The translations under genes were made by a program, and so were the position numbers. The notes beneath the pieces were generated by a model, which was not told the DNA's origin, did no database searches, and saw only the letters and a program-made list of their open reading frames with translations. Below are positions 1 to 64,000 of a stretch of 64,000 nucleotides of DNA, in pieces; within the stretch, counting starts at the first letter, position 1; every line of letters starts with the position of its first letter. This DNA is from Massilia sp. PDC64. Its GTDB lineage: Bacteria; Pseudomonadota; Gammaproteobacteria; Burkholderiales; Burkholderiaceae_D. The stretch is taken from NCBI RefSeq assembly GCF_900101265.1, contig NZ_FMZS01000005.1, forward strand, positions 1 through 64,000, in the 5' to 3' direction.

Positions 1-1199
1 TTGATGACGCGGACCGGACCGGCGCCGATCTTCTGGCCGATCGCGCGGCCCGACGTCAGCACGGTGCCCGTGCCCTTCAGCTTGAAGCGCTGCTGGGAAT
101 CGATCGCCTTCTGCTGCGACTTCACGGTTTCCGGACGCGCCTGCAGGATGTACAGCTTGCCGTCGCGGCCATCCTTGCCCCACTCGATGTCCATCGGGCG
201 CTGATAGTGCTTCTCGATGATGACGGCATATTTCGCCAGCTCGACGACTTCCTCGTCCGTCAGCGAATAACGGTTACGCTGCTCGATGGGCACGTCGACG
301 GTCTGCACGGAGCGGCCGGCCTTGGCTTCTTTCGTGAATTCCATCTTGATCAGCTTCGAGCCGATGTTCTTGCGGATGACGGGCTTCTTGCCCTGTTCCA
401 GCATCGGCTTGTGCACGTAGAACTCGTCCGGGTTGACGGCGCCCTGCACGACGGTCTCGCCCAGGCCGTAGCTCGACGTGACGAACACGACGTCCTTGAA
501 GCCCGATTCCGTGTCGATCGTGAACATGACGCCGGCGGCGCCCGTGTCGGAACGGACCATGCGCTGCACGCCGGCCGACAGCGCGACTTCGGCGTGGGTG
601 AAGCCCTTATGCACGCGGTAGGAAATGGCGCGGTCGTTGTACAGCGACGCGAACACGTGCTTCATCGCTTCCAGCACGTTGTCGATGCCGACCACGTTCA
701 GGAACGTCTCCTGCTGGCCCGCGAACGACGCGTCCGGCAGGTCTTCCGCCGTGGCGGACGAACGGACGGCGAACGACACTTCCGTGTCCGAATCGGCCAC
801 GAGGCGGTCGTAGAAGGCTTCGATTTCCGCCTGCAGGCGCGGCTGGAACGGCGTGTCGATGATCCACTGACGGATCTCGGCGCCGCTGGCGGCCAGGGTG
901 CGGACGTCGTCCACGTCCAGGCCTTCCAGGCGCTTGGCGATGCGCTCGCCGAGGGAGGCGCCGCCGTCGATGGCATGGTTCAGGAAGTCGCGGAAGGCTT
1001 GCGCCGTAGTGGCGAAGCCGCCCGGCACGCGCACGCCGGCCTCGGCCAGCTGGCTGATCATCTCGCCGAGCGACGCGTTCTTGCCGCCAACCGACTCGAC
1101 GTCGGTCATGCGCAGGGTTTCGAACGAGGCAACATACACGCTCTCGCCGGCCGCCACGGGATCGGGCGCCTTCAGTACTGCATTCGACAGGTAAGTCAC
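1..1199 (-). CDS. ppsA: Phosphoenolpyruvate synthase, N-terminal part (cut by window start)
   Basis: The product would convert pyruvate, ATP and water to phosphoenolpyruvate, AMP and phosphate, the first step of gluconeogenesis from C2/C3 intermediates. About 399 residues are visible, roughly half of the family's usual ~800; the catalytic His and PEP-binding domains lie outside the window. Visible family features are the [10 protein letters not shown] segment near residue 40, [22 protein letters not shown] around residue 125 and DIEWGKDG near the window edge. The chosen start is a GTG at 1197-1199 with AAGGGG about 6 bases upstream. It begins only 12 bases after the ETF-QO stop, so cotranscription with the leucine operon is possible. 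Family assignment is firm. Confidence 0.95.
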
Positions 1200-1211
1200 G
1201 ATACAACCCCT

Positions 1212-2888
1212 TCACATGTTGGGATAATTCGGCCCGCCGCCGCCTTCCGGCGTCGTCCACACGATGTTCTGCAGGGGATCCTTGATGTCGCAGGTCTTGC
1301 AGTGCAGGCAGTTCTGGGCATTGATCTGGAGCCGCGGCGCGTCAGCGTCCGATCGCACGAACTCGTAGACGCCCGCCGGGCAGTAACGCTGTTCCGGGCC
1401 ATCGTATTTGGCGAGATTCACCTGGATGGGCAGGGTGTCCGAGCGCAGCTTCAGGTGGACAGGCTGGTCTTCGCCATGGTTGGTATTCGAGATGAACACC
1501 GAGGACAGGCGATCGAAGCTGAGCTTATTGTCCGGCTTGGGATAGGCGATGGGCGCGAAATCGGACGCGGGGCGCAGCCGTTCGTGATCCGCATGCCGGT
1601 GGCGCAGCGTCCAGGGCGCCTTGCCGCGGAAGACGATCTGGTCGATGGCTACCATCAGCGTACCCGTACGTAAGCCCAACGCCATGCTGGGCTTGAAGTT
1701 CCGCCCCTTGTGCAGCTCTTCGTACAGCCACGAATGGCGGAATGCGTGGGGCAGGGCGGCCAGCTCGTCGCCGGCCCTGCCGCCGGCGAGTGCGTCGAAT
1801 GCCGCCTCGGCCGCCAGCATGCCCGTCTTCATGGCGGCGTGGCTGCCCTTGATGCGCGCGGCATTCAGGAAGCCGGCGTCGCAGCCGATCAGCGCGCCGC
1901 CCGGGAAGACGAATTTCGGCAGCGACTGCAACCCGCCGGCCGCAAGCGCCCGCGCGCCATAGGAGATACGCCTGCCGCCCTCGAAGAATTTGCGGATCTC
2001 CGGATGGGTCTTGTACCGCTGGAATTCCTCGTACGGCGACAGATGGGGGTTCTCGTAACCCAGGCCGATCACGTACCCGACTGCGACCTGGTTGTGCTCC
2101 AGATGGTAGAGGAACGAGCCGCCATAGGTATCCGCATCCAGCGGCCAGCCCGCGCTGTGAATGACGAGGCCGGGCTGGTGCTTGGCCGGATCGATCTCCC
2201 ACAATTCCTTGATGCCCAGCGCGTAGGTTTGCGGGTCCCGGCCCTTGTCCAGTTCGAACCTGGCGATCAACTGCTTGCCGAGGTGGCCGCGGGCGCCTTC
2301 CGCAAAAAACGTGTATTTGGCGTGCAGTTCGATGCCGGGCTGGAACGCATCGGTCGGATTGCCGTGGCGGTCGACACCCATGTTTGCCGTGGCCACGCCA
2401 CGCACCGACCCGTCGTCGTGATACAGGACTTCGGCGGCTGGAAAGCCGGGAAAGATTTCCACACCGAGCGCTTCGGCTTGTTGTCCCAGCCAGCGGACCA
2501 CATTGCCGAGCGAGATGACATAGTTACCGTGGTTCTGGAAGCAGCCGGGCAAGGCCCAGGCGGGCGTCCGGTAGGCGTTTCGTTCGGTGAGGAACAGGAA
2601 CCGGTCTTCGGTCACCGGGGTGTTCAGCGGCGCACCCAGCTCCTTCCAGTTCGGAAACAGTTCGTTCATCGCGATCGGGTCCATAACCGCGCCCGACAGG
2701 ATGTGCGCGCCGATTTCGGATCCCTTTTCCAGCACGCAGACCGAGACATCGGTTCCCTTGCCGGCGGCGAGCTGCTTGAGCCGGATCGCGGCGGACAACC
2801 CGGCAGGGCCGCCGCCGACGATGACCACATCGTATTCCATCGTCTCGCGCTGCCCGTACTGTTCGGGGGAATTGCTTGTGTCTACCAT
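1212..2888 (-). CDS. Electron transfer flavoprotein-ubiquinone oxidoreductase
   Basis: This membrane-associated flavo-iron-sulfur enzyme takes electrons from reduced ETF (loaded by acyl-CoA dehydrogenases) and reduces ubiquinone. The 558-residue product has an N-terminal FAD Rossmann motif (VVIVGGGPAGLSAA, about residues 21-34) and a C-terminal 4Fe-4S segment with NCLHCKTCDIKDP, both typical of ETF-QO, and is full length for the family. It starts 6 bases after the liuE stop and continues into ppsA after 12 bases. Here it most likely serves isovaleryl-CoA dehydrogenase (liuA) and probably also the many acyl-CoA dehydrogenases of the neighbouring island. Confidence 0.95.
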   Translation of the reverse strand: MVDTSNSPEQYGQRETMEYDVVIVGGGPAGLSAAIRLKQLAAGKGTDVSVCVLEKGSEIGAHILSGAVMDPIAMNELFPNWKELGAPLNTPVTEDRFLFLTERNAYRTPAWALPGCFQNHGNYVISLGNVVRWLGQQAEALGVEIFPGFPAAEVLYHDDGSVRGVATANMGVDRHGNPTDAFQPGIELHAKYTFFAEGARGHLGKQLIARFELDKGRDPQTYALGIKELWEIDPAKHQPGLVIHSAGWPLDADTYGGSFLYHLEHNQVAVGYVIGLGYENPHLSPYEEFQRYKTHPEIRKFFEGGRRISYGARALAAGGLQSLPKFVFPGGALIGCDAGFLNAARIKGSHAAMKTGMLAAEAAFDALAGGRAGDELAALPHAFRHSWLYEELHKGRNFKPSMALGLRTGTLMVAIDQIVFRGKAPWTLRHRHADHERLRPASDFAPIAYPKPDNKLSFDRLSSVFISNTNHGEDQPVHLKLRSDTLPIQVNLAKYDGPEQRYCPAGVYEFVRSDADAPRLQINAQNCLHCKTCDIKDPLQNIVWTTPEGGGGPNYPNM

Positions 2889-2894
2889 GATGAT

Positions 2895-3817
2895 CTATAC
2901 GTGTTGATTCGATGAATGGCGTTTCGCCGCGATCGCATTGCCGGCCCGGCTCGACCCCGTGCGCCCCAGCTGCCTGGAGATGAACTGTCCCGCCTCGACC
3001 ACCTTCTCGAGGTCCACCCCGGTGTGGATGCCAAGTCCGTCGAGCATGTACAGGACGTCCTCGGTCGCCACATTCCCGGTCGCTCCTTTCGCATAGGGGC
3101 AACCGCCCAGGCCCGCGACGGAGGAATGGAAGATCGACACGCCGAGCTGCAGGGCGGCGTAGATGTTGACCAGCGCCTGGCCGTAGGTATCGTGAAAATG
3201 GCCGGACAGCCGGGCGAGCGGAAAGTCTTTCGCGACCGTCTCGTACACGGCATCGACCTGCGCGGGCGTACCGGTGCCGATCGTGTCCGCGATATCGATC
3301 TCGTCGCAGCCGAGGTCGCGCAGCCTGCGGACGACGTCGGCGACATCCTCCGGCGCCACATTGCCCTGGTAGGGACAGCCGAACGAGCAGCTGATGCTGC
3401 CGCGCAGCCGGATCGAGTGCGCCTGCGCGGCCCGGGCGACCTCGCGGAACCGCTCGATGGACGCGGCGATCGAACAATTGATATTGCGTTCAGAGAAAGC
3501 TTCGGACGCGGAACCGAAGATCACGACCTCGTCCGCCCGGGCGGCCAGTGCCGCCTCGAAGCCTTTCATGTTCGGTGTGAGCGCCGAGTAGACGACCCCG
3601 GGACGGCGCGGGATCTTGTCCATGACCTCGCCCGACGTCGCCATCTGGGGCACCCATTTGGGCGAGACGAACGAGGCGGCTTCGACGTGGGCCAGGCCGG
3701 CGTCGACGAGGCGCTCGACCAGTTCGATCTTGGCCTCGGCCGGGACCGTTTCCTTTTCGTTCTGCAGTCCATCGCGCGGGCCCACTTCGACCAGTTTCAC
3801 ATGCGTTGGGAGACCCA

Positions 3818-3821
<4 letters not shown>
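2895..3821 (-). CDS. liuE: Hydroxymethylglutaryl-CoA lyase
   Basis: The product cleaves 3-hydroxy-3-methylglutaryl-CoA to acetoacetate and acetyl-CoA, the last step of leucine/isovalerate breakdown. The 308-residue TIM-barrel protein has the N-terminal VEVGPRDGLQNE signature and the active-site cysteine loop SVAGLGGCPYAKGATGNVATEDV near residue 235. The start at 3821 makes an ATGA overlap with the liuD stop; an open frame continues upstream to 4250 but only inside liuD. It is the fifth gene in a liuABCDE order identical to that known from Pseudomonas. Confidence 0.95.
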
Positions 3822-5836
<2,015 letters not shown>

Positions 5837-5852
5837 GTCGTTCTCCTTGGAT

Positions 5853-6638
5853 TTAAGGCAGCCAGGCCGGCTTGCGTTTGTCGAGGAAGGCGGTCACGCC
5901 GTCGCGGCCTTCGCCGGAGGCGCGGATCAGTGCGATGCGGTCCGCGGTGTCTTCCAGCAGTGCTTCCGTGACGGGTTCCCCCGCGATCTCGCGCACGAGC
6001 CGTTTCGCTTCGCGCACCGCGTTCGGGCTGTTGTTGGCCAGCGCCTGCGCGATGCCCGCGACGGTTGTGTCGAGGTCCGCGGCCGCCACGATCTCGTGCA
6101 CGAAGCCGATGCGGTGGGCTTCCTTCGCATCGAAGCGTTCGGCGGTGAGGAAGTACCGGCGCGCGGCTTGTTCTCCCATCGCCTTGATCACGTACGGCGA
6201 GATCGTCGCCGGGATCAGCCCGAGCTTGACTTCGGACAGGCAGAAGTTCGCCGTATCGACGGTCACGACGACATCGCACGCGGCCACGAGGCCCATGCCG
6301 CCGGCGTAGCAGTCGCCCTGCACCTTCGCCACGATGGGCTTCGGGCAAACATAAATCGTGCGCAGCATGTCGGCGAGGCGCATGGCGTCGGCGCGGTTTT
6401 CGCTGTCCGAATAACCGGCCATCTTCTTCATCCAGTTCAGGTCCGCGCCGGCGCAGAACGCGGGGCCGTTCGCGGCGAGCACGATGGCGCGCACGAGTTC
6501 ATTGCGTCCCAGTTCGTCGAAGGCGAGGGCCAGCTCCGCGATGCTTTGTTCGTTGAACGCGTTGCGCAGGTCGGGGCGGTTCAGCGCGACGTGGCCGATG
6601 CGGTCGGTAATGGTGACGGTGAGGGTCTGGTAGTCCAT
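5853..6638 (-). CDS. liuC: Methylglutaconyl-CoA hydratase (enoyl-CoA hydratase family)
   Basis: The product hydrates 3-methylglutaconyl-CoA to HMG-CoA. The 261-residue crotonase-fold protein shows the oxyanion-hole segments NGPAFCAGADLNWM and GDCYAGGMGLVAACD, and SEVKLGLIPATISPYV, which is typical of methylglutaconyl-CoA hydratases. The open frame runs on upstream to 7172 inside liuB, but the ATG at 6636-6638 has a GAGGAGACGAG leader and lies 11 bases after the liuB stop, so it is the better start. The specific function rests on family resemblance together with its place between liuB and liuD. Confidence 0.93.
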   Translation of the reverse strand: MDYQTLTVTITDRIGHVALNRPDLRNAFNEQSIAELALAFDELGRNELVRAIVLAANGPAFCAGADLNWMKKMAGYSDSENRADAMRLADMLRTIYVCPKPIVAKVQGDCYAGGMGLVAACDVVVTVDTANFCLSEVKLGLIPATISPYVIKAMGEQAARRYFLTAERFDAKEAHRIGFVHEIVAAADLDTTVAGIAQALANNSPNAVREAKRLVREIAGEPVTEALLEDTADRIALIRASGEGRDGVTAFLDKRKPAWLP

Positions 6639-6649
6639 GTCTCGTCTCC

Positions 6650-8257
6650 TCACATGCGGAACACGCCGAACTTCGTGTCCTCGATCGGCGCGTTCAGCGC
6701 CGCCGAGAGGGCCAGGCCCAGCACCATGCGCGTGTCGGCCGGATCGATCACGCCATCGTCCCACAGGCGCGCGGTGGCGTAATACGGGTGGCCCTGGTGT
6801 TCGTACTGTTCCTTGATCGGCTGCTTGAACGCGGATTCCTCGTCCGCACTCCACTGGCCGCTGCGCGACTCGATGCCGTCGCGCTTGACGGTCGCCAACA
6901 CCGACGCCGCCTGGTCGCCGCCCATCACGGAGATGCGCGCATTGGGCCACATCCACAGGAAGCGCGGCGAGAACGCGCGGCCGCACATGCCGTAGTTGCC
7001 GGCGCCGAACGAGCCGCCGATGATCACGGTGAACTTGGGGACCGATGCCGTCGCGACCGCGGTGACCATCTTCGCGCCGTTGCGGGCGATGCCTTCGTTC
7101 TCGTACTTGCGGCCGACCATGAAGCCGGTGATGTTCTGCAGGAAGACCAGCGGGATCTTGCGCTGGCAGCACAGCTCGATGAAGTGCGTGCCCTTCAGCG
7201 CGGATTCCGAGAACAGGATGCCGTTGTTGGCGATGATCCCGACCTTCATGCCGAAGATGTGGGCGAAGCCGCAGACGAGCGTCGTGCCGTATCTCGCCTT
7301 GAATTCGTCGAATTCGCTGCCGTCGACGATGCGTGCGATGACTTCGCGGACGTCGAACGGTTTGCGGGTGTCGACGGGGATGATCCCGTACAGTTCTTCC
7401 GGGGCGTACTTCGGTTCCGCGGCTTCGCGCAACGCGCCCTGTTGGGGCTTGGTGCGGTTCAGGTTCGAGACGATGGTTCGCGCGAGCGCCAGCGCGTGCG
7501 TGTCGTTCTGCGCCAGGTGGTCGGCGACGCCGGACAAGCGCGTGTGGACATCGCCGCCGCCCAGGTCCTCGGCCGTGACGACTTCGCCCGTCGCCGCTTT
7601 GACCAACGGCGGGCCGCCCAGGAAGATCGTGCCCTGTTCCTTGACGATGATGGATTCGTCGCTCATCGCCGGCACGTACGCGCCGCCCGCCGTGCAGGAG
7701 CCCATCACGACGGCGATCTGCGGGATGCCTTTTGACGACAGGGTCGCCTGGTTATAGAAGATACGGCCGAAGTGGTCGCGGTCGGGGAACACGTCGTCCT
7801 GGTTCGGCAGGTTGGCGCCGCCCGAGTCGACGAGGTAGATGCAGGGCAGGTTGTTCTGCTCGGCGATCTCCTGCGCGCGCAGGTGTTTTTTCACCGTCAT
7901 CGGGTAATACGTGCCGCCCTTGACGGTGGCGTCGTTACAGACGATCACGCATTCCTGGCCCGCGACGCGGCCGATGCCCGTGATGATGCCGGCGGCGGGC
8001 GCCGCGTCGTCGTACATGGCGTAGGCGGCCATCTGGGAGAATTCGAGGAATGGCGTGCCCGGATCGAGGAGCATCTGCACGCGCTCGCGCGGCAACAGCT
8101 TGCCGCGTGCGACGTGCTTGGCACACGCGGCTTGGCCGCCCCCCTTGGCGATCTGCGCCACCTTGGCGCGCAAGTCGTCGACGAGGGTTTGCATGGCGGC
8201 GGCATTGGCTTTGAACTCGTCGCTGCGCGGGTTGAGTTTGGAGTTGAGTTGGGTCAT
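6650..8257 (-). CDS. liuB: Methylcrotonoyl-CoA carboxylase, carboxyltransferase beta subunit
   Basis: This subunit transfers the carboxyl group from biotin on LiuD to 3-methylcrotonyl-CoA. The 535-residue product has the acyl-CoA carboxyltransferase fold throughout: [18 protein letters not shown] near residue 140, [16 protein letters not shown] near 187 and [20 protein letters not shown] near 410. Length matches the family. It sits 12 bases after liuA and ends 11 bases before liuC in a continuous minus-strand operon. Confidence 0.95.
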
Positions 8258-8269
8258 GGCGGGGCCTCG

Positions 8270-9463
8270 TCAAGCGGTCTCGCCGAACAGCTCGCGCCCG
8301 ATCAGCATGCGGCGGATTTCGCTCGTACCGGCGCCGATCTCGTACAGCTTGGCGTCGCGCCACAGACGGCCCACCGGATATTCGTTGATGTAGCCATTGC
8401 CGCCCAGCGTCTGGATCGCCTCGCCAGCCATCCACGTCGCCTTTTCCGCGCTGTACAGGATGGCGCCGGCCGCATCCTTGCGCAGGGCACGGACCTGTTC
8501 CGGGTTCGAGGCGCGGTCGCAAGCCTGGCCGACCGCGTACACATAAGCGCGGCATGCCATCATCGTCGAATACATATCCGCGATCTTGCCCTGCATCAGT
8601 TGGAACTCACCAATTGCCTGACCAAACTGCTTGCGCTCATGAATATACGGCACGACGACGTCCATGCAGGCCGACATGATGCCCAGCGGGCCGCCGGAGA
8701 GCACGGTGCGCTCGAAATCCAGGCCCGACATCAGCACGTTCACGCCCTTGCCCACGCCGCCCAGCACGTTTTCCACCGGAACTTCGCAATCCTGAAACAC
8801 CAGCTCGCCCGTGTGCGAACCGCGCATGCCCAGCTTGTCCAGCTTCTGTGCAATGGAGAAACCCTTGAAACCCTTCTCGATGAGGAAGGCGGTCATGCCG
8901 CGCGGGCCGGCCTCGATGTCGGTCTTGGCGTAGACGACGAGCGTGTCGGCGTCCGGACCGTTCGTGATCCACATCTTGGTACCGTTCAGCACGTAGCGGT
9001 CGCCCTTCAGGTCGGCGCGCAGCTTCATGCTGACGACGTCGGAGCCGGCGTTCGGTTCGGACATGGCCAGTGCGCCGACGTGCTCGCCCGAGATCAGTTT
9101 CGGCAGGTATTTGCGCTTCTGCTCTTCGTTGCCGTTGCGCTTGATCTGGTTGACGCACAGGTTCGAGTGGGCGCCGTACGACAGGCCGACGGAGGCCGAG
9201 GCGCGCGAAATTTCTTCCATGGCGACGATGTGGGCCAGGTACCCCATGTTGGCACCGCCGTATTCCTCGCCGACGGTGATGCCGAGCAGGCCCAGTTCGC
9301 CCATCTTTTTCCACAGGTCCATCGGGAACTGGTCGGTGCGGTCGATGTCAAACGCGCGGGGGGCGATTTCGCTCGCGGCGAACTGTTGTACGGCTTCGCG
9401 CAGGGCGGCGATGTCTTCGCCATGGTCGAAGGTCAGGCCCGGCAGGGCGATCAGGTTGTTCAC
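8270..9463 (-). CDS. liuA: Isovaleryl-CoA dehydrogenase
   Basis: This FAD enzyme oxidises isovaleryl-CoA to 3-methylcrotonyl-CoA and passes electrons to ETF. The 397-residue product shows the acyl-CoA dehydrogenase signatures [15 protein letters not shown] and [21 protein letters not shown]. The catalytic base is E251 in [13 protein letters not shown], the position used by isovaleryl-CoA dehydrogenases, while the C-terminal loop has G (GAGTSEIRR) where short/medium-chain enzymes carry the glutamate. It is the first liu gene, 32 bases downstream of the MarR gene on the same strand. Confidence 0.95.
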
Positions 9464-9495
9464 GATGTGGTCTCCATATTGGTAGGCATGTCAAT

Positions 9496-9984
9496 TCAGT
9501 GGTCGAGGCATCTTTCCGCGGCCCGGTCACGCAGCGTTTCGAAGAGGCTGGTCACCCGTTCGACCAGCACCTGATCGACGTCCGCCAGCACGTGCGCGTG
9601 AAATGCGCGGGCTTCCGCTTGCACTTTCCCATACCGTTCGCGGCCGGCATCGGTGAGGCGCACATGCTTGATGCGACGGTCGCCCGGGCACGCCGTGCGT
9701 GTCACCAGGCCGGCTTCCGCCAGGCGGTCGATCATCACGCCCATCGACGGCGCTTCGATGCCGAGGCGGTCCGCCAGCGCGCGCTGCGACAGGACCGTGT
9801 CCGAACGGGCCAGGACCGCAATGGCCATCCAGGCCCCCGAACCCACGGCCAGGTCTTTCAGACGGTCGTCGAGCGCAACGCGCCAGGCGCGTGCGGTGGC
9901 ATGCAGGGCGATGGCGAATCGCTCCGCCAGCAGGGGATCCGGCGCTGCGTCGTCGCCAGGCGTTTGTGGTGCGCGCTTACGCAT
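9496..9984 (-). CDS. MarR-family transcriptional regulator
   Basis: A 162-residue winged-helix protein. LSQRALADRLGIEAPSMGVMIDRLAEAGLV forms the helix-turn-helix and DRRIKHVRLTDAG the wing, both typical of MarR repressors that respond to small aromatic or acyl ligands. The ATG at 9982-9984 overlaps the end of the upstream MFS gene by 8 bases; a longer open frame to 10101 lies wholly inside that gene. liuA follows after 32 bases, so it may control the liu operon, the transporter/receptor pair, or both; no operator was identified. Ligand unknown. Confidence 0.88.
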   Translation of the reverse strand: MRKRAPQTPGDDAAPDPLLAERFAIALHATARAWRVALDDRLKDLAVGSGAWMAIAVLARSDTVLSQRALADRLGIEAPSMGVMIDRLAEAGLVTRTACPGDRRIKHVRLTDAGRERYGKVQAEARAFHAHVLADVDQVLVERVTSLFETLRDRAAERCLDH

Positions 9985-11311
9985 CGCCGCGGACCCGTTC
10001 GCGCGTCGCTTCGAACGGACGCAGGCCGGTTGCGCACAGCCAGAGCGCGACGAGCGCCGTGGGCAGGACCGTGGCGCTGATTGCCCAGTGCAGCATCGCA
10101 TCGTCGTGGAAGATCCGGTCCGATACCAGCGCGACCAGCGTCGGGCCCAGTCCGATGCCGAGCAGGCCCGCGATCAACAGGTAGACCGAGATCGCCTGTC
10201 CGCGCAGATTGTTCGGGCAGACTTCCTGGATGCAGGCCGGCGCCGCCGACTGTGCGATGCTCAGGCCCAGCACCGAGCCGCCGAGCAGCACGAAGGCGGT
10301 CATGGCTTCGTTCGCCAGCGGCCACAGTGCGGCCAGCGGGGCACACACGAGCGTGCCGACCAGCGCGACCTTGAAGCGCGCGGCGGGCACCCGCCTGCGC
10401 AGCCAGCGGTCGCTGAGGTAGCCGCCGAGCAGGGTGCCGCCCAGGCCCGCCGCGGCGATGATGGCGCCGAGCACGATGCCGGCACGGCTGGCGGGCATGT
10501 GGAAGCGCCGGTCGAACAGCGCGGGGGCCCATGACAGCATGCCGTAGCCGATCATCGCGAGCAGCGCGGGATACGTCAGCAGGCGCGCGAACGTGGCGCG
10601 GTGCTGCTTCAGGAAGGCGATGAATTCGCTGACCGTGCTTTGCCGTGCGTCCGTGGCCTGTTCGCGGCGCAGCGGTTCGCGCACGGTCAGCAGGAGCAGG
10701 CCGAGCACGATGCCCGGCGCGGCCGCGGCCAGGAAACAGATGCGCCAGGCGGGCAGCGTGCCCAGCAGAGGCAGCGCCATGCCTGCCTTGGGAATCGCGC
10801 CCAGCAGCCAGCCGCCCAGCAGCATCGACGCGCCCGACCCGACGGCCAGCGACGTGTAGTAAAAGGCCAGCGCGCGTCCGCGCCGCTCGGGGGCAACGTA
10901 GTCGGCGATGATCGAGTACGCGGCGGGCGCGAGGACGGCCTCGCCGACGCCCACGCCCATGCGCGCGACGAACAGGACCGCGTACGAGCCGGCGAGCCCG
11001 GACACCGCGGTCATCACGGTCCAGAACAGCAGGCCCCAGACGATCAGGTTGCGCCGCACCGCGCGATCGACCAGCCGCCCGAGCGGCAGGCCCATCAGGG
11101 TGTAGCAGATCGAGAACGCATACCCCTGCAGGAGGCTGAACGCCGTGTCCGAGATCTGGAACTCGGCCCGGATCGGCCGCACCAGCAGGGCCGGCAGCTG
11201 GCGGTCGAGCTGGGAAAACAGGGTGACCAGGAACAGCACGCCGATCACCCAGGCGGCGTAGCCCAGGCTGGGGTAAGGGGCGGCCAGCCGTTGGCGCGGA
11301 AGGATTTGCAT
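9977..11311 (-). CDS. MFS transporter (Spinster-like, 12 TM)
   Basis: A 444-residue integral membrane protein with about 12 hydrophobic helices. The N-terminal pattern (LFSQLDRQLPALLVRPIRAEF, then AFSLLQGYAFSICYTLMGLPLGRLVDRAVRR) is that of Spinster-like major facilitator proteins common in catabolic clusters, and an MFS loop motif (GRLVDRAVRR) follows TM2. It begins 19 bases after the TonB-dependent receptor stop and overlaps the MarR gene, so the receptor and transporter probably move the same compound across outer and inner membrane. Substrate unknown. Confidence 0.88.
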   Translation of the reverse strand: MQILPRQRLAAPYPSLGYAAWVIGVLFLVTLFSQLDRQLPALLVRPIRAEFQISDTAFSLLQGYAFSICYTLMGLPLGRLVDRAVRRNLIVWGLLFWTVMTAVSGLAGSYAVLFVARMGVGVGEAVLAPAAYSIIADYVAPERRGRALAFYYTSLAVGSGASMLLGGWLLGAIPKAGMALPLLGTLPAWRICFLAAAAPGIVLGLLLLTVREPLRREQATDARQSTVSEFIAFLKQHRATFARLLTYPALLAMIGYGMLSWAPALFDRRFHMPASRAGIVLGAIIAAAGLGGTLLGGYLSDRWLRRRVPAARFKVALVGTLVCAPLAALWPLANEAMTAFVLLGGSVLGLSIAQSAAPACIQEVCPNNLRGQAISVYLLIAGLLGIGLGPTLVALVSDRIFHDDAMLHWAISATVLPTALVALWLCATGLRPFEATRERVRGDA

Positions 11312-11330
11312 GGTGGTGTCCCGGATGGCG

Positions 11331-13610
11331 CTAGAAGCGGAGTTCGAGGTTGACGCCGAAGGTGCGCGGATCGCCCGGTGTCTGGTTGTTGTAGCCCTGG
11401 ATGTAGAAGGAGTTCGAGCGCGCCCAGTAGTATTTGCCGGCCAGGTTCTTGCCCCACAGGCTGAGTCGCGTGCGGTCGCCGCGCAGGTTGAGCGTGGCCA
11501 TGGCGTTCAGCAGGCCGAAGGCCGGTTGGGTGTTCGAGGCGATCTGCCCGGCCGTCAGGGGCTGGAAGGGCAGGGCGTTGGTGTTCACCGGCTGGAAGTA
11601 GGCGACCTTCGAGCGCCAGTCGTAGTCGAGATGCAGGTCGAGCGGGCCGAGCGGCGTGGCGAGCGGATAATCCGCGCCCAGCGCGACGGTGGTCTTCGCG
11701 GTCGTGACGAAGGTCAGGCCCTTGAATGGACCATTGTCGAACCCGGGATCCGTCAGGCCGATGCCGGCGCTCAGGGTCAGGTCCGCCAGGCGCAGCAGCG
11801 CGTCCGCTTCCAGCCCCTTGATGGTGGCGTCGCCCGCGTTCACGACCGAGCTGATGGTGGTCGTACTGCCGGGCGGGAACTGCGGCGCGATCTGCTGGAT
11901 ATCCTTGTACCTGGTCAGGTACGTCGCCAGGTTCAGGCGCAGCCTGCGTCCCAGCAGTTCCATCTTCGCACCCGCCTCGTACGACAGCGCCTGTTCCTTG
12001 TCGAACGGCGCGTAGCCGAAGGCGCTGGTGGCGCCGGCGGGCTGGAAGCCGCCCGAGCGGAAGCCGCGCGATACCTTGCCGTACACCAGCGTGCCGTCTT
12101 CCAGCTTGTAGTCCAGGCCCAGCGTCCACGGCACGTACCGGGCGCGCAGCGACGGGGGCACGTAATGGCAGCCGCCCTGGTCGAGCCCGGCCGCGGCCAG
12201 GGCGCAGCCGGCGCTGCCGGCCAGCATGGCCCCGGTCTGCACCAGGTAGCGCGGCGCATTGTAGTCGACGTCGCGTTCGTCGCGCACCAGGCGCGCGCCG
12301 GCGGTGGCGCGCAGCCGCGGCAGCACGGTATAGGTCAGCTGCCCGAACACGCTCACCGAAGTCTGGCGCGAATCGAATGCGTTCAGGCGGCCCAGGGTGT
12401 TGGTGCCCGAGGGCGTCGTCACCAGGCTGCTGTCGCGCAGCGCCTCGCCGAGGTAGTAGGCGCCGGCGATCCAGTCGAGGCGGTCGTCCAGCGCGTTGCC
12501 GTACATCTGCAGCTCCTGCGTGAACTGGTGGCCGTCGACGGCGTAGCGCTGCAGCTGGTTGACGAACACCGGGGTCGCGTCGAGGTCGTAGCCGCTGACG
12601 GTGGCGAGATGGCGGTAGGCGCTGATCGACTTGAGCGTGGCCGGTCCCGCGTTCCAGCGCAGCGTGACGGTCGAGTCATTGACGTCGGTCGTATTGCGCG
12701 GATTGAAACCGGCTTGGCTGGTGTAGCCGCCGTCCTGGACATACCGGCCGATCGGCGCCAGCGCCCGCGAAGCGATGGCGGGATCGAAGTAGTTGACGAT
12801 CCAGACCTGGGACGCGGCGTCGCTGCTGAACTTGTCGTAGGTGAAGTCGACCAGCAGGTCGCGCGACGGCCGGGTGCGCAGCGAGGCGCGCACATAGCGG
12901 CGGTCCTCGTCGCCCAGCGGCTCGCCGAGCGGCGCGCTGCGCCCGTAGCCGTCGTGCCTGAGTCCGTCGACCACGAGGCGCAGCGCCGTGGTGGCGCCCA
13001 GCGGCAGGTTGAGGATGCCGGTCAGCGCGCGCTGGTCGTAATTGCCTACGCCCGCGACCACGCTGCCCTCGAACACCTGTTTCGGCGCCTTGGTGGTCAT
13101 GTTCAGCGCCCCGCCGATGGTATTGCGGCCGAACAGCGTGCCCTGCGGTCCGCGGATGACCTCGACCGCGTCCATGTCGACCAGGGCCGCGTTGGCGCCG
13201 GCGGTCCGCGCGTAGTACACGCCGTTGACGTAGATGCCGACGGTCGGATCGTTGTTCGACGAGATCGAGGTGGGCACGATGCCGCGCATGCCGATGATCA
13301 TGTTGTTCTTGCCGACCGGGGTATCGCTGATGAGCAGCGATGGCGCGTTGGCGCTGAGCGCCTTGATGTCGCCGATCTGGCGCCGGGCCAGCTCCTGGGC
13401 GTCGATGGCGGTGACGGCCGCCGGCACGTCCTGCAGCGCCTGTTCGCGCCGCTGCGACGTGACGACGACCCGGGGTACCGACGGCGCCCCGTCGGCTTCT
13501 GCTTGCGGGGCGGCCGGGGGCGCGTCGGGCGGCGCGGCGAGTGCGGCGCCGGCGAGGATGGGCATGGCGCAGCTGCCCGCCAGCACGCGCAGTGAGGCGA
13601 ATGGGGTCAT
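11331..13610 (-). CDS. TonB-dependent outer-membrane receptor
   Basis: A 759-residue energy-coupled outer-membrane transporter. A signal peptide (about residues 1-26, ending AGAALA) precedes a TonB-box-like VVVTSQRREQ, then the plug domain with VEVIRGPQGTLFGRNTIGGALN, and a long beta-barrel that ends in ...NLELRF, the expected C-terminal aromatic. The ATG at 13608-13610 has a GGAGACA ribosome site; an in-frame upstream ATG at 13670 lacks one. The family takes up siderophores but also hydrophobic carbon sources. Next to an MFS transporter and an acyl-CoA synthetase, nutrient import is the better inference. Confidence 0.92.
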   Translation of the reverse strand: MTPFASLRVLAGSCAMPILAGAALAAPPDAPPAAPQAEADGAPSVPRVVVTSQRREQALQDVPAAVTAIDAQELARRQIGDIKALSANAPSLLISDTPVGKNNMIIGMRGIVPTSISSNNDPTVGIYVNGVYYARTAGANAALVDMDAVEVIRGPQGTLFGRNTIGGALNMTTKAPKQVFEGSVVAGVGNYDQRALTGILNLPLGATTALRLVVDGLRHDGYGRSAPLGEPLGDEDRRYVRASLRTRPSRDLLVDFTYDKFSSDAASQVWIVNYFDPAIASRALAPIGRYVQDGGYTSQAGFNPRNTTDVNDSTVTLRWNAGPATLKSISAYRHLATVSGYDLDATPVFVNQLQRYAVDGHQFTQELQMYGNALDDRLDWIAGAYYLGEALRDSSLVTTPSGTNTLGRLNAFDSRQTSVSVFGQLTYTVLPRLRATAGARLVRDERDVDYNAPRYLVQTGAMLAGSAGCALAAAGLDQGGCHYVPPSLRARYVPWTLGLDYKLEDGTLVYGKVSRGFRSGGFQPAGATSAFGYAPFDKEQALSYEAGAKMELLGRRLRLNLATYLTRYKDIQQIAPQFPPGSTTTISSVVNAGDATIKGLEADALLRLADLTLSAGIGLTDPGFDNGPFKGLTFVTTAKTTVALGADYPLATPLGPLDLHLDYDWRSKVAYFQPVNTNALPFQPLTAGQIASNTQPAFGLLNAMATLNLRGDRTRLSLWGKNLAGKYYWARSNSFYIQGYNNQTPGDPRTFGVNLELRF

Positions 13611-13724
13611 GCGTGTCTCCGTGATCGTTGTTATCGGTTCCGGCCGGATCGGGTGGCCGGGCCGCGGCATTGTTGGCCATGCCTGTGCGGCGGATCGCCC
13701 GCGCGCGGCGGGCGAGCGGGGGAG

Positions 13725-14108
13725 TTAGCCGGGCTTGCGGCACGACGCCGCGATCTTGTGCCCGTCCGGATCGCGGATATAGGCCGCGTACGCGTCCGGC
13801 GCGAACGGGCGCGGGCCCGGTGCGCCTTCGTCGGTGGCCCCGAGTTCGAGTGCGCGGCGATGGAATTCGTCGATCGCCGCCCGCGTCGGCGCCGCCAGGC
13901 CGATGGTCAGGCCGTTGCTGGCCGTGGCCGGCTCGCCGTTGCGGGGATAGCCGACCATGAACTGGGCGGCCTCGATGCCCCAGCCGCAGATGCGGCCTTC
14001 GACATCCAGCAGGCGCCGGAAGCCGAGGGGCGCCAGCACGTGGTCGTAGAACGCGCTGGCGCGCGCCAGGTCGTGCGTGCCGAGGGTCGTGTGGGTGAGA
14101 ATGGTCAT
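13725..14108 (-). CDS. VOC-family (glyoxalase/bleomycin-resistance-like) protein
   Basis: A 127-residue single-module vicinal-oxygen-chelate protein. It begins TILTHTTLGTHDLARASAFYDHVLAPLGF and ends AAYIRDPDGHKIAA, which is the classic VOC half-fold. Stand-alone members include lyases, isomerases and binding proteins; the reaction here is unknown. It starts 43 bases after the acyl-CoA synthetase stop, with AGGAGACA ahead of the ATG, and is probably cotranscribed with it. Confidence 0.85.
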   Translation of the reverse strand: MTILTHTTLGTHDLARASAFYDHVLAPLGFRRLLDVEGRICGWGIEAAQFMVGYPRNGEPATASNGLTIGLAAPTRAAIDEFHRRALELGATDEGAPGPRPFAPDAYAAYIRDPDGHKIAASCRKPG

Positions 14109-14151
14109 GTCTTTGTCTCCTGTTCTGGTGTGCCGAATCGTCGCGCGCGGG

Positions 14152-15783
14152 TCAGCGTTTGCTGACCTTGATGTCCGTGAGTTCCAGGTCCCACGTGGCG
14201 GGCGTGCAGCCTTCCTCGCGCAACTGGTACTTCAGCACCCGTCCTTGCGGATTTTTCGGCATCGACGTGCGGAACTCGATGTAGCGGGGCAGGGCGTAAT
14301 AGGGCACGGCATCGACCGCCCAGTGGAACAGGGCTTCCGGCGTCAGCGCGCAGCCGGGCTTCAGGATCGCGGTGACCTTGACGTCGTCCTCGCCCTTGTC
14401 GGACGGCACCGCATGGACCGCGACCTCCTCGAGGTCGGGGTGCGCGGAGAATGCCGCTTCCATCTCGAAGCTGGAGATGTTCTCGCCGCGCCGGCGCAGG
14501 TAATCCTTCTTGCGGTCGACGAAATAGAAGAAGCCGTCCTCGTCGAACTTGCCGATGTCGCCGCTGTGGAACCACATGTTGCGCATGACCTTCATGGTAT
14601 CGGCCGGCCGGCCCCAGTAGCCCATGAACATGATGTCGGGGCGCAGCGGCCGCACCACGATCTCGCCCGGCGTATTGGCCGGGAGTTCGCGATCGAGGTC
14701 GTCGACGATGCGCACGTCGAAGTCCGGGATGCGCTTGCCGGAGGAACCGGGCGCCGCGTATTCCCCGCCGGGCAGCGAGGTGATGACGCTGGCCTCGGTC
14801 AGGCCGTAGCCGTTGCCGCCGACCTGCCGGGCGCCGAAGCGCTCGCGCCAGATCTTCTTCGTCTCTTCGGTGAACGGGTTGCCGCGCACGGTATGGATCC
14901 GGCCGAAGCAGCGCCGCGCCGCCTCGCTGTCCGGCGCCTGGGCGAGCAGGCCGCCCATGCCGCCGAGGATCGACGCGATGGTGGCGCCGCTGCGCTCGAC
15001 TTCGGGCCAGAAATTCGATACCGAGAAGCGCGGCACGATCGCGACACGCGCACCCACCAGGATGTTCGACAGCACGCCGACGCACATGGCGTTCATGTGG
15101 AACAGCGGCAGCGGGGTGATCGTGACGTCGTCGGCCGTCGCCGGGCCCGCGCGCAACTGCAGGCGCGCCAGGTTGCACATATAGTTATAGCTCAGCATGC
15201 AGCCCTTCGACGGGCCGGTGGTGCCGGAGGTATACACGATGCAGGCCAGGTCGGACGGTGCCGGCTTCGCCGCGATCGGCTCGTCGTCGTGGCCGCGGTG
15301 CTCGTCGAGCGCGGCGATCCGGAACGGGCAGGGCGGCAGCTTGTCCAGCGTGCCGCGATAGAGCAGCAGGGCGGCGTCCGGCAGGCCCTCGGCCACCTGG
15401 GTGATGCGCTCGACGTAGTCCGCTTCGCAGATCAGGATGCGCGCCTTCGAGTCGGCGATCTGGTGGCGCAGGAATTCGCCGCGCAGGGCCGTGTTCACGG
15501 GCACGCTGACCGCGCACAGCTTGTTCGCCGCGATCCAGCCCGCCACCGCGTCGAGATTATTGTCCAGCATCGTGAGGAGGGTATCGCCCGCGCGCACGCC
15601 CAGTCCGGCGAGCGAATGCGCCAGGCGCGTCGTCAATTGGTCGAATTCGCCATAAGTGGTCAGTTTGCCGCCAAAGTCGAACAGTACGCGGTCGGGGTGC
15701 GCCGTCACTGCCCTGTCCAGCGCGGCGATGACCGTGTCCTGTTGACCCACCGACCACGTATCGGGATTGCCCATGCCTGCCAT
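14152..15783 (-). CDS. AMP-binding acyl-CoA synthetase (CaiC-like)
   Basis: The product would activate a carboxylic acid with ATP and CoA through an acyl-adenylate. The 543-residue ANL-family protein has the P-loop VYTSGTTGPSKGCMLSY (about residues 180-196), the YGLTEASV motif (about 325), WFHSGDIGKFDEDGFFYFVDRKKDYLRRRGENIS (about 415-450), and the C-terminal lysine in NPQGRVLKYQLRE. The overall pattern resembles crotonobetaine/carnitine-CoA ligases. The chosen ATG (15781-15783) follows AGGAGACG; a longer open frame overlaps the divergent TetR. It probably performs the entry activation of the island's substrate, and operator A lies in its promoter region. Confidence 0.9.
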   Translation of the reverse strand: MAGMGNPDTWSVGQQDTVIAALDRAVTAHPDRVLFDFGGKLTTYGEFDQLTTRLAHSLAGLGVRAGDTLLTMLDNNLDAVAGWIAANKLCAVSVPVNTALRGEFLRHQIADSKARILICEADYVERITQVAEGLPDAALLLYRGTLDKLPPCPFRIAALDEHRGHDDEPIAAKPAPSDLACIVYTSGTTGPSKGCMLSYNYMCNLARLQLRAGPATADDVTITPLPLFHMNAMCVGVLSNILVGARVAIVPRFSVSNFWPEVERSGATIASILGGMGGLLAQAPDSEAARRCFGRIHTVRGNPFTEETKKIWRERFGARQVGGNGYGLTEASVITSLPGGEYAAPGSSGKRIPDFDVRIVDDLDRELPANTPGEIVVRPLRPDIMFMGYWGRPADTMKVMRNMWFHSGDIGKFDEDGFFYFVDRKKDYLRRRGENISSFEMEAAFSAHPDLEEVAVHAVPSDKGEDDVKVTAILKPGCALTPEALFHWAVDAVPYYALPRYIEFRTSMPKNPQGRVLKYQLREEGCTPATWDLELTDIKVSKR

Positions 15784-15819
15784 GTCGTCTCCTGTTTTGC
15801 GATTATTTATGTTCGGAAT

Positions 15820-15846
15820 ATAAACAGAAATGCGAAAAGTGTCAAA
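15820..15846. promoter_or_regulatory. Operator copy A (ATAAACA-N13-TGTCAAA)
   Basis: Inverted repeat with ACA at 15824-15826, 13 bases, and TGT at 15840-15842, between the divergent acyl-CoA synthetase and TetR starts. It is one of ten copies with the same 13-base spacer in this window. Confidence 0.7.
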
Positions 15847-15899
15847 GAAAATGGTTTCGATCTGTCGCCTGTGCGCTTTTCGCACCGGTGGCCTTGCGC

Positions 15900-15905
15900 T
15901 ACAAT
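15900..15905 (+). promoter_or_regulatory. Possible -10 box TACAAT for the TetR gene
   Basis: TACAAT lies 32 bases upstream of the TetR ATG; no convincing -35 is seen (TTTTCG at 15877-15882 is poor). Weak prediction. Confidence 0.35.
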
Positions 15906-15936
15906 CGCGATTCGAAAAACGTTTGCGAAGAAATCG

Positions 15937-16788
15937 ATGACCGCTCCAGCCAAAGCAGCGAAACAGACGGCGGCGCCCAAGCCGAAAGCGGCCGCCAAGA
16001 CCGTGACCAGCGCCAGGGCGGTAGCCAGGCGCGCCGCGCCCGCGGCCGATCCGGCGTCCGACAAGCCGGTCAAGCGGGTAGCCAGGCCGGCAGCCAAGAG
16101 CAGCGCCAGGCCTCCGGCCGCGCAGGCCGATGCGCCGGCAGCGAGGCCGTCCGCCAGGCCCGCTGCCAAGACGGCCGCCAAGGTGGGGGCGAAAGCCGCG
16201 CCGAAGGTCAAGCTGAACAAGCGTTCGAGCGAGACCATCGCCAAGATCCTGGCGGTCACCGAGGAGATCATCCTGCGCTCGGGGGCGGAGCGCATTTCTA
16301 TCCTCGACGTGTGCGACGAAGTCGGTATTTCGCGCGGCACCTTCTATCGCTATTTCTCGTCGCAGGACGACTTGCTGGACGCCTTTTCGCGCCACAAGCG
16401 CGACCAGTTCCATACCACCCTGCAGAAAACTGCGGCTTCGACCGACCCGGACGAGCGCTTCCAGGCGCTGATCGAATTCATCGACGACTATCTCGAGAAC
16501 AGCCGCGCGCGGCGTCTGCTGCTGGTGGCGCCGGACTATGCGACGCGCTGGCTGCAGCGTATCTTCGCCGACTCGGTGCACCGCTTCCAGGACATCCTGG
16601 GAATCGTGTTCGACGCGTGGGAAGAGCGGCACGGCATCGTGATCGACCGGGAGCTCGTGTGCGAGCTGATGGTGCGCTACATCATGAGCGACGTGCTGGT
16701 GCCGGCCGGCCCTGACCGGCGCAACCTGATGCGCCGCATCGAGCGCTTCGTCCTCATGCTGCTCTCGGGACGGGTGGCGCGCCGCTAG
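15937..16788 (+). CDS. TetR-family regulator with a long Ala/Lys/Pro-rich N-terminal tail
   Basis: A 283-residue protein. Residues 1-93 are low-complexity Ala/Lys/Pro/Arg (repeats such as KAAAK, RPAAK, AAKVGAKAAPK), resembling the basic tail of histone H1/AlgP-type proteins. A normal TetR body follows: RSSETIAKILAVTEEIILRSG, then helix-turn-helix RISILDVCDEVGISRGTFYRYFSSQ at about 119-143, then a ligand-binding domain. The body is clearly paralogous to the TetR at 54082-54714, which lacks the tail. The ATG at 15937 is the first in-frame start after the divergent promoter; the open frame extends upstream to 14077 only through the antisense of the synthetase. It is a candidate binder of the ten-copy operator. 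Confidence 0.88.
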   Translation: MTAPAKAAKQTAAPKPKAAAKTVTSARAVARRAAPAADPASDKPVKRVARPAAKSSARPPAAQADAPAARPSARPAAKTAAKVGAKAAPKVKLNKRSSETIAKILAVTEEIILRSGAERISILDVCDEVGISRGTFYRYFSSQDDLLDAFSRHKRDQFHTTLQKTAASTDPDERFQALIEFIDDYLENSRARRLLLVAPDYATRWLQRIFADSVHRFQDILGIVFDAWEERHGIVIDRELVCELMVRYIMSDVLVPAGPDRRNLMRRIERFVLMLLSGRVARR

Positions 16789-16794
16789 CCATGC

Positions 16795-16811
16795 TTTGAC
16801 CCGCAGTCAAA
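16795..16811. promoter_or_regulatory. TTTGAC-N5-GTCAAA inverted repeat
   Basis: Perfect 6-bp arms around CCGCA, 110 bases upstream of the FAD oxidoreductase start. The same TTGAC-N5-GTCAA repeat occurs at 19260-19276 in front of the TetR gene at 18501-19217, so it is probably that repressor's operator. Confidence 0.6.
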
Positions 16812-16920
16812 CCGTTGCGCTGTCGCACGGCGGCGCCGCCGTGTTCCAATCGCCCCGGACGGGCATGTCCCGGACGGGATACCGATAACGACACGATCCG
16901 CGCGAGCGGGAGGAGACAGC

Positions 16921-18504
16921 ATGACGGGAACGAAGCAGTACGACGCGGCGATCGTCGGGGGCGGGCACAACGGCCTGGCGGCCGCCTGCTACCTGGCGCA
17001 AGCCGGCAGGAAGGTGGTGGTCATCGAGGCGCGCGACAAGGTCGGCGGCATGGCCTCCAGCGGCTACCTGATCCCGGAGGCCCCGCGCCACCTGGTCCAT
17101 CCGTGCGCGCTCGACCTGATGTCGCTGCGCGTGCATCCCATGATGCCGCGCGAGCTGCAGCTCGAGCGCCACGGGTTTCGCCAGGTCGACATGGACCCCG
17201 GCTACGTTTACCTCCACCCCGACGGCAGTTCGCTGGTGTTCGGCCGCAGCGCCGCGCAGACGGCGGCCGAGATCCGGCGTTTCTCGGCACGCGACGCCGA
17301 CCAGTTCCTGGTGCTGATGAAGCTCGTCGATGCGTTCATCGACATCGCGATCCCGATGATGCGCGTCGATCCGGCGCGGCGCAACCTCGGCGCCAAGTGG
17401 CAGTCGCTGCGCTCCCTGCTGAAGCACCGCAAGCTGAAACCCGAACTGATGGCGCTGATCGGCAGCCCGGCCTACACGTCGATCGTGGAACGCTTCGAAC
17501 ACCCGGTGACGCAGTCGGCCCTGTGCTGCCTGTTGGGCGCGGCCGGTCCGATCGCCGCCGAGACGACCGGCATCTACTTTGCGCTGCTGGGTTTCATCCA
17601 CCGCTTCGGCCTGGGCCGTCCGGTCGGCGGCATGCAGACGTTGTCGGATGCGCTCGCAGCACGGCTGCGCGAGCTGGGCGGCGACATCCTGCTGTCGGCG
17701 CCGGCCGCCGAGATCGTCGCGCGCGGCGGCCGGGCCGGCGGCGTGCGCCTGGCGGACGGCAGGCTGGTGCAGGCGAGCGCGGTGGTCGCGTCGATCCATC
17801 CGAAAATGGCGCTCGAGATGGTCACGCCCGGCGCGCTCGACCGCCGTACGCTGACCCGGGTCGCGCTGGCGCCCGCCAATGCCCATGGCGCGTCGCCGCT
17901 GAAGGTGGACGTCGCCTTGTCGCGCCAGGTCGCCTATGCGCGCCACGAGGCGCTGCGTCCCGACGGCCTCAGCCTGCGCAAGAGCGTGCTGCTGATCGGT
18001 ACCGCCGAGGCGGTGCTGGACAACTTCCGCTGCGCCGCGCGCGGCGAGGTGTCCGCGCTGCCCTACCTGTGGATCACCGCGCCGTCCGCCGTCGATCCCG
18101 GCCAGGCGCCACCCGGCCAGGACGTCGTCTACCTGTACCCGGTGGCGATGCCGGTCGAGCCGCGCGAGGGCTGGGATGCGATCCGCGACCGGGTCGGGCA
18201 GCAGGCGATCGACCACGCGGCCGCCTACATGGACGGATTGAAGGAGGGCGAGATCGGCCGCCGCATCGAGGCCGCCCCCGACCTCGCGGCGCGGCTGAAC
18301 GTGCATCGCGGCTGCGTGGTGCACATCGATACGAATCCGGCGCGCAGCGCGCTGATGCGCCCGGCGGCGGGACTCGGGGGCGATACGCTGCCGGTCGCCG
18401 GCCTGTTCCTCGGCGGCGCGGGCGTGCACCCGGGCGGCGGCATCAACGGCCTGCCGGGGCGGATCGCGGCGCGCCGCGTCGAGCGCTTCCTGGGCCGGCG
18501 CTAG
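16921..18504 (+). CDS. FAD-dependent oxidoreductase, phytoene-desaturase/CrtI-like
   Basis: A 527-residue flavoprotein. It has an N-terminal dinucleotide-binding motif (AAIVGGGHNGLAAACYLAQAG, residues 8-28), followed by VVVIEARDKVGGMASS, and a C-terminal GLFLGGAGVHPGGGINGLPGR. These mark the phytoene dehydrogenase-like/amine-oxidase superfamily, whose members desaturate or oxidise hydrophobic substrates. The ATG is preceded by GGAGGAGACAGC. It converges with the TetR gene at 18501, overlapping by 4 bases. Its actual substrate is unknown; an oxidation or desaturation step of the island's compound is an inference. Confidence 0.85.
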   Translation: MTGTKQYDAAIVGGGHNGLAAACYLAQAGRKVVVIEARDKVGGMASSGYLIPEAPRHLVHPCALDLMSLRVHPMMPRELQLERHGFRQVDMDPGYVYLHPDGSSLVFGRSAAQTAAEIRRFSARDADQFLVLMKLVDAFIDIAIPMMRVDPARRNLGAKWQSLRSLLKHRKLKPELMALIGSPAYTSIVERFEHPVTQSALCCLLGAAGPIAAETTGIYFALLGFIHRFGLGRPVGGMQTLSDALAARLRELGGDILLSAPAAEIVARGGRAGGVRLADGRLVQASAVVASIHPKMALEMVTPGALDRRTLTRVALAPANAHGASPLKVDVALSRQVAYARHEALRPDGLSLRKSVLLIGTAEAVLDNFRCAARGEVSALPYLWITAPSAVDPGQAPPGQDVVYLYPVAMPVEPREGWDAIRDRVGQQAIDHAAAYMDGLKEGEIGRRIEAAPDLAARLNVHRGCVVHIDTNPARSALMRPAAGLGGDTLPVAGLFLGGAGVHPGGGINGLPGRIAARRVERFLGRR

Positions 18505-19217
18505 CGCCCGGCGCGCGTCAGCGGATCGAGCGTACCGCGCTCGCGCTCGACCGCCGCCAGCACGAAGGCGACCGCGAAACGGCGCCAGGTCTCGGCATCC
18601 GCCCGGTCGGCCACGTCGAGCGCGGCCAGCGTCGCCACCGTGTAGCGGTTGACATAGGCGCTGGTCGTCGCCAGCGCCGCCATCGCCAGCAGCAGGTCGG
18701 CGTCGACGTCGGAGCGGAAATCACCGCTCGCCACCCCGCGCGCCAGCGTCGCGCGCATCTTCTCGTTCAATTGCGGCGCCATGCCCGTGAAGCTGTTGCG
18801 CGGCGTGGTATGGCTCTCGTGGTAGCGGATGCCTTCCTGCGCCAGCGCGCGCAATTCGCCGTCGTGGTAAGGCCGCAGCATGTTGTCGAGCAGGGCGCGC
18901 AGAGCGTCGCGCGGGGGCAGGTGGTCCAGGTCCTGTTCCAGCAGCGTGGCCATGGCCTGCGCCGACGACTCGTCCAGCACGCAGCCGAACAGCTCTTCCT
19001 TGCTGCGGAAATAGTGGTACACCAGCTGCTTGGTCACGCCCGCGGCCTGGGCGATGTCGTCCACGCGCGCATCCGCCAGCCCGCGCGCGGCGAACTCGCG
19101 GCGCGCGGCGCCGGTGATGCGCCGGAGCGTGTCGCGCTTGTTGGGCGGCGCCTTCGCCGCCGCGCTGCCGGCGGCGCAGGCGGGGAGGTCGTTGCGGGTG
19201 TCCGGCAGGTCGGCCAT
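18501..19217 (-). CDS. TetR-family regulator
   Basis: A 238-residue protein with the TetR N-terminal domain: KRDTLRRITGAARREFAARG, then DARVDDIAQAAGVTKQLVYHYFRSKEELF as helix-turn-helix (about residues 50-78), then a helical ligand domain. Its recognition helix (TKQLVYHYFRSKE) differs from the SRGTFYRYFSSQ of the two other TetR proteins, so a different operator is expected. TTGAC-N5-GTCAA lies 43 bases upstream of its ATG and again before the convergent FAD oxidoreductase, consistent with autoregulation and control of that gene. Ligand unknown. Confidence 0.9.
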   Translation of the reverse strand: MADLPDTRNDLPACAAGSAAAKAPPNKRDTLRRITGAARREFAARGLADARVDDIAQAAGVTKQLVYHYFRSKEELFGCVLDESSAQAMATLLEQDLDHLPPRDALRALLDNMLRPYHDGELRALAQEGIRYHESHTTPRNSFTGMAPQLNEKMRATLARGVASGDFRSDVDADLLLAMAALATTSAYVNRYTVATLAALDVADRADAETWRRFAVAFVLAAVERERGTLDPLTRAGR

Positions 19218-19259
19218 GGTCGCGGAATCGGTGGAAACAGCCCATGTTATCGCATGCCG

Positions 19260-19276
19260 CTTGACTCGGCGTCAAA
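19260..19276. promoter_or_regulatory. CTTGAC-N5-GTCAAA inverted repeat
   Basis: Perfect TTGAC/GTCAA arms around TCGGC in the divergent region between TetR (18501-19217) and the first P450. Second copy of the repeat at 16795-16811. Confidence 0.6.
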
Positions 19277-19314
19277 TAAAGTCGATGGCGACGGCCGCCG
19301 CGGCCCTCTAAGAT

Positions 19315-19341
19315 GTGCACACCATTCGATAACATGTTCAT
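19315..19341. promoter_or_regulatory. Operator copy J (GTGCACA-N13-TGTTCAT)
   Basis: ACA at 19319-19321, 13 bases, TGT at 19335-19337; centre about 50 bases upstream of the first P450 ATG. The right arm runs into TCATAT, a possible -10. Confidence 0.7.
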
Positions 19342-19377
19342 ATCCGCCGGGCGCGGCCATGGACGCGAGGAGACATC

Positions 19378-20646
19378 ATGAGTACCGACACCATCGACCT
19401 GGAGAGCGCCTATTCGGCGGTATCCGACACCTACAAGGGCACAGGCGACATCCACGCAGCCTGCCGCGCGGCGCGGGCGCGCTCGCCGATCTTTGTCGGC
19501 GACTTCATCCGCCAGTTCGGCGTGCCGACCAATGCGGGCATGCAGCAGGGCACGCGCCCGACCTTCGCGCTGTTCCGCCACCAGGACGTGATGGCGGTGC
19601 TGCGCGACGCCTCGGCGTATACCAGCGGCTTCATCGCCGAGGGACTGGGCGCGTTCTTCGACGGCCTGATCATCCTGGCCATGGACGGCGACCAGCACCG
19701 CGACGTGCGCGCGCTGCTGCAGCCCGCATTCATGCCCGAGACGGTGAACAAATGGCGCGACCAGATCGACGCCGTCATCCGCAAGGATTTCCTCGAACCG
19801 ATGGCCGCGCGCGGAAAGGCCGACCTGATGGAATTCGGCCTCGAGTTCCCGATCCGCGAGATGTATGCGCTGATGGGCTTCCCGACCGATAACCCGGACG
19901 CCTATCGACGCTACGCCGGCTGGGCGCTGGCGATGGTCGGCGGTAACCAGATCGATCCCGCCAAGGCCGGCGAGGCGCGCCGCAACGCCGGGATCGCGGT
20001 CAAGCTGCTGTACGACGCGATCCTCGAGGTGGTGGTGCGGCGGCGCGCGGACGGCAGCCGGGGCGACGACCTGATCGGCCGCCTGCTGCGCGCCGAACAC
20101 CAGGGGCGCAGGCTGGACGACCACGAGGTCACCACGTTCGTGCGTTCCCTGCTGCCGGCGGCCGGCGAGACCACGACCCGCACGTTCAGCTCCGTGATGA
20201 CCCTGCTGCTGACCACACCGGGCCTGCAGGCGCGGGTGCGCGCCGACCGCAGCCTGGTGCCGAAGCTGATCGACGAGGCGGTGCGCTTCGAGCCGGTCGC
20301 CACGTTCAAGGTGCGCGAGACCGCGCGGGACGTCGAATTCCACGGCGTGACGATTCCCAAGGGGTCGTTCATCCAGTGCATGGTCGCCTCGGCCAACCGC
20401 GACGAGGCCGTGTTCGAGCGGCCCGACGAATTCGACATCGACCGCAAGGTCAAGCCCTCGTTCGGCTTCGGCTTCGGACCGCACATGTGCATCGGCCAGT
20501 TCGTCGCGAAGCTGGAACTGGCCTGCGCCGTCAACGCCATCCTCGACCTGCTGCCCGGCCTGCGCCTCGATCCGGACATGCCGGCGCCCGTCATCGAAGG
20601 CGCCCAGCTGCGCGGCGCCGCCCACATCCACGTACTCTGGGACTGA
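19378..20646 (+). CDS. Cytochrome P450 (first of two paralogues)
   Basis: The product is a haem monooxygenase that would insert an oxygen atom using electrons from a ferredoxin. The 422-residue soluble class I P450 has I-helix AGETTT (about 262-267), K-helix ExxR as E300-AVR, and the haem loop FGFGFGPHMCIGQ with the proximal cysteine at C371. The ATG follows GAGGAGACATC. It leads a three-gene operon with a hypothetical protein and an NTF2-like protein. It is very similar to the P450 at 30177-31451 (shared LESAYS start, YTSGFIAEGL, FVRSLLPAA). A ferredoxin (45179) and ferredoxin reductase (51208) in the window are likely partners; the substrate is not evident. Confidence 0.95.
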   Translation: MSTDTIDLESAYSAVSDTYKGTGDIHAACRAARARSPIFVGDFIRQFGVPTNAGMQQGTRPTFALFRHQDVMAVLRDASAYTSGFIAEGLGAFFDGLIILAMDGDQHRDVRALLQPAFMPETVNKWRDQIDAVIRKDFLEPMAARGKADLMEFGLEFPIREMYALMGFPTDNPDAYRRYAGWALAMVGGNQIDPAKAGEARRNAGIAVKLLYDAILEVVVRRRADGSRGDDLIGRLLRAEHQGRRLDDHEVTTFVRSLLPAAGETTTRTFSSVMTLLLTTPGLQARVRADRSLVPKLIDEAVRFEPVATFKVRETARDVEFHGVTIPKGSFIQCMVASANRDEAVFERPDEFDIDRKVKPSFGFGFGPHMCIGQFVAKLELACAVNAILDLLPGLRLDPDMPAPVIEGAQLRGAAHIHVLWD

Positions 20647-20651
20647 ACGCC

Positions 20652-21698
20652 ATGCAGACATACAAGACCGTGCCCGAACGCGCCGACTTCGATTACCAAT
20701 GCCTGGTGGGGCCGCAGAAGGTGACGGGCGCCGGCCTGGCCGACCTGCGCGACCACTTCGGCCTGAAGCTGACCAAGCATATGCCCTTCGGCTGCGTGCG
20801 CGACGGCGAGGGCGCCATTTACGCGATGGTGCGCGCGCTCAACGCGCCGGGCAGCAGCCCGAATCCGACCAAGTTCATCTACCAGTCGACGCGCAGCGGC
20901 GACGGCATGCACGTGCGCATCGACCAGGCGCGCAGCGCCGCGCAGGCGCCGACCATGTTCCCGCGGCGCTGGCTGGACGGCGACACCGCCGGCTGGTCCA
21001 GCCATGCGGACGAGGCGGGCAATCCGTGGCGGATCACGGCGTCCGGCACGCACTTCAGCTGGCGCGAAGAAGGGCTGTTCGCACTGGAAGGGCGCCTGCT
21101 CGGCCAAGGCATGCAGTGGTATCTGCCGGGACGCGACTGGGGCACGTTCTACGTCTCGCAGCTGTACGACGTCGCCGGCATGTGCGAAGGCCGGGCCGTG
21201 AAAGGCTTCATCACGCTGGACCAGGCCTGGATGGCGGAGGGCGGCGCCATCCATTTCAAGAAGGACCTGGTGGTCAACCACGGCATGCACGTGATCTGGT
21301 GGACCTTCGCCACGGTCTATACGGACGGCAGCTGGGACCTCGGCTCCTTCATGGTCGGCCATGGCAGGCTCGGTTACGCCATCTTCCAGAACGAGAAAGG
21401 CGAGATCCGCTGCACCACGGACGTCGAGGGCGAGGTCGTGCACAAGCCGGGCAGCTATTTCGTCGAGCGCGCGCACATCGTCGTCGGCGGCGTCGAAACG
21501 TGGGAATTCGTGCCCGATCCCAAGGGCGAAATGATCGATTTCGTCGGCGGCTTCCCGATCACGGCCCAGCAGGAAGGCCGCTGGCGGCGCCGCGGCGATA
21601 CGCGCACGCCGGACCGCTCGCTCGGCTGGGGCGAGACGGACCGGCGCAACGGCAGCGCGCGCGACGTGCGCCCGGCCGGCGCGGGAGAACCGGCATGA
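20652..21698 (+). CDS. Hypothetical protein, possibly lipocalin-like (CrtC/AttH-type)
   Basis: A 348-residue soluble protein without a signal peptide. It is rich in aromatic beta-strand segments (FKKDLVVNHGMHVIWWTFATVYTDGSWDLGSFMVGHGRLGYAIF). I do not recognise a catalytic motif. The strand pattern recalls the CrtC/AttH lipocalin-like superfamily (hydratases and binding proteins for hydrophobic compounds), but this is a guess. The ATG is 5 bases after the P450 stop and the gene ends in an ATGA overlap with the next, so it is translated with the P450. That suggests a role in handling the P450's substrate or product. Confidence 0.7.
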   Translation: MQTYKTVPERADFDYQCLVGPQKVTGAGLADLRDHFGLKLTKHMPFGCVRDGEGAIYAMVRALNAPGSSPNPTKFIYQSTRSGDGMHVRIDQARSAAQAPTMFPRRWLDGDTAGWSSHADEAGNPWRITASGTHFSWREEGLFALEGRLLGQGMQWYLPGRDWGTFYVSQLYDVAGMCEGRAVKGFITLDQAWMAEGGAIHFKKDLVVNHGMHVIWWTFATVYTDGSWDLGSFMVGHGRLGYAIFQNEKGEIRCTTDVEGEVVHKPGSYFVERAHIVVGGVETWEFVPDPKGEMIDFVGGFPITAQQEGRWRRRGDTRTPDRSLGWGETDRRNGSARDVRPAGAGEPA

Positions 21699-22051
21699 GC
21701 ATGAACACCGACGCCATCCGCCACTTCCTGCACACTCAGGTCGCCTGCTGGAATGCCGGCGACCGGGACGGCTTCCTCGCCGCGTACCGCGCGGCCGCGG
21801 CCGGCGGCCTGGCCATCGAGTACGTCGGCCGCCCGGCCACGGACGGCTGGCCGGTGCTGGATGCGATGTGGGAACGGCAGAACGCCGCCATCGAGATCGA
21901 GGAGGTGACGCTCATCGTCAACGGCGCCGAGGCGGCCTGCCACAACCGCAACAGGTCGCGACGCGACGGCACGGTTATCGACACCATCGAGCTGTATCGC
22001 TTCGAGCCGGACGGCAGGCTGCTGGTGCGCTACTTCATCCGGCACGGGTGA
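21695..22051 (+). CDS. NTF2-like/SnoaL-like protein
   Basis: A 118-residue alpha+beta-cone protein. It begins DAIRHFLHTQVACWNAGDRDGFLAAY, the usual first helix of SnoaL/NTF2-like domains, and ends TIELYRFEPDGRLLVRYFIRHG, the usual last strands. Such proteins act as small isomerases, cyclases or dehydratases, or simply bind ligands. The start overlaps the previous stop (ATGA), so it belongs to the P450 operon. Specific function unknown. Confidence 0.75.
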   Translation: MSMNTDAIRHFLHTQVACWNAGDRDGFLAAYRAAAAGGLAIEYVGRPATDGWPVLDAMWERQNAAIEIEEVTLIVNGAEAACHNRNRSRRDGTVIDTIELYRFEPDGRLLVRYFIRHG

Positions 22052-22091
22052 ATGCACAAGAACGTCGACAATTTCCGGAAACGCGTTTATA

Positions 22092-22118
22092 TTGAACACA
22101 AATAAAAAATTTGTTCAA
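22092..22118. promoter_or_regulatory. Operator copy H (TTGAACA-N13-TGTTCAA), best palindrome
   Basis: Perfect 7-bp arms, 22092-22098 and 22112-22118. TTGAAC (22092-22097) and TCAATA (22115-22120) are 17 bases apart and could be the -35 and -10 of the following operon, so a bound protein would occlude RNA polymerase. Confidence 0.75.
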
Positions 22119-22140
22119 TAAATCCGGGAGGGAGACAAGC

Positions 22141-22182
22141 ATGGCCGGACTTCCGTACGACGTGGCAGGGGCGGCGCCATGA
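22141..22182 (+). CDS. Possible 13-codon leader ORF
   Basis: ATG at 22141 directly follows a strong ribosome site (GGGAGGGAGACAAGC) and encodes MAGLPYDVAGAAP. Its TGA (22180-22182) overlaps the ATG of the next gene (22179). The AhpD-like gene has no ribosome site of its own this good, so translation may start here and reinitiate. It may instead be the relic of a deleted gene's start. Codon evidence is too short to decide. Confidence 0.4.
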   Translation: MAGLPYDVAGAAP

Positions 22183-22694
22183 GCCGCGTGCCGCCGGTGC
22201 CGCTGGACGCATTGCCGCCGGACCTGGGCGCGGCGGTCGCGCGCGGGCGCGCCAGCCGCATGCTCAGCACCACGCTGCCGGTCCAGGTCTGGGCGCACCG
22301 GCCGGAAGCGGCGGCGTCCTGGCTCGCCACCCTGGAAGCCATGCACCTGCGCGGCGTGCTGCCCGGCCGCCTGAAGGAGCTGGTGCGGCTGCGGATCGCG
22401 GCGATCACGAACTGCAAGGCCTGCCAGCTCGCGCGCAAGGATGACAGCGTCGATGCGGACGACCTGGCCTGCCTGGCCGCGGACTCGGACCGCTTCGCAC
22501 CGGCCGAGCAGGCCGCGCTGCGCTACGCCGAGCTGTTCGCGGGCGACTACACGGCCATCGACGACGCGCTGTTCGCGTCGCTCGAGTGCCATTTCACCAT
22601 TCCCGAAATTGTCGAGCTGAACATGTTCTGCGCGCTGATGCTGGCCGGCGGGCGCATGACGTATGTGCAGCAGGCCTACGAGGACGCGCCGTGA
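22179..22694 (+). CDS. Carboxymuconolactone decarboxylase/AhpD-family protein
   Basis: A 171-residue all-helical protein. Its ITNCKACQLARKDD segment carries the CxxC pair (C79, C82) of the AhpD alkylhydroperoxidase/carboxymuconolactone decarboxylase family, with Arg where AhpD has the distal His. Such proteins reduce peroxides or act as small decarboxylases. As first gene of a seven-gene operon in an oxygenase-rich island, a peroxide-protective role is plausible but unproven. Its start overlaps a 13-codon ORF and its stop overlaps the GTG of the CoA-transferase. Confidence 0.85.
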   Translation: MSRVPPVPLDALPPDLGAAVARGRASRMLSTTLPVQVWAHRPEAAASWLATLEAMHLRGVLPGRLKELVRLRIAAITNCKACQLARKDDSVDADDLACLAADSDRFAPAEQAALRYAELFAGDYTAIDDALFASLECHFTIPEIVELNMFCALMLAGGRMTYVQQAYEDAP

Positions 22695-24961
22695 CCGGCC
22701 GGCCGATCCTGCACGGCATCCGCGTGATCGAGCTGGCCTGCGACGAGCCGGCCGGGACGATCGCCGGCCCGGCGGCCGGCCTGCAACTGTCCGAAGCCGG
22801 CGCCGAGGTGATCCGGATCGAGCCGCCGGGCGGCGCGCCCGCCGCCGGCTCGGTGCTGTTCTCGGTGCTCAACCGCGGCAAGCGGCGCATGGCGCTCGAT
22901 CTCGACGGCGCGGCCGGGCGCGCGACGCTCGCGCAACTGCTGGACGGCGCCGACGTGCTGCTGCACGGCCTCGCCCCCGCGCGGGCGCAGGAGCTCGGCC
23001 TGGACGATGCGGCGCTCGCCCGGACCTACCCGGGCCTGGTCGTTTCCGCCATCGGCGGCTGGCCGCGCCGCCACCCGCTGGCGGCGTCTCCTGCGCGCGA
23101 GACCCTGGTGCTGGCGCGCCTCGGCCTGCTCGACGAGCAGCCGGGCCACCGCGCCGGCCCGGTCTTCGTGCGCATGCCGTTCGCCGGCTGGCTGGCCGCG
23201 TGGTTCTGCGCCATCGGGGTGATGGCGCGCCTGATCGCGCGGCGCCGCGACGGCCGCGGCGGTGCCGCCCATACGAGCCTGGCCCAGGCGGCGCTGGCGC
23301 CGATGGGCATGCACTGGGCGCGCGCGCAACGGCCGACGCCGGCGTTCGCGCGGGGACTGTCGAAGAGCACGCCGATCCCGCTGCATCGCTGCCTGGACGG
23401 CAATTGGGTTCACGTCCATTATTCGCCCGACGCGGCGCCCTGGATGGCGGAGGCGCTGGCGGCCATGGGGCCGGCGGCGGTGGCGGCCGAGAACGCAAAA
23501 TACCCGCCGAGCCACGTGGCGCCCAATTTCGGCGCCAACAAGGCGATCATGGCGACCCGTCCCGCGCAGGCGTGGGTCGAGCACTTCTGGGCGCACGACG
23601 TCGCCGCCCAGGTCGCGGCGCCGTTCGGCGCCATCTATGCCAGCGAACAGGCGCGGGTGAACGGCTATGCCGTCGCTCTCGACGACCCGCGGCGCGGCAC
23701 GGTGTGGCAGCCGGGGCCGGCCTACTTGAGCGCGCCGCCGCCGCGGGTGCGCGGGCCGCTCCGGGAACTCGAGCCGGCGCCGGCGCCGACGGATTTACCC
23801 GGACGCGAACCAGCAGCGCCCGCGTCGGCCGCCGCCTCGCCGCCGCTGGCCGGCATCAAGGTCCTCGACCTGGGCGCCTACCTCGCCGGTCCCTTCGCCA
23901 CCATGCTGCTGGCGGACCTCGGCGCCGACGTGATCAAGGTCGAGCCGCCGACGGGCGACGCGATGCGGCGCCTGGAACGCGTCTTCGCCGGCACGCAGCG
24001 CGGCAAGCTGGGCGTCACGCTCAAGCTCGGCGCGCCCGACGCGGCGCCCGCGCTGGCCGCCCTCGTGCGCTGGGCCGACGTAGTGCACCACAATATCCGC
24101 ATGCCGGCCGCGCGCAAGCTCGGCGTGGATGACGCGGCCCTCAGGCACATCAATCCGTCGCTGGTGTTCTGCCATATCAGTTCGTACGGCCCGGCGGGTG
24201 AACGGAAGGACTGGCCGGGCTTCGACCAGCTGATGCAGGCGGCGTGCGGCTGGGAGACGGCATGCGGCGGCGCCGGCAATCCGCCGATGTGGCTGCGCTT
24301 CGGGGTCGGCGACTATCTTGCCGCCCTGTCCTCGGTGTTCGCCGTGCTGCTGGCGTTGTACCGGCGCGACGACGGCGGGGAAGGGCAGTCGGTCGCGGCG
24401 TCGCTGCTCGGCGCCACCCTGCCGACCGTCGCGGAGGCCGTGATGCTGGCCGACGGCACGGTCACGCCGGTCGCCCCCCTGGACGCGGCGCAGACCGGCG
24501 TCTCGCCCGATCACCGCCTGTACCGCTGCCGGGATGGCTGGCTTGCGCTGGCGGCGCTGGACGAGGGCGAAGCACGGGCCCTGGCCGGCCTGGCCGGGGC
24601 GCCCGCGCAACGCGAGGCCTGGTTCGCCGCGCTGCCGCGCGCGGACGCGCTGGCGCGGCTGCGCGCCGCCGGCGTGCCGGCCGAGCCGGCACTGGAACAG
24701 CAGGGCGACACCTTCTACGACGATCCCGGCCATGCTGCCGCCGGCCTGCATGCGCGCTATCGCCATGCCGTGTACGGGGAGCTCGAGCAGGTCGGCGCAT
24801 TCTGGGATTTCGGCGACCTGCCGCTGGCGCTGGACCGCGCGCCGCCGGCGCTCGGTGAACACAGCCGGCAAGTCTGGGACCTGCTCGGCCTCGACGCGGC
24901 CCAGGTCGCGGCGCTCGAACGACAGGGCCTGAGCAGCAGCCCGAACCCATCGATTGGATAA
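22691..24961 (+). CDS. Tandem-domain CaiB/BaiF (family III) CoA-transferase
   Basis: The product would move CoA from an acyl-CoA donor to a free acid. At 756 residues it is about twice the family's usual ~400. Residues ~1-350 form one CaiB/BaiF domain (HGIRVIELACDEPAG, GAEVIRIEPPGG) and ~375-756 a second (LAGIKVLDLGAYLAGPFATMLLADLG, GADVIKVEPPTGDAMRR). The second domain has the expected catalytic aspartate, about D512 in WPGFDQLMQAACGWE. The corresponding stretch of the first domain lacks the FDxxxQA pattern, so one half looks non-catalytic. Start is a GTG at 22691 overlapping the previous stop (GTGA). Confidence 0.9.
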   Translation: MTGRPILHGIRVIELACDEPAGTIAGPAAGLQLSEAGAEVIRIEPPGGAPAAGSVLFSVLNRGKRRMALDLDGAAGRATLAQLLDGADVLLHGLAPARAQELGLDDAALARTYPGLVVSAIGGWPRRHPLAASPARETLVLARLGLLDEQPGHRAGPVFVRMPFAGWLAAWFCAIGVMARLIARRRDGRGGAAHTSLAQAALAPMGMHWARAQRPTPAFARGLSKSTPIPLHRCLDGNWVHVHYSPDAAPWMAEALAAMGPAAVAAENAKYPPSHVAPNFGANKAIMATRPAQAWVEHFWAHDVAAQVAAPFGAIYASEQARVNGYAVALDDPRRGTVWQPGPAYLSAPPPRVRGPLRELEPAPAPTDLPGREPAAPASAAASPPLAGIKVLDLGAYLAGPFATMLLADLGADVIKVEPPTGDAMRRLERVFAGTQRGKLGVTLKLGAPDAAPALAALVRWADVVHHNIRMPAARKLGVDDAALRHINPSLVFCHISSYGPAGERKDWPGFDQLMQAACGWETACGGAGNPPMWLRFGVGDYLAALSSVFAVLLALYRRDDGGEGQSVAASLLGATLPTVAEAVMLADGTVTPVAPLDAAQTGVSPDHRLYRCRDGWLALAALDEGEARALAGLAGAPAQREAWFAALPRADALARLRAAGVPAEPALEQQGDTFYDDPGHAAAGLHARYRHAVYGELEQVGAFWDFGDLPLALDRAPPALGEHSRQVWDLLGLDAAQVAALERQGLSSSPNPSIG

Positions 24962-24964
24962 CCC

Positions 24965-25702
24965 ATGAACGAACTCGATTTTTCAGGCAAGACCGTGCTG
25001 GTCGTCGGCGGTTCCAGCGGCATCGGCAACGGCATCGCCCAGGCGTTCCGCGCGCGCGGCGCCGAGGTGCACGTGTGGGGCACCCGTCCCCGCGCCGCCG
25101 ACTACGACGCGGCGGAGGGTTCCGACCTGGCCGGCCTGCACTACGCCCGGGTCGACGTCGGCAACGCCGCCGAGGTGGCGGCGGCGACGCCGGCCTTCGA
25201 CCGGCTCGACGTCCTGGTGTGCGCCCAGGGCACCGTGCGCTACCGGCGCGAGGAATTCAAGGTCGAGGCGTTCCGCGAGGTCGTCAACGTCAATCTGGTG
25301 AGCCTGATGGCCTGCGGCGACCGTTTCCACGGCATGCTGGCGCGGGCCGGGGGCACGATGATCATCGTCAGCTCGGCCGCCGCCTTCCACTCGACCGTCG
25401 GCACGCCGGCTTACAACGCGTCCAAGACCGGCGCCTTCGGCCTCACGCGCACCTTGGGCGAAGCCTGGGCGCGCGACGGCATCCGGGTCAACGGCATCGC
25501 ACCGGGCCTGGTCGCCACCAAGCTCACGCGCGTGACGACCGACCACCCGGACCGGCTCGAGTCGGCGCTGCGCAAGATCCCGCTGGGCCGGCTCGGCACG
25601 CCGGCCGACATGGCCGGGGCCGCGCTGTTCCTCGCGTCGCCGCTGGCGGCCTACATGCTGGGCCAGACGCTGCTGGTCGACGGCGGCCTGCTGCTGGCCT
25701 GA
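24965..25702 (+). CDS. Short-chain dehydrogenase/reductase
   Basis: A 245-residue classical SDR: cofactor loop VVGGSSGIGNGIA, the serine in IIVSSAAAFHS, and the catalytic YNASK. It ends with AAYMLGQTLLVDGGLLLA, the usual C-terminus. It would interconvert an alcohol and a ketone with NAD(P). It starts 3 bases after the CoA-transferase and precedes an acyl-CoA dehydrogenase by 38 bases, suggesting a hydroxyacyl or hydroxylated ring substrate. Confidence 0.9.
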   Translation: MNELDFSGKTVLVVGGSSGIGNGIAQAFRARGAEVHVWGTRPRAADYDAAEGSDLAGLHYARVDVGNAAEVAAATPAFDRLDVLVCAQGTVRYRREEFKVEAFREVVNVNLVSLMACGDRFHGMLARAGGTMIIVSSAAAFHSTVGTPAYNASKTGAFGLTRTLGEAWARDGIRVNGIAPGLVATKLTRVTTDHPDRLESALRKIPLGRLGTPADMAGAALFLASPLAAYMLGQTLLVDGGLLLA

Positions 25703-25740
25703 GCCGCGCGAACGAACTTATCACATCGGGAGACAACGAC

Positions 25741-27015
25741 ATGGCATGGGATTTCGAGACCGATCCGGCCTTCCAGGCGGAGCTGGACTGGATGGCGCAG
25801 TTCGTGCGCGACGAGGTGGAACCGCTCGAACATGTACTGGGCAGCCCGTGGAACATCCACGACCCGCGTTTCGCGCAGCTGGTGCGCCCGCTGCAGCGCC
25901 AGGTGAAGGAGCGCAGGCTGTGGGCCTGCCACCTCGGTCCCGAACTGGGTGGCGCCGGCTACGGCCAGGTCAAGCTGGGCCTGATGAACGAGATCCTCGG
26001 ACGCGCGCTGTTCGCGCCGATCGTGTTCGGCGCCCACGCGCCGGATTCCGGCAATTGCGAGATCCTCGCCGCCTACGGCACGCCGGAACAGAAGCGGCGC
26101 TTCCTCGAACCGCTGCTGGCCAACGAGGTCGTCTCCTGTTTCGCCATGACCGAGCCGCAGGGCGGCGCCGACCCGAAGGTGTTCACTTCGCGCGCCGTGC
26201 GCGACGGCGACGGCTGGATGATCGATGGCCAGAAGTGGTTCGCGTCTAACGCGCGCTACGCCGCGTTCTACATCGTGATGGCGGTGACCGATCCGGCGGT
26301 CTCGCCCTACCGCGGCATGAGCATGTTCGTGGTGCCGGCCGATACGCCGGGCATCGAGATCATCCGCAACGTCGGCGTCGCCGACGACCCCGAGGCGACC
26401 CACGCCTACCTGGACTTCCGCCGGGTCCGCGTCGGCGCCGACTGCATGCTGGGCGCGCCCGGGGAAGCTTTCGCGATCGCCCAGGTGCGCCTGGGCGGCG
26501 GGCGCGTGCACCACGCGATGCGGGTCGTCGGCCAGGCGCAGAAGGCGCTCGATGCGCTGTGTGAGCGGGCGCTGTCGCGCAGCACCCAGGGCTCGCTGCT
26601 GGCGGACAAGCAGATGGTGCAGGAAAAGATCGCCGACGCCTGGATCCAGCTCGAGCAGTTCCGCCTGCTCGTGATGCGCACGGCGTGGCGCATCGACAAG
26701 TACCACGATTACCAGAAGGTCCGCAAGGATATCGCGGCGGTCAAGGCGAGCATGCCGAAGGTCCTGCACGACATCGCCTCCAGCGCCCTGCAGGTGCACG
26801 GGTCGATCGGCGTCTCGAACGAGATGCCGTTCGTCGGCATGATCGTGCGCGCCTACCAGATGGGACTGGCCGACGGGCCGACCGAGGTGCACAAGGTGAC
26901 GCTCGCGCGGCAGCTGCTGCGCGACTACGCGCCGAGCGACGCGCTGTTCCCGGCCTATCACCGCCCGACCGCGGCCGCGGCGGCGGCGGTCAGATTCGGC
27001 ACGGAGCCATCGTGA
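25741..27015 (+). CDS. Acyl-CoA dehydrogenase, ACAD10/11 (LvaC)-like
   Basis: A 424-residue FAD enzyme. Signatures are CFAMTEPQGGADPKVF and DGQKWFASNARYAAF for flavin/substrate binding, and a C-terminal ADGPTEVHKVTLARQLL, the pattern of the ACAD10/ACAD11 branch rather than the short-chain or isovaleryl branches. Its stop overlaps the GTG of a phosphotransferase-family gene. This arrangement equals the two halves of eukaryotic ACAD10/11 and the LvaC-LvaA pair of levulinate catabolism, where a 4-hydroxyacyl-CoA is phosphorylated and the phosphate then eliminated. By inference it handles a 4-hydroxyacyl-CoA intermediate. Start chosen at the ATG after GGGAGACAACGAC. Confidence 0.88.
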   Translation: MAWDFETDPAFQAELDWMAQFVRDEVEPLEHVLGSPWNIHDPRFAQLVRPLQRQVKERRLWACHLGPELGGAGYGQVKLGLMNEILGRALFAPIVFGAHAPDSGNCEILAAYGTPEQKRRFLEPLLANEVVSCFAMTEPQGGADPKVFTSRAVRDGDGWMIDGQKWFASNARYAAFYIVMAVTDPAVSPYRGMSMFVVPADTPGIEIIRNVGVADDPEATHAYLDFRRVRVGADCMLGAPGEAFAIAQVRLGGGRVHHAMRVVGQAQKALDALCERALSRSTQGSLLADKQMVQEKIADAWIQLEQFRLLVMRTAWRIDKYHDYQKVRKDIAAVKASMPKVLHDIASSALQVHGSIGVSNEMPFVGMIVRAYQMGLADGPTEVHKVTLARQLLRDYAPSDALFPAYHRPTAAAAAAVRFGTEPS

Positions 27016-28085
27016 GTGCCGCCGCATCCCACGCGGCGTGGGGCGCCGCGCTCGACCTGCACGCGCTCGCGCGCTGGATGGACGTGCTCGGCCTCGGCGA
27101 AGGGCCGGTTGGCAGCGCCACCCCGCTGACCGGCGGCACCCAGAACATCCTGCTGCGCTTCCGGCGGGCCGTCGGCGCCGAGTACGTGCTGCGTTGCCCG
27201 AGGCCGGAGGCCGGCCCGGACGTCCGGCGCGGCTTCCTGCGCGAAGCGCGGGTGCTGCGGGCGCTGGCGTGCAGCGCGGTGCCGCACGCCGCGTTGATCG
27301 CCAGTTGCGACGACGACGCGGTGCTGGGCGTGCCGTTCTACCTGATGATGCCGGTGGACGGCTTCACCGCCACGCCGCACCCGCTGCCGCCGCCGTACGC
27401 CGGCGACGCGGCGTGGCGCCGGCAGATGGGACTGGCGATGGTCGACGGCCTGCTGCGCCTCGGCGAGATCGACCCGCGCGAGGCCGGCCTGGCCGATTTC
27501 GGCAAGCCCGACGGCTTCCTCGAGCGCCAGGTGCCGCGCTGGCTGCGCCATCTCGACGACTGCCGCCACTATGCCGGCTGGCCGGGGCCGCACGCGCTGC
27601 CCGGGCTGGACGACGTGGCGCAGTGGCTGCGCGAACGCGTGCCGGCCCGGTTCACGCCGGGCATCCTGCACGGCGACTACCACCTCGGGAACGTCATGTT
27701 CCGGCGCGACAGTCCGCGCCTGGCCGCCATCATCGACTGGGAGCTGGCCACCGTCGGCGATCCGCTGCTGGACCTGGGCTGGCTGGTCGCCACCTGGCCG
27801 GACGCGCAGGGCCGCGGCGCGGGCACGATCCGCATCGCCCCCGCGGCCGGGCTGGCGGCGCCGGCCAAACTGGTCGAGCGCTACGGCGCCGGCAGCCGGC
27901 GCGACCTGGGGGCCATCGACTGGTACGTCGCGCTGGCGCGCTTCAAGCTCGCCATCATGCTCGAGGCGAGCCACGCCCGCGCGTGCGCCGGCCAGGCCGC
28001 GCGCGCCACCGGCGATGCGCACCATGCCTCCGCGGTGCGGCTGCTGGAACAGGCGCGGGAAGCCATCGAGGCCGGCCATGCATAG
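27012..28085 (+). CDS. Aminoglycoside-phosphotransferase-fold kinase, LvaA/ACAD10-like
   Basis: A 357-residue kinase-fold protein. The catalytic loop ILHGDYHLGNVMF (HxDxxxxN) near residue 220 and the metal-binding AIIDWELATVGDPLLDLGWLVATW near 237 are those of the phosphotransferase family to which LvaA and the ACAD10/11 kinase domain belong. It starts with GTG at 27012, overlapping the dehydrogenase stop (GTGA), so the two are translationally coupled. By analogy it would phosphorylate the hydroxyl of a 4-hydroxyacyl-CoA. Antibiotic resistance is a less likely alternative given the context. Confidence 0.85.
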   Translation: MSAAASHAAWGAALDLHALARWMDVLGLGEGPVGSATPLTGGTQNILLRFRRAVGAEYVLRCPRPEAGPDVRRGFLREARVLRALACSAVPHAALIASCDDDAVLGVPFYLMMPVDGFTATPHPLPPPYAGDAAWRRQMGLAMVDGLLRLGEIDPREAGLADFGKPDGFLERQVPRWLRHLDDCRHYAGWPGPHALPGLDDVAQWLRERVPARFTPGILHGDYHLGNVMFRRDSPRLAAIIDWELATVGDPLLDLGWLVATWPDAQGRGAGTIRIAPAAGLAAPAKLVERYGAGSRRDLGAIDWYVALARFKLAIMLEASHARACAGQAARATGDAHHASAVRLLEQAREAIEAGHA

Positions 28086-29277
28086 TCCCGCGGCGGACAC
28101 CCACGACACAGCGGCGGCGCGCGGCATGCGTCCGGCGCTGGCCGCCATGGTCGCCTGCCAGGTCGGCCTGCATGCGTGCGTGCAGGGCGTGCGCCTGGCT
28201 GCGCCGCTGAACGTGCTGCGGCTTGGGCATTCCGCCTGGTCGGTAGGCCTGGTGATGACGATGTTCGCGCTGTTTCCGGCGCTGCTGGCGCTGCCGGCCG
28301 GGCGCCTGGCGGACCGGCGCGGCTATCACCTGCCGGTGCGCCTCGCCGCCCTGTGTTCGCTGGGCGGCACATTGCTGGCGGCCGCGCTGCAGAACCGCTT
28401 CACGCTGTGCGCCGCAGCCGCCCTGTGCGGGGCCGGGGCGGGCTTCGGCATGATCGCGATCCAGCGCAGCGCCAGCCGGCTCGCCCGCAGCGACGGCGAG
28501 CGCCTGCGCGTGTTCAGCTGGATCGCGCTCGCGCCGGCGCTGGCCGGCCTGTTCGGGCCGATGCTGGCGGGCTTCCTGATCGACCGCGCCGGATTTTCCG
28601 CCGCCTTCCTCGCGCTGGCGCTGCTGCCCGTCGCCACCCTGCTGGCGGCGCAGGCGGTGCCGCGCGAGGCGCCGCGGCCGGCGCCCGCGCCCGGTGCGCG
28701 CAAGACCTCGGCGTGGCACCTGCTGCGGCTGGCGTCCGTGCGCCGGCTCGTCTTCATCAGCTGGGTGGTGTCGGTCAGCTGGGACGTGCACGGTTTCGCC
28801 TTGCCCCTGCTGGGCGTCGAGCGCGGCCTGAACGCGTCCGCGCTGGCGCTCGTGCTCGCGGCCTACGCCGTGGCGTCGATGATGGTGCGCCTGCTGATGC
28901 CGCTGGTCGCGGCGCGCCTGTCGCGCCACGCGCTGCTGTGCGGCGCGCTGCTGCTCACCTGCGCCGTGTTCGCGGCCTATCCGTTGTTCCACAGTGCCTG
29001 GGCCATGGCGGCCTGCGCGGCCATCCTGGGCATCGGGCTGGGCCTGGTGCAGCCGGCCATCCTGGCCAGCCTGCACGACGCGACGCCGCCCGAACGCCAG
29101 GGCGAGGCCCTGGCGCTGCGCTCGATGACCTTGCACGCGTCGATGGCCGTGATGCCGCTGGTGTTCGGCGCGATCGGCACCGGCGCCGGCGCGGCGGTTC
29201 TGTTCTGGTTGATGGCGGGCGCCCTCGGGCTGGGCAGCCTGCAGGCGCGCGCCATCCGTTTCCATCGCGAGGTTTGA
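28078..29277 (+). CDS. MFS transporter
   Basis: A 399-residue protein with about 12 hydrophobic segments. The loop GRLADRRGYHLPVR after TM2 matches the MFS signature, and a second symmetrical half begins near WHLLRLASVRRLVFISWVVS. The ATG at 28078 overlaps the kinase stop by 8 bases, so it is part of the same operon. It probably imports the substrate or exports an intermediate; specificity unknown. Confidence 0.87.
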   Translation: MHSPAADTHDTAAARGMRPALAAMVACQVGLHACVQGVRLAAPLNVLRLGHSAWSVGLVMTMFALFPALLALPAGRLADRRGYHLPVRLAALCSLGGTLLAAALQNRFTLCAAAALCGAGAGFGMIAIQRSASRLARSDGERLRVFSWIALAPALAGLFGPMLAGFLIDRAGFSAAFLALALLPVATLLAAQAVPREAPRPAPAPGARKTSAWHLLRLASVRRLVFISWVVSVSWDVHGFALPLLGVERGLNASALALVLAAYAVASMMVRLLMPLVAARLSRHALLCGALLLTCAVFAAYPLFHSAWAMAACAAILGIGLGLVQPAILASLHDATPPERQGEALALRSMTLHASMAVMPLVFGAIGTGAGAAVLFWLMAGALGLGSLQARAIRFHREV

Positions 29278-29290
29278 CAGGGGAGAGAGC

Positions 29291-30061
29291 ATGACACTCG
29301 AAGGCAAGCGCCTGATCGTCACCGGCACCGCCGGCGGCATCGGCGCCAGCGTATTGCGCGGCCTGGTCGCGGCCGGGGCGAGGGTCGCCGCCATGGACGT
29401 GAACGACGCCGCGGGACGGGAGCAGGCGGCACGTGCCGACGCGGCCGGGCCGGGGGCGGCCAGCTACTTCCACTGCGACGTGCGGTTGCGCGGCGAGGTG
29501 GAGGGCGCGTTCCGGGAGGCCATGGCGTGGCTGGGCGGTCTCGACGGCCTGGTCAACATCGCCGGCATCGAGCGCGCGGCGCCCGCGGAATCGATCGCCG
29601 ACGCCGACTGGGACCTGATGTTCGACGTGAACGCGCGCGGCACCCTGAACACCAACCAGGCCGCCTTCCCGTACCTGCGCGAGCGCGGCGGGCGCATCCT
29701 GAACTTCGGTTCGGCCGCAGGCGTCATGGGACTGCCCGGCTGCGCCCATTACTCGGCGGCGAAGGCGGCGGTGCTGGGCTGGACCCGGACCGTGGCCAAG
29801 GAATGGGGGCGCCACGGCATCAGCGTCAACGCCGCCGCGCCGGGCATGTGGACGCCGATGTACGAGGCGCACCGCGCGCGCATGGACGCCGCCGCGCTGG
29901 CCGACCACGACCGCATGATGGCCGGCCTGATTCCGCTCGGCGGCAGGCTGGGCGATCCCGACCGCGACATGACGCCCTTCGTCGTGTTCATGATGGGCGA
30001 GGGCGCGCGCTTCATCACCGGCCAGACGCTGGCGGTGGACGGCGGGCTGATGATCCCCTGA
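29291..30061 (+). CDS. Short-chain dehydrogenase/reductase
   Basis: A 256-residue classical SDR: IVTGTAGGIGASV cofactor loop, NIAG near residue 90, FGSAAG, and catalytic HYSAAK; it ends GQTLAVDGGLMIP. It would oxidise a hydroxyl group with NAD. The ATG is 13 bases after the MFS stop with GGGGAGAGAGC upstream, making it the last gene of the operon started at 22179. Confidence 0.9.
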   Translation: MTLEGKRLIVTGTAGGIGASVLRGLVAAGARVAAMDVNDAAGREQAARADAAGPGAASYFHCDVRLRGEVEGAFREAMAWLGGLDGLVNIAGIERAAPAESIADADWDLMFDVNARGTLNTNQAAFPYLRERGGRILNFGSAAGVMGLPGCAHYSAAKAAVLGWTRTVAKEWGRHGISVNAAAPGMWTPMYEAHRARMDAAALADHDRMMAGLIPLGGRLGDPDRDMTPFVVFMMGEGARFITGQTLAVDGGLMIP

Positions 30062-30105
30062 AATCGGCGCCGGCCGGCGCATATTGCTTGGCAATTCTCC
30101 ATAAA

Positions 30106-30132
30106 TAGAGCACTATCTCGAAAAGTGTTCAA
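30106..30132. promoter_or_regulatory. Operator copy G (TAGAGCA-N13-TGTTCAA)
   Basis: Left arm degenerate (GCA instead of ACA at 30110-30112), right arm perfect (TGT at 30126-30128), spacer 13. Centre about 58 bases upstream of the second P450 start. Confidence 0.6.
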
Positions 30133-30176
30133 ATTAGACCCGGGCGATGTCCGGGCCAGACCAATGGAGGATGACA

Positions 30177-31451
30177 ATGAGCAGTGCAAGCAAAGTGAGC
30201 CTGGAGAGCGCCTATTCGGGCGTGGCCGACAACTACCGCGGCGAGGACGTCGACCTGCACGCGATCTACCGCGACATGCGCAGGAACTCGCCGATCATCG
30301 CCGAGAATTTCATGGGCAAGCTCGGGGTGCCGAACATCGCCGGGCTGGATCCGAACCGCCCGACCTTCACGGTGTTCAAGTACAAGGAGGTGATGGCGGT
30401 GCTGCGCGACGCCGCCAACTACACCAGCGGCTTCATCGCCGAGGGCCTTGGCTCCTTCTTCGACGGCCTGATCCTCACCGGCATGGACGGCGAGGCCCAC
30501 AAGAAGGCGCGCGCGCTGCTGCAGCCGATCTTCATGCCCGAGGTCGTGAACAGCTGGCGCGACACCAAGATGGACCCGATCGTGCGCACGGAATTCCTGC
30601 AGCCGCTGGCGGCGGCCAAAAAGGCCGACCTGATGGAGTTCGGCCTGCTGTTCCCGATCCGCCTGATCTATGCGCTGATCGGCTTCCCCGGCAACGACCC
30701 CGAGAAGATCAAGCAATATGCGGCATGGGCGCTGGCGATCCTGGCCGGTCCCCAGGTCGATGCCGAGAAGGCCGCGCAAGCGCGCAAGGCCGCCATGGAG
30801 GCAGCCAAGGCGCTGTACGACGCCACGCTCGAGGCGGTGGTGGAAGTGCGCCGCAACGGTGCCCGGAGCGACGACCTCATCAGCCGCCTGATCCGCGCCG
30901 AAAGCGATGGCCGCCGCTTCGACGACCATGAAGTCACGACGTTCGTGCGCTCGCTGCTGCCGGCCGCCGCGGAGACGACCACGCGCACCTTCGGCACCCT
31001 GATGACCTTGCTGCTGGAGCGCCCCGAACTGCTGGCCCGCGTACGGGCCGACCGCAGCCTGGTGCCGAAAGCCATCGACGAGGCGATCCGCTTCGAGCCG
31101 GTGGCCACGTTCAAGGTGCGCCAGGCGGCGCAGGACCTGGAACTGGCCGGCATGGCGATCCCGAAAGGCGCCATGGTCCAGTGCATCGTCACGTCCGCCA
31201 ACCGCGACGAGGAGGCTTTCGAGCGCAGCGAGGAATTCGATATCGACCGCAAACCCAAGCCGTCGTTCGGCTTCGGCTTCGGCCCGCACATGTGCATCGG
31301 CCAGTTCATCGCCAAGACCGAACTGCAGGTCGCGGTCAACGCCGTGCTCGACCTGATGCCCAACCTGCGGCTGGATCCGGACCAGCCGCCGCCCCGTATC
31401 ACGGGCGCCCAGCTGCGCGGGCCGAAGCACGTCCACGTGGTCTGGGATTGA
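30177..31451 (+). CDS. Cytochrome P450 (second paralogue)
   Basis: A 424-residue class I P450 with I-helix AAAETTT (263-269), ExxR as E302-AIR and haem loop FGFGFGPHMCIGQ with C373. The start at 30177 sits 6 bases after GGAGG; ATGs at 30147 and 30171 are badly placed. It is very similar to the P450 at 19378 along its whole length, but has Ala where that enzyme has the I-helix Gly (AAET versus AGET). This could alter oxygen activation or substrate fit. It forms a single-gene transcription unit between operators G and D. Redox partners are probably the ferredoxin at 45179 and the reductase at 51208. Confidence 0.95.
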   Translation: MSSASKVSLESAYSGVADNYRGEDVDLHAIYRDMRRNSPIIAENFMGKLGVPNIAGLDPNRPTFTVFKYKEVMAVLRDAANYTSGFIAEGLGSFFDGLILTGMDGEAHKKARALLQPIFMPEVVNSWRDTKMDPIVRTEFLQPLAAAKKADLMEFGLLFPIRLIYALIGFPGNDPEKIKQYAAWALAILAGPQVDAEKAAQARKAAMEAAKALYDATLEAVVEVRRNGARSDDLISRLIRAESDGRRFDDHEVTTFVRSLLPAAAETTTRTFGTLMTLLLERPELLARVRADRSLVPKAIDEAIRFEPVATFKVRQAAQDLELAGMAIPKGAMVQCIVTSANRDEEAFERSEEFDIDRKPKPSFGFGFGPHMCIGQFIAKTELQVAVNAVLDLMPNLRLDPDQPPPRITGAQLRGPKHVHVVWD

Positions 31452-31468
31452 ACGCTTCGAAATTTTTT

Positions 31469-31495
31469 ATGAACAGAATCTAAAAAAGTGTTTAA
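31469..31495. promoter_or_regulatory. Operator copy D (ATGAACA-N13-TGTTTAA)
   Basis: ACA 31473-31475, 13 bases, TGT 31489-31491. Its right arm overlaps the proposed -35 of the amidohydrolase promoter. Confidence 0.72.
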
Positions 31496-31520
31496 AAAAA
31501 TCCGGATTCTGTTCTAGAAT
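31491..31520 (+). promoter_or_regulatory. Likely promoter of the amidohydrolase operon
   Basis: TTTAAA (31491-31496) and TAGAAT (31515-31520) are 18 bases apart, upstream of the gene at 31578. The -10 also forms one arm of ATTCT-N5-AGAAT (31506-31520), a near match to the IclR-associated repeat. Confidence 0.5.
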
Positions 31521-31577
31521 TGACGGCAGAAGAAAGCCGTTCCGCATTGGAGCGTATTCCATTCCTTGGAGACAAAC

Positions 31578-32885
31578 ATGAAATTTGAAGACCTGATCCT
31601 CGTCAGCGTGGACGACCACGCGATCGAACCGCGCGGCGCTTTCGACCGCCACATGCCCGCCAAATTCAAGGGCCGCCAGCCGCGTGTCGAGAACGTCAAG
31701 GGCCGCGACGTCTGGGTGTTCGAAGACCGCGCGACCGGCTACATGGGCCTGAACTCGGTGGTCGGCCGCCCGAAGGAGGAGTACGGCATGGAGCCGCTCT
31801 CCTACGAGCAGATGCGCCGCGGTACGTGGGACATCAAGGCGCGCGTCGACGACATGAACGCCAACGGCGTGCTCGGTTCGCTGTGCTTCCCGACTTTCCC
31901 GGGCTTCGCCGGCCAGCGCTTCCAGATGATGAACGACAAGGAAGTCAGCCTCGCCGCGATCCAGGCCTACAACGACTGGCACCTGCACGACTGGTGCAAC
32001 GCCGCGCCGGGCCGCTTCATCCCGCTGATGATGGTGCCCTGGTGGGACATGCAGGCCGCCGCGGCCGAAGTCAAGCGCCTCGCGGCCCAGGGCGTGCACG
32101 CGCTGACGCTGTCCGACAACCCGACCGTGCACGGCTACCCGTCGATCCACAACGACCACTGGGACCCGCTGTGGAAGGCGTGCGCCGACAACGACGTCGT
32201 CATCTGCTGCCACATCGGCACCGGCGTTAAGGCCGCCCACGCGTCGGACGAATCGCCGATCGACGCCTGGATCACCTCGATGCCGATCTCGATCTCGAAT
32301 TCGGCCGCGGACTGGATCTGGGCGCCGATGTGGAAGAAGTATCCGAAGCTACGCATGGCGCTGTCGGAAGGCGGCATCGGCTGGATTCCGTACCTGCTCG
32401 AGCGCGCGGATTTCACCCACAGCCATCACCACGAGTGGACCAATTCCAACTTCGGTGGCAAGAAGCCGAGCGAGATCTTCAACGAACACTTCATCACCTG
32501 CTTCATCGAGGATGCGTTCGGCCTGAAGAACCTGGATTCGATCAACGTCGACAAGGTCACGTGGGAATGCGACTACCCGCACTCCGACTGCACCTGGCCG
32601 CACTCGGCCGACGTGTTCTGGAAGCAGGCGCAGCACCTGTCGGACGAGGTGATCAACAAGATCACCCACCTGAACGCGATGCGCGAGTTCTCGTACGACC
32701 CGTTCGCCATCCTGGGCCGGGAAAACTGCACGGTCGGCGCCCTCAAGGCCCAGGCCACGCACGTCAGCACCGAACCGGCCCTGGGCCTGGGTGGCGCGGC
32801 GCCGGAACGCGACCCGAACCGTCCGGTGACGTCGGGCGACATCAACAAGATGTTCGCCGCCGCCGACGCGCAGACCGCGCTCTGA
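31578..32885 (+). CDS. Amidohydrolase-family (amidohydrolase_2) protein
   Basis: A 435-residue TIM-barrel metal hydrolase or decarboxylase. The metal motif is VDDHAIEP (residues 11-18; the D-x-H-x2-E variant of HxH), with H212 in CCHIGTG, E264 in SEGGIGW and D332 in ECDYPHSD. This is the set typical of ACMSD-type amidohydrolases found in aromatic, terpenoid and steroid clusters, which decarboxylate or cleave C-C bonds. Start chosen at the ATG after TTGGAGACAAAC (an in-frame ATG 12 bases earlier has no ribosome site). First gene of the operon controlled by operator D. Confidence 0.88.
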   Translation: MKFEDLILVSVDDHAIEPRGAFDRHMPAKFKGRQPRVENVKGRDVWVFEDRATGYMGLNSVVGRPKEEYGMEPLSYEQMRRGTWDIKARVDDMNANGVLGSLCFPTFPGFAGQRFQMMNDKEVSLAAIQAYNDWHLHDWCNAAPGRFIPLMMVPWWDMQAAAAEVKRLAAQGVHALTLSDNPTVHGYPSIHNDHWDPLWKACADNDVVICCHIGTGVKAAHASDESPIDAWITSMPISISNSAADWIWAPMWKKYPKLRMALSEGGIGWIPYLLERADFTHSHHHEWTNSNFGGKKPSEIFNEHFITCFIEDAFGLKNLDSINVDKVTWECDYPHSDCTWPHSADVFWKQAQHLSDEVINKITHLNAMREFSYDPFAILGRENCTVGALKAQATHVSTEPALGLGGAAPERDPNRPVTSGDINKMFAAADAQTAL

Positions 32886-32897
32886 CACCTCACCGCC

Positions 32898-32933
32898 GCG
32901 ATCGTTCCGCGCCGGCGCGCGCGGAGCGATCGC
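32898..32933 (+). other. Intercistronic stem-loop, 15-bp stem
   Basis: GCGATCG... pairs with ...CGATCGC over 15 positions (one G-T wobble) with a 6-base loop, between the amidohydrolase and the acyl-CoA dehydrogenase. No T-run follows, so it is more likely an mRNA-stability or partial-termination element than a full intrinsic terminator. Confidence 0.5.
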
Positions 32934-32962
32934 TCCAATGCCCATTCGAAGCATGAGCGACC

Positions 32963-34108
32963 ATGTCCATTGACCAGTTCACCTACAGCCCCATCCCGCC
33001 CGAGGCCAAGGCGATCCGCGCCGAGGTGCGCGGCTTCCTCGCCGACGCGCTGGCGGACGTCCCGCCGGTGCGGCGCGCCGAGTCCTGGATGGGATTCGAT
33101 GCCCGCTTCAGCCGCCGCCTCGGCGAGCGCGGCTGGATCGGCATGGCCTTGCCGAAACGCTATGGCGGCGCCGAGGCCAGCCCGTTCGCCCGCTACGTTG
33201 TGATCGAGGAACTGCTGGCCGCCGGCGCGCCCGTGTCGGCGCACTGGTTCGCCGACCGCCAGAGCGGCCCGCAGATCCTGCACTACGGCACCGAGGCGCA
33301 GAAGGTTGTCCACCTGCCCGCGATCTGCCGCGGCGAGCAGTTCTTTTGCATCGGCATGAGCGAGCCGAATTCCGGTTCCGACCTGGCCTCGATCAAGAGC
33401 AGCGCGCGGCGCGCCGGCGACAAGTGGATCGTCAACGGCCAGAAAGTCTGGACGACCAACGCCCACCGCTCGCACTACATGATCGCGCTGCTGCGCACCG
33501 ATCCGGACAGCCGGCGCAACGAGGGCCTGTCGCAGTTCATCATCGACCTGTCGCTGCCGGGCATAACGATCCGCCCGATCAAGGACCTGACCGGCGCCAG
33601 CCATTTCAACGAGGTGTTCTTCGACGACGTCGCGCTCGGCGCCGGCGCCCTGATCGGCACCGAGGGTCAGGGCTGGGCCCAGGTCACGGCCGAACTGGCC
33701 TTCGAGCGCAGCGGACCGGAACGCTTCCTGAGCTCCATCACGCTGCTGCAGTCGCTGGTCGGGGCGGTCGGCGCCGACCCGGACGCGCTGCAGGCCAGGG
33801 ACATCGGCCGCCTGACCGCGCGCCTGATCACCTTGCGCCAGATGTCGCTGGCGGTCACCGCCCAGCTGGCGGCCGGCCGCAACCCGGCCTGGGAAGCGTC
33901 GGTCGTCAAGGAACTGGGGACGACCTTCGAGCAGGATATCCCGGAGCTCGCCGAGGCGCTGCTGGACGTCGCTCCCGCCACGCGCGGCGGCGCCGAACAT
34001 GCCCGCGTGCTTGCCTACCTGATGCAGGAGGCGCCTTCATTTTCACTGCGCGGCGGTACGCGCGAAATACTCCGCGGGATCATCGCGCGCGGATTGGGAA
34101 TGCGTTAA
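32963..34108 (+). CDS. Acyl-CoA dehydrogenase, larger subunit of a probable heteromer
   Basis: A 381-residue FAD acyl-CoA dehydrogenase with FCIGMSEPNSGSDLASIKSSA and NGQKVWTTNAHRSHYMIALLRT. A base-position glutamate lies in ELAFERSGPERFL, and the C-terminus is LRGGTREILRGIIARGLG. The next gene, 2 bases downstream, is a shorter, divergent acyl-CoA dehydrogenase, an arrangement typical of alpha2beta2 dehydrogenases that act on bulky CoA esters such as steroid side chains. It follows a stem-loop after the amidohydrolase gene. Confidence 0.88.
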   Translation: MSIDQFTYSPIPPEAKAIRAEVRGFLADALADVPPVRRAESWMGFDARFSRRLGERGWIGMALPKRYGGAEASPFARYVVIEELLAAGAPVSAHWFADRQSGPQILHYGTEAQKVVHLPAICRGEQFFCIGMSEPNSGSDLASIKSSARRAGDKWIVNGQKVWTTNAHRSHYMIALLRTDPDSRRNEGLSQFIIDLSLPGITIRPIKDLTGASHFNEVFFDDVALGAGALIGTEGQGWAQVTAELAFERSGPERFLSSITLLQSLVGAVGADPDALQARDIGRLTARLITLRQMSLAVTAQLAAGRNPAWEASVVKELGTTFEQDIPELAEALLDVAPATRGGAEHARVLAYLMQEAPSFSLRGGTREILRGIIARGLGMR

Positions 34109-34110
34109 TC

Positions 34111-35166
34111 ATGAGACAAATGTTCGATTCAACGGTCGAGCGCCTGTTCGCCGACCTGGCCAGCCCCGCTGCGGTGCTGGCGTGCGAGGATGGCCACTGG
34201 CCGCAAGCGATGTGGACGGCTGTCGAGGAGTCCGGTTTCCCGGTGGCGCTGGCGCCCGAGGCGCTGGGCGGGGCGGGCGCCAGCTGGACCGACGTGTGCG
34301 GCGTGATCCGCCTGGCCGGCCGCTTCAACCTGCCGCTGCCGCTGCCGGAAGCGCTGCTGGCCAACTGGCTGCTGGGCGCGGCGGGGTTGGCGCCGGCAGA
34401 CGGCGCGGTCACCGTCGCCGGTGCCGGCTCGCTGCGGCTGCGGGACGGCGTGGTGAGCGGCGAAGCGCTCGACGTGCCCTGGGGCGACGCCGTGCCTTTG
34501 GTGGTGGCGGTGACCGGCGGCGCCGAGCCGGCCGTCGTGCTGCTGCCGACCGGCGCGGCCAGCCGCCGCGATGGCGCCAACGTCGCCGCCGAGTCGCGTA
34601 CGGCGCTGCTGTTCGAGGGCGCCGTGCCGGTCGCGCAGGCGCCCCTGCCGCCGGGCTGGCCGGCGGACGTGCTGCTGCTGGGCGGCGCCATGGTGCGCGC
34701 GGCCCAGATCGCCGGTGCGCTGGAAGGCGTGCTGGCACTGGCCACCGCCTATGCCGGCGAACGGGTCCAGTTCGGCAAGCCGATCGGCAGCTTCCAGGCG
34801 ATCCAGCACCAGGTGGCGGTGCTGGCCGAGCACGCGGCCGCGGCGGTGATGGCGGCCGAGGCGGCGTTCGCGGCGGCGGACACGCGCATCGTGCGGCTGC
34901 AGGCGATCGCCGCCAAGATCTGCGCGTCCGAGGCGGCCGGCATCGGCGCGAGCGTGGCCCACGCCGTGCACGGCGCGATCGGCTTCACGCACGAGCACTC
35001 GCTGCACCTGAGCACGCGCCGGCTGTGGTCCTGGCGCAGCGAGTTCGGGTCGGCCAGCGCCTGGTCGCAGCGGCTCGGACGGGCGGTCTGCGCCGCCGGC
35101 CCGGAAGGCTTCTGGCCCGGCGTCACCGACGGCCGTTTCGACACCTTGCAGGAGCAGCGCGCATGA
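34111..35166 (+). CDS. Acyl-CoA dehydrogenase-like smaller subunit
   Basis: A 351-residue divergent acyl-CoA dehydrogenase family protein. The N- and middle domains are eroded; I do not see the SEPxxGSD or NGxKxWxxN signatures. The C-terminal helical domain is recognisable (ATAYAGERVQFGKPIGSFQAIQHQVA near 210-235, HAVHGAIGFTHEHSLHLSTRRLWSW near 280). Lost flavin motifs are expected for the partner subunit of heteromeric enzymes. It starts 2 bases after the larger subunit and its stop overlaps the hydratase start. Confidence 0.82.
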   Translation: MRQMFDSTVERLFADLASPAAVLACEDGHWPQAMWTAVEESGFPVALAPEALGGAGASWTDVCGVIRLAGRFNLPLPLPEALLANWLLGAAGLAPADGAVTVAGAGSLRLRDGVVSGEALDVPWGDAVPLVVAVTGGAEPAVVLLPTGAASRRDGANVAAESRTALLFEGAVPVAQAPLPPGWPADVLLLGGAMVRAAQIAGALEGVLALATAYAGERVQFGKPIGSFQAIQHQVAVLAEHAAAAVMAAEAAFAAADTRIVRLQAIAAKICASEAAGIGASVAHAVHGAIGFTHEHSLHLSTRRLWSWRSEFGSASAWSQRLGRAVCAAGPEGFWPGVTDGRFDTLQEQRA

Positions 35167-35963
35167 CCCCCTTCCTGGAAATCGAGCGCGAGGACGCGAT
35201 CCTGACGGTGCGCATGAACAGCCCCGAGACGCGCAACGCCCTGAGCACGCCGGCGCAGATGCAGGAATTCGTCGACCTGTGCGCGGCGGTACGGCTGGAC
35301 CGGAGCGTCAAGGTGGTGATCCTGACCGGGAACGGCCCCGCCTTCTGCGCGGGCGGCAACGTCAAGGACATGGCCGAGCGCGGCGGCATCTTCGCCGGCT
35401 CGCCGTACGAGGTCAGCGAGAGCTACCGCAACGGCATCCAGCGCATCCCGACCTGCCTGTACAACCTGGACGTCCCGGTGATCGCGGCGCTGAACGGGCC
35501 GGCGATCGGCGCGGGCCTCGATCTCGCCTGCATGTGCGACGTGCGGATCGCGGCCGACGGCGCCAAGTTCGCCGAGAGCTTCGTCAAGCTGGGCATCGTG
35601 CCGGGCGACGGCGGTGCCTGGCTGCTGCCGCGCATCGTCGGCATGCCGAAGGCGAGCCTGATGGCGCTGACCGGCGACGCGATCGACGCCGCCACCGCCC
35701 TGGCGTGGGGCCTGGTGACCGAGGTCGTGCCGGCGGCGCAGCTGCAGGACGCGGCGCTGGCGCTCGCGCGCCGCATGGCGGCCAATCCGTCGCACGGGCT
35801 GCGCCTGACCAAGCGCCTGCTGCGCGAGGGCCAGCACATGCGGCTCGACTCGCTGCTCGAGATGTCGGCCGCCTACCAGGCGCTGGCCCATCACACCGAG
35901 GACCATGCGGAGGCGGTGTCCGCCTTCCTCGCCAGGCGCGAACCGCAATACCAGGGCCGCTAG
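35163..35963 (+). CDS. Enoyl-CoA hydratase/isomerase
   Basis: A 266-residue crotonase-family protein that would hydrate an alpha,beta-unsaturated CoA ester. Oxyanion segments are NGPAFCAGGNVKDMAERGG (about residue 60) and NGPAIGAGLDLACMCDVRIAA (about 115). At the second catalytic position it has FVKLGIVPGDGGAWLLPRIVG, with Asp in the GDGG loop where bifunctional hydratases often have Glu. The start is an ATGA overlap with the dehydrogenase subunit. Functionally it follows the heteromeric dehydrogenase in a beta-oxidation round. Confidence 0.9.
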   Translation: MTPFLEIEREDAILTVRMNSPETRNALSTPAQMQEFVDLCAAVRLDRSVKVVILTGNGPAFCAGGNVKDMAERGGIFAGSPYEVSESYRNGIQRIPTCLYNLDVPVIAALNGPAIGAGLDLACMCDVRIAADGAKFAESFVKLGIVPGDGGAWLLPRIVGMPKASLMALTGDAIDAATALAWGLVTEVVPAAQLQDAALALARRMAANPSHGLRLTKRLLREGQHMRLDSLLEMSAAYQALAHHTEDHAEAVSAFLARREPQYQGR

Positions 35964-35990
35964 GCCCGCATCATCATCAGGAGAAGCAGC

Positions 35991-37115
35991 ATGCGCAGTG
36001 TGTTCCGTGAAGACCACGAGATGTTCCGCGAAATGGCCCGGCGGTTCATCGAGAACGAGATCGTGCCCCACTTGCCGGAGTGGGAGCACGCGGGGATCGT
36101 CCCGAAGTCGGTGTGGCGCAAGGCCGGCGAGGTCGGCCTGCTGTGCTCCACCGTGCCCGAGGAGTATGGCGGCGCCGGCGGGGACTTCGGCCACTCGGCC
36201 GTGATGATCGAGGAACTGGCGCGCGTCAACGCCACCGCGATCGGCTTCACGACCCATTCCGAGATCGTGGCGCCCTATATCGTCGCGTACGGCAGCGAGG
36301 AACAGAAGCGGCGCTGGCTGCCCCGGATGGTCAGCGGCGAAATGATCGGCGTGATCGCGATGAGCGAACCGGGCATCGGTTCCGACCTGCGCTCGATGCG
36401 CACCAGCGCGCGGCGCGACGGCGACGATTACGTGGTGAACGGCCAGAAGACCTTCATTACGAACGGCGGCAACGCCGACCTGATGGTCACCGCGACCAAG
36501 CTGGATCCCGGTGCCAAGGAACTGACCCTGATCTGCGTCGAGGCCGACCGGCCCGGCTTCTCGAAGGGCAAGCTGCTGGAAAAGATCGGCCTGAAGGGGC
36601 AGGATACGTCCGAGCTGTTCTTCGACGACGTGCGGGTTCCCGTATCCAACCGCCTGGGCGAGGAAAACAAGGGTTTTTCGTACCTGACGCACCAGCTGGC
36701 GTGGGAGCGCACGATCATCGGTTTGCGGGCCGCCGCGAGCATCGAAGCGCTGCTCGAGGACACACTGGAATACGTCCGCGAGCGCAAGGTGTTCGGCAAG
36801 TCGGTGTTCGATTTCCAGAACACGAAATTCAAGCTGGCCGAGTGCAAGGCCCAGGCCACGATGCTGCGGGTGTTCGTCGACGACTGCCTGGGCAAGGCGA
36901 TGCGCGGCGAGTTGTCCGCCGAGGTCGGCGCGATGTGCAAGCTGATGGGATCGGAAATGCAGGGCAGGGTGCTCGACGAGTTGCTGCAGCTGCATGGCGG
37001 CTACGGCTTCATGAGCGAGTACAAGATCAGCCGCGCCTGGGTCGACGCCCGCGTCGCGCGCATCTACGGCGGCACGTCCGAGATCATGAAGGAAATCATC
37101 GCCCGCTCGCTGTAG
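35991..37115 (+). CDS. Acyl-CoA dehydrogenase
   Basis: A 374-residue complete acyl-CoA dehydrogenase: IAMSEPGIGSDLRSMRTSA, NGQKTFITNGGNADLMVTATK, and C-terminal RIYGGTSEIMKEIIARSL. Glycine in the GGTSE loop and glutamate in LAWERTIIGL put the catalytic base on the isovaleryl/long-chain-type helix, suggesting a branched or long substrate. The ATG is 27 bases after the hydratase stop with AGGAGAAGC; last gene of the operon started at 31578. It converges on the LysR gene, with only 4 bases between their stops. Confidence 0.92.
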   Translation: MRSVFREDHEMFREMARRFIENEIVPHLPEWEHAGIVPKSVWRKAGEVGLLCSTVPEEYGGAGGDFGHSAVMIEELARVNATAIGFTTHSEIVAPYIVAYGSEEQKRRWLPRMVSGEMIGVIAMSEPGIGSDLRSMRTSARRDGDDYVVNGQKTFITNGGNADLMVTATKLDPGAKELTLICVEADRPGFSKGKLLEKIGLKGQDTSELFFDDVRVPVSNRLGEENKGFSYLTHQLAWERTIIGLRAAASIEALLEDTLEYVRERKVFGKSVFDFQNTKFKLAECKAQATMLRVFVDDCLGKAMRGELSAEVGAMCKLMGSEMQGRVLDELLQLHGGYGFMSEYKISRAWVDARVARIYGGTSEIMKEIIARSL

Positions 37116-37119
37116 TCCC

Positions 37120-38031
37120 TCACCCTCCGCTGGTCCTGATCAGGAACTGGCGGAACGCCTCGCCCGGCTGCTCCAGCGGCCGGTCGGGGTGCCAGATCAG
37201 TCCCACCTCCATGTCCGGCACGACGTCCAGGATCGGCCGCGTCTCGATCTTCTTGCCCTCGAGCGACCAGTGGCGGTACACCATGTCCGACAGGATGCTC
37301 ACGCCGAAGCCGTGGGCGATCAGGCCGCGCAGCGCTTCCATCGAACTGGTGCGGAAGGCGATGTGCGGCTGCACGCCGCGCGCGGCCCAGTAGCGCCGGG
37401 TCGACGCCTCGCTCTCGTCCACCGTCACCTGGATGTACGGATAGGCGGCGATGTCGGACAGCGCGGCATTGTCCCTGCCGAGCAGCGGATGGTCGGCGGC
37501 CATCCACAACTGGCGCCGCGAACGCACCAGCACGTGGTGGCCGAACCGTTCCCGTTCCGGCATGTTCGACAGGATCACCACGCCGACGTCCAGCCGTCCC
37601 GCCGCGACCTCCTCCTCGATGGCCTCGCGGTGCATGTCCGCCAGGTCGATCTCGACATCGGGGTACTGGGCGCGGAAGCGCGCCAGCAGCGGCGGCAGGA
37701 AATAGCCGAGCAGCGTGTACGAGGCCCCGACCCGCAGCGTGCCGGCCAGCTGCAGCGCCGGCAGGTGCTGCTCGCGCAGGCAGTCGGCCAGCGAGTCGAG
37801 GATGCCGCGCGTGCGGTGATAGAAGCGCTGGCCGTCGGCCGTGAGGGCGACTCCGTGCGGCCTGCGCTCGAACAGGCGCACGCCCAGCTCCTGCTCCAGC
37901 ATCAGCACGGCGTTGGTGATCGCCGACTGCGACACGTGGGCGCGCGTGGCGGCCATCGAGAAGCGGCCGGTCTCGGCGGCGGCGACGAAGTAGCGCAGCT
38001 GGCGCAACGTGACGTTATCGGTGGTGGACAT
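37120..38031 (-). CDS. LysR-family transcriptional regulator
   Basis: A 303-residue LysR protein: N-terminal helix-turn-helix LRQLRYFVAAAETGRFSMAATRAHVSQSAITNAVLMLEQELGVRLFERR, followed by a periplasmic-binding-protein-like effector domain (LRVGASYTLLGYFLPPLL...). It is divergent from the IOR-etfBA operon with 97 bases between starts, the usual layout for a LysR regulating its neighbour. Operator copy I lies in that same gap. Effector unknown. Confidence 0.92.
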   Translation of the reverse strand: MSTTDNVTLRQLRYFVAAAETGRFSMAATRAHVSQSAITNAVLMLEQELGVRLFERRPHGVALTADGQRFYHRTRGILDSLADCLREQHLPALQLAGTLRVGASYTLLGYFLPPLLARFRAQYPDVEIDLADMHREAIEEEVAAGRLDVGVVILSNMPERERFGHHVLVRSRRQLWMAADHPLLGRDNAALSDIAAYPYIQVTVDESEASTRRYWAARGVQPHIAFRTSSMEALRGLIAHGFGVSILSDMVYRHWSLEGKKIETRPILDVVPDMEVGLIWHPDRPLEQPGEAFRQFLIRTSGG

Positions 38032-38076
38032 GCGTTTTTCTGATACCTGGGCTCATGATTCTTGATTTTACGATAG

Positions 38077-38103
38077 TTGAACATTTTTGTAGACTCTGTT
38101 CAT
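38077..38103. promoter_or_regulatory. Operator copy I (TTGAACA-N13-TGTTCAT)
   Basis: ACA 38081-38083, 13 bases, TGT 38097-38099; centre 39 bases upstream of the IOR start. TTGAAC (38077-38082) and TCATAA (38100-38105) are 17 bases apart and could be the promoter itself. Confidence 0.72.
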
Positions 38104-38128
38104 AAAAACTTTTGACGGAGACCCATCG

Positions 38129-41100
38129 ATGAATTCGCCGCTAACGCCTGCCGCCGGGGCAGCGCTGCGCGCTGTCGCGCTCGACGACAAATACACGGTC
38201 GACACGGGACGCATCTATCTCAGCGGCGTGCAGATGCTGGCGCGCCTGCCGATGCTGCAGAAGGAGCGCGACCGCGACGCGGGCCTGAACACCGGCGGCT
38301 ACGTGTCCGGCTACCGCGGCTCGCCGCTGGGGGGACTGGACCTCGCGCTGTGGAAAGCGAAAAAACACCTCGACAGCCACGACGTCGTGTTCCAGCCCGG
38401 CCTGAACGAGGACCTGGCCGCCACCGCGGTGTGGGGCACGCAGCAGGTCAACCTGTACGACACTGCCACCCGCGACGGTGTCTTCGGCATGTGGTATGGC
38501 AAGGGACCCGGCGTGGACCGCTCCGCCGACGTGCTCAAGCACGCGAACGCCGCCGGGACGTCGGCCAAGGGCGGCGTGCTGATGCTGGTGGGCGACGACC
38601 ATGCGGCGAAGTCGTCCACCGTGGCGCACCAGTCGGAGCACCTGCTGGTCGCATGCGGGATTCCCGTCCTGTATCCGTCCACCGTGCAGGAATTCCACGA
38701 CTACGGCCTGCACGGCTGGGCGATGAGCCGCCATGCTGGGCTGTGGGTGGCGATGAAGTGCGTGACCGACGTGGTGGAGTCGTCGGCATCGGTGGAAATG
38801 GACCCGGAGCGCCTGCGCATCGTGGTGCCGGACACGCCGACGCCGGCGGGCGGGCTGGGCATCCGCTGGCCCGACGGCCCCCTGGAGCAGGAAGCGCGCC
38901 TGGTCGAGCACAAATGGTATGCCGCCCTCGACTATGTCCGCGCCAACAAGCTGAACCAGGTGGTGCTCGATGCGCCGCAGGCGCGCTTCGGCATCGTCGC
39001 GGCCGGCAAGGCGTATCTCGATCTGCGCCAGGCGCTGGTCGACCTGGGGCTGGACGAGGCGGCCTGCCGCGCCATCGGCATCCGCATCCTGAAGGTCGGC
39101 TGCGTCTGGCCGCTGCACGCGGACGACGTGCGCGAATTCGCCGCCGGCCTGGACGAGATCCTCGTGGTCGAGGAAAAGCGCCAGGTGCTCGAGTATGCGA
39201 TCAAGGAGCAGTTGTACAACTGGCCCAGCGACCGGCGCCCGCGCGTGTACGGCAAGTTCGACGAGCGCGGCATGGAAGGCGGGGAGTGGGCATCGCCGCG
39301 CGGACAGTGGCTGCTGCCGGCGCGTTACGAACTGTCGCCCGCGCTGATCGCCAAGGCGGTCGCGCGCCGCCTCGGCGAAGCCGGCCTGCCGCCGCAGGTG
39401 CGCGCGGCGATCGACGAGCGCCTCGCCGTGATCGCGGCCAAGGAGCGCGAGGCCGCCCGGCCGCGCGTCACGGCAGAGCGCAAGCCCTGGTTCTGCTCGG
39501 GCTGTCCGCACAATACCTCGACGAGGGTGCCGGCGGGGTCGCGCGCGCTGGCCGGCATCGGTTGCCACTACATGGCGTTGTGGATGGACCGTAACACCGA
39601 GACCGTGGCCCAGATGGGCGGCGAGGGCGTGAGCTGGCTCGGCCAGATGCATTTCACACGCGACAAGCACGTGTTCGTGAACCTCGGCGACGGGACCTAT
39701 TTCCATTCCGGCCTGCTGGCGATCCGCGCCGCGATCGCGGCGAAGGCCACGCTGACCTACAAGATCCTCTACAACGACGCGGTCGCGATGACCGGCGGCC
39801 AGCCGGTGGACGGGACGCTGACCGTGCCGCAGATCGCCCAGCAGGTGGTCAGCGAAGGCGCGGTGCGGGTCGTCGTGGTGAGCGACGAGCCGGAAAAATA
39901 CGCGCAGCGCGCCGGCCTGCCGGACGCCGTCACCGTGCACCACCGCGACCAGTTCGACGCCCTGCAGCTCGAGTTGCGCGAGCTGGCCGGCGTATCGGTC
40001 ATCATCTACGACCAGACCTGCGCCACCGAGAAGCGGCGCCGGCGCAAGCGCGGCGAGTTTCCCGACCCGGCACGGCGCGCCTTCATCAATCCGGCGGTCT
40101 GCGAAGGCTGCGGCGATTGCTCCGTCGCCTCGAACTGCCTGTCGGTCGAGCCGCTCGAGACCCCGCTCGGGACCAAGCGCAGGATCAACCAGAGTTCCTG
40201 CAACAAGGATTTCTCGTGCGTGAACGGATTCTGTCCGAGCTTCGTCACCGCCGAGGGAGCCCAGCTGCGCCGTCCCGGGTCCGGCGTGCCGCCCGCCGTC
40301 CAGGCGCCGCCGGTGCCGGAGCCGGTGCAGGCACCGCTCGACGGCGTCTGCGGCATCGTCGTGCCCGGCGTTGGCGGGACGGGCGTCGTGACGATCGGAG
40401 CGCTGCTCGGGATGGCGGCGCACCTGGAGAACAAGGGCGTCAAGGTGCTCGACATCACCGGCCTCGCGCAAAAGGGCGGCGCGGTGCTCAGCCACGTGCA
40501 GATCGCGGCCCATCCGGACAGCATCCACGCGACGCGCGTGCCGACGGGCGAGGCGGATGTGCTGATCGGCTGCGACGCGATGGTGGCCGCATCCGGCGAC
40601 GCGTTGTCGCGCGTGCGGCGCGGCCGCACCCGCGCCATCGTCAACAGCGCCTCGGTGCCGGCCGCCGCCTTCCTGTCGAATCCGGACTGGAAATTCCCCG
40701 GCGCCGACACGGAAGCCGACCTGCGTGCCAGCATCGGCGACGCGTGCGAGTTCGTCGATGCGAACGCGCTGGCGCTGCGCCTGTTCGGCGACACGATCTA
40801 CGCCAACCCGCTGCTGCTCGGCTATGCATGGCAGAAGGGCTGGGTGCCACTGGGACGCGCGGCGCTGCTGCGGGCAATCGAGTTGAACGGCGTGTCGGTC
40901 GAGAAGAACCAGCAGGCCTTCGAGGCCGGCCGGCACGCGGCGCACGACCCGGCCGCGCTGCCGTCGTCTGTCGCCGCGCCGCGCGCCACGCCGGTACAGA
41001 TGCCCGTCACGCTCGACCGCCTGATCGACCAGCGTGTCGCGCTGCTGACGGCTTACCAGAATCCGGCGTACGCGGCGCGCTACCGGTCCGCGGTCGAGAA

Positions 41101-41674
41101 GCTGCGCGCCGTGGAGTCGAAAGTCGATCCCGGCGGCAGGCTGGCGCTGACGGAGGCGGTGGCGCGCAACCTGGCCAAGCTGATGGCGTACAAGGACGAG
41201 TACGAAGTCGCGCGTCTGCACACCGCCCCCGAGTTCCTGGCCGAGTTGCGCAACCAGTTCGAGGGCGAGCCCGGCAAGGATTACCAGGTGTATTTCCACC
41301 TGGCGCCGCCGCTTACCGCCGCGCGCGACGCCGCCGGCCGGCTGGTCAAGCGCCGCTACGGTCCCTGGATGATGCGGGCGTTTTCCGTGCTGGCCCGGTT
41401 CAAGGGGTTGCGGGGCACCTTGCTCGATCCCTTCGGCAAGACCGCCGAACGGCGCCGCGAGCGCCGGCTGGTCGAGAATTACTTTAACCTCGTGCAGCTG
41501 TTCTGCGAAACCCTGACCCCGGAACGCCTCGGCGCCGCCCTGGAGCTGGCGCGGGTGCCCGAAACGATACGCGGCTATGGCCACGTGAAGGAAAAGAACA
41601 TGGACGCGGCTTCCGAACGGCGCGTCCAGCTGATGGCGCTCTACCGCGCCATCACTCACCATAACAAGACCTGA
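38129..41674 (+). CDS. Fused indolepyruvate:ferredoxin oxidoreductase-family protein
   Basis: A 1181-residue thiamine-diphosphate/iron-sulfur enzyme that oxidatively decarboxylates 2-oxo acids (classically aryl pyruvates) to acyl-CoA with ferredoxin as acceptor. In order: a pyrimidine-binding domain ([19 protein letters not shown]), a TPP-binding domain ([45 protein letters not shown]), a cysteine-rich segment ([27 protein letters not shown]), and a gamma-type domain ([17 protein letters not shown]). This is the fused IorA-IorB form of aerobic proteobacteria. It precedes etfB by 10 bases. In this island it may act on a keto-acid intermediate; the substrate is an inference. Confidence 0.9.
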
Positions 41675-41684
41675 AGGAGATAGC

Positions 41685-42434
41685 ATGAAGATACTGGTAC
41701 CCGTCAAACGCGTGGTCGACTACAACGTCAAGGTCCGCGTCAAGTCCGACGGCAGCGGCGTCGATATCGCCAACGTCAAGATGTCGATGAACCCGTTCGA
41801 CGAGATCGCGGTGGAAGAAGCCACGCGCCTGAAGGAAGCCGGCAAGGTCACCGAGATCGTGGCCGTGACCTGCGGCGTGGCCCAGGCCCAGGAAACCCTG
41901 CGTACCGCGATGGCGATCGGCGCCGACCGCGGCGTGCTGGTCGAGACCGGTGCCGAGATCGAGCCGCTGGGCGTGGCCAAGGTGCTGAAGGCGCTGGCCG
42001 TCGAAGAGCAGCCGCAACTGATCATCCTGGGCAAGCAGGCGATCGACGACGATTCGAACCAGACCGGCCAGATGCTGGCTGCGCTGCTGGGCTGGCCGCA
42101 AGCGACGTTCGCGTCGAAGGTCGTGCTGGAAGACGGCAAGGTCACCGTGACCCGCGAAGTGGACGGCGGCCTGGAAACCGTGGCCTTGACCCTGCCGGCC
42201 ATCGTCACCACCGACCTGCGCCTGAACGAGCCGCGCTACGTCACGCTGCCGAACATCATGAAGGCCAAGAAAAAGCCGCTGACGACCGTCAAGCCGGAAG
42301 ATCTGGGCGTCGACGTCACGCCGCGCCTGAAGACCGTCAAGGTCGCCGAGCCGGCCAAGCGTTCCGCCGGCGTCAAAGTGCCCGACGTGGCGACCCTGGT
42401 GGCGAAGCTGCGCACCGAAGCCAAAGTCATCTAA
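41685..42434 (+). CDS. etfB: Electron transfer flavoprotein, beta subunit
   Basis: A 249-residue ETF beta subunit. It begins [23 protein letters not shown] and has [19 protein letters not shown], the AMP-binding region [18 protein letters not shown], and the ETF-beta signature [33 protein letters not shown]. With EtfA it collects electrons from the acyl-CoA dehydrogenases and delivers them to ETF-QO (1212-2888). It lies 10 bases after the IOR gene with AAGGAGATAGC, so it shares the operator-I promoter. Confidence 0.96.
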
Positions 42435-42455
42435 TCAAGGTTAAGGAATACATCC

Positions 42456-43388
42456 ATGGTCGCACTCGTCATTGCTGAACACGACAACGCCTCGCTGAAG
42501 GCCGTCACCCTGAACACCGTCACCGCGGCCGCGCAATGCGGCGGCGATGTCCACATCCTCGTCGCCGGCAGCAACTGCGGCGCCGTCGCCGAAGCTGCCG
42601 CCAAGGTCGCGGGCGTCACGAAAGTGCTGGTCGCCGACGCGCCGCAATTCGCCGACGGCCTCGCCGAGAACGTCGCCGAGCAGGTGCTGGCCGTTGCCGG
42701 TAACTACTCGCACATCCTGGCTCCGGCCAGCGCCCACGGCAAGAACGTGCTGCCGCGCGTCGCCGCCAAGCTGGACGTCGCCCAGATCTCGGAAATCACC
42801 AAGGTCGATGCGCCCGACACGTTCGAACGTCCGATCTACGCCGGCAACGCCATCGCCACCGTCCAGTCGACGGACAGCGTGAAAGTCATCACCGTGCGCG
42901 GCACCGGCTTCGATGCCGCAGCAAGCGAAGGTGGCTCGGCCGCCGTCGAAACCGTCGCCGCCGTGGCGGACTCGGGCAAGTCGAGCTTCGTGGGCCGCGA
43001 AGTGGCCAAGTCGGACCGTCCGGAACTGACCGGCGCCAAGGTCGTCGTGTCCGGCGGCCGCGGCATGGGCTCGGGCGACAACTTCAAGATCCTGGAACCG
43101 CTGGCCGACAAGCTGGGCGCCGCCATGGGCGCATCGCGCGCCGCCGTCGATGCGGGCTACGTGCCGAACGACTGGCAGGTGGGCCAGACCGGCAAGATCG
43201 TCGCGCCGCAGCTGTACATCGCCGTCGGTATCTCGGGCGCGATCCAGCACCTGGCCGGCATGAAGGATTCGAAGACCATCGTCGCCATCAACAAGGATCC
43301 GGAAGCGCCGATCTTCTCGGTGGCCGACTACGCGCTGGTGGGGGATTTGTTCGAGGTGGTGCCGCAACTGGTCGAGGCACTGGGCTGA
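42456..43388 (+). CDS. etfA: Electron transfer flavoprotein, alpha subunit
   Basis: A 310-residue ETF alpha subunit. The C-terminal FAD domain has [40 protein letters not shown] and [54 protein letters not shown], the family signature. It starts 21 bases after etfB and is followed by hairpins before the convergent dioxygenase gene. Normal length and intact. Confidence 0.97.
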
Positions 43389-43419
43389 ACGGCGCGCGTT
43401 TTCGCGCGTCCGAATGAAA

Positions 43420-43440
43420 ACAGGGGCCGCTGGCCCCTGT
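43420..43440 (-). terminator. Intrinsic terminator for the dioxygenase operon
   Basis: ACAGGGGCC and GGCCCCTGT form a 9-bp stem with a 3-base loop, followed on the minus strand by TTTT. It lies 5 bases after the dioxygenase stop. On the plus strand a second small hairpin (CGCGCG-TTTT-pattern near 43393-43408) follows etfA. Confidence 0.75.
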
Positions 43441-43445
43441 CGACG

Positions 43446-44387
43446 TCAGTAGCGGCTCGCCACCACTTCCGGATCGAACACCTCCTGCGGCGTGCGCACG
43501 CTCGGTCCGAGGATCGGCCCCACGACCTCGTGGCCCCAGGTCGACAGCTTCTCCGGGTTGAGTTCGAAACCGTCGTCGTGCCACGGTTCGAGCTCGGCGA
43601 TGCACTCGATGGCGAAGCCCGACGGCGTGAAGTGATAGAAGGACATGTGCGGATCCTGGGTATGCTGGCCGAGGGTCATCATCATCTGCAAGCCCTTCTT
43701 GCGCACCAGGTCATAGGTCTCGCCGACGTCGCGCACCGAGTTGACGGTGATGCCCACGTGCTGCACGCCGGCCTTGCCGGGGCCGAAGCCGTAGGCGATA
43801 TCGTGGCTGGTATGGGTATTGAGCTTGGCGCCGAAGAAGCCTGTCTTGCCCTTGCCGGCGCCGGCGCCGTAGTAGCGCATGCCCATGACGACGGTCAGGA
43901 AGTGTTCGAGCTCGGGTCCGAATTCCGGCGTGATGACGACCACATGGCCGACGCCGCGTTCGCCGCAGGTGAAGCCGCCGTGCGGGCGGCCCGGCTGGAA
44001 CGAGCGGGGCATCCATTTCTGCGCGTAGAACAGCTCGTGCTGGTAGCCGACCGGATCGCGGAAACGGATGAGTTCCTTGACGCCGCGCCGTTCGCGCAAG
44101 GCGTCGTCGGCGAAGGTGACTTCGACGCCGTGCTCGCGGAAGCGCTCCACCGCGGCATGGAACTCGAGTTTGCCCTTCGCCTCCCAGCCGATGTAGGCCA
44201 GCCGGTCGATCTTGCCGGGGTGGAAGGCGATCCGGTGGCGCCGGTCGTCCATTTTGAAGTACAGCGATTCCTGGTCGTCCTCCGGCGCACTGCCGGTCTG
44301 GAAGCCCATCACCTGGGGGCCGTATTCGCGCCAGGCGTCCAGGTTGGCGGTCTCGAAGCCGAGATAGCCGATGCCGATGATGTCCAT
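43446..44387 (-). CDS. Type I extradiol ring-cleavage dioxygenase (VOC/BphC-like)
   Basis: The product would open a catechol ring next to its hydroxyls with Fe(II) and O2. The 313-residue two-module VOC protein carries the 2-His-1-Glu metal triad in the expected places: H148 (GVGHVVVI), H210 (VQHVGITV) and E261 (GFAIECIAEL). These are almost the numbers of BphC (146/210/260). HTSHDIAYGFGPG and MSFYHFTPSGFAIE are further family features. It is the last gene of the ferredoxin-SDR-dioxygenase operon. Its presence implies that the pathway passes through a catechol or a similar diol. Confidence 0.93.
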   Translation of the reverse strand: MDIIGIGYLGFETANLDAWREYGPQVMGFQTGSAPEDDQESLYFKMDDRRHRIAFHPGKIDRLAYIGWEAKGKLEFHAAVERFREHGVEVTFADDALRERRGVKELIRFRDPVGYQHELFYAQKWMPRSFQPGRPHGGFTCGERGVGHVVVITPEFGPELEHFLTVVMGMRYYGAGAGKGKTGFFGAKLNTHTSHDIAYGFGPGKAGVQHVGITVNSVRDVGETYDLVRKKGLQMMMTLGQHTQDPHMSFYHFTPSGFAIECIAELEPWHDDGFELNPEKLSTWGHEVVGPILGPSVRTPQEVFDPEVVASRY

Positions 44388-44423
44388 TGTCTCCTCCTTT
44401 CGTTTTTTGATGGGTACGCGCCG

Positions 44424-45182
44424 CTAGACGGCCAGCAGGCCGCCGTCGACCACGAGGTCCGAGCCGGTCATGAAGCGCGCCTCGTCGGACGCGACGTAAA
44501 GCGCGAGCGAGACGACTTCCTCGGGCTCGCCGGGCCGGTCTTGCAGCACGCCGTCGAGGATGATGCGGCGCGTCGCCGGATTCTCGACGAAGGCGGCGGT
44601 ACCAGGCGTGCGCACGAAGCCGGGGCTGATGCTGACCGCGCGGATGCCCAGCGGCGCGCCTTCCACCGCCAGCTGGCGCGTGAAGGATACGACCGCGCCC
44701 TTGGCGGCGCTGTGCGCGCTGAGCCCGGCCGCGCGGGAACCGCCCCAGGCCGCGGTCGAGGCGATATTGATCACCACGCCGCCTTGCGCCGCCAGGTGCT
44801 TCCATGCCACGCGGGTCGTGAAGAAGATGAGGTCGAGTTCGTTGCGGATGGTGTAGTGCCAGTCTTCGACCGACATCTCGCCGACCGGCGCGAATTTCGC
44901 CGCCGACGCATTGTTGTACAGGATGTCGATACGGCCGCATTCCTCGGCGGCGGCCTCGACCCAGCGCTGCGCCTGTTCGGGGTCGCCGAGGTCGACCGGC
45001 GCGCTGCCGTGCAAGGTAAAGCCTTCGGCCGCCATCAGGCGCGCGGTTTCCTCGTGTCCGGCGCGGTCGACGTCGCAGCCGACCACGGTGGCGCCTTCAC
45101 GCGCGAAATACAGGGCCGCGACGCGGCCTTGGCCGCCGCCCGTGCCCGTGATCAGCGCGACCTTTCCAGCTAACCGGTTCAT
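44424..45182 (-). CDS. SDR-family protein with His replacing the catalytic Tyr
   Basis: A 252-residue SDR: cofactor loop LITGTGGGQGRVA, NNAS near 88, NIASTAAWGG, and C-terminal TGSDLVVDGGLLAV. The catalytic YxxxK position reads SAHSAAKGA, so His stands in for Tyr while the Lys is kept. It could still be active on an acidic diol, act as an isomerase, or have lost activity. The start at 45182 makes an ATGA overlap with the ferredoxin. In a ring-cleavage operon a dihydrodiol-type dehydrogenation would fit, by inference. Confidence 0.85.
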   Translation of the reverse strand: MNRLAGKVALITGTGGGQGRVAALYFAREGATVVGCDVDRAGHEETARLMAAEGFTLHGSAPVDLGDPEQAQRWVEAAAEECGRIDILYNNASAAKFAPVGEMSVEDWHYTIRNELDLIFFTTRVAWKHLAAQGGVVINIASTAAWGGSRAAGLSAHSAAKGAVVSFTRQLAVEGAPLGIRAVSISPGFVRTPGTAAFVENPATRRIILDGVLQDRPGEPEEVVSLALYVASDEARFMTGSDLVVDGGLLAV

Positions 45183-45394
45183 GCGGGGGCCTGGACGGCG
45201 ATGGCTTCGGCCGGGCAGGCGGCGGCGCCCTCGCGCGCGCTCTCCAGCAGCTCGTCGGGGACGACGTCGCTGTCGACGTAGACGATGCCGCCGGCATCGA
45301 GTTTGTAGATTTCCGGGCAGATGGCGGCGCACAGGCCGTAACCGCAGCAGCGGCTGCGTTCGATGACTACGCGGTGAAGCAGTTGATCGCTCAT
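45179..45394 (-). CDS. Small ferredoxin (3Fe-4S type, P450 partner)
   Basis: A 71-residue single-cluster ferredoxin. Ligand pattern: C16-C17-G-Y19-G-L-C22-A-A-I-C26-P, and C60-P near the end. Y19 sits where a 4Fe-4S protein has its second cysteine, which favours a 3Fe-4S cluster; C17 is an unusual extra cysteine beside the first ligand. Ferredoxins of this kind deliver electrons to bacterial P450s, and it is the only small ferredoxin gene seen in the window with two P450s. First gene of its operon, with operator F upstream. Confidence 0.93.
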   Translation of the reverse strand: MSDQLLHRVVIERSRCCGYGLCAAICPEIYKLDAGGIVYVDSDVVPDELLESAREGAAACPAEAIAVQAPA

Positions 45395-45442
45395 GATTCG
45401 TCTCTTTGGTAATTATCCGGCCGCGGCGGCCGTGAGACGATT

Positions 45443-45469
45443 ATGCACACAAATCGAAAAACTGTCACG
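45443..45469. promoter_or_regulatory. Operator copy F (ATGCACA-N13-TGTCACG)
   Basis: ACA 45447-45449, 13 bases, TGT 45463-45465, between the IclR stop and the ferredoxin start; centre 62 bases upstream of the ferredoxin ATG. Confidence 0.62.
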
Positions 45470-45481
45470 TTTTGTGCGAGG

Positions 45482-46270
45482 CTAGAACAGGATGTTGCCG
45501 ACCTTCGTCGCGGCTTTGCGCAACGCCTGGCCGAGTTTCTCGGTCTCGGCCTCCGTATGCTGGCCGCGGAAGGTCACCGCGGACATCGCATACGCCGTCG
45601 TACCAGCACGATCGTTGACGGGCGCCGCGATCGCGAGGATGCCCGCGGAGAAATAGCCGTCATCGACCGCCCAGCCCTTGGCGCTCGCGTCCGCGACCTG
45701 GCGGCGGTAATCGTCGAAGCCGAGCGGACGTGCCCAGCGCACCTTGTCGAACGCGGCGCGCAGGCGCTCCTCGTCCAGGCCGAGCTTGCCTGCGAACAGG
45801 CGCCCGCTGGCACCCATCAGCACCGGCAGGCGCTGGCCGATCGCCATGTCGATGCGCAGGTCGCCGGGGCTCGTTTCCGAACTGACCAGCACGATGCGGT
45901 CGTTGCCCATGCGGCGCCACAGGGTGACGGTGACGTGGTGCGCCGCCGCGAATTCCTGCATCAGCGGACGCACGACGTCGAGGCGCTGGCCCTGCGTGAC
46001 CAGGTGCTCGACGAGCTTCGCCAGCCCCAGTCCGGTCGTATAGGTTTTCGACAGCGGGTCGAAGTCGAGCATCTCCTCGGCGACCAGGGTGCGCAGCGTG
46101 TTGAAGCAGGTGCTCGGATTGATCGCCAGCTCGCGTGCGATATCGGCCGCCCGCTCGGGCGAACCGGACGCCGTCAGGAAGCGCAGGATGCGGATCGCGT
46201 TGACGACCGGCTTGACGGTAACGCCGGTCGAGGAATCGGACTGGTCGTCGCTGGTGGTGGTGCCTGCCAT
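45482..46270 (-). CDS. IclR-family transcriptional regulator
   Basis: A 262-residue IclR protein. An N-terminal winged helix (NAIRILRFLTASGSPERAADIARELAINPSTCFNTLRTLVAEEML, about residues 24-68) is followed by a GAF-like effector domain (MGASGRLFAGKLGL, GWAVDDGYFSAGILAIAAPV). An ATTCT-N6-AGAAT palindrome lies 59 bases upstream of the ATG and recurs before the DUF1302 gene at 60039, suggesting its operator. The family commonly controls aromatic catabolism. Effector unknown. Confidence 0.92.
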   Translation of the reverse strand: MAGTTTSDDQSDSSTGVTVKPVVNAIRILRFLTASGSPERAADIARELAINPSTCFNTLRTLVAEEMLDFDPLSKTYTTGLGLAKLVEHLVTQGQRLDVVRPLMQEFAAAHHVTVTLWRRMGNDRIVLVSSETSPGDLRIDMAIGQRLPVLMGASGRLFAGKLGLDEERLRAAFDKVRWARPLGFDDYRRQVADASAKGWAVDDGYFSAGILAIAAPVNDRAGTTAYAMSAVTFRGQHTEAETEKLGQALRKAATKVGNILF

Positions 46271-46328
46271 GGTGTGCTCCGGACAGGATGCCGCGGGGCT
46301 CCGCGGGCAAATCCATGTCTAAAATTTA

Positions 46329-46344
46329 ATTCTAAGGTTAGAAT
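46329..46344. promoter_or_regulatory. ATTCTAAGGTTAGAAT palindrome upstream of iclR-type gene
   Basis: Perfect 7-bp arms (ATTCTAA/TTAGAAT) around GG, in the 106-base gap between the thiolase-like gene and the IclR gene. A matching ATTCT-N6-AGAAT occurs at 59851-59866. Confidence 0.6.
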
Positions 46345-46376
46345 CGTCGCGGAGCAAGACCGGGGCGCGGAACGCA

Positions 46377-47576
46377 CTATCCCTGGTCGCGAACCAGCAG
46401 CAGGCTGCCGGCCAGCGGGCCGCCACCCGAGGCCACCACCGACACCTGGTGCGGCGCCACCTGGCGCGCGCCGCCGCGCCGCCACAACTGGGTGCACGCT
46501 TCGTGCACATACCCGAGGCCATGGGTGCGGCCGCCCGACAACTGGCCGCCGTTCGTGTTTAATGGAAGAGTGCCGTCGAGGGCGATGCGGCGCCCACCTT
46601 CGACGAAGCGGCCGCTCTCGCCGCGCGGACACAGGCGCAGCGACTCCATCCACATCATCGTCAGGATCGAAAAGCCGTCGTACAGCTGGGCGGTCCCGAC
46701 CTCGGACGGTTTGACGTCGGTGCGCGACCACATCATGTCGGCGGCATCGCGCGTGGCCATCGCCGTGAGGTCGATCTGGTCCCACGACCAGGGCTGGTGC
46801 AGGGCCGCGCCGATCGCCTCGATCCGCACCGGCGGGTTGGGCAGGTCGCGGGCGGCGTCGGCCCGCGACAGGATGATCGCGGTCGAGGCGTCGCAGTGGA
46901 CGTCGCAGTCGAGCATGCGCAGCGGAGTCGAGATCATGCGCGAGGCCATGTAGTCGTCCATGGTCAGCGGCGCGCGGTAGATCGCCTTGGGATTGAGCGC
47001 CGCGTTGGCGCGGCAGGTGAGGGCGATCTGCGCCAGCTGCTCGGGCGTGGTGCCGTAGTCGTGGAAATGGCGCTGCGCGTACATCGCCATCAGGTTGACC
47101 CCGGATAGCACGTTGAAGGGCGTGTACCACTGCCAGGAAGCGCTGCTGTCGCGTCCGACCGTCTTGTTGGTCAGCGCGCTGGCGCCCTTGTCCGTCTGGC
47201 GCCGGGTCGCTTCGGTGATGGTGCGGAACACCAGCACGTGGCGGCACAACCCGGCCGCGATCGCCATCGCGCCGTTGATGACGCCGGCCAGCGGCCCCGG
47301 TCCTTCGTAGCCGCCGCCGTACCAGTTGACCTTCAGCCCGAGCGTGCCGATCAGCGCGTTCGGCCCGACCGGGGAAAACGCGTCGCCATTGTTGTTGTCC
47401 CCAGGCCAGCAGGAAACGCCGTCGATGTCGTCGCGGGTCAGGCCGGCGTCGGCGATCGCTTCCAGGCAGGCATCGAGCGTGAGCCGCATCGCCGACTTGT
47501 CCGACGGCCGCCGCACTTCCGACTGGCCGATGCCGGTGATCGCCACGTTTTTCTCATAGATTCGGTCGCTCATCAT
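46377..47576 (-). CDS. Thiolase-like (Ltp2/SCP2-thiolase-type) protein lacking the nucleophilic Cys
   Basis: A 399-residue thiolase-superfamily protein (MRLTLDACLEAIADAGLTRDDID; C-terminal NTNGGQLSGGRTHGLGYVHEACTQL). Where true thiolases have the acyl-accepting cysteine it reads WYGGGYEGPGPLAGV, with no Cys. This resembles the Ltp/Ltp2 group, which acts as retro-aldolase with a DUF35 partner in steroid side-chain degradation. A DUF35 gene lies immediately upstream with an ATGA overlap. The predicted reaction is therefore C-C cleavage of a beta-hydroxyacyl-CoA rather than thiolysis; this is an inference from family and neighbour. Confidence 0.85.
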   Translation of the reverse strand: MMSDRIYEKNVAITGIGQSEVRRPSDKSAMRLTLDACLEAIADAGLTRDDIDGVSCWPGDNNNGDAFSPVGPNALIGTLGLKVNWYGGGYEGPGPLAGVINGAMAIAAGLCRHVLVFRTITEATRRQTDKGASALTNKTVGRDSSASWQWYTPFNVLSGVNLMAMYAQRHFHDYGTTPEQLAQIALTCRANAALNPKAIYRAPLTMDDYMASRMISTPLRMLDCDVHCDASTAIILSRADAARDLPNPPVRIEAIGAALHQPWSWDQIDLTAMATRDAADMMWSRTDVKPSEVGTAQLYDGFSILTMMWMESLRLCPRGESGRFVEGGRRIALDGTLPLNTNGGQLSGGRTHGLGYVHEACTQLWRRGGARQVAPHQVSVVASGGGPLAGSLLLVRDQG

Positions 47577-47971
47577 GCCGCCCTTTCAAACAGGGGGATC
47601 CAGACGTCCTCGACCTGCTCGAAGCGGACGCGCACCGGCATGTCGATGGCCACCTCGTCGGGATCGATCCCGACGATATTGGTCACGAACTGCAATCCCT
47701 CCTGTTCGGCCAGCTCGACGATGGCGACGACATAGGGTTCCTTGAGGTCGGGGCGCCACGCCTGGTGGTTGACCGTATAGGTGACGACTTTGCCGCGCCC
47801 GGAGACCGGCCGCGGCCCGACGTCCAAACCGAGGCAGCGCGGGCAGATAGGCGCCGGCGGCTGGAAAAAGCGTGCGCATGCGGCGCAGTGGTGCATCTGC
47901 AGCCTGCCGCTGGCGCCGCCCTGCCAGAACGCCCGGTTGTCGGCGGTAAGTGCCGGAAGTTTTCTTGTCAT
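47573..47971 (-). CDS. DUF35/OB-fold protein with zinc ribbon
   Basis: A 132-residue protein. An N-terminal rubredoxin-like zinc ribbon has cysteines C29, C32, C43 and C46 (HHCAACARFFQ, APICPRCLG), followed by an OB-fold (GRGKVVTYTVNHQAWRP, VVAIVELAEQEGLQFVTNIVG). Such proteins pair with thiolase-like enzymes and bind or channel the CoA ester. Its stop overlaps the start of the thiolase-like gene. It is divergent from an SDR operon, with operator C in the gap. Confidence 0.9.
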   Translation of the reverse strand: MTRKLPALTADNRAFWQGGASGRLQMHHCAACARFFQPPAPICPRCLGLDVGPRPVSGRGKVVTYTVNHQAWRPDLKEPYVVAIVELAEQEGLQFVTNIVGIDPDEVAIDMPVRVRFEQVEDVWIPLFERAA

Positions 47972-48026
47972 GTCGAGGCCCTTGGCTAGCGTTAGCGGAT
48001 TATTCCCGGGAAGATTCTACAACTTT

Positions 48027-48053
48027 GTAGACATAAATTGAAAATATGTTTAA
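48027..48053. promoter_or_regulatory. Operator copy C (GTAGACA-N13-TGTTTAA)
   Basis: ACA 48031-48033, 13 bases, TGT 48047-48049, midway between divergent starts (47971 and 48106), so it can serve both operons. TTTAAA (48049-48054) with TACTTT (48071-48076) may be the rightward promoter. Confidence 0.7.
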
Positions 48054-48105
48054 AGTTTTCGCGAAAGCGCTACTTTTAACCAGAAACACAAAGAAAGGTC
48101 ACACG

Positions 48106-48801
48106 ATGTCCCCTCGACTCGATTCCCGCGTCATCGTCATTACCGGCGGCTTCGGCGCGCTGGGCCGCGCCGTCGCCACACGGCTCGTCGCCGCAGGGGC
48201 GCGCGTCGCGCTGCTCGACCGGGCCCCGGTGGCGCAGGCCGGCTTACCGGATGTCGCGCTGGCGCTCGGCGGCGTCGAGCTGGGCGAGGAAGCCGGTTGC
48301 CAGGCGGCGTACGCCCAGGTCGTCGGCGCCCTCGGCGCGGTGCACGGCGTCGTCAACGTGGCCGGCGGGTTCACCTGGGAGACGGTCGAGGGCGGCACGC
48401 TGGCCTCGTGGGACCGGATGTACGAGACCAATGTGCGCACGGCGGTCGTCAGCTGCCGCGCCGCATTGCCCTACCTGCTCGCGAACGGCGGGAGCATCGT
48501 CAACGTCGGCGCCGCCGCGGCGCAGAAGGCCGGCACGGGCATGGGCGCGTATGCCGCGTCCAAGGCCGGCGTGGCGCGCCTGACCGAAGCGCTGGCGGAA
48601 GAACTGAAGGACCGCGGCGTCACGGTCAACGCGGTCCTGCCGAGCATCATCGACACGCCGGCCAACCGCGCCGACATGCCAGGTTCCGACTTCACCCGCT
48701 GGGTCGCGCCCGACAAGCTTGCGGCGGTCATCGCCTTCCTGCTCTCGGAAGAGGCGTCGGCGCTGACCGGCGCGTGCATCCCGGTCAACGGCCGCGTCTA
48801 G
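48106..48801 (+). CDS. Short-chain dehydrogenase/reductase
   Basis: A 231-residue SDR: VIVITGGFGALGRAVA, NVAGGFTWETV, catalytic YAASK, C-terminal ALTGACIPVNGRV. Start at the ATG after AAAGG; an upstream in-frame ATG at 48046 lies inside operator C and is unlikely to be used. It leads an operon with a fumarylacetoacetase-family enzyme, an MFS transporter and ferredoxin reductase. Substrate unknown. Confidence 0.88.
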   Translation: MSPRLDSRVIVITGGFGALGRAVATRLVAAGARVALLDRAPVAQAGLPDVALALGGVELGEEAGCQAAYAQVVGALGAVHGVVNVAGGFTWETVEGGTLASWDRMYETNVRTAVVSCRAALPYLLANGGSIVNVGAAAAQKAGTGMGAYAASKAGVARLTEALAEELKDRGVTVNAVLPSIIDTPANRADMPGSDFTRWVAPDKLAAVIAFLLSEEASALTGACIPVNGRV

Positions 48802-48853
48802 CATCCCGCGCCGTCGGCGCGCGGGCAACCATAACAAGAACGGGAGACACAAC

Positions 48854-49840
48854 ATGAGACTGGTTACTTACCGCGATGCGTCCGGCGCCATGCGTCCGGG
48901 GGCATTAATCGAATCCGACACAGCGATCGTCGACCTGAGCCGGGCCGCCAGTGCGACCGGCCTGGGCGGCTGGCCCGCGTTCGGCAGCATCCTGGCGCTG
49001 GTCGAGGCGGGCGACGAGGCCATGGCCGAGGCACGGCGCCTCGTCGCCCGCGCTCCGGCGGACGCGGTCGTCGAGCGCGCCGCGGTGAAACTGTGCGCGC
49101 CGATCCAGCCGCCGCCGCAGATGCGCGACTGTTCCTGCTTCGAGCTGCACCTGAAACAAAGCTTCGCGGCGGCGCGGCGCGCGCGCGTGGCCCACCTGCC
49201 GAATCCGGAAGAAGCGCTGGCGCAGATGAACACGCGCGCCGACGAGCGGGTCATCGCCACGTTCAACCGCCAGCCGATCTACTACAAGTGCAACCGCTTC
49301 GCCGTGGTCGGGCCGGACGACGACGTGATCTGGCCCGCGTACAGCAAGGCGATGGACTTCGAACTCGAATTCGCCTGCTATATCGGCCGCAAGGGCAAGG
49401 ACATCCCGCGCGAGAAGGCGCGCGGGCACATCGTCGGCTACACGATCTTCAACGACATGAGCGCGCGCGACATGCAGGCGGTGGAGATGGGCGGCATGCT
49501 GGGCCCCGCCAAGAGCAAGGACTTCGACACCGGCAACGTGATGGGGCCGTGCCTGGTCACCGCCGACGAGCTGCCCGACCCCTACGACCTCACGATGGTC
49601 GCGCGGGTCAACGGCGAGGAGTGGGGCAGGGGCAGCACGCGCGACATGCGCTGGCGCTTCGAGGACGTGATCGAGCACATCTCGCGCTCCGAGACCTTGT
49701 ATCCGGGCGAGGTGCTGGGCTCGGGCACGGTCGGCAACGGCTGCGGGCTCGAGCAGTTGCGCTACCTGAAGCCGGGCGACGTGATCGAGCTCGAGGTCGA
49801 GGGCATCGGCATCCTGCGCAGCCGCATCGTGCGGCCCTGA
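48854..49840 (+). CDS. Fumarylacetoacetate hydrolase-family protein (first of two)
   Basis: A 328-residue protein with a C-terminal FAH domain from about residue 130. KAMDFELEFACYIGR gives metal-binding acidic residues, GYTIFNDMSARDMQAVEMGGMLGPAKSKDFDTGNVMGPCLVTADEL is the core, and the end has SGTVGNGCGLEQLRYLKPGDVIELEVEGIG. Family members hydrolyse or hydrate the 2-oxo-enoate products of ring cleavage, or decarboxylate oxaloacetate-like acids. With a dioxygenase encoded nearby, action on a ring-fission product is a good inference. The ATG follows CGGGAGACACAAC. Confidence 0.88.
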   Translation: MRLVTYRDASGAMRPGALIESDTAIVDLSRAASATGLGGWPAFGSILALVEAGDEAMAEARRLVARAPADAVVERAAVKLCAPIQPPPQMRDCSCFELHLKQSFAAARRARVAHLPNPEEALAQMNTRADERVIATFNRQPIYYKCNRFAVVGPDDDVIWPAYSKAMDFELEFACYIGRKGKDIPREKARGHIVGYTIFNDMSARDMQAVEMGGMLGPAKSKDFDTGNVMGPCLVTADELPDPYDLTMVARVNGEEWGRGSTRDMRWRFEDVIEHISRSETLYPGEVLGSGTVGNGCGLEQLRYLKPGDVIELEVEGIGILRSRIVRP

Positions 49841-49919
49841 GCCGCGCCACGCAACGCTTTCCGGCGCCACCGGCCGCAGAGTCCGGGACGCCGCTTCCAC
49901 GACCTTACAGGAGACAACC

Positions 49920-51179
49920 ATGGTCGGAACCAAGAACGGCGCGGCGATCGACTTCGCCGAATTCAGGCAGGGCTGGCGAGTCCTGCTGCTGGCGATCGCC
50001 GGCGTCATGATCAGCATTAACGCCACCCTGTTGTACGGCTTCGGCGTGCTGGTGATTCCCCTGCAGCAGCAGTTCGGCTGGCCGCGCCCGGCGCTGCAGG
50101 CCGCGATCAGCTTCCTGTTCGGCGGCGCCGTGATCGGGTTGCAGCTGGTCGGCTGGCTCAACCTGCGCTTCGGCATCAAGCGCGTCACGCTGGTGTCGCT
50201 GTTCACGATGGCGCTGGGCTACCTCGCCACCACGCAGATCCGGGGTTCGGTCTGGTCGCTGTACGCCGCCTTCTTCCTGCTGCCCATCGTCGGGATGGGC
50301 GCGCTGGCCGTCACCTGGACGCAATTGCTGAACCTGTGGTACGTGCGCAACCGCGGCCTGGCGTTGGCGCTGGGCCTGTCGGGCACCGGGATCACGGCCG
50401 CGGTCACGCCGCCATTGTTCGCCTGGGGCGTGGCCCACTGGGGCTGGCAGGCGCCGTTCGTGATCCTGGCGCTGGTCAACGTGTGCGTCGGGATGCCGCT
50501 GACGCTGGCCTGGTTCCGCCTGCCGCAAGTGCGCGCGGCGGGGGAAGTCGCCGCGCCGGCGCCGGTGCTGGCCGGCATGACCTTCCGCGCCAGCCTGGCG
50601 TCGCCCAAGTACTGGATCTGCAACGTCGCGTTGTGCCTGGTGGTGTCGGCGGTCATGGGCATGGTCACGAGTACCGTGCCGATGCTGCGCGACCGCGGCC
50701 TGGTGCTGGCCAGCGCCACCCAGGTGTTCGCCTGGTTCGGCGTCGCGCTGATCGGCGGGCGCCTCGTGGTCGGCTACCTGCTCGACAGGTTGTGGCCGCC
50801 CGCCGTCGCCGCCGTCAGCCTGGCGTTGCCGGCCGCCGGCGCGGCGATCTTCCTGTCGGGCAGCACCGACCTGGCCCTGCTCAGCCTCGCGGCCGCGCTG
50901 GCGGGCCTGGGCGCCGGTGCCGAGTTCGACATCGCCGCGTTCCTGATGGCGCGCTATTTCGGCCTGAAAGATTACGGCCGCATCTTCGGACTGCACCAGG
51001 GCCTGATCACGGTGGCGTCGGCCGGTGCGCCCCTGATGTTCGCGGCCATGTTCAGCGCGACCGGCGGCTACACGACGATGCTGGTGTATTGCGCGGCCAG
51101 CACGCTGGCGGGTTCCCTGCTGCTGCTGACGCTGGGGCGCGTTCCCCAGGCGGCCGTGCAGGCCCGCGCCGCGGCCTGA
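49920..51179 (+). CDS. MFS transporter (OFA/monocarboxylate-like)
   Basis: A 419-residue membrane protein with about 12 helices. It begins WRVLLLAIAGVMISINATLLYGFGVLVIPLQQQFGW, typical of oxalate/formate-antiporter and monocarboxylate-type MFS carriers found in catabolic clusters. NRGLALALGLSGTGITAAVTPP after TM4 and GAEFDIAAFLMARYFGLKDYGRIFG in the second half are common in this group. The ATG follows CAGGAGACAACC. Probably imports an organic acid; exact cargo unknown. Confidence 0.88.
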   Translation: MVGTKNGAAIDFAEFRQGWRVLLLAIAGVMISINATLLYGFGVLVIPLQQQFGWPRPALQAAISFLFGGAVIGLQLVGWLNLRFGIKRVTLVSLFTMALGYLATTQIRGSVWSLYAAFFLLPIVGMGALAVTWTQLLNLWYVRNRGLALALGLSGTGITAAVTPPLFAWGVAHWGWQAPFVILALVNVCVGMPLTLAWFRLPQVRAAGEVAAPAPVLAGMTFRASLASPKYWICNVALCLVVSAVMGMVTSTVPMLRDRGLVLASATQVFAWFGVALIGGRLVVGYLLDRLWPPAVAAVSLALPAAGAAIFLSGSTDLALLSLAAALAGLGAGAEFDIAAFLMARYFGLKDYGRIFGLHQGLITVASAGAPLMFAAMFSATGGYTTMLVYCAASTLAGSLLLLTLGRVPQAAVQARAAA

Positions 51180-51207
51180 GATTTTTTATTTATCGAGGAA
51201 CCGAAAC

Positions 51208-52440
51208 ATGTCGCTCAATTCCGTAGTGATCGCCGGCGCCGGGCATGCCGGCGTGCAGGTGGCGTTGTCCCTGCGCCAGGAAGGCTTTGCCGGCCGCATT
51301 TCCCTGGTCAACGACGAACCCTGGCTGCCGTACCAGCGCCCGCCGTTGTCGAAGGCCTACCTGCTGGGCAAGATCGACGCCATGGCCATGCAATTCCGCC
51401 CGGCGGCGTTCTATGCCGAGCAGCGCATCGACCTCGTGGCGGACCGCGGCGCGGCGATCGACCGCCAGAACCGCAGGCTGCTGCTGGCCTCCGGCGCGGC
51501 GCTCGACTATGACCACCTGGTGCTGGCCACCGGCGCCCATAACCGGCCCCTGAACGTGCCCGGCGCCGCGCTGGCGGGCGTGTACGGCGTCAAGACCCGT
51601 GCCGATGCCGAGGCGCTGGCGCCGCTGCTCGCCACCGCCCGGCGCGTGGTCGTCATCGGTGCCGGTTTCATCGGCCTGGAATTCGCGGCGGTCGCGGCGG
51701 CGGCCGGCGCCGCGGTCGAGGTGCTGGAGCTGGGCGAGCGTCCGATGGCGCGCGCGGTGTCGCCGCAGATGTCCGGGCTGTTCCGCGCGGCGCACGCGTC
51801 GTGGGGCGTGAATTTCCGCTTCCGCACCGCGGTGTCGGAAATCGAAGGCGACAACGGCAAGGCCGTGGCGGTGCGGGCGGCGGACGGCGAGAGGCTCCCG
51901 GCCGACCTGGTCGTGTACGGGATCGGCGTCATCCCCAACGTCGCGCTTGCGCTCGAGGCGGGCCTGTCGATCGACAACGGCATCCGCGTGGACGCCAACC
52001 TGCTGACGTCCGACCCGCACATTTCCGCGCTGGGCGACGTGGCCTCGTTCCCCTGCCTGCAGAACGGCGAACGGCTGACGCGCCTGGAATCGGTGCAGAA
52101 CGCCGTCGACCAGGGCCGGCTGATTGCCGCGCGCCTGACCGGCAAGCCGGCGCCGTACACGGCGCTACCGTGGTTCTGGACCGACCAGGGCAACCTCAAG
52201 CTGCAGATCGCGGGACTGTCGACCGGCGCCGACAACCACGTCGTGCTGGGCGACCCGGCGACGCAGCAGGTGTCGGTGCTGTGCTTCCGCGGCGAACAGC
52301 TGCTGGCGGTGGAGTCGTGCGGACGGGTCGGCGACCACATGGCGGCGCGCAAGATCCTTGCCCGTCCGCCGGCGCTGACGCCGGCGGTGGCGGCGGCGCC
52401 CGGCTTCGATCTCAAGGCGTGGGAAGCGGCGAATCGCTGA
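51208..52440 (+). CDS. NAD(P)H-dependent ferredoxin reductase (FAD)
   Basis: A 410-residue flavoprotein of the putidaredoxin/rhodocoxin reductase type. It has an FAD motif VVIAGAGHAGVQVALSLRQEG (residues 6-26), the PYQRPPLSKAYLLG segment, an NAD-binding motif VVVIGAGFIGLEFAAVAAAAG near 148-168, and the second FAD motif ALGDVASFP near 275. It would pass electrons from NAD(P)H to the small ferredoxin at 45179 and so to the two P450s. Last gene of the SDR-FAH-MFS operon; converges with the DUF2889 gene, overlapping by 29 bases. Confidence 0.93.
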   Translation: MSLNSVVIAGAGHAGVQVALSLRQEGFAGRISLVNDEPWLPYQRPPLSKAYLLGKIDAMAMQFRPAAFYAEQRIDLVADRGAAIDRQNRRLLLASGAALDYDHLVLATGAHNRPLNVPGAALAGVYGVKTRADAEALAPLLATARRVVVIGAGFIGLEFAAVAAAAGAAVEVLELGERPMARAVSPQMSGLFRAAHASWGVNFRFRTAVSEIEGDNGKAVAVRAADGERLPADLVVYGIGVIPNVALALEAGLSIDNGIRVDANLLTSDPHISALGDVASFPCLQNGERLTRLESVQNAVDQGRLIAARLTGKPAPYTALPWFWTDQGNLKLQIAGLSTGADNHVVLGDPATQQVSVLCFRGEQLLAVESCGRVGDHMAARKILARPPALTPAVAAAPGFDLKAWEAANR

Positions 52441-53173
52441 AGTCGCGCAGCCAGGCCTGGTCGTCCAGGCACAGTGCCTCCGGGCGCGCGCTGAAGTCCC
52501 AGGTCGAGCCGACGATCCGGATCGCCTGCGGCGCGCGCGCGGGCTGCTGGGCGTAGCAGCGACCGGTAAGGTGGGCGTGCGGCTCCCGGTCGATGTCCTT
52601 CAGGCGGCCCAGCGAGATCAGGGCGCAGCGGCGCAGCACGAGGGCCGCTTCCGCTTCCTCGGCCGGCAAGGTGCCCAGCGCCCAGCGCGCCATCCCCTTG
52701 CGCATGTCGACGCCGGCATACGGCGCCGGGCCCACGATTGTACTGCCGTCGACCTCCCACTCGAGGAGCAGCGCGCCGTCGCGCCACAGGCGGGCATGCG
52801 AGCGGCCGTCGACGTGGCGCGGCACCTCGATGTCGTAGCGCCGGTAGCGGTCGCCGCGCGCGGCGAGGGCGATCGCCAGTCCGGCGAGGTCGAACATGTG
52901 GGTGCACTGCTGGGTCGCATCGGTGTACAGCGTGACCGAATTGGCAATGCTGTCCAGGCGCATCCCGGCCAGGCGGTTCAGCTCGGGCGCCGCGCCCGGG
53001 CAGGCGCTGAACGGGTGGCGCGGCGTTTCCCCGCGCACCGCGGCCACGACGCCGCCCCGATGCTCGAGCGCGACGCGGAAATGATGAAAGTCGTCCTCGA
53101 GCACGGCGCGCACCTGTCCACCCTGGCCGTCCTGTTGCCCGGCCAGCTCGATGCGTCTGCGAAAGCGTTGCAT
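52412..53173 (-). CDS. DUF2889 protein
   Basis: A 253-residue cytosolic protein. The N-terminal MQRFRRRIELAGQ, VRAVLEDDFHHFRVALEHRGGVVAAV and FSACPGAAPELNRLAGM are the hallmark blocks of DUF2889, a family with no established function that recurs in aromatic/steroid/terpenoid catabolic clusters. I see no catalytic motif. The start at 53173 is chosen for the family-typical N-terminus. It is divergent from the SDR at 53251, with operator E between them. Confidence 0.82.
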   Translation of the reverse strand: MQRFRRRIELAGQQDGQGGQVRAVLEDDFHHFRVALEHRGGVVAAVRGETPRHPFSACPGAAPELNRLAGMRLDSIANSVTLYTDATQQCTHMFDLAGLAIALAARGDRYRRYDIEVPRHVDGRSHARLWRDGALLLEWEVDGSTIVGPAPYAGVDMRKGMARWALGTLPAEEAEAALVLRRCALISLGRLKDIDREPHAHLTGRCYAQQPARAPQAIRIVGSTWDFSARPEALCLDDQAWLRDFSDSPLPTP

Positions 53174-53207
53174 GGAGTATTTCCTGGTATGAGTTGTTGG
53201 AGTGAAT

Positions 53208-53234
53208 GTGTACAATAACAGAAAATCTGTTTAA
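53208..53234. promoter_or_regulatory. Operator copy E (GTGTACA-N13-TGTTTAA)
   Basis: ACA 53212-53214, 13 bases, TGT 53228-53230, in the 77-base gap between divergent DUF2889 and SDR starts. TACAAT (53211-53216) inside it could be a -10 for the SDR. Confidence 0.68.
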
Positions 53235-53250
53235 AAGTGAGGAGGGTGAC

Positions 53251-54051
53251 ATGGATCTTCTGAAGGACAAGGTGGCGCTCGTGACCGGCGCCGGCGGCGG
53301 CATCGGCCGTGGCGTGGCGCGCCGTTTCGCGCGCGAGGGCGCCGCGGTGGTGATCGCGGAGATCGACCGCGCGAGCGGCGCCCAGGTGGCGCGCGAGGTC
53401 GAGGAACTCGGCGGCAGGGCGCTGTTCGTGCATACCGATGTCCTGCAGAAAGCGTCGGTGGAGGCGGCGGTGGCGGCGGCGGTCGAGCGGTTCGGCGGGC
53501 TCGACATCCTCGTGAACAACGCGTTCGTGCCGACGCCGAACGTCTTGTTGGAGGACAAGACCGACGAGATGCTGGAACAGACGCTGACGTCGACCGTGAA
53601 GGCCTGCTGGTGGGCGATGCGCGCCGCGCTGCCGCACATGCGCGCCCGGGGCGGCGGCAAGGTCGTGAATTTCTATTCGATCGACGTCGACATCGGCGCC
53701 TGGCTGCATGCCGACTACAACACCGCCAAGGCCGGCATTATCGGCCTGACGCGCAGCGCGGCGGCCGAGTGGGGCCGCTTCAACATCACCGTGAACGCGA
53801 TCGCGCCGACGGCGATGGGCGCCACGTTCCACAAGCTGGCCGCCGAGAACCCCGGATTCGCGGAGCGTTCGGCCGCCATGCGCCCGCTGGGGCGCTGCGG
53901 CGACCCCGAGGACGACATCGGCCCGGTGGCAGTGTTCCTGGCGAGCGACATGTCGCGCTACGTCACCGGCGAATCCTTCCACGTGGACGGCGGACTGCAC
54001 CTGCCCGGCTACAACTCGCGGCCGGCCCACGTGCCGGTCCGGGAATACTGA
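53251..54051 (+). CDS. Short-chain dehydrogenase/reductase
   Basis: A 266-residue classical SDR: ALVTGAGGGIGRGVARRFAREG, DILVNNAFVPTP, FYSID for the serine, and catalytic YNTAK; it ends GESFHVDGGLHLPGYNSRP plus a short tail. The ATG at 53251 follows GAGGAGGGTGAC; an earlier in-frame ATG at 53206 lies in the operator. It is followed after 30 bases by the second TetR gene, so regulator and enzyme are likely cotranscribed under operator E. Confidence 0.9.
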   Translation: MDLLKDKVALVTGAGGGIGRGVARRFAREGAAVVIAEIDRASGAQVAREVEELGGRALFVHTDVLQKASVEAAVAAAVERFGGLDILVNNAFVPTPNVLLEDKTDEMLEQTLTSTVKACWWAMRAALPHMRARGGGKVVNFYSIDVDIGAWLHADYNTAKAGIIGLTRSAAAEWGRFNITVNAIAPTAMGATFHKLAAENPGFAERSAAMRPLGRCGDPEDDIGPVAVFLASDMSRYVTGESFHVDGGLHLPGYNSRPAHVPVREY

Positions 54052-54081
54052 TCGATCTTTTTTTGACTGGACGCCGCAACG

Positions 54082-54714
54082 ATGTACACCCCACCCGCCG
54101 CAAGGGCCGAGCAACCCGCGACCGACAAGCGCAACCGGCGCGCCGAGGCGACCATCGAGGCCATCCTCGCGGCAACCGAGGCGATCGTCCTGCGCGAAGG
54201 GTCGGACCGCATTTCCGTCCTCGACGTGTGCGCGCTCGCGCAGGTGTCGCGCGGCACGTTCTACCGTTATTTCTCGTCGCAGGACGAGCTGCTGGACGCG
54301 TTCGCGCGCCATAAGCGGTCGTCGTTCCAGAAGGCCATGGCGGACGCGGTGGGGCCGCACGTGGATCCCGACGCGCGCTTCCATGCGCTGGTGCGCTACC
54401 TGGACAACTACGCGGCGCACGGCCAGGCCCGCCTGCTGCTGCGCGCCGCGCCGGAATACACGCTGCGCCTGTTCGGGCGCCTGTTCCACGAATCGCTGGT
54501 GCGCATCGAGGAACTGATGCGCGTCGTGTTCGATTCCTGGGACCGGCGCCTGGGCATCCGGACCGACCGCGAACTGATCTGCGAGCTCCTGATCCGCTGC
54601 GTGCTGAGCGAACTCGTGGTGCCGAACAGGCAGCCGGAAGACGGCATCCGCCGCATCGTCGCGTTCCTGTATTCGCTCGTCGAATGCGAGGCGCGCGCAA
54701 CGCTGGAAAAATAA
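54082..54714 (+). CDS. TetR-family regulator, tail-less paralogue
   Basis: A 210-residue TetR protein. The helix-turn-helix (RISVLDVCALAQVSRGTFYRYFSSQDELLDAF, about 43-75) is nearly identical to that of the TetR at 15937, including the recognition helix SRGTFYRYFSSQ. The ligand domains also align (ELICELLIR versus ELVCELMVR). It lacks the 93-residue basic tail. Operators E and B flank its transcription unit. The two proteins probably bind the same sites, perhaps with different ligands or as heterodimers. Confidence 0.92.
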   Translation: MYTPPAARAEQPATDKRNRRAEATIEAILAATEAIVLREGSDRISVLDVCALAQVSRGTFYRYFSSQDELLDAFARHKRSSFQKAMADAVGPHVDPDARFHALVRYLDNYAAHGQARLLLRAAPEYTLRLFGRLFHESLVRIEELMRVVFDSWDRRLGIRTDRELICELLIRCVLSELVVPNRQPEDGIRRIVAFLYSLVECEARATLEK

Positions 54715-54716
54715 AA

Positions 54717-54743
54717 CTAAACACATTTGCCATTTCTGTCTAT
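54717..54743. promoter_or_regulatory. Operator copy B (CTAAACA-N13-TGTCTAT)
   Basis: ACA 54721-54723, 13 bases, TGT 54737-54739, just after the TetR stop and about 176 bases upstream of the amidohydrolase. The rest of the 190-base leader shows no gene I can support. Confidence 0.65.
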
Positions 54744-54905
54744 TTTTGGCATGATGGGTCCTGATGCAAAGCACCGACCGAGTGCAGCCTGATGGAGACA
54801 ACGTAGCGCTTGCGGGCGGGCCCTGCTACGGCCCTGTTGCGGCCGCGCTGTGTCCGGACGATTGCACCCGTGGTCGGAAAATCAATCGCCACAGGGAGAC
54901 ACCAC

Positions 54906-56000
54906 ATGCTCATCGACCTTCACGCCCACGCCCCGCATCCGGGTTACTACAACCAGCACCCGCACTGGGGTCCCTTCTTCGAACAACGTCCGGACGGCGA
55001 CATCAAGCTGCGCGTCGGCCACTGGATCCTGTCGCTCGGTTCGCCGGAACGCCGCGCGGCCCTGCAGAAGGCGCGGGCCGAGGGCAAGACGCTCGACATC
55101 AACCAGTACCTGGACCGCTGGGCCGACCCGAAGACGCGCCTGGCCGGCATGGACGCGGCGGGACAGAGCGCCCAGGTCGTGTCGGTGCCGTCGCATTGCT
55201 ACATGTACTGGGCCGAACCGGAGTTCGGCGTGCCGTTCGCCCGCAAGGTCAACGACGTGCTGGCCGAGTACTGCTCGGCCGCGCCGAACCGCCTGATGGC
55301 ATGGGCCCACGCGCCGCTGAACGTGCCGGTCGAGGCAGCCAAGGAAATCCGTCGCGCCTGCACCACGCTGGGCGCCAAGGGCCTCGTGGCGGGCGGCGCC
55401 AACTTCGGCGGCCTGGAATTCGATTCGCCCGAGATGGACCCGGTGTGGGAAGCGCTGTGCGACCTCGACCTGCCGATGTTCGTGCACGGCTATAACCAGT
55501 CGGTGACGTGGGGCGAGAACGCCAACAGCGACAACTACGAGACCACCGCCATCGTCGGCATGAACTACGACGAGACGAAGTGTTTCTGGAACATGATCAA
55601 CGGCGGCGTGTTCGACCGCTTCCCGAACCTGAAGGTCTACATCACCCACGGCGGCGGCTTCGTGCCCTATCAGCTGGGCCGCCTGGCGCAGACCAATCCG
55701 AACCTGGACGTGGCGCACAACAAGAAGCCCGTGCTCGAGTACCTGAAGAACTTCTATTTCGACGTCGAGCTGCACGAACTGCCGATGCGCCAGGCGATGA
55801 TCGAGGTCATCGGCGCCGACCGCGTGCTGTACGGCTCGAACTTCGGCGGCAGCGACGCCGTCCGCCACGACCTCACCGACGGGCTGCGCCTGTCCGACGA
55901 GGACCTGCAGAAGATCCGCTGGAAGAACGCCTGCGACCTGCTGCACATCGATCCGTCCACGCTCGTCGAGGTGGCCAAGCCGGCGGCGCAGGCGGCATGA
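54906..56000 (+). CDS. Amidohydrolase-family protein with Asn at the usual Asp position
   Basis: A 364-residue ACMSD-like TIM-barrel protein. Metal ligands are visible as H6 and H8 (LIDLHAHAP), H194 (FVHGYN) and H248 (ITHGGG). The conserved catalytic/metal aspartate of the usual GSDYP loop is replaced by N312 (LYGSNFGGSD). Activity may persist with altered chemistry, or D317 may substitute. The start is the ATG after CAGGGAGACACCAC; an in-frame ATG at 54810 lacks a ribosome site. It opens an operon with FAH, 3-hydroxyacyl-CoA dehydrogenase, thiolase and SDR, pointing to C-C cleavage or decarboxylation late in the pathway. Confidence 0.87.
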   Translation: MLIDLHAHAPHPGYYNQHPHWGPFFEQRPDGDIKLRVGHWILSLGSPERRAALQKARAEGKTLDINQYLDRWADPKTRLAGMDAAGQSAQVVSVPSHCYMYWAEPEFGVPFARKVNDVLAEYCSAAPNRLMAWAHAPLNVPVEAAKEIRRACTTLGAKGLVAGGANFGGLEFDSPEMDPVWEALCDLDLPMFVHGYNQSVTWGENANSDNYETTAIVGMNYDETKCFWNMINGGVFDRFPNLKVYITHGGGFVPYQLGRLAQTNPNLDVAHNKKPVLEYLKNFYFDVELHELPMRQAMIEVIGADRVLYGSNFGGSDAVRHDLTDGLRLSDEDLQKIRWKNACDLLHIDPSTLVEVAKPAAQAA

Positions 56001-56869
56001 AGATCGCCCGCTGTACCGATGGCGGTGCGCCGTTCTGGGCCCTGGTGGACGCCGCCGCGCAGACCTTGCGTCCGCTCGCCGGCGCGTTCGCCGACTGGGC
56101 GCCCGCACTGACCCGCGCGATCGCCGCCGGCCGTGCGGACGAGGGCAGGGAAGCCTTGCCCGTGTTCGGACCGGCCCTGGCGCTGGCGGACGTCCGCCTG
56201 CTGCCCCCGGTCGAGCCGGTCAACCGCGTGGTCGTGGCCGGCGCCAACTATGCCAAGCACCTCGCCGCCGACTTCGGATTGAGCTCGCCGCAGCAGCCGA
56301 TCGCCTTCCTGAAGGCGTACGGCGCGCTGATCGGGGCCAGCGACCCGATCCGCTATCCGCCGCTGACCAGCGAACTGGACCACGAGGTCGAACTGGTGGT
56401 GGTGGTCGGCGACACGCCGGTCGATCCCGCGCAGCCGCTCGCCAGCGTGCTTGGCTACACGGTCGGCAACGACGTGTCGGCGCGCGACCTGCAGCGCAGC
56501 GGCCCGGCCGGCATCGGCATGGACCTGTTCGCGGCCAAGAGCCAGGACCGCACGACCGGTGTCGGCCCCTGGATCGTGACGCGCGACGAGTTCCCGGCCG
56601 GCAGCCCGCGCCTCGGCTTGACATTAAAGGTCAACGGGCAGGTGCGGCAGGACAGCAATACCGGCGAGATGACGTGGGATGTCGGGCAGTTGCTGAACTT
56701 CGTCGAGGCGCGTTCCAGCTTTGCGCCGGGCGACATCATGTTCACCGGCTCGCCCGCGGGCGTCGGCCAGGGAACGGGCCTGTTCCTGCAGCCTGGGGAT
56801 GTGGTCGAAGCGAGCGTCGAGGGTATCGGCGCCATCAGGAATATCGTCGGGCCCCGGCCCGGCGCATGA
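55997..56869 (+). CDS. Fumarylacetoacetate hydrolase-family protein (second of two)
   Basis: A 290-residue FAH-family enzyme: VVVAGANYAKHLAADFG, LDHEVELVVVVGDTP (metal acidic residues), GYTVGNDVSARDLQ, and the C-terminal MFTGSPAGVGQGTGLFLQPGDVVEASVEGIG. It probably hydrolyses or hydrates an oxo-dienoate from ring cleavage. It is shorter than and divergent from the FAH-family protein at 48854, so the two likely act on different intermediates. ATGA overlap with the amidohydrolase stop. Confidence 0.9.
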   Translation: MKIARCTDGGAPFWALVDAAAQTLRPLAGAFADWAPALTRAIAAGRADEGREALPVFGPALALADVRLLPPVEPVNRVVVAGANYAKHLAADFGLSSPQQPIAFLKAYGALIGASDPIRYPPLTSELDHEVELVVVVGDTPVDPAQPLASVLGYTVGNDVSARDLQRSGPAGIGMDLFAAKSQDRTTGVGPWIVTRDEFPAGSPRLGLTLKVNGQVRQDSNTGEMTWDVGQLLNFVEARSSFAPGDIMFTGSPAGVGQGTGLFLQPGDVVEASVEGIGAIRNIVGPRPGA

Positions 56870-56882
56870 GGAGACAGGAATA

Positions 56883-57788
56883 ATGATCGACAAGAACGAG
56901 ATCGTCGTCGTGGTCGGCGCCGGATTGATGGGCACCGGCATCGCGCACGCATTCGCCAGCAGCGGCTTCGTGACGCGGCTGGTCGACAGCAATGGCCAGG
57001 CCCTCGACAAGGCGGTGCAGAACATCCACGCCATCGTCGACGCCGGCGTCAAGCTCGGCAAGCTGGCGCCGGAAGCGGCGGCCGCCGCCAAGGAACGCCT
57101 GAGCGTGCACACCGGCCTGGCCACCGGCGCCGCCGGCGCCGGCCTGCTGGTCGAGACGGTGTCCGAGAATCTGGCGGTGAAGAAGGCCGTCCTCGCCGAG
57201 GCCGTGCCGCTGTTGGCCGAGGGGGCGCTCGTGGCGACCAACACGTCGGCGCTGTCGGTGACCGAGATCGCCACCGCGGTGCCGCAGCCGGAACGCGTGA
57301 TCGGCATGCACTTCTTTAACCCGGTGCACAAGATGAAGCTGGTGGAGCTGGTGCTCGGCATCGCCACCGACGCCGCCACCGTCGCGCGCAGCCGCGCCTG
57401 GTGCGACGCGATCGGCAAGACGTCGATCCTGGTCAACGAGTCGCCGGGCCTGACCACCAGCCGCATGTCGGCCATGCTCGGCAACGAGGCGATGTGGATG
57501 CTGCAGGAGGGCACCGCCAGCGCCGAGGATATCGACACCGCGCTGCGCATGGGCTTCAACCACCCGATGGGGCCGCTGGAACTGGGCGACCTGACGGGCT
57601 GGGACACGCGCCTGTCGGTGCTGCGCTACCTGCATGCGACGCTGGGCGAGAAGTTCCGTCCGTGCCCGCTGATCATCAAGATGGTCGCGGCCGGCCGCCA
57701 CGGGCGCAAGACCGGCCACGGCGTATACCGCTACGACGAGGCCGGGCAGCGCGTGCCGGGTTCGGGCCTGAAGGCGAGCGCGCTATGA
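56883..57788 (+). CDS. 3-hydroxyacyl-CoA dehydrogenase
   Basis: A 301-residue NAD enzyme that oxidises 3-hydroxyacyl-CoA to 3-ketoacyl-CoA. It has VVVGAGLMGTGIAHAFASSG (residues 8-27), ETVSENLAVKKAVLAE, the catalytic-His block MHFFNPVHKMKLVEL near 140, and a C-terminal helical domain with GFNHPMGPLELGDLTGWDT. Single-function form of normal length. It starts 13 bases after the FAH gene and its stop overlaps the thiolase start, an obvious beta-oxidation pair. Confidence 0.94.
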   Translation: MIDKNEIVVVVGAGLMGTGIAHAFASSGFVTRLVDSNGQALDKAVQNIHAIVDAGVKLGKLAPEAAAAAKERLSVHTGLATGAAGAGLLVETVSENLAVKKAVLAEAVPLLAEGALVATNTSALSVTEIATAVPQPERVIGMHFFNPVHKMKLVELVLGIATDAATVARSRAWCDAIGKTSILVNESPGLTTSRMSAMLGNEAMWMLQEGTASAEDIDTALRMGFNHPMGPLELGDLTGWDTRLSVLRYLHATLGEKFRPCPLIIKMVAAGRHGRKTGHGVYRYDEAGQRVPGSGLKASAL

Positions 57789-58957
57789 AGGACGTCTACA
57801 TCGTCGAGGCGGTGCGCACGCCGGTCGGCAAGTACAAGGGCAGCCTGGCCGGCGTGCGCGCCGACCATCTTGCGGCGCACCTGCTGAACGTCCTCATGGA
57901 CCGCGCCGGGATCGACGCCGGTGCCGTCGACGACGTCATCTTCGGCTGCGTGACCCAGGTCGGTGAACAGTCGGCCAACATCGCGCGCACGGCGCTGCTC
58001 GGCGCCGGCTGGCCGGACGCCATTCCCGGCCTCACGATCGACCGCAAGTGCGGCTCCGGCGAGGTCGCCGTGCACCTCGCGGCCGGCCTGATCGCCGCCG
58101 GTTCCGCCCGGGTGGTCGTGGCGGGCGGCGCGGAGAACATGAGCCGCGTGCGCATGGGCGGCAACCGCGAGATCTACGGCGAGGCCTTCGGCTGGATGGC
58201 GGCCGACCGCTACGAGCTGACCAGCCAGGGCGAGGCCGCGGAACGCATCGCCGACAAGTGGAACCTGAGCCGCGCCGAGCTGGACGCCTACGCCGTCGAA
58301 AGCCACCGGCGCGCCGCCGCCGCCGCGCAGGCCGGGTATTTCGAACGCGAGATCGCCGCTGTGCCGGTGGCGGCGCTGAAGGAGCGCGACTGGGCCGAGC
58401 CCGCGCCGGACAGCCTCGATGCGGACGAGACCATCCGTCCCGGCACCAATGCCGACAAGCTGGCCACGCTGAAGTCGAGCTTCCGTCCCGACGGCAAGCT
58501 CAGTGCCGGTAATTCCTCCCAGATTTCGGACGGCGCCGCGGTGCTGCTCCTGATGTCGGGTGACGCGGTGGACCGCCTGGGCCTCAAGCCGCGCGCCCGC
58601 ATCCGCGCGTTCACCACGGTCGGCGCCGACCCGACCCTGATGCTGACCGGGCCGGTGGCGGCGACGCGCAAGGTGCTGGACATGGCCGGGCTGGCGGCCG
58701 GCGACGTCGACCTGTTCGAGGTGAACGAGGCCTTCGCGCCGGTGCCGCTGATGTGGGCGCGCGAACTCGACGTGCCGCTCGAGCGGCTGAACGTCAACGG
58801 CGGTGCGATCGCACTGGGCCATCCGCTCGGCGCCAGCGGCGCCCGGATCATGACGTCGCTGCTGCATGAACTGGAACGGCGCAATGCGCGCTACGGCCTG
58901 CAGGCGATCTGCTGCGCCGGCGGCATGGGCACCGCGACCCTGATCGAGCGGATCTGA
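57785..58957 (+). CDS. Acetyl-CoA acetyltransferase/3-ketoacyl-CoA thiolase
   Basis: A 390-residue true thiolase. The nucleophilic cysteine is in IDRKCGSGEVAVH (about C90), the general-base histidine in GGAIALGHPLGASGAR, and the second cysteine in AICCAGGMGTA, so all catalytic residues are present, unlike the thiolase-like protein at 46377. It releases acetyl-CoA (or another short acyl-CoA) after the preceding dehydrogenase. The start is an ATGA overlap with that gene. Confidence 0.95.
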   Translation: MKDVYIVEAVRTPVGKYKGSLAGVRADHLAAHLLNVLMDRAGIDAGAVDDVIFGCVTQVGEQSANIARTALLGAGWPDAIPGLTIDRKCGSGEVAVHLAAGLIAAGSARVVVAGGAENMSRVRMGGNREIYGEAFGWMAADRYELTSQGEAAERIADKWNLSRAELDAYAVESHRRAAAAAQAGYFEREIAAVPVAALKERDWAEPAPDSLDADETIRPGTNADKLATLKSSFRPDGKLSAGNSSQISDGAAVLLLMSGDAVDRLGLKPRARIRAFTTVGADPTLMLTGPVAATRKVLDMAGLAAGDVDLFEVNEAFAPVPLMWARELDVPLERLNVNGGAIALGHPLGASGARIMTSLLHELERRNARYGLQAICCAGGMGTATLIERI

Positions 58958-58977
58958 ACCAACAACAGGAGACGGCA

Positions 58978-59829
58978 ATGCATATCGACCTGAGCGGCAA
59001 GCGCGTGATCGTGACCGGTGCCTCGCGCGGCATCGGCCTGGCCATCGCGCGGGCCTTCGCGGCGGAGGGCGCCCGCGTCGCCATCTGCGCCCGCACGGCG
59101 GAGGCGGTGGAGGCGACGGGACGCGAACTGGCGGGACAGGCGCAGGCGGTGATCGCGCAAGCCGTGGACGTGACCGACAGCGCCGGCGTCAAGGCCTTCG
59201 TCGAGGAGGTCGCCGCGAGCTGGGGCGGCGTCGACGTCCTCGTCAACAATGCGGGCCAGGGCCGCGGCGGCAACCTCGACACCCTCACGCCCGAACAGAT
59301 CCTCGAACACGCCAACATCCTGCAGATGGGGCATTTCCGCTTCGTGCAGGCGGTGGTGCCGCACATGCGCCGCCAGCGCTGGGGGCGCATCGTCGAGATC
59401 AACGCGCTGGCCGGCGCCATCCCGACGCCCGACGGCATCCCGTCGGTGATCAACCGCGCCGCCTGCCTGGCGTTGTCCAAGTCGCTCGGCATGTCGCTCG
59501 CGAGGGACAACATCCTCGTCAATTCGCTCAACATGGGGTGGATCGATACCGGCCAGTGGGACCGCCACTTCCGCGAAGTCGGCCCCGGCGTCAGCCGCGA
59601 GGAGTTCGACCGGATGGTACTGAAAGTCGTGCCGCTGGGACGCTTCGGCAAGCCGGAGGACGTGGCCGGCATGGCGCTGTTCCTGGCCAGCGACTACGCG
59701 GGTTTCATCAGCGCGGCATCGATCGACATCGCCGGCGGACTGCAGGGGCAGATCGCGTATTACCCGACGCTGAAGCGCGAATTCACCGACATGGTGCGCG
59801 AACGCAACGCCGGCGGCAGTGCCGCCTGA
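58978..59829 (+). CDS. SDR-family protein without the YxxxK catalytic pair
   Basis: A 283-residue SDR fold: VIVTGASRGIGLAIARAF, DVLVNNAGQGRGG, and a C-terminal region with FISAASIDIAGGLQG. Aligned to the usual YxxxKAA site it reads PSVINRAACLALSK, so Tyr becomes Ser and Lys becomes Arg. The cofactor loop is intact. It may bind NAD(P) or a CoA ester without classical dehydrogenation, or catalyse a different reaction; a sequencing error cannot explain two substitutions in frame. It is the last gene of the operon started at 54906, with AGGAGACGGCA before the ATG. Confidence 0.87.
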   Translation: MHIDLSGKRVIVTGASRGIGLAIARAFAAEGARVAICARTAEAVEATGRELAGQAQAVIAQAVDVTDSAGVKAFVEEVAASWGGVDVLVNNAGQGRGGNLDTLTPEQILEHANILQMGHFRFVQAVVPHMRRQRWGRIVEINALAGAIPTPDGIPSVINRAACLALSKSLGMSLARDNILVNSLNMGWIDTGQWDRHFREVGPGVSREEFDRMVLKVVPLGRFGKPEDVAGMALFLASDYAGFISAASIDIAGGLQGQIAYYPTLKREFTDMVRERNAGGSAA

Positions 59830-59850
59830 GGCTGCCGCATCGACTTCGTT

Positions 59851-59866
59851 ATTCTAAATACAGAAT
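59851..59866. promoter_or_regulatory. ATTCTAAATACAGAAT repeat upstream of the DUF1302 gene
   Basis: ATTCT-N6-AGAAT like the site before the IclR gene (46329-46344). A further AGAATAA arm at 59881-59887 pairs with TTATTCT (59849-59855). Likely control site of the envelope genes that follow. Confidence 0.5.
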
Positions 59867-59992
59867 ACGAATCGAACAGTAGAATAACGCGAATAATCTT
59901 GCTACAATCAGGATGCGTCAAGAGTCTCGTTTCCGTTGGGCCGAAGACAGTCGAGCAGCACGGTTCATGGGAAGGACTGAGCAGTACTGAGC

Positions 59993-60007
59993 GATTTTTC
60001 AAAAATC
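59993..60007. promoter_or_regulatory. GATTTTTCAAAAATC palindrome in the DUF1302 leader
   Basis: Perfect 7-bp arms around one C, 32 bases upstream of the DUF1302 ATG. It is preceded by a direct repeat of ACTGAGC (59976-59982 and 59986-59992). Function unknown: operator or leader hairpin. Confidence 0.4.
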
Positions 60008-60038
60008 AGCCATAACGATAACGACAGGAGACAGGCCC

Positions 60039-61718
60039 ATGTACCAGGCAAGTGGTAATTCCATTCCCGCCAGCCACGCGCTGCGCTGCATCGCGGCGGC
60101 AGCCGTCCTCGTTTGCGCCGGCCACGCGCTGGCCGGCGAAATCGAGGTGAGCAATCCCGACGTCAAGATGCGTCTCGACGCGACGGTGCGCTACACCGGC
60201 GGCGTGCGCACCGAAAAGCCGGACACCCGGCTGCTGAACAACTACATCTACGACGAGGGCGATTCGAAGTTCGACCGCGGCGACATGGTCACCAACCGTG
60301 TCGACCTGCTGACCGAATTCGACGTCAGCTACAAGAACAAGATCGGCGCGCGGGTCTCGGGCGCGGCCTGGTACGACCAGGCCTACGACGATCACACGGT
60401 CAAGTCGCCGGCGGGTTTCGCCACCGCCTACCGCAACAACCGGTACAACAACGAAGTGGCGCGCTACGTGAACGGGCCGTCGGGCGAGATCCTCGACGCC
60501 TTCGTGTGGGCCAACGTCGACCTGGGCCAGGTGCCGCTCAACGTCAAGGTGGGCCGCCAGACCAACGTCTGGGGCGAGGGGCTGCTGCTCGGCGCCCACG
60601 CGATCTCGTACGGCCAGTCGCCGGTCGACGGCGTCAAGGCGGCGATCAATCCGGGCGTCGAGACCAAGGAAGTCTTCCTGCCGGTCGGGCAGGTCCATGC
60701 CAGCGCCCAGGTCACCGACAACCTGACCCTGGTCGGCCAGTATTACTACGAATGGAAGCCGACCCGCATCCCGCATGCAGGCACCTACCTGATGGGCGCG
60801 GACACGGCACCGTCGTCCGACTTCCTCGCGTTCCCGATCCCTGGTGTCGCGGCCCAGATCATCGAGGCGCGCAAGCCGGGCCAGCACGGGAACTGGGGCG
60901 TCGGCGCGCGCCTGAACGTCGAGGCGATCGAATCGACGTTCGGCGCCTACTACCGCCGCTTCGACGATTATTCGCCGGAACTCGGCGTCCAGCTGCTCGA
61001 TTTCAAGGGGCCGCTGCCGACCCGCGCGCGGTTCCTGTACCCGCAGGACGTCGAGCAGATCAGCCTGAGCTTCGGGCGGGTGATCCATAGCGTCGCCGTC
61101 GGCGCCGAACTGTCGTACCGCAAGAACGGCGCGTTGAACACGCCGTCGTCCGTGGTCACCGACACGGGCGCGCGCGGCGACACGTGGCACGCTGTCCTGA
61201 ACGGCATCTACATGCTGCCGGCGACGCCGGTCTGGCAGACCGGCACCCTGGTCGCCGAACTGGCGTACAACCGGCTCGACAAGGTCACCGCCAATCCGGC
61301 GCTGTACCGCTCGGTGGGTTCGGCGGCGTGCGTGGACTCGCGCACCGGCAAGGCCGGCTCGGGCACCAGGGACGACGGTTGCTCGACCAGGGATGCCTGG
61401 ATCATGGCGCTGAAATTCTCGCCCCAGTACCTGAACGTGCTGCCGTCCTGGGACCTGACGATCCCGGTCAGCGTCACCTACGGCCTGTCGGGCAACGCGC
61501 CGACGGCCGGCGGCGGCACGCAGGGCGAAGTGCGCTGGTCCGTGGGCGCGACCATGACGTATGCTTCCAGGTACGAATTCGCACTCAGCTACGCCGACCG
61601 CAACCTGCCGGTCCGCGAACTGAACGGAAAAATCACCGGCGGCGCGGCACATAGCAATTCGTCGGTCGGGGTCATCGACCGCGGCTGGCTGTCATTCACC
61701 TTCAAGACGGCATTCTAA
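60039..61718 (+). CDS. DUF1302 outer-membrane protein
   Basis: A 559-residue protein. A signal peptide (hydrophobic HALRCIAAAAVLVCAGHALA, cleavage near residue 32) is followed by many alternating amphipathic strands and a C-terminal ...WLSFTFKTAF, as expected for an outer-membrane beta-barrel. KVGRQTNVWGEGLLLG and the long N-terminal loop match DUF1302, a family usually found beside DUF1329 in gene clusters for hydrophobic substrates. Its transport role is inferred. The ATG follows CAGGAGACAGGCCC; the 209-base leader holds two palindromes. Confidence 0.9.
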   Translation: MYQASGNSIPASHALRCIAAAAVLVCAGHALAGEIEVSNPDVKMRLDATVRYTGGVRTEKPDTRLLNNYIYDEGDSKFDRGDMVTNRVDLLTEFDVSYKNKIGARVSGAAWYDQAYDDHTVKSPAGFATAYRNNRYNNEVARYVNGPSGEILDAFVWANVDLGQVPLNVKVGRQTNVWGEGLLLGAHAISYGQSPVDGVKAAINPGVETKEVFLPVGQVHASAQVTDNLTLVGQYYYEWKPTRIPHAGTYLMGADTAPSSDFLAFPIPGVAAQIIEARKPGQHGNWGVGARLNVEAIESTFGAYYRRFDDYSPELGVQLLDFKGPLPTRARFLYPQDVEQISLSFGRVIHSVAVGAELSYRKNGALNTPSSVVTDTGARGDTWHAVLNGIYMLPATPVWQTGTLVAELAYNRLDKVTANPALYRSVGSAACVDSRTGKAGSGTRDDGCSTRDAWIMALKFSPQYLNVLPSWDLTIPVSVTYGLSGNAPTAGGGTQGEVRWSVGATMTYASRYEFALSYADRNLPVRELNGKITGGAAHSNSSVGVIDRGWLSFTFKTAF

Positions 61719-61742
61719 AGCGCCGCACACAGGAGACACATC

Positions 61743-63098
61743 ATGATCAAGCATCGACTTGCACTGGCATTGCTGGCCGGCTTCGCCGGCATCGCCCAGG
61801 GCGCGGTAACGGCCGAGGAAGCCAAGCAACTGGGCAGCACGCTGACCCAGGTGGGCGCCGTCAAGGCCGCCAACAAGGAAGGCACGATCCCGGCCTACAC
61901 CGGCGGCCTGACCAAGGCGCCGGCCGGGTTCAAGGCCGGCAGCGGGTTCTGGGCCGACCCCTTCAAGGACGAGGCGCCGAGCTTCCGCATCGACGCCAAG
62001 AACTGGCAGCAGTACGCGGACAAGCTGTCCGACGGGCAAAAAGAGTTGTTCAAGAAGAATCCGGGCTTCTACATGGATGTCTACCCGAGCCACCGTACCG
62101 CCGCGCAGCCGGAAGCGGTGCTTGCCAAGACCGTGCGCAATGCCACGAGCTGCAAGACCCTCAAGAACGGCCTGGCGGTCGAGCCGGAATGCCGCGGCGG
62201 CATCCCTTTCCCGATCGCCAAGACCGGCTACGAGATGATGTGGAACCACCAGCTGCGCTACAAGGCCGACACCACGACCAAGCAGTCGCGCTCGTGGGTC
62301 GTCGATTCCAGCGGCAAGGCCGTCATGACGGCGCAGCAGCAGACGTTCGAGGAAACGCCGTACTACCACGATGAACTCGACGGCCGCGACCCCGAGATGT
62401 ACTGGCGCACCTACTCGGTCACCAGCGCGCCGATCCGCAAGGCGGGCGAAGTGACCGGCCTGATGGACTTCCTCGACCCGACCGAGAAGCCGCGCCGCGC
62501 CTGGAGCTATGCGCCGGGACAGCGCCGCATCAAGCTGGCGCCCGAATTCTCGTACGACACCCCGGTGGCGAGCATGGGCGGCGTGACCCTGTTCGACGAA
62601 CTGTTCGTGTTCTCGGGACAGATGGACCGTTTCGACTTCAAGCTGGTGGGCAAGAAGGAAATGTACGTGCCCTACAACGAGTACAAGCTGTACTTCGGCT
62701 GCGGCGTCGAGGAGCAGTTCAAGGAGAAATACCCGAACCCGGCCTGCTGGCGCTGGGAACTGCATCGCATGTGGGTCGTCGAGGCGACGCTCAAGCCGGG
62801 CTTCCGCCACGTCTACGCGAAGCGTACCTACTACATCGACGAGGACACCTACGGCGCCATGCTGTACGACGCGTACGACCGCAGCGGCCAGCTGTACCGC
62901 TCGATCTTCAACTCGATGGTCCAGCTGTACGACGTCAACGCGCCGTACATGGTCAAGAACGTGGTCTTCGACTTCAACAAGGGCATGTACGCGCTCGTCA
63001 ACGATGGCCTGGTCGGCGGCTACGGCGTGGTCACCAAGCCGCGTCCGAACCGCGAGTTGAACCCGGAATCCATCGTGGCCAAGGAAACTGCACGCTAA
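61743..63098 (+). CDS. DUF1329 envelope protein
   Basis: A 451-residue exported protein. A signal peptide (residues 1-20, ending IAQGA) precedes the DUF1329 domain: LGSTLTQVGAVKAANKEGTIPAYTGGL, then RTYSVTSAPIRKAGEVTGLMDFLDPTEKPRRAWSYAPGQRRIKLAPEFSYD, and YNEYKLYFGCGVEEQF. The fold is thought to resemble lipoprotein-sorting LolB-type proteins. It starts 24 bases after the DUF1302 gene with CAGGAGACACATC and is surely in the same operon. Molecular function not established. Confidence 0.92.
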   Translation: MIKHRLALALLAGFAGIAQGAVTAEEAKQLGSTLTQVGAVKAANKEGTIPAYTGGLTKAPAGFKAGSGFWADPFKDEAPSFRIDAKNWQQYADKLSDGQKELFKKNPGFYMDVYPSHRTAAQPEAVLAKTVRNATSCKTLKNGLAVEPECRGGIPFPIAKTGYEMMWNHQLRYKADTTTKQSRSWVVDSSGKAVMTAQQQTFEETPYYHDELDGRDPEMYWRTYSVTSAPIRKAGEVTGLMDFLDPTEKPRRAWSYAPGQRRIKLAPEFSYDTPVASMGGVTLFDELFVFSGQMDRFDFKLVGKKEMYVPYNEYKLYFGCGVEEQFKEKYPNPACWRWELHRMWVVEATLKPGFRHVYAKRTYYIDEDTYGAMLYDAYDRSGQLYRSIFNSMVQLYDVNAPYMVKNVVFDFNKGMYALVNDGLVGGYGVVTKPRPNRELNPESIVAKETAR

Positions 63099-63109
63099 TC
63101 CAGTTCCTT

Positions 63110-63139
63110 GCCGGACAGGACCCGTGCGGCCTGTCCGGC
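63110..63139 (+). other. Stem-loop after the DUF1329 gene
   Basis: GCCGGACAGG pairs perfectly with CCTGTCCGGC across a 10-base loop. No T-run follows, so it may limit rather than end transcription into the Ycf48-like gene. Confidence 0.5.
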
Positions 63140-63207
63140 CCTGTGGCGGGCATTGCCGTGGAGCGGTGCCCGCGCGCACGGATTCGTGCATCGCGATGGA
63201 GTCAGTT

Positions 63208-64000
63208 GTGAACAATTTGAATACGCTTAATGCGCGACCCGGCCGCCTGGCCGGCGTCGCGCGACATATGGCGGCGGCGGTGCTCGCCGTCGCCACCCTT
63301 GCCGCGGCCGCGGCGGGTGGTCCGGATCCGATCGACACCGCGGCGGCCCAGTCGGCGGCGGCGCTCAAGCGACCGCTGTCCGGCATCGCCGCGCAAGGCA
63401 GTACCCTCGTCGCCGTCGGCGCGCACGGCACCATCCTGCTGTCGGAAGACGCCGGCGCGACCTGGAAGCAGGCCGCAGTCCCCGTGGCCGCCGACCTGAC
63501 CACGGTACGCTTCACCGGACCGGGCGTCGCCTGGGCGCTCGGCCATGACGGCGTGGCGCTGCGCAGCGCCGACCGCGGCGCGACCTGGAGCAAGGTGCTC
63601 GACGGGCGCACCCTGCTGGCCCTCCTGAACAACCATTACCGCGGCCTGGCCGCGCGCGGCGACGCCGGTGCGGTGGCGGTGCTGGACGAAGTCAAGCGCG
63701 CCGCCGCGCAATCGGCCACGCCGGACGTACTGTCCTATCCTTTCCTGGACATCAGCATCGACGCGGGCGGCGAAGGCTTCCTGGCCGGCGCGTTCGGCCT
63801 GCTGCTGCATACGCGCGACGGCGGCAAGAGCTGGGAACCCTGGCTCGAACGCGCCGACAACGACCGCCGCATGCACCTGTATGCCCTCGAACGGGCGCCG
63901 GACGGCCTGTTCTACCTGGCGGGCGAGCAGGGCCTGCTGCGCCGCTACGACCGCGCGGCGGGCCGTTTCGCGAAGCTCGAGTCGCCTTATGCGGGCACGT
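63208..64000 (+). CDS. Ycf48-like/BNR-repeat exported protein (cut by window end)
   Basis: About 264 residues are visible. An N-terminal hydrophobic stretch (MAAAVLAVATLAAAAAG) suggests export. Repeats of about 45 residues with GAHGTILLSEDAGATWKQA, GHDGVALRSADRGATWSKV and GAFGLLLHTRDGGKSWEPW are the BNR/Ycf48 beta-propeller blades. The GTG at 63208 has GGAG 6 bases upstream; the in-frame ATG at 63196 has no ribosome site. In related clusters such a gene sits between DUF1329 and an RND/MmpL-type transporter, so one may follow beyond the window. Confidence 0.85.
   Translation, partial: MNNLNTLNARPGRLAGVARHMAAAVLAVATLAAAAAGGPDPIDTAAAQSAAALKRPLSGIAAQGSTLVAVGAHGTILLSEDAGATWKQAAVPVAADLTTVRFTGPGVAWALGHDGVALRSADRGATWSKVLDGRTLLALLNNHYRGLAARGDAGAVAVLDEVKRAAAQSATPDVLSYPFLDISIDAGGEGFLAGAFGLLLHTRDGGKSWEPWLERADNDRRMHLYALERAPDGLFYLAGEQGLLRRYDRAAGRFAKLESPYAGT

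Follow-up and report, generated by a model that had tools for sequence, protein, structure and literature searches.

The 64,000-nucleotide stretch of Massilia sp. PDC64 DNA analysed here (the window) holds a catabolic island with homology to the abietane resin-acid (dit) cluster of Pseudomonas abietaniphila. The Rieske alpha and beta subunits of the ditA1A2 dioxygenase lie at C25:74742-76753 and stand in one block with homologs of ditC, ditF and ditR, the combination by which we recognised a dit cluster. The genes are related to those for conifer resin-acid breakdown, and a resin-acid pathway is predicted here from that homology. Both the homologous genes, in syntenic blocks that include ditA1A2, and the sites described below recur in P. 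abietaniphila and its relatives, although the window island carries two TetR paralogs and P. abietaniphila only one. The regulators named in the accessible portions of the dit literature are DitR, an unnamed 'R' and ydcR, and those portions describe no TetR operator (PMC10710418, PMC13063091, PMC12628601).

The initial annotation had listed ten 27-bp ACA-N13-TGT inverted repeats, and all ten were found at the positions given for them, each intergenic by our own gene calls and each with the constant 13-base spacer; the single GCA copy is site 30106. Five sites (15820, 19315, 38077, 48027, 53208), rather than the three proposed, lie in divergent gaps. The proposal that a site heads essentially each operon fails for the TonB/MFS genes (13610 to 9977) and DUF1302/DUF1329 (60039), whose upstream DNA contains no site above 9 bits with the ten-site matrix, as well as for the liu-type operon, which had already been reported to lack a site and ahead of which nothing exceeds 9 bits. 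When the window was scanned with a matrix built from the ten sites at a cut-off of 13.6 bits, no other place exceeded this value, the next score (11.9) being that of a listed site read on the opposite strand. In 200 dinucleotide shuffles of the window's intergenic DNA, matches of at least 13.6 bits arose at a mean of 0.035, with a top single score among the shuffles of 23.2, and the pattern TTGAACA-N13-TGTTCAA with up to three mismatches was observed six times against an expectation of 0.36. Among half-site pairs at spacings of 4 to 25, spacing 13 ranked first with eight pairs, all intergenic, followed by spacing 24 with five pairs, none of them intergenic. The spacer is itself constrained: all ten sites have A17 and A18, and A predominates in the interior of one strand. 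The operator is therefore asymmetric, with 38077 and 54717 reversed relative to the other eight; the oriented consensus is biased in that every site was flipped to whichever strand scored better. An eleventh site lies beyond the window at C25:76785-76811, 31 bp before ditA1A2, and the ten-site set is thus incomplete.

Table 1. Operator sites and regulator genes of the island, in window coordinates
Feature	Position	Strand	Remark
Operator before AMP-ligase gene 14152-15783 (-), divergent from TetR12	15820..15846	+	Conserved in Massilia, Aromatoleum, Zoogloea
Operator before P450 gene 19378 (+), divergent from TetR14	19315..19341	+	Weakest of ten, leave-one-out 13.6 bits
Operator before operon starting 22179	22092..22118	+	
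Operator before P450 gene 30177	30106..30132	+	GCA variant
Operator before amidohydrolase/acyl-CoA dehydrogenase operon 31578	31469..31495	+	Genome's best-scoring site
Operator between LysR gene (-) and ferredoxin oxidoreductase/ETF operon 38129 (+)	38077..38103	-	
Operator before ferredoxin (ditA3-like)/SDR/ditC operon 45394-43446 (-)	45443..45469	+	
Operator in divergent gap, OB-fold/thiolase (-) versus SDR/FAH operon 48106 (+)	48027..48053	+	
Operator before SDR46-TetR47 operon 53251 (+), divergent from DUF2889 gene	53208..53234	+	16 bp from ATG
Operator before amidohydrolase/FAH/HCDH/thiolase operon 54906 (+)	54717..54743	-	
TetR12, candidate repressor	16183..16788	+	Pfam TetR_N
TetR47, paralogous candidate repressor	54082..54714	+	Pfam TetR_N; recognition helix as in TetR12
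IclR-type regulator, DitR homolog, rival binder	45482..46270	-	Pfam IclR_C, HTH_IclR
TetR14, other TetR subfamily, unlikely binder	18501..19217	-	TetR_C_29
LysR-type regulator, unlikely binder	37120..38031	-	

In the whole-genome matrix scan that had been suggested as a check, the ten sites were the top ten of 11 matches at E <= 10 in 7.5 Mb. With a larger pooled model (R2), 10 of 11 matches in the same genome were island sites, and 55 of 57 matches across eight genomes fell inside or near dit genes; since most sites in R2 (which used 43 of the 44 sites collected and left out one from Massilia) come from the searched genomes, their own recovery is by construction and the result is the scarcity of other matches. 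These searches scored 150 first-look candidates per genome, and 6 or 7 in the order samples, so that weak sites or relatives may escape; the ten-site model (R1) missed C25:76785 and R2 missed 19315. Orthologous promoters carry sites in both beta- and gammaproteobacteria, in rearranged clusters and in six genera, and a plasmid of Massilia putida also carries the island together with its ten sites. In P. abietaniphila the TetR/ligase gap contains no site above 13 bits, and on a Sphingopyxis plasmid the region encoding an amidohydrolase relative has none above 12 bits. The Caulobacter cluster retains only two sites, and a de novo palindrome search there returned nothing exceeding shuffles. Confinement and cross-taxon recurrence strongly support the view that the ten sites form one regulon, as the initial annotation had held, whereas its further claim of a single regulator gives way to an indication of two paralogous TetRs.

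A -35/-10 pair spaced by 17 bp coincides with the operator, in the register that fitted best among all those tested, and the promoter overlap first remarked on for an arm of several sites is supported. Read toward the gene, 23 sites matched better forward, 20 equally and 4 better reversed, with a register match of 7.66 out of 12 forward versus 6.53 in reverse; much of the match is built into the palindrome and the -35 comes partly from the operator itself, and the reverse reading serves as the control. In three sites (22092, 30106, 76785) the -10 or the -35 is a poor match. Because the operator overlaps a -35/-10 pair facing the gene, repression is implied, and the SDR46 site, which ends 15-18 bp before the ATG in five of six taxa, leaves no room for an activator.

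The island encodes three TetRs (TetR12, TetR14 and TetR47), not the two previously proposed. TetR12 and TetR47 match TetR_N (PF00440) at 39.8 and 37.3 bits against a cutoff of 24; they have 36 of 51 HTH residues in common, with helix SRGTFYRYFSSQD identical, and only 51 of 131 residues beyond the HTH, a pattern that points to like DNA specificity and diverged ligand domains. The TetR12 structure model has nine helices (mean pLDDT 83) and the PDB folds closest to it belong to TetR proteins (E from 3.3e-4), the best solved relatives by fold showing 14-22% sequence identity. The sites are linked to this family by retrieval: among 80 mutually related loci collected by TetR alone, 77 carried at least one site of at least 16 bits with the window-only matrix (the exceptions being L045, L047 and L071), at a density of 17.4 per 100 kb versus 0.10 in shuffles, and 740 kb of control DNA yielded zero sites at that threshold with the same matrix. 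The own-genome control omitted two of 19 background stretches, L114 and L120, both picked around earlier matches; L114 has one place at 16.0 bits (C15:799570) and L120 none above 13. The motif RGTFYRYF was the retrieval pattern, and its constancy in the 21-row alignment therefore carries no weight. A single TetR copy is present in 11 of 22 genomes, so two TetRs are not required everywhere, and the TetR tree leaves the second Zoogloea copies unplaced. Taken from sequence, the best candidate binders are probably the paralogous pair TetR12 and TetR47.

The chief competitor for the sites is the IclR protein DitR, for which they would be its own operators. Martin and Mohn reportedly described DitR in 2000 as an inducer-dependent activator of ditA3, a role at odds with sites that lie over promoters and 15-18 bp from the ATG. 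DitR co-occurs with TetR in 21 of 22 genomes; the exception is the draft genome G011, where TetR12 and two sites are present and an IclR match is missing. DitR is annotated as a dit regulator in the portion of the source available (PMC12628601). In Caulobacter, 41 of 65 residues of the IclR HTH are retained, yet only two sites are left, and the TetR HTH is down to 21 of 51; near three distant IclR relatives (36-42%) that occur without TetR, no site scores above 12 bits. In the order samples (399 genomes), intended to tell TetR and IclR apart, TetR matched its own genome only and IclR matched four, its own included. Taken together, we regard DitR as an unlikely binder. Binding by the LysR protein, TetR14 or a regulator encoded outside the island appears very improbable. 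The LysR and TetR14 genes each lie in a divergent gap with a site, but TetR14 has no match in three of 13 cluster-bearing genomes and only distant 32% matches in two more, and LysR has no match in one of the 13; both were dropped because co-occurrence was not constant, and as the island and its ten sites move together, for example on the Massilia putida plasmid, the binder should move with them. That the motif is a mere sigma-70 or ECF promoter consensus, for which the best register falling there with a 17-bp spacer could speak, was rejected as hardly credible, since T21 and G22 (47 of 47 sites) and T23 (44 of 47) lie outside any -35/-10 consensus, the arms mirror one another, and the 740 kb of other DNA, promoter-rich as it is, contains no sites.

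We consider it likely that the eleven sites serve as operators in a TetR-type regulon silencing the dit-type island, with TetR12 and TetR47 as the predicted repressors. Both island-encoded proteins would recognise the same operator, whose left arm would double as the -35 and whose right arm would be abutted by a -10-like hexamer across the 17-bp spacer; with the operator lying over the core promoter, a bound repressor would shut out RNA polymerase. An inducer, probably a resin acid or its CoA thioester, would free the repressors, and all operons, including TetR47's own, would then switch on jointly. The most unusual feature predicted from these sequences is one operator set for two sister repressors. 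We propose only tentatively that the two paralogs, with the same DNA specificity and different ligand pockets, act on this set as separate or mixed dimer pairs; if so, full induction would need two signals, for example a resin acid plus a CoA intermediate from late in the pathway, as in an AND gate, which the one-paralog lineages (the Pseudomonas, Marinobacter and Comamonadaceae-type genomes examined) would lack. The TetR-type regulon would supply a defined, transferable regulatory code for a resin-acid pathway that is mobile; the accessible literature describes no TetR operator for this pathway. The code would predict pathway operons, uncharacterised ones included, its promoter/repressor pair could be used for diterpenoid sensing, and the paralogs would offer a natural test of operator sharing between two sister repressors.

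KstR and KstR2 are TetR repressors; their operators mark out the operons of a cluster for polycyclic-terpenoid degradation, and their inducers are CoA thioesters from the pathway. The island resembles them in that predicted TetR-type operators head the operons of such a cluster, but differs in TetR subfamily, operator and pathway, and in the predicted sharing of one operator set by sister TetRs; the NCBIfam KstR model gives TetR12 and TetR47 21.0 and 22.1 bits, below its cutoff of 280. The KstR and KstR2 regulons serve cholesterol catabolism in Actinobacteria. They are named in the available portion of PMC8700777, which also describes EdcR of estradiol degradation in Caenibius tardaugens as a TetR repressor in a catabolic cluster with an operator over the -10 and several promoters. 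The island shares with EdcR a TetR in a catabolic cluster, an operator over the promoter and multiple promoters. An estrogen (edc) regulon was rejected, however, because operator and C-terminal domain differ: EdcR has the operator TnnCnnTACnAnTnGTAnnGnnA and the domain TetR_C_11 (PMC8700777), for which TetR12 and TetR47 gave no match. The operator is 27 bp long and has conserved inner blocks rich in A, with ~11 bp between each block and the arm opposite it; both features suggest that a site takes two TetR dimers. In TetRs that bind as two dimers the operators measure 28 bp (QacR), 32 bp (CgmR), 31 bp (MS6564) and 22 bp (CprB), as given in the accessible part of PMC4150764. The island differs from these in that the number of dimers is read from length and A-rich blocks and sequence identity is low; its operator length falls within their 22-32 bp range.

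Each of the ten 27-base ACA-N13-TGT operators proposed in the initial annotation was found in the window at its assigned start, and our own gene calls placed all ten between genes, with five of them, rather than three, in divergent gaps. When half-site spacings of 4 to 25 were compared, 13 was singled out by eight pairs, all intergenic. The lowest leave-one-out score among the ten sites was 13.6 bits; the ten-site matrix returned nothing else above this value in the window, and 200 dinucleotide shuffles of intergenic DNA gave a mean of 0.035 matches of at least 13.6 bits. Alignment revealed more than simple palindromes, with an interior that is A-rich on one strand; C6, A7, A17, A18, T21, G22 and T23 are invariant. 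The liu-type operon carries no operator, as claimed. It encodes methylcrotonyl-CoA carboxylase, HMG-CoA lyase and acyl-CoA dehydrogenase, plus a MarR gene.

Operators and genes on contig C25 (NZ_FMZS01000005.1)
Feature	Coordinates	Strand	Score (bits)	Remark
Ten operators (starts)	15820, 19315, 22092, 30106, 31469, 38077, 45443, 48027, 53208, 54717			
Eleventh operator	76785-76811		23.5	31 bases upstream of the ditA1A2-like pair
ditA1A2-like pair	74742-76753			
TetR12	16183-16788	+		candidate repressor
TetR47	54082-54714	+		candidate repressor
TetR14	18501-19217	-		other TetR subfamily
LysR	37120-38031	-		
DitR homolog	45482-46270	-		IclR protein
liu-type operon	1212-9463			
Two-gene segment	20652-22051			348 and 118 aa
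Oxidoreductase-like gene and ETF pair	38129-43388			

The window covers bases 1-64000 of C25, which spans 487,630 bases within a 7.5-Mb genome. A matrix scan of this whole genome bore out the expected concentration, the ten sites being the top ten of 11 matches at E <= 10. An eleventh operator precedes a gene pair that encodes Rieske alpha and ring-hydroxylating beta subunits (Pfam) and matches ditA1A2 of Pseudomonas abietaniphila; the regulon therefore extends beyond the window. A 43-site model applied to eight genomes gave 57 matches at E <= 5, a scan in which known sites are recovered by construction but the scarcity of other matches is not. Fifty-five lay inside dit genes or no more than 2.5 kb away, including two that precede ditA1 copies recognised only after the scan; the other two scored about 12 bits each, and the stretches around them hold no homologs of island genes.

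To link the operator to the paralogous pair TetR12 and TetR47, we retrieved 80 loci with these two proteins as sole query (80 of 188 relatives kept) and scanned them with a matrix built from the window sites. These loci, which are mutually related, carried at least one site of at least 16 bits in 77 cases (the exceptions being L045, L047 and L071) and at least two in 70, at a density of 17.4 per 100 kb versus 0.10 in shuffles. No site was found in 20 control stretches (400 kb) from four of the same genomes or in 17 from the strain's own genome (340 kb); one more own-genome stretch, outside that control, held a single place of 16.0 bits. Constancy of the recognition-helix RGTFYRYF in a 21-row TetR alignment proves nothing because it was a retrieval pattern. 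Free of this flaw is the likeness of TetR12 to TetR47, whose HTH regions agree at 36 of 51 residues, SRGTFYRYFSSQD being unchanged, versus 51 of 131 in the part behind. A tree separates the TetR47 group, formed by Oxalobacteraceae and the second copies of Aromatoleum (support 98/92), from a TetR12 group supported at 88/91, and leaves second Zoogloea copies unplaced. Eleven of 22 genomes carry two copies and eleven carry one, the latter including Pseudomonas, Marinobacter, Acidovorax, Simplicispira, Hydrogenophaga and Piscinibacter.

The strongest competing candidate binder is the DitR homolog, present in 21 of the 22 genomes with the TetR, so that co-occurrence cannot decide between them. Against DitR binding, the sites cover promoters; the Zoogloea oleivorans draft genome has the TetR and two sites with no match to the IclR protein or to the island amidohydrolase; and in Caulobacter the IclR HTH keeps 41 of 65 residues, yet just two sites are left. 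DitR activates ditA3, and TetR repression could operate alongside this activation. TetR14 and LysR were rejected as binders, lacking a match in three and one of 13 genomes, respectively.

For the proposed repression by the TetR pair, the position of the operator relative to the promoter was evaluated by turning 47 sites to gene orientation and scoring all -35/-10 registers out of 12 consensus matches. The best register (-35 at operator positions 2-7, 17-base spacer, -10 at 25-30) scored 7.66, where all registers together averaged 3.62 (sd 0.93), but much of this match is built into the palindrome because the same register read backward scores 6.53. Of the 47 sites, 23 match better when read toward the gene, 20 match equally well both ways and 4 match better in reverse. 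Site 15820 reads TTGACA-N17-TATATT; sites 22092, 30106 and 76785 fit poorly. The site before the short-chain dehydrogenase gene SDR46 ends 15-18 bases from the ATG in five of six taxa. A protein bound on a promoter-covering site should block RNA polymerase. In the available portion of one source, TetR proteins binding as two dimers have operators of 22-32 bp, and the recognition helices of QacR and CprB are separated by 37-38 A (PMC4150764). Operator positions 6 and 17, likewise 11 and 22, are 11 bp apart, spacings that would fit two offset dimers and account for the conserved interior. The predicted TetR12 structure (mean pLDDT 83) has known TetR proteins as nearest folds, including TtgR and SaFadR, the latter solved with an acyl-CoA. 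TetR12 and a CoA ligase gene are divergently oriented, making a CoA thioester a reasonable candidate inducer.

Sites occupy the same promoters in Massilia, Aromatoleum, Acidovorax, Marinobacter, Zoogloea and Pseudomonas clusters despite differing gene order, with incomplete coverage, some promoters lacking a site in some species. A more distant, diverged dit-like cluster on the conjugative plasmid NZ_CP033873.1 of the alphaproteobacterium Caulobacter sp. FWC26 retains two operator-like sites, one preceding the amidohydrolase and the other between ditA1 and the ferredoxin gene. In Acidovorax (L195) and Zoogloea (L207), a ditA1A2 pair with its own operator adjoins an additional amidohydrolase gene. 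Two ditA1A2 pairs occur within 8 kb in Acidovorax, and in Zoogloea the pairs are split between two contigs.

The island gene set is homologous to, and syntenic in blocks with, the dioxygenase-bearing cluster of P. abietaniphila ATCC 700689, which we take to be BKME-9, source of the dit genes. Its substrate, judged from sequence, is probably a resin acid or close diterpenoid. One retrieved locus comes from P. frederiksbergensis SI8; excerpts of PMC10710418, PMC4505138, PMC13063091, PMC12628601 and PMC3570484 describe the dit cluster, including its occurrence in SI8 and the requirement for ditA1. The nearest named relative of TetR12 (99% identity) is in Telluria antibiotica, and none of the genomes listed in the order sample from the same genus (four others) or the same family (eight) has the TetR. 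A 457-kb plasmid of Massilia putida, typed as mobilizable, carries a nearly identical island that includes all ten sites (NZ_CP019037.1:115000-164900). The island looks horizontally acquired.

Catabolic regulons under TetR control are a known kind, as with KstR and EdcR; no description of a TetR operator for dit genes was recognised in the literature, of which coverage was partial, with the primary dit papers outside it. Unusual here are two sister candidate repressors sharing one operator set and an operator spread along with a mobile pathway across distant proteobacteria.

Two genes between the P450 and the next operon, without Pfam or NCBIfam match, are conserved in every mapped cluster except Caulobacter. 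Also within the regulon, together with an ETF pair, is a gene resembling that for indolepyruvate-ferredoxin oxidoreductase. A similar enzyme is known from estrogen degradation clusters, which suggests by analogy that a late step may be common to both pathways.
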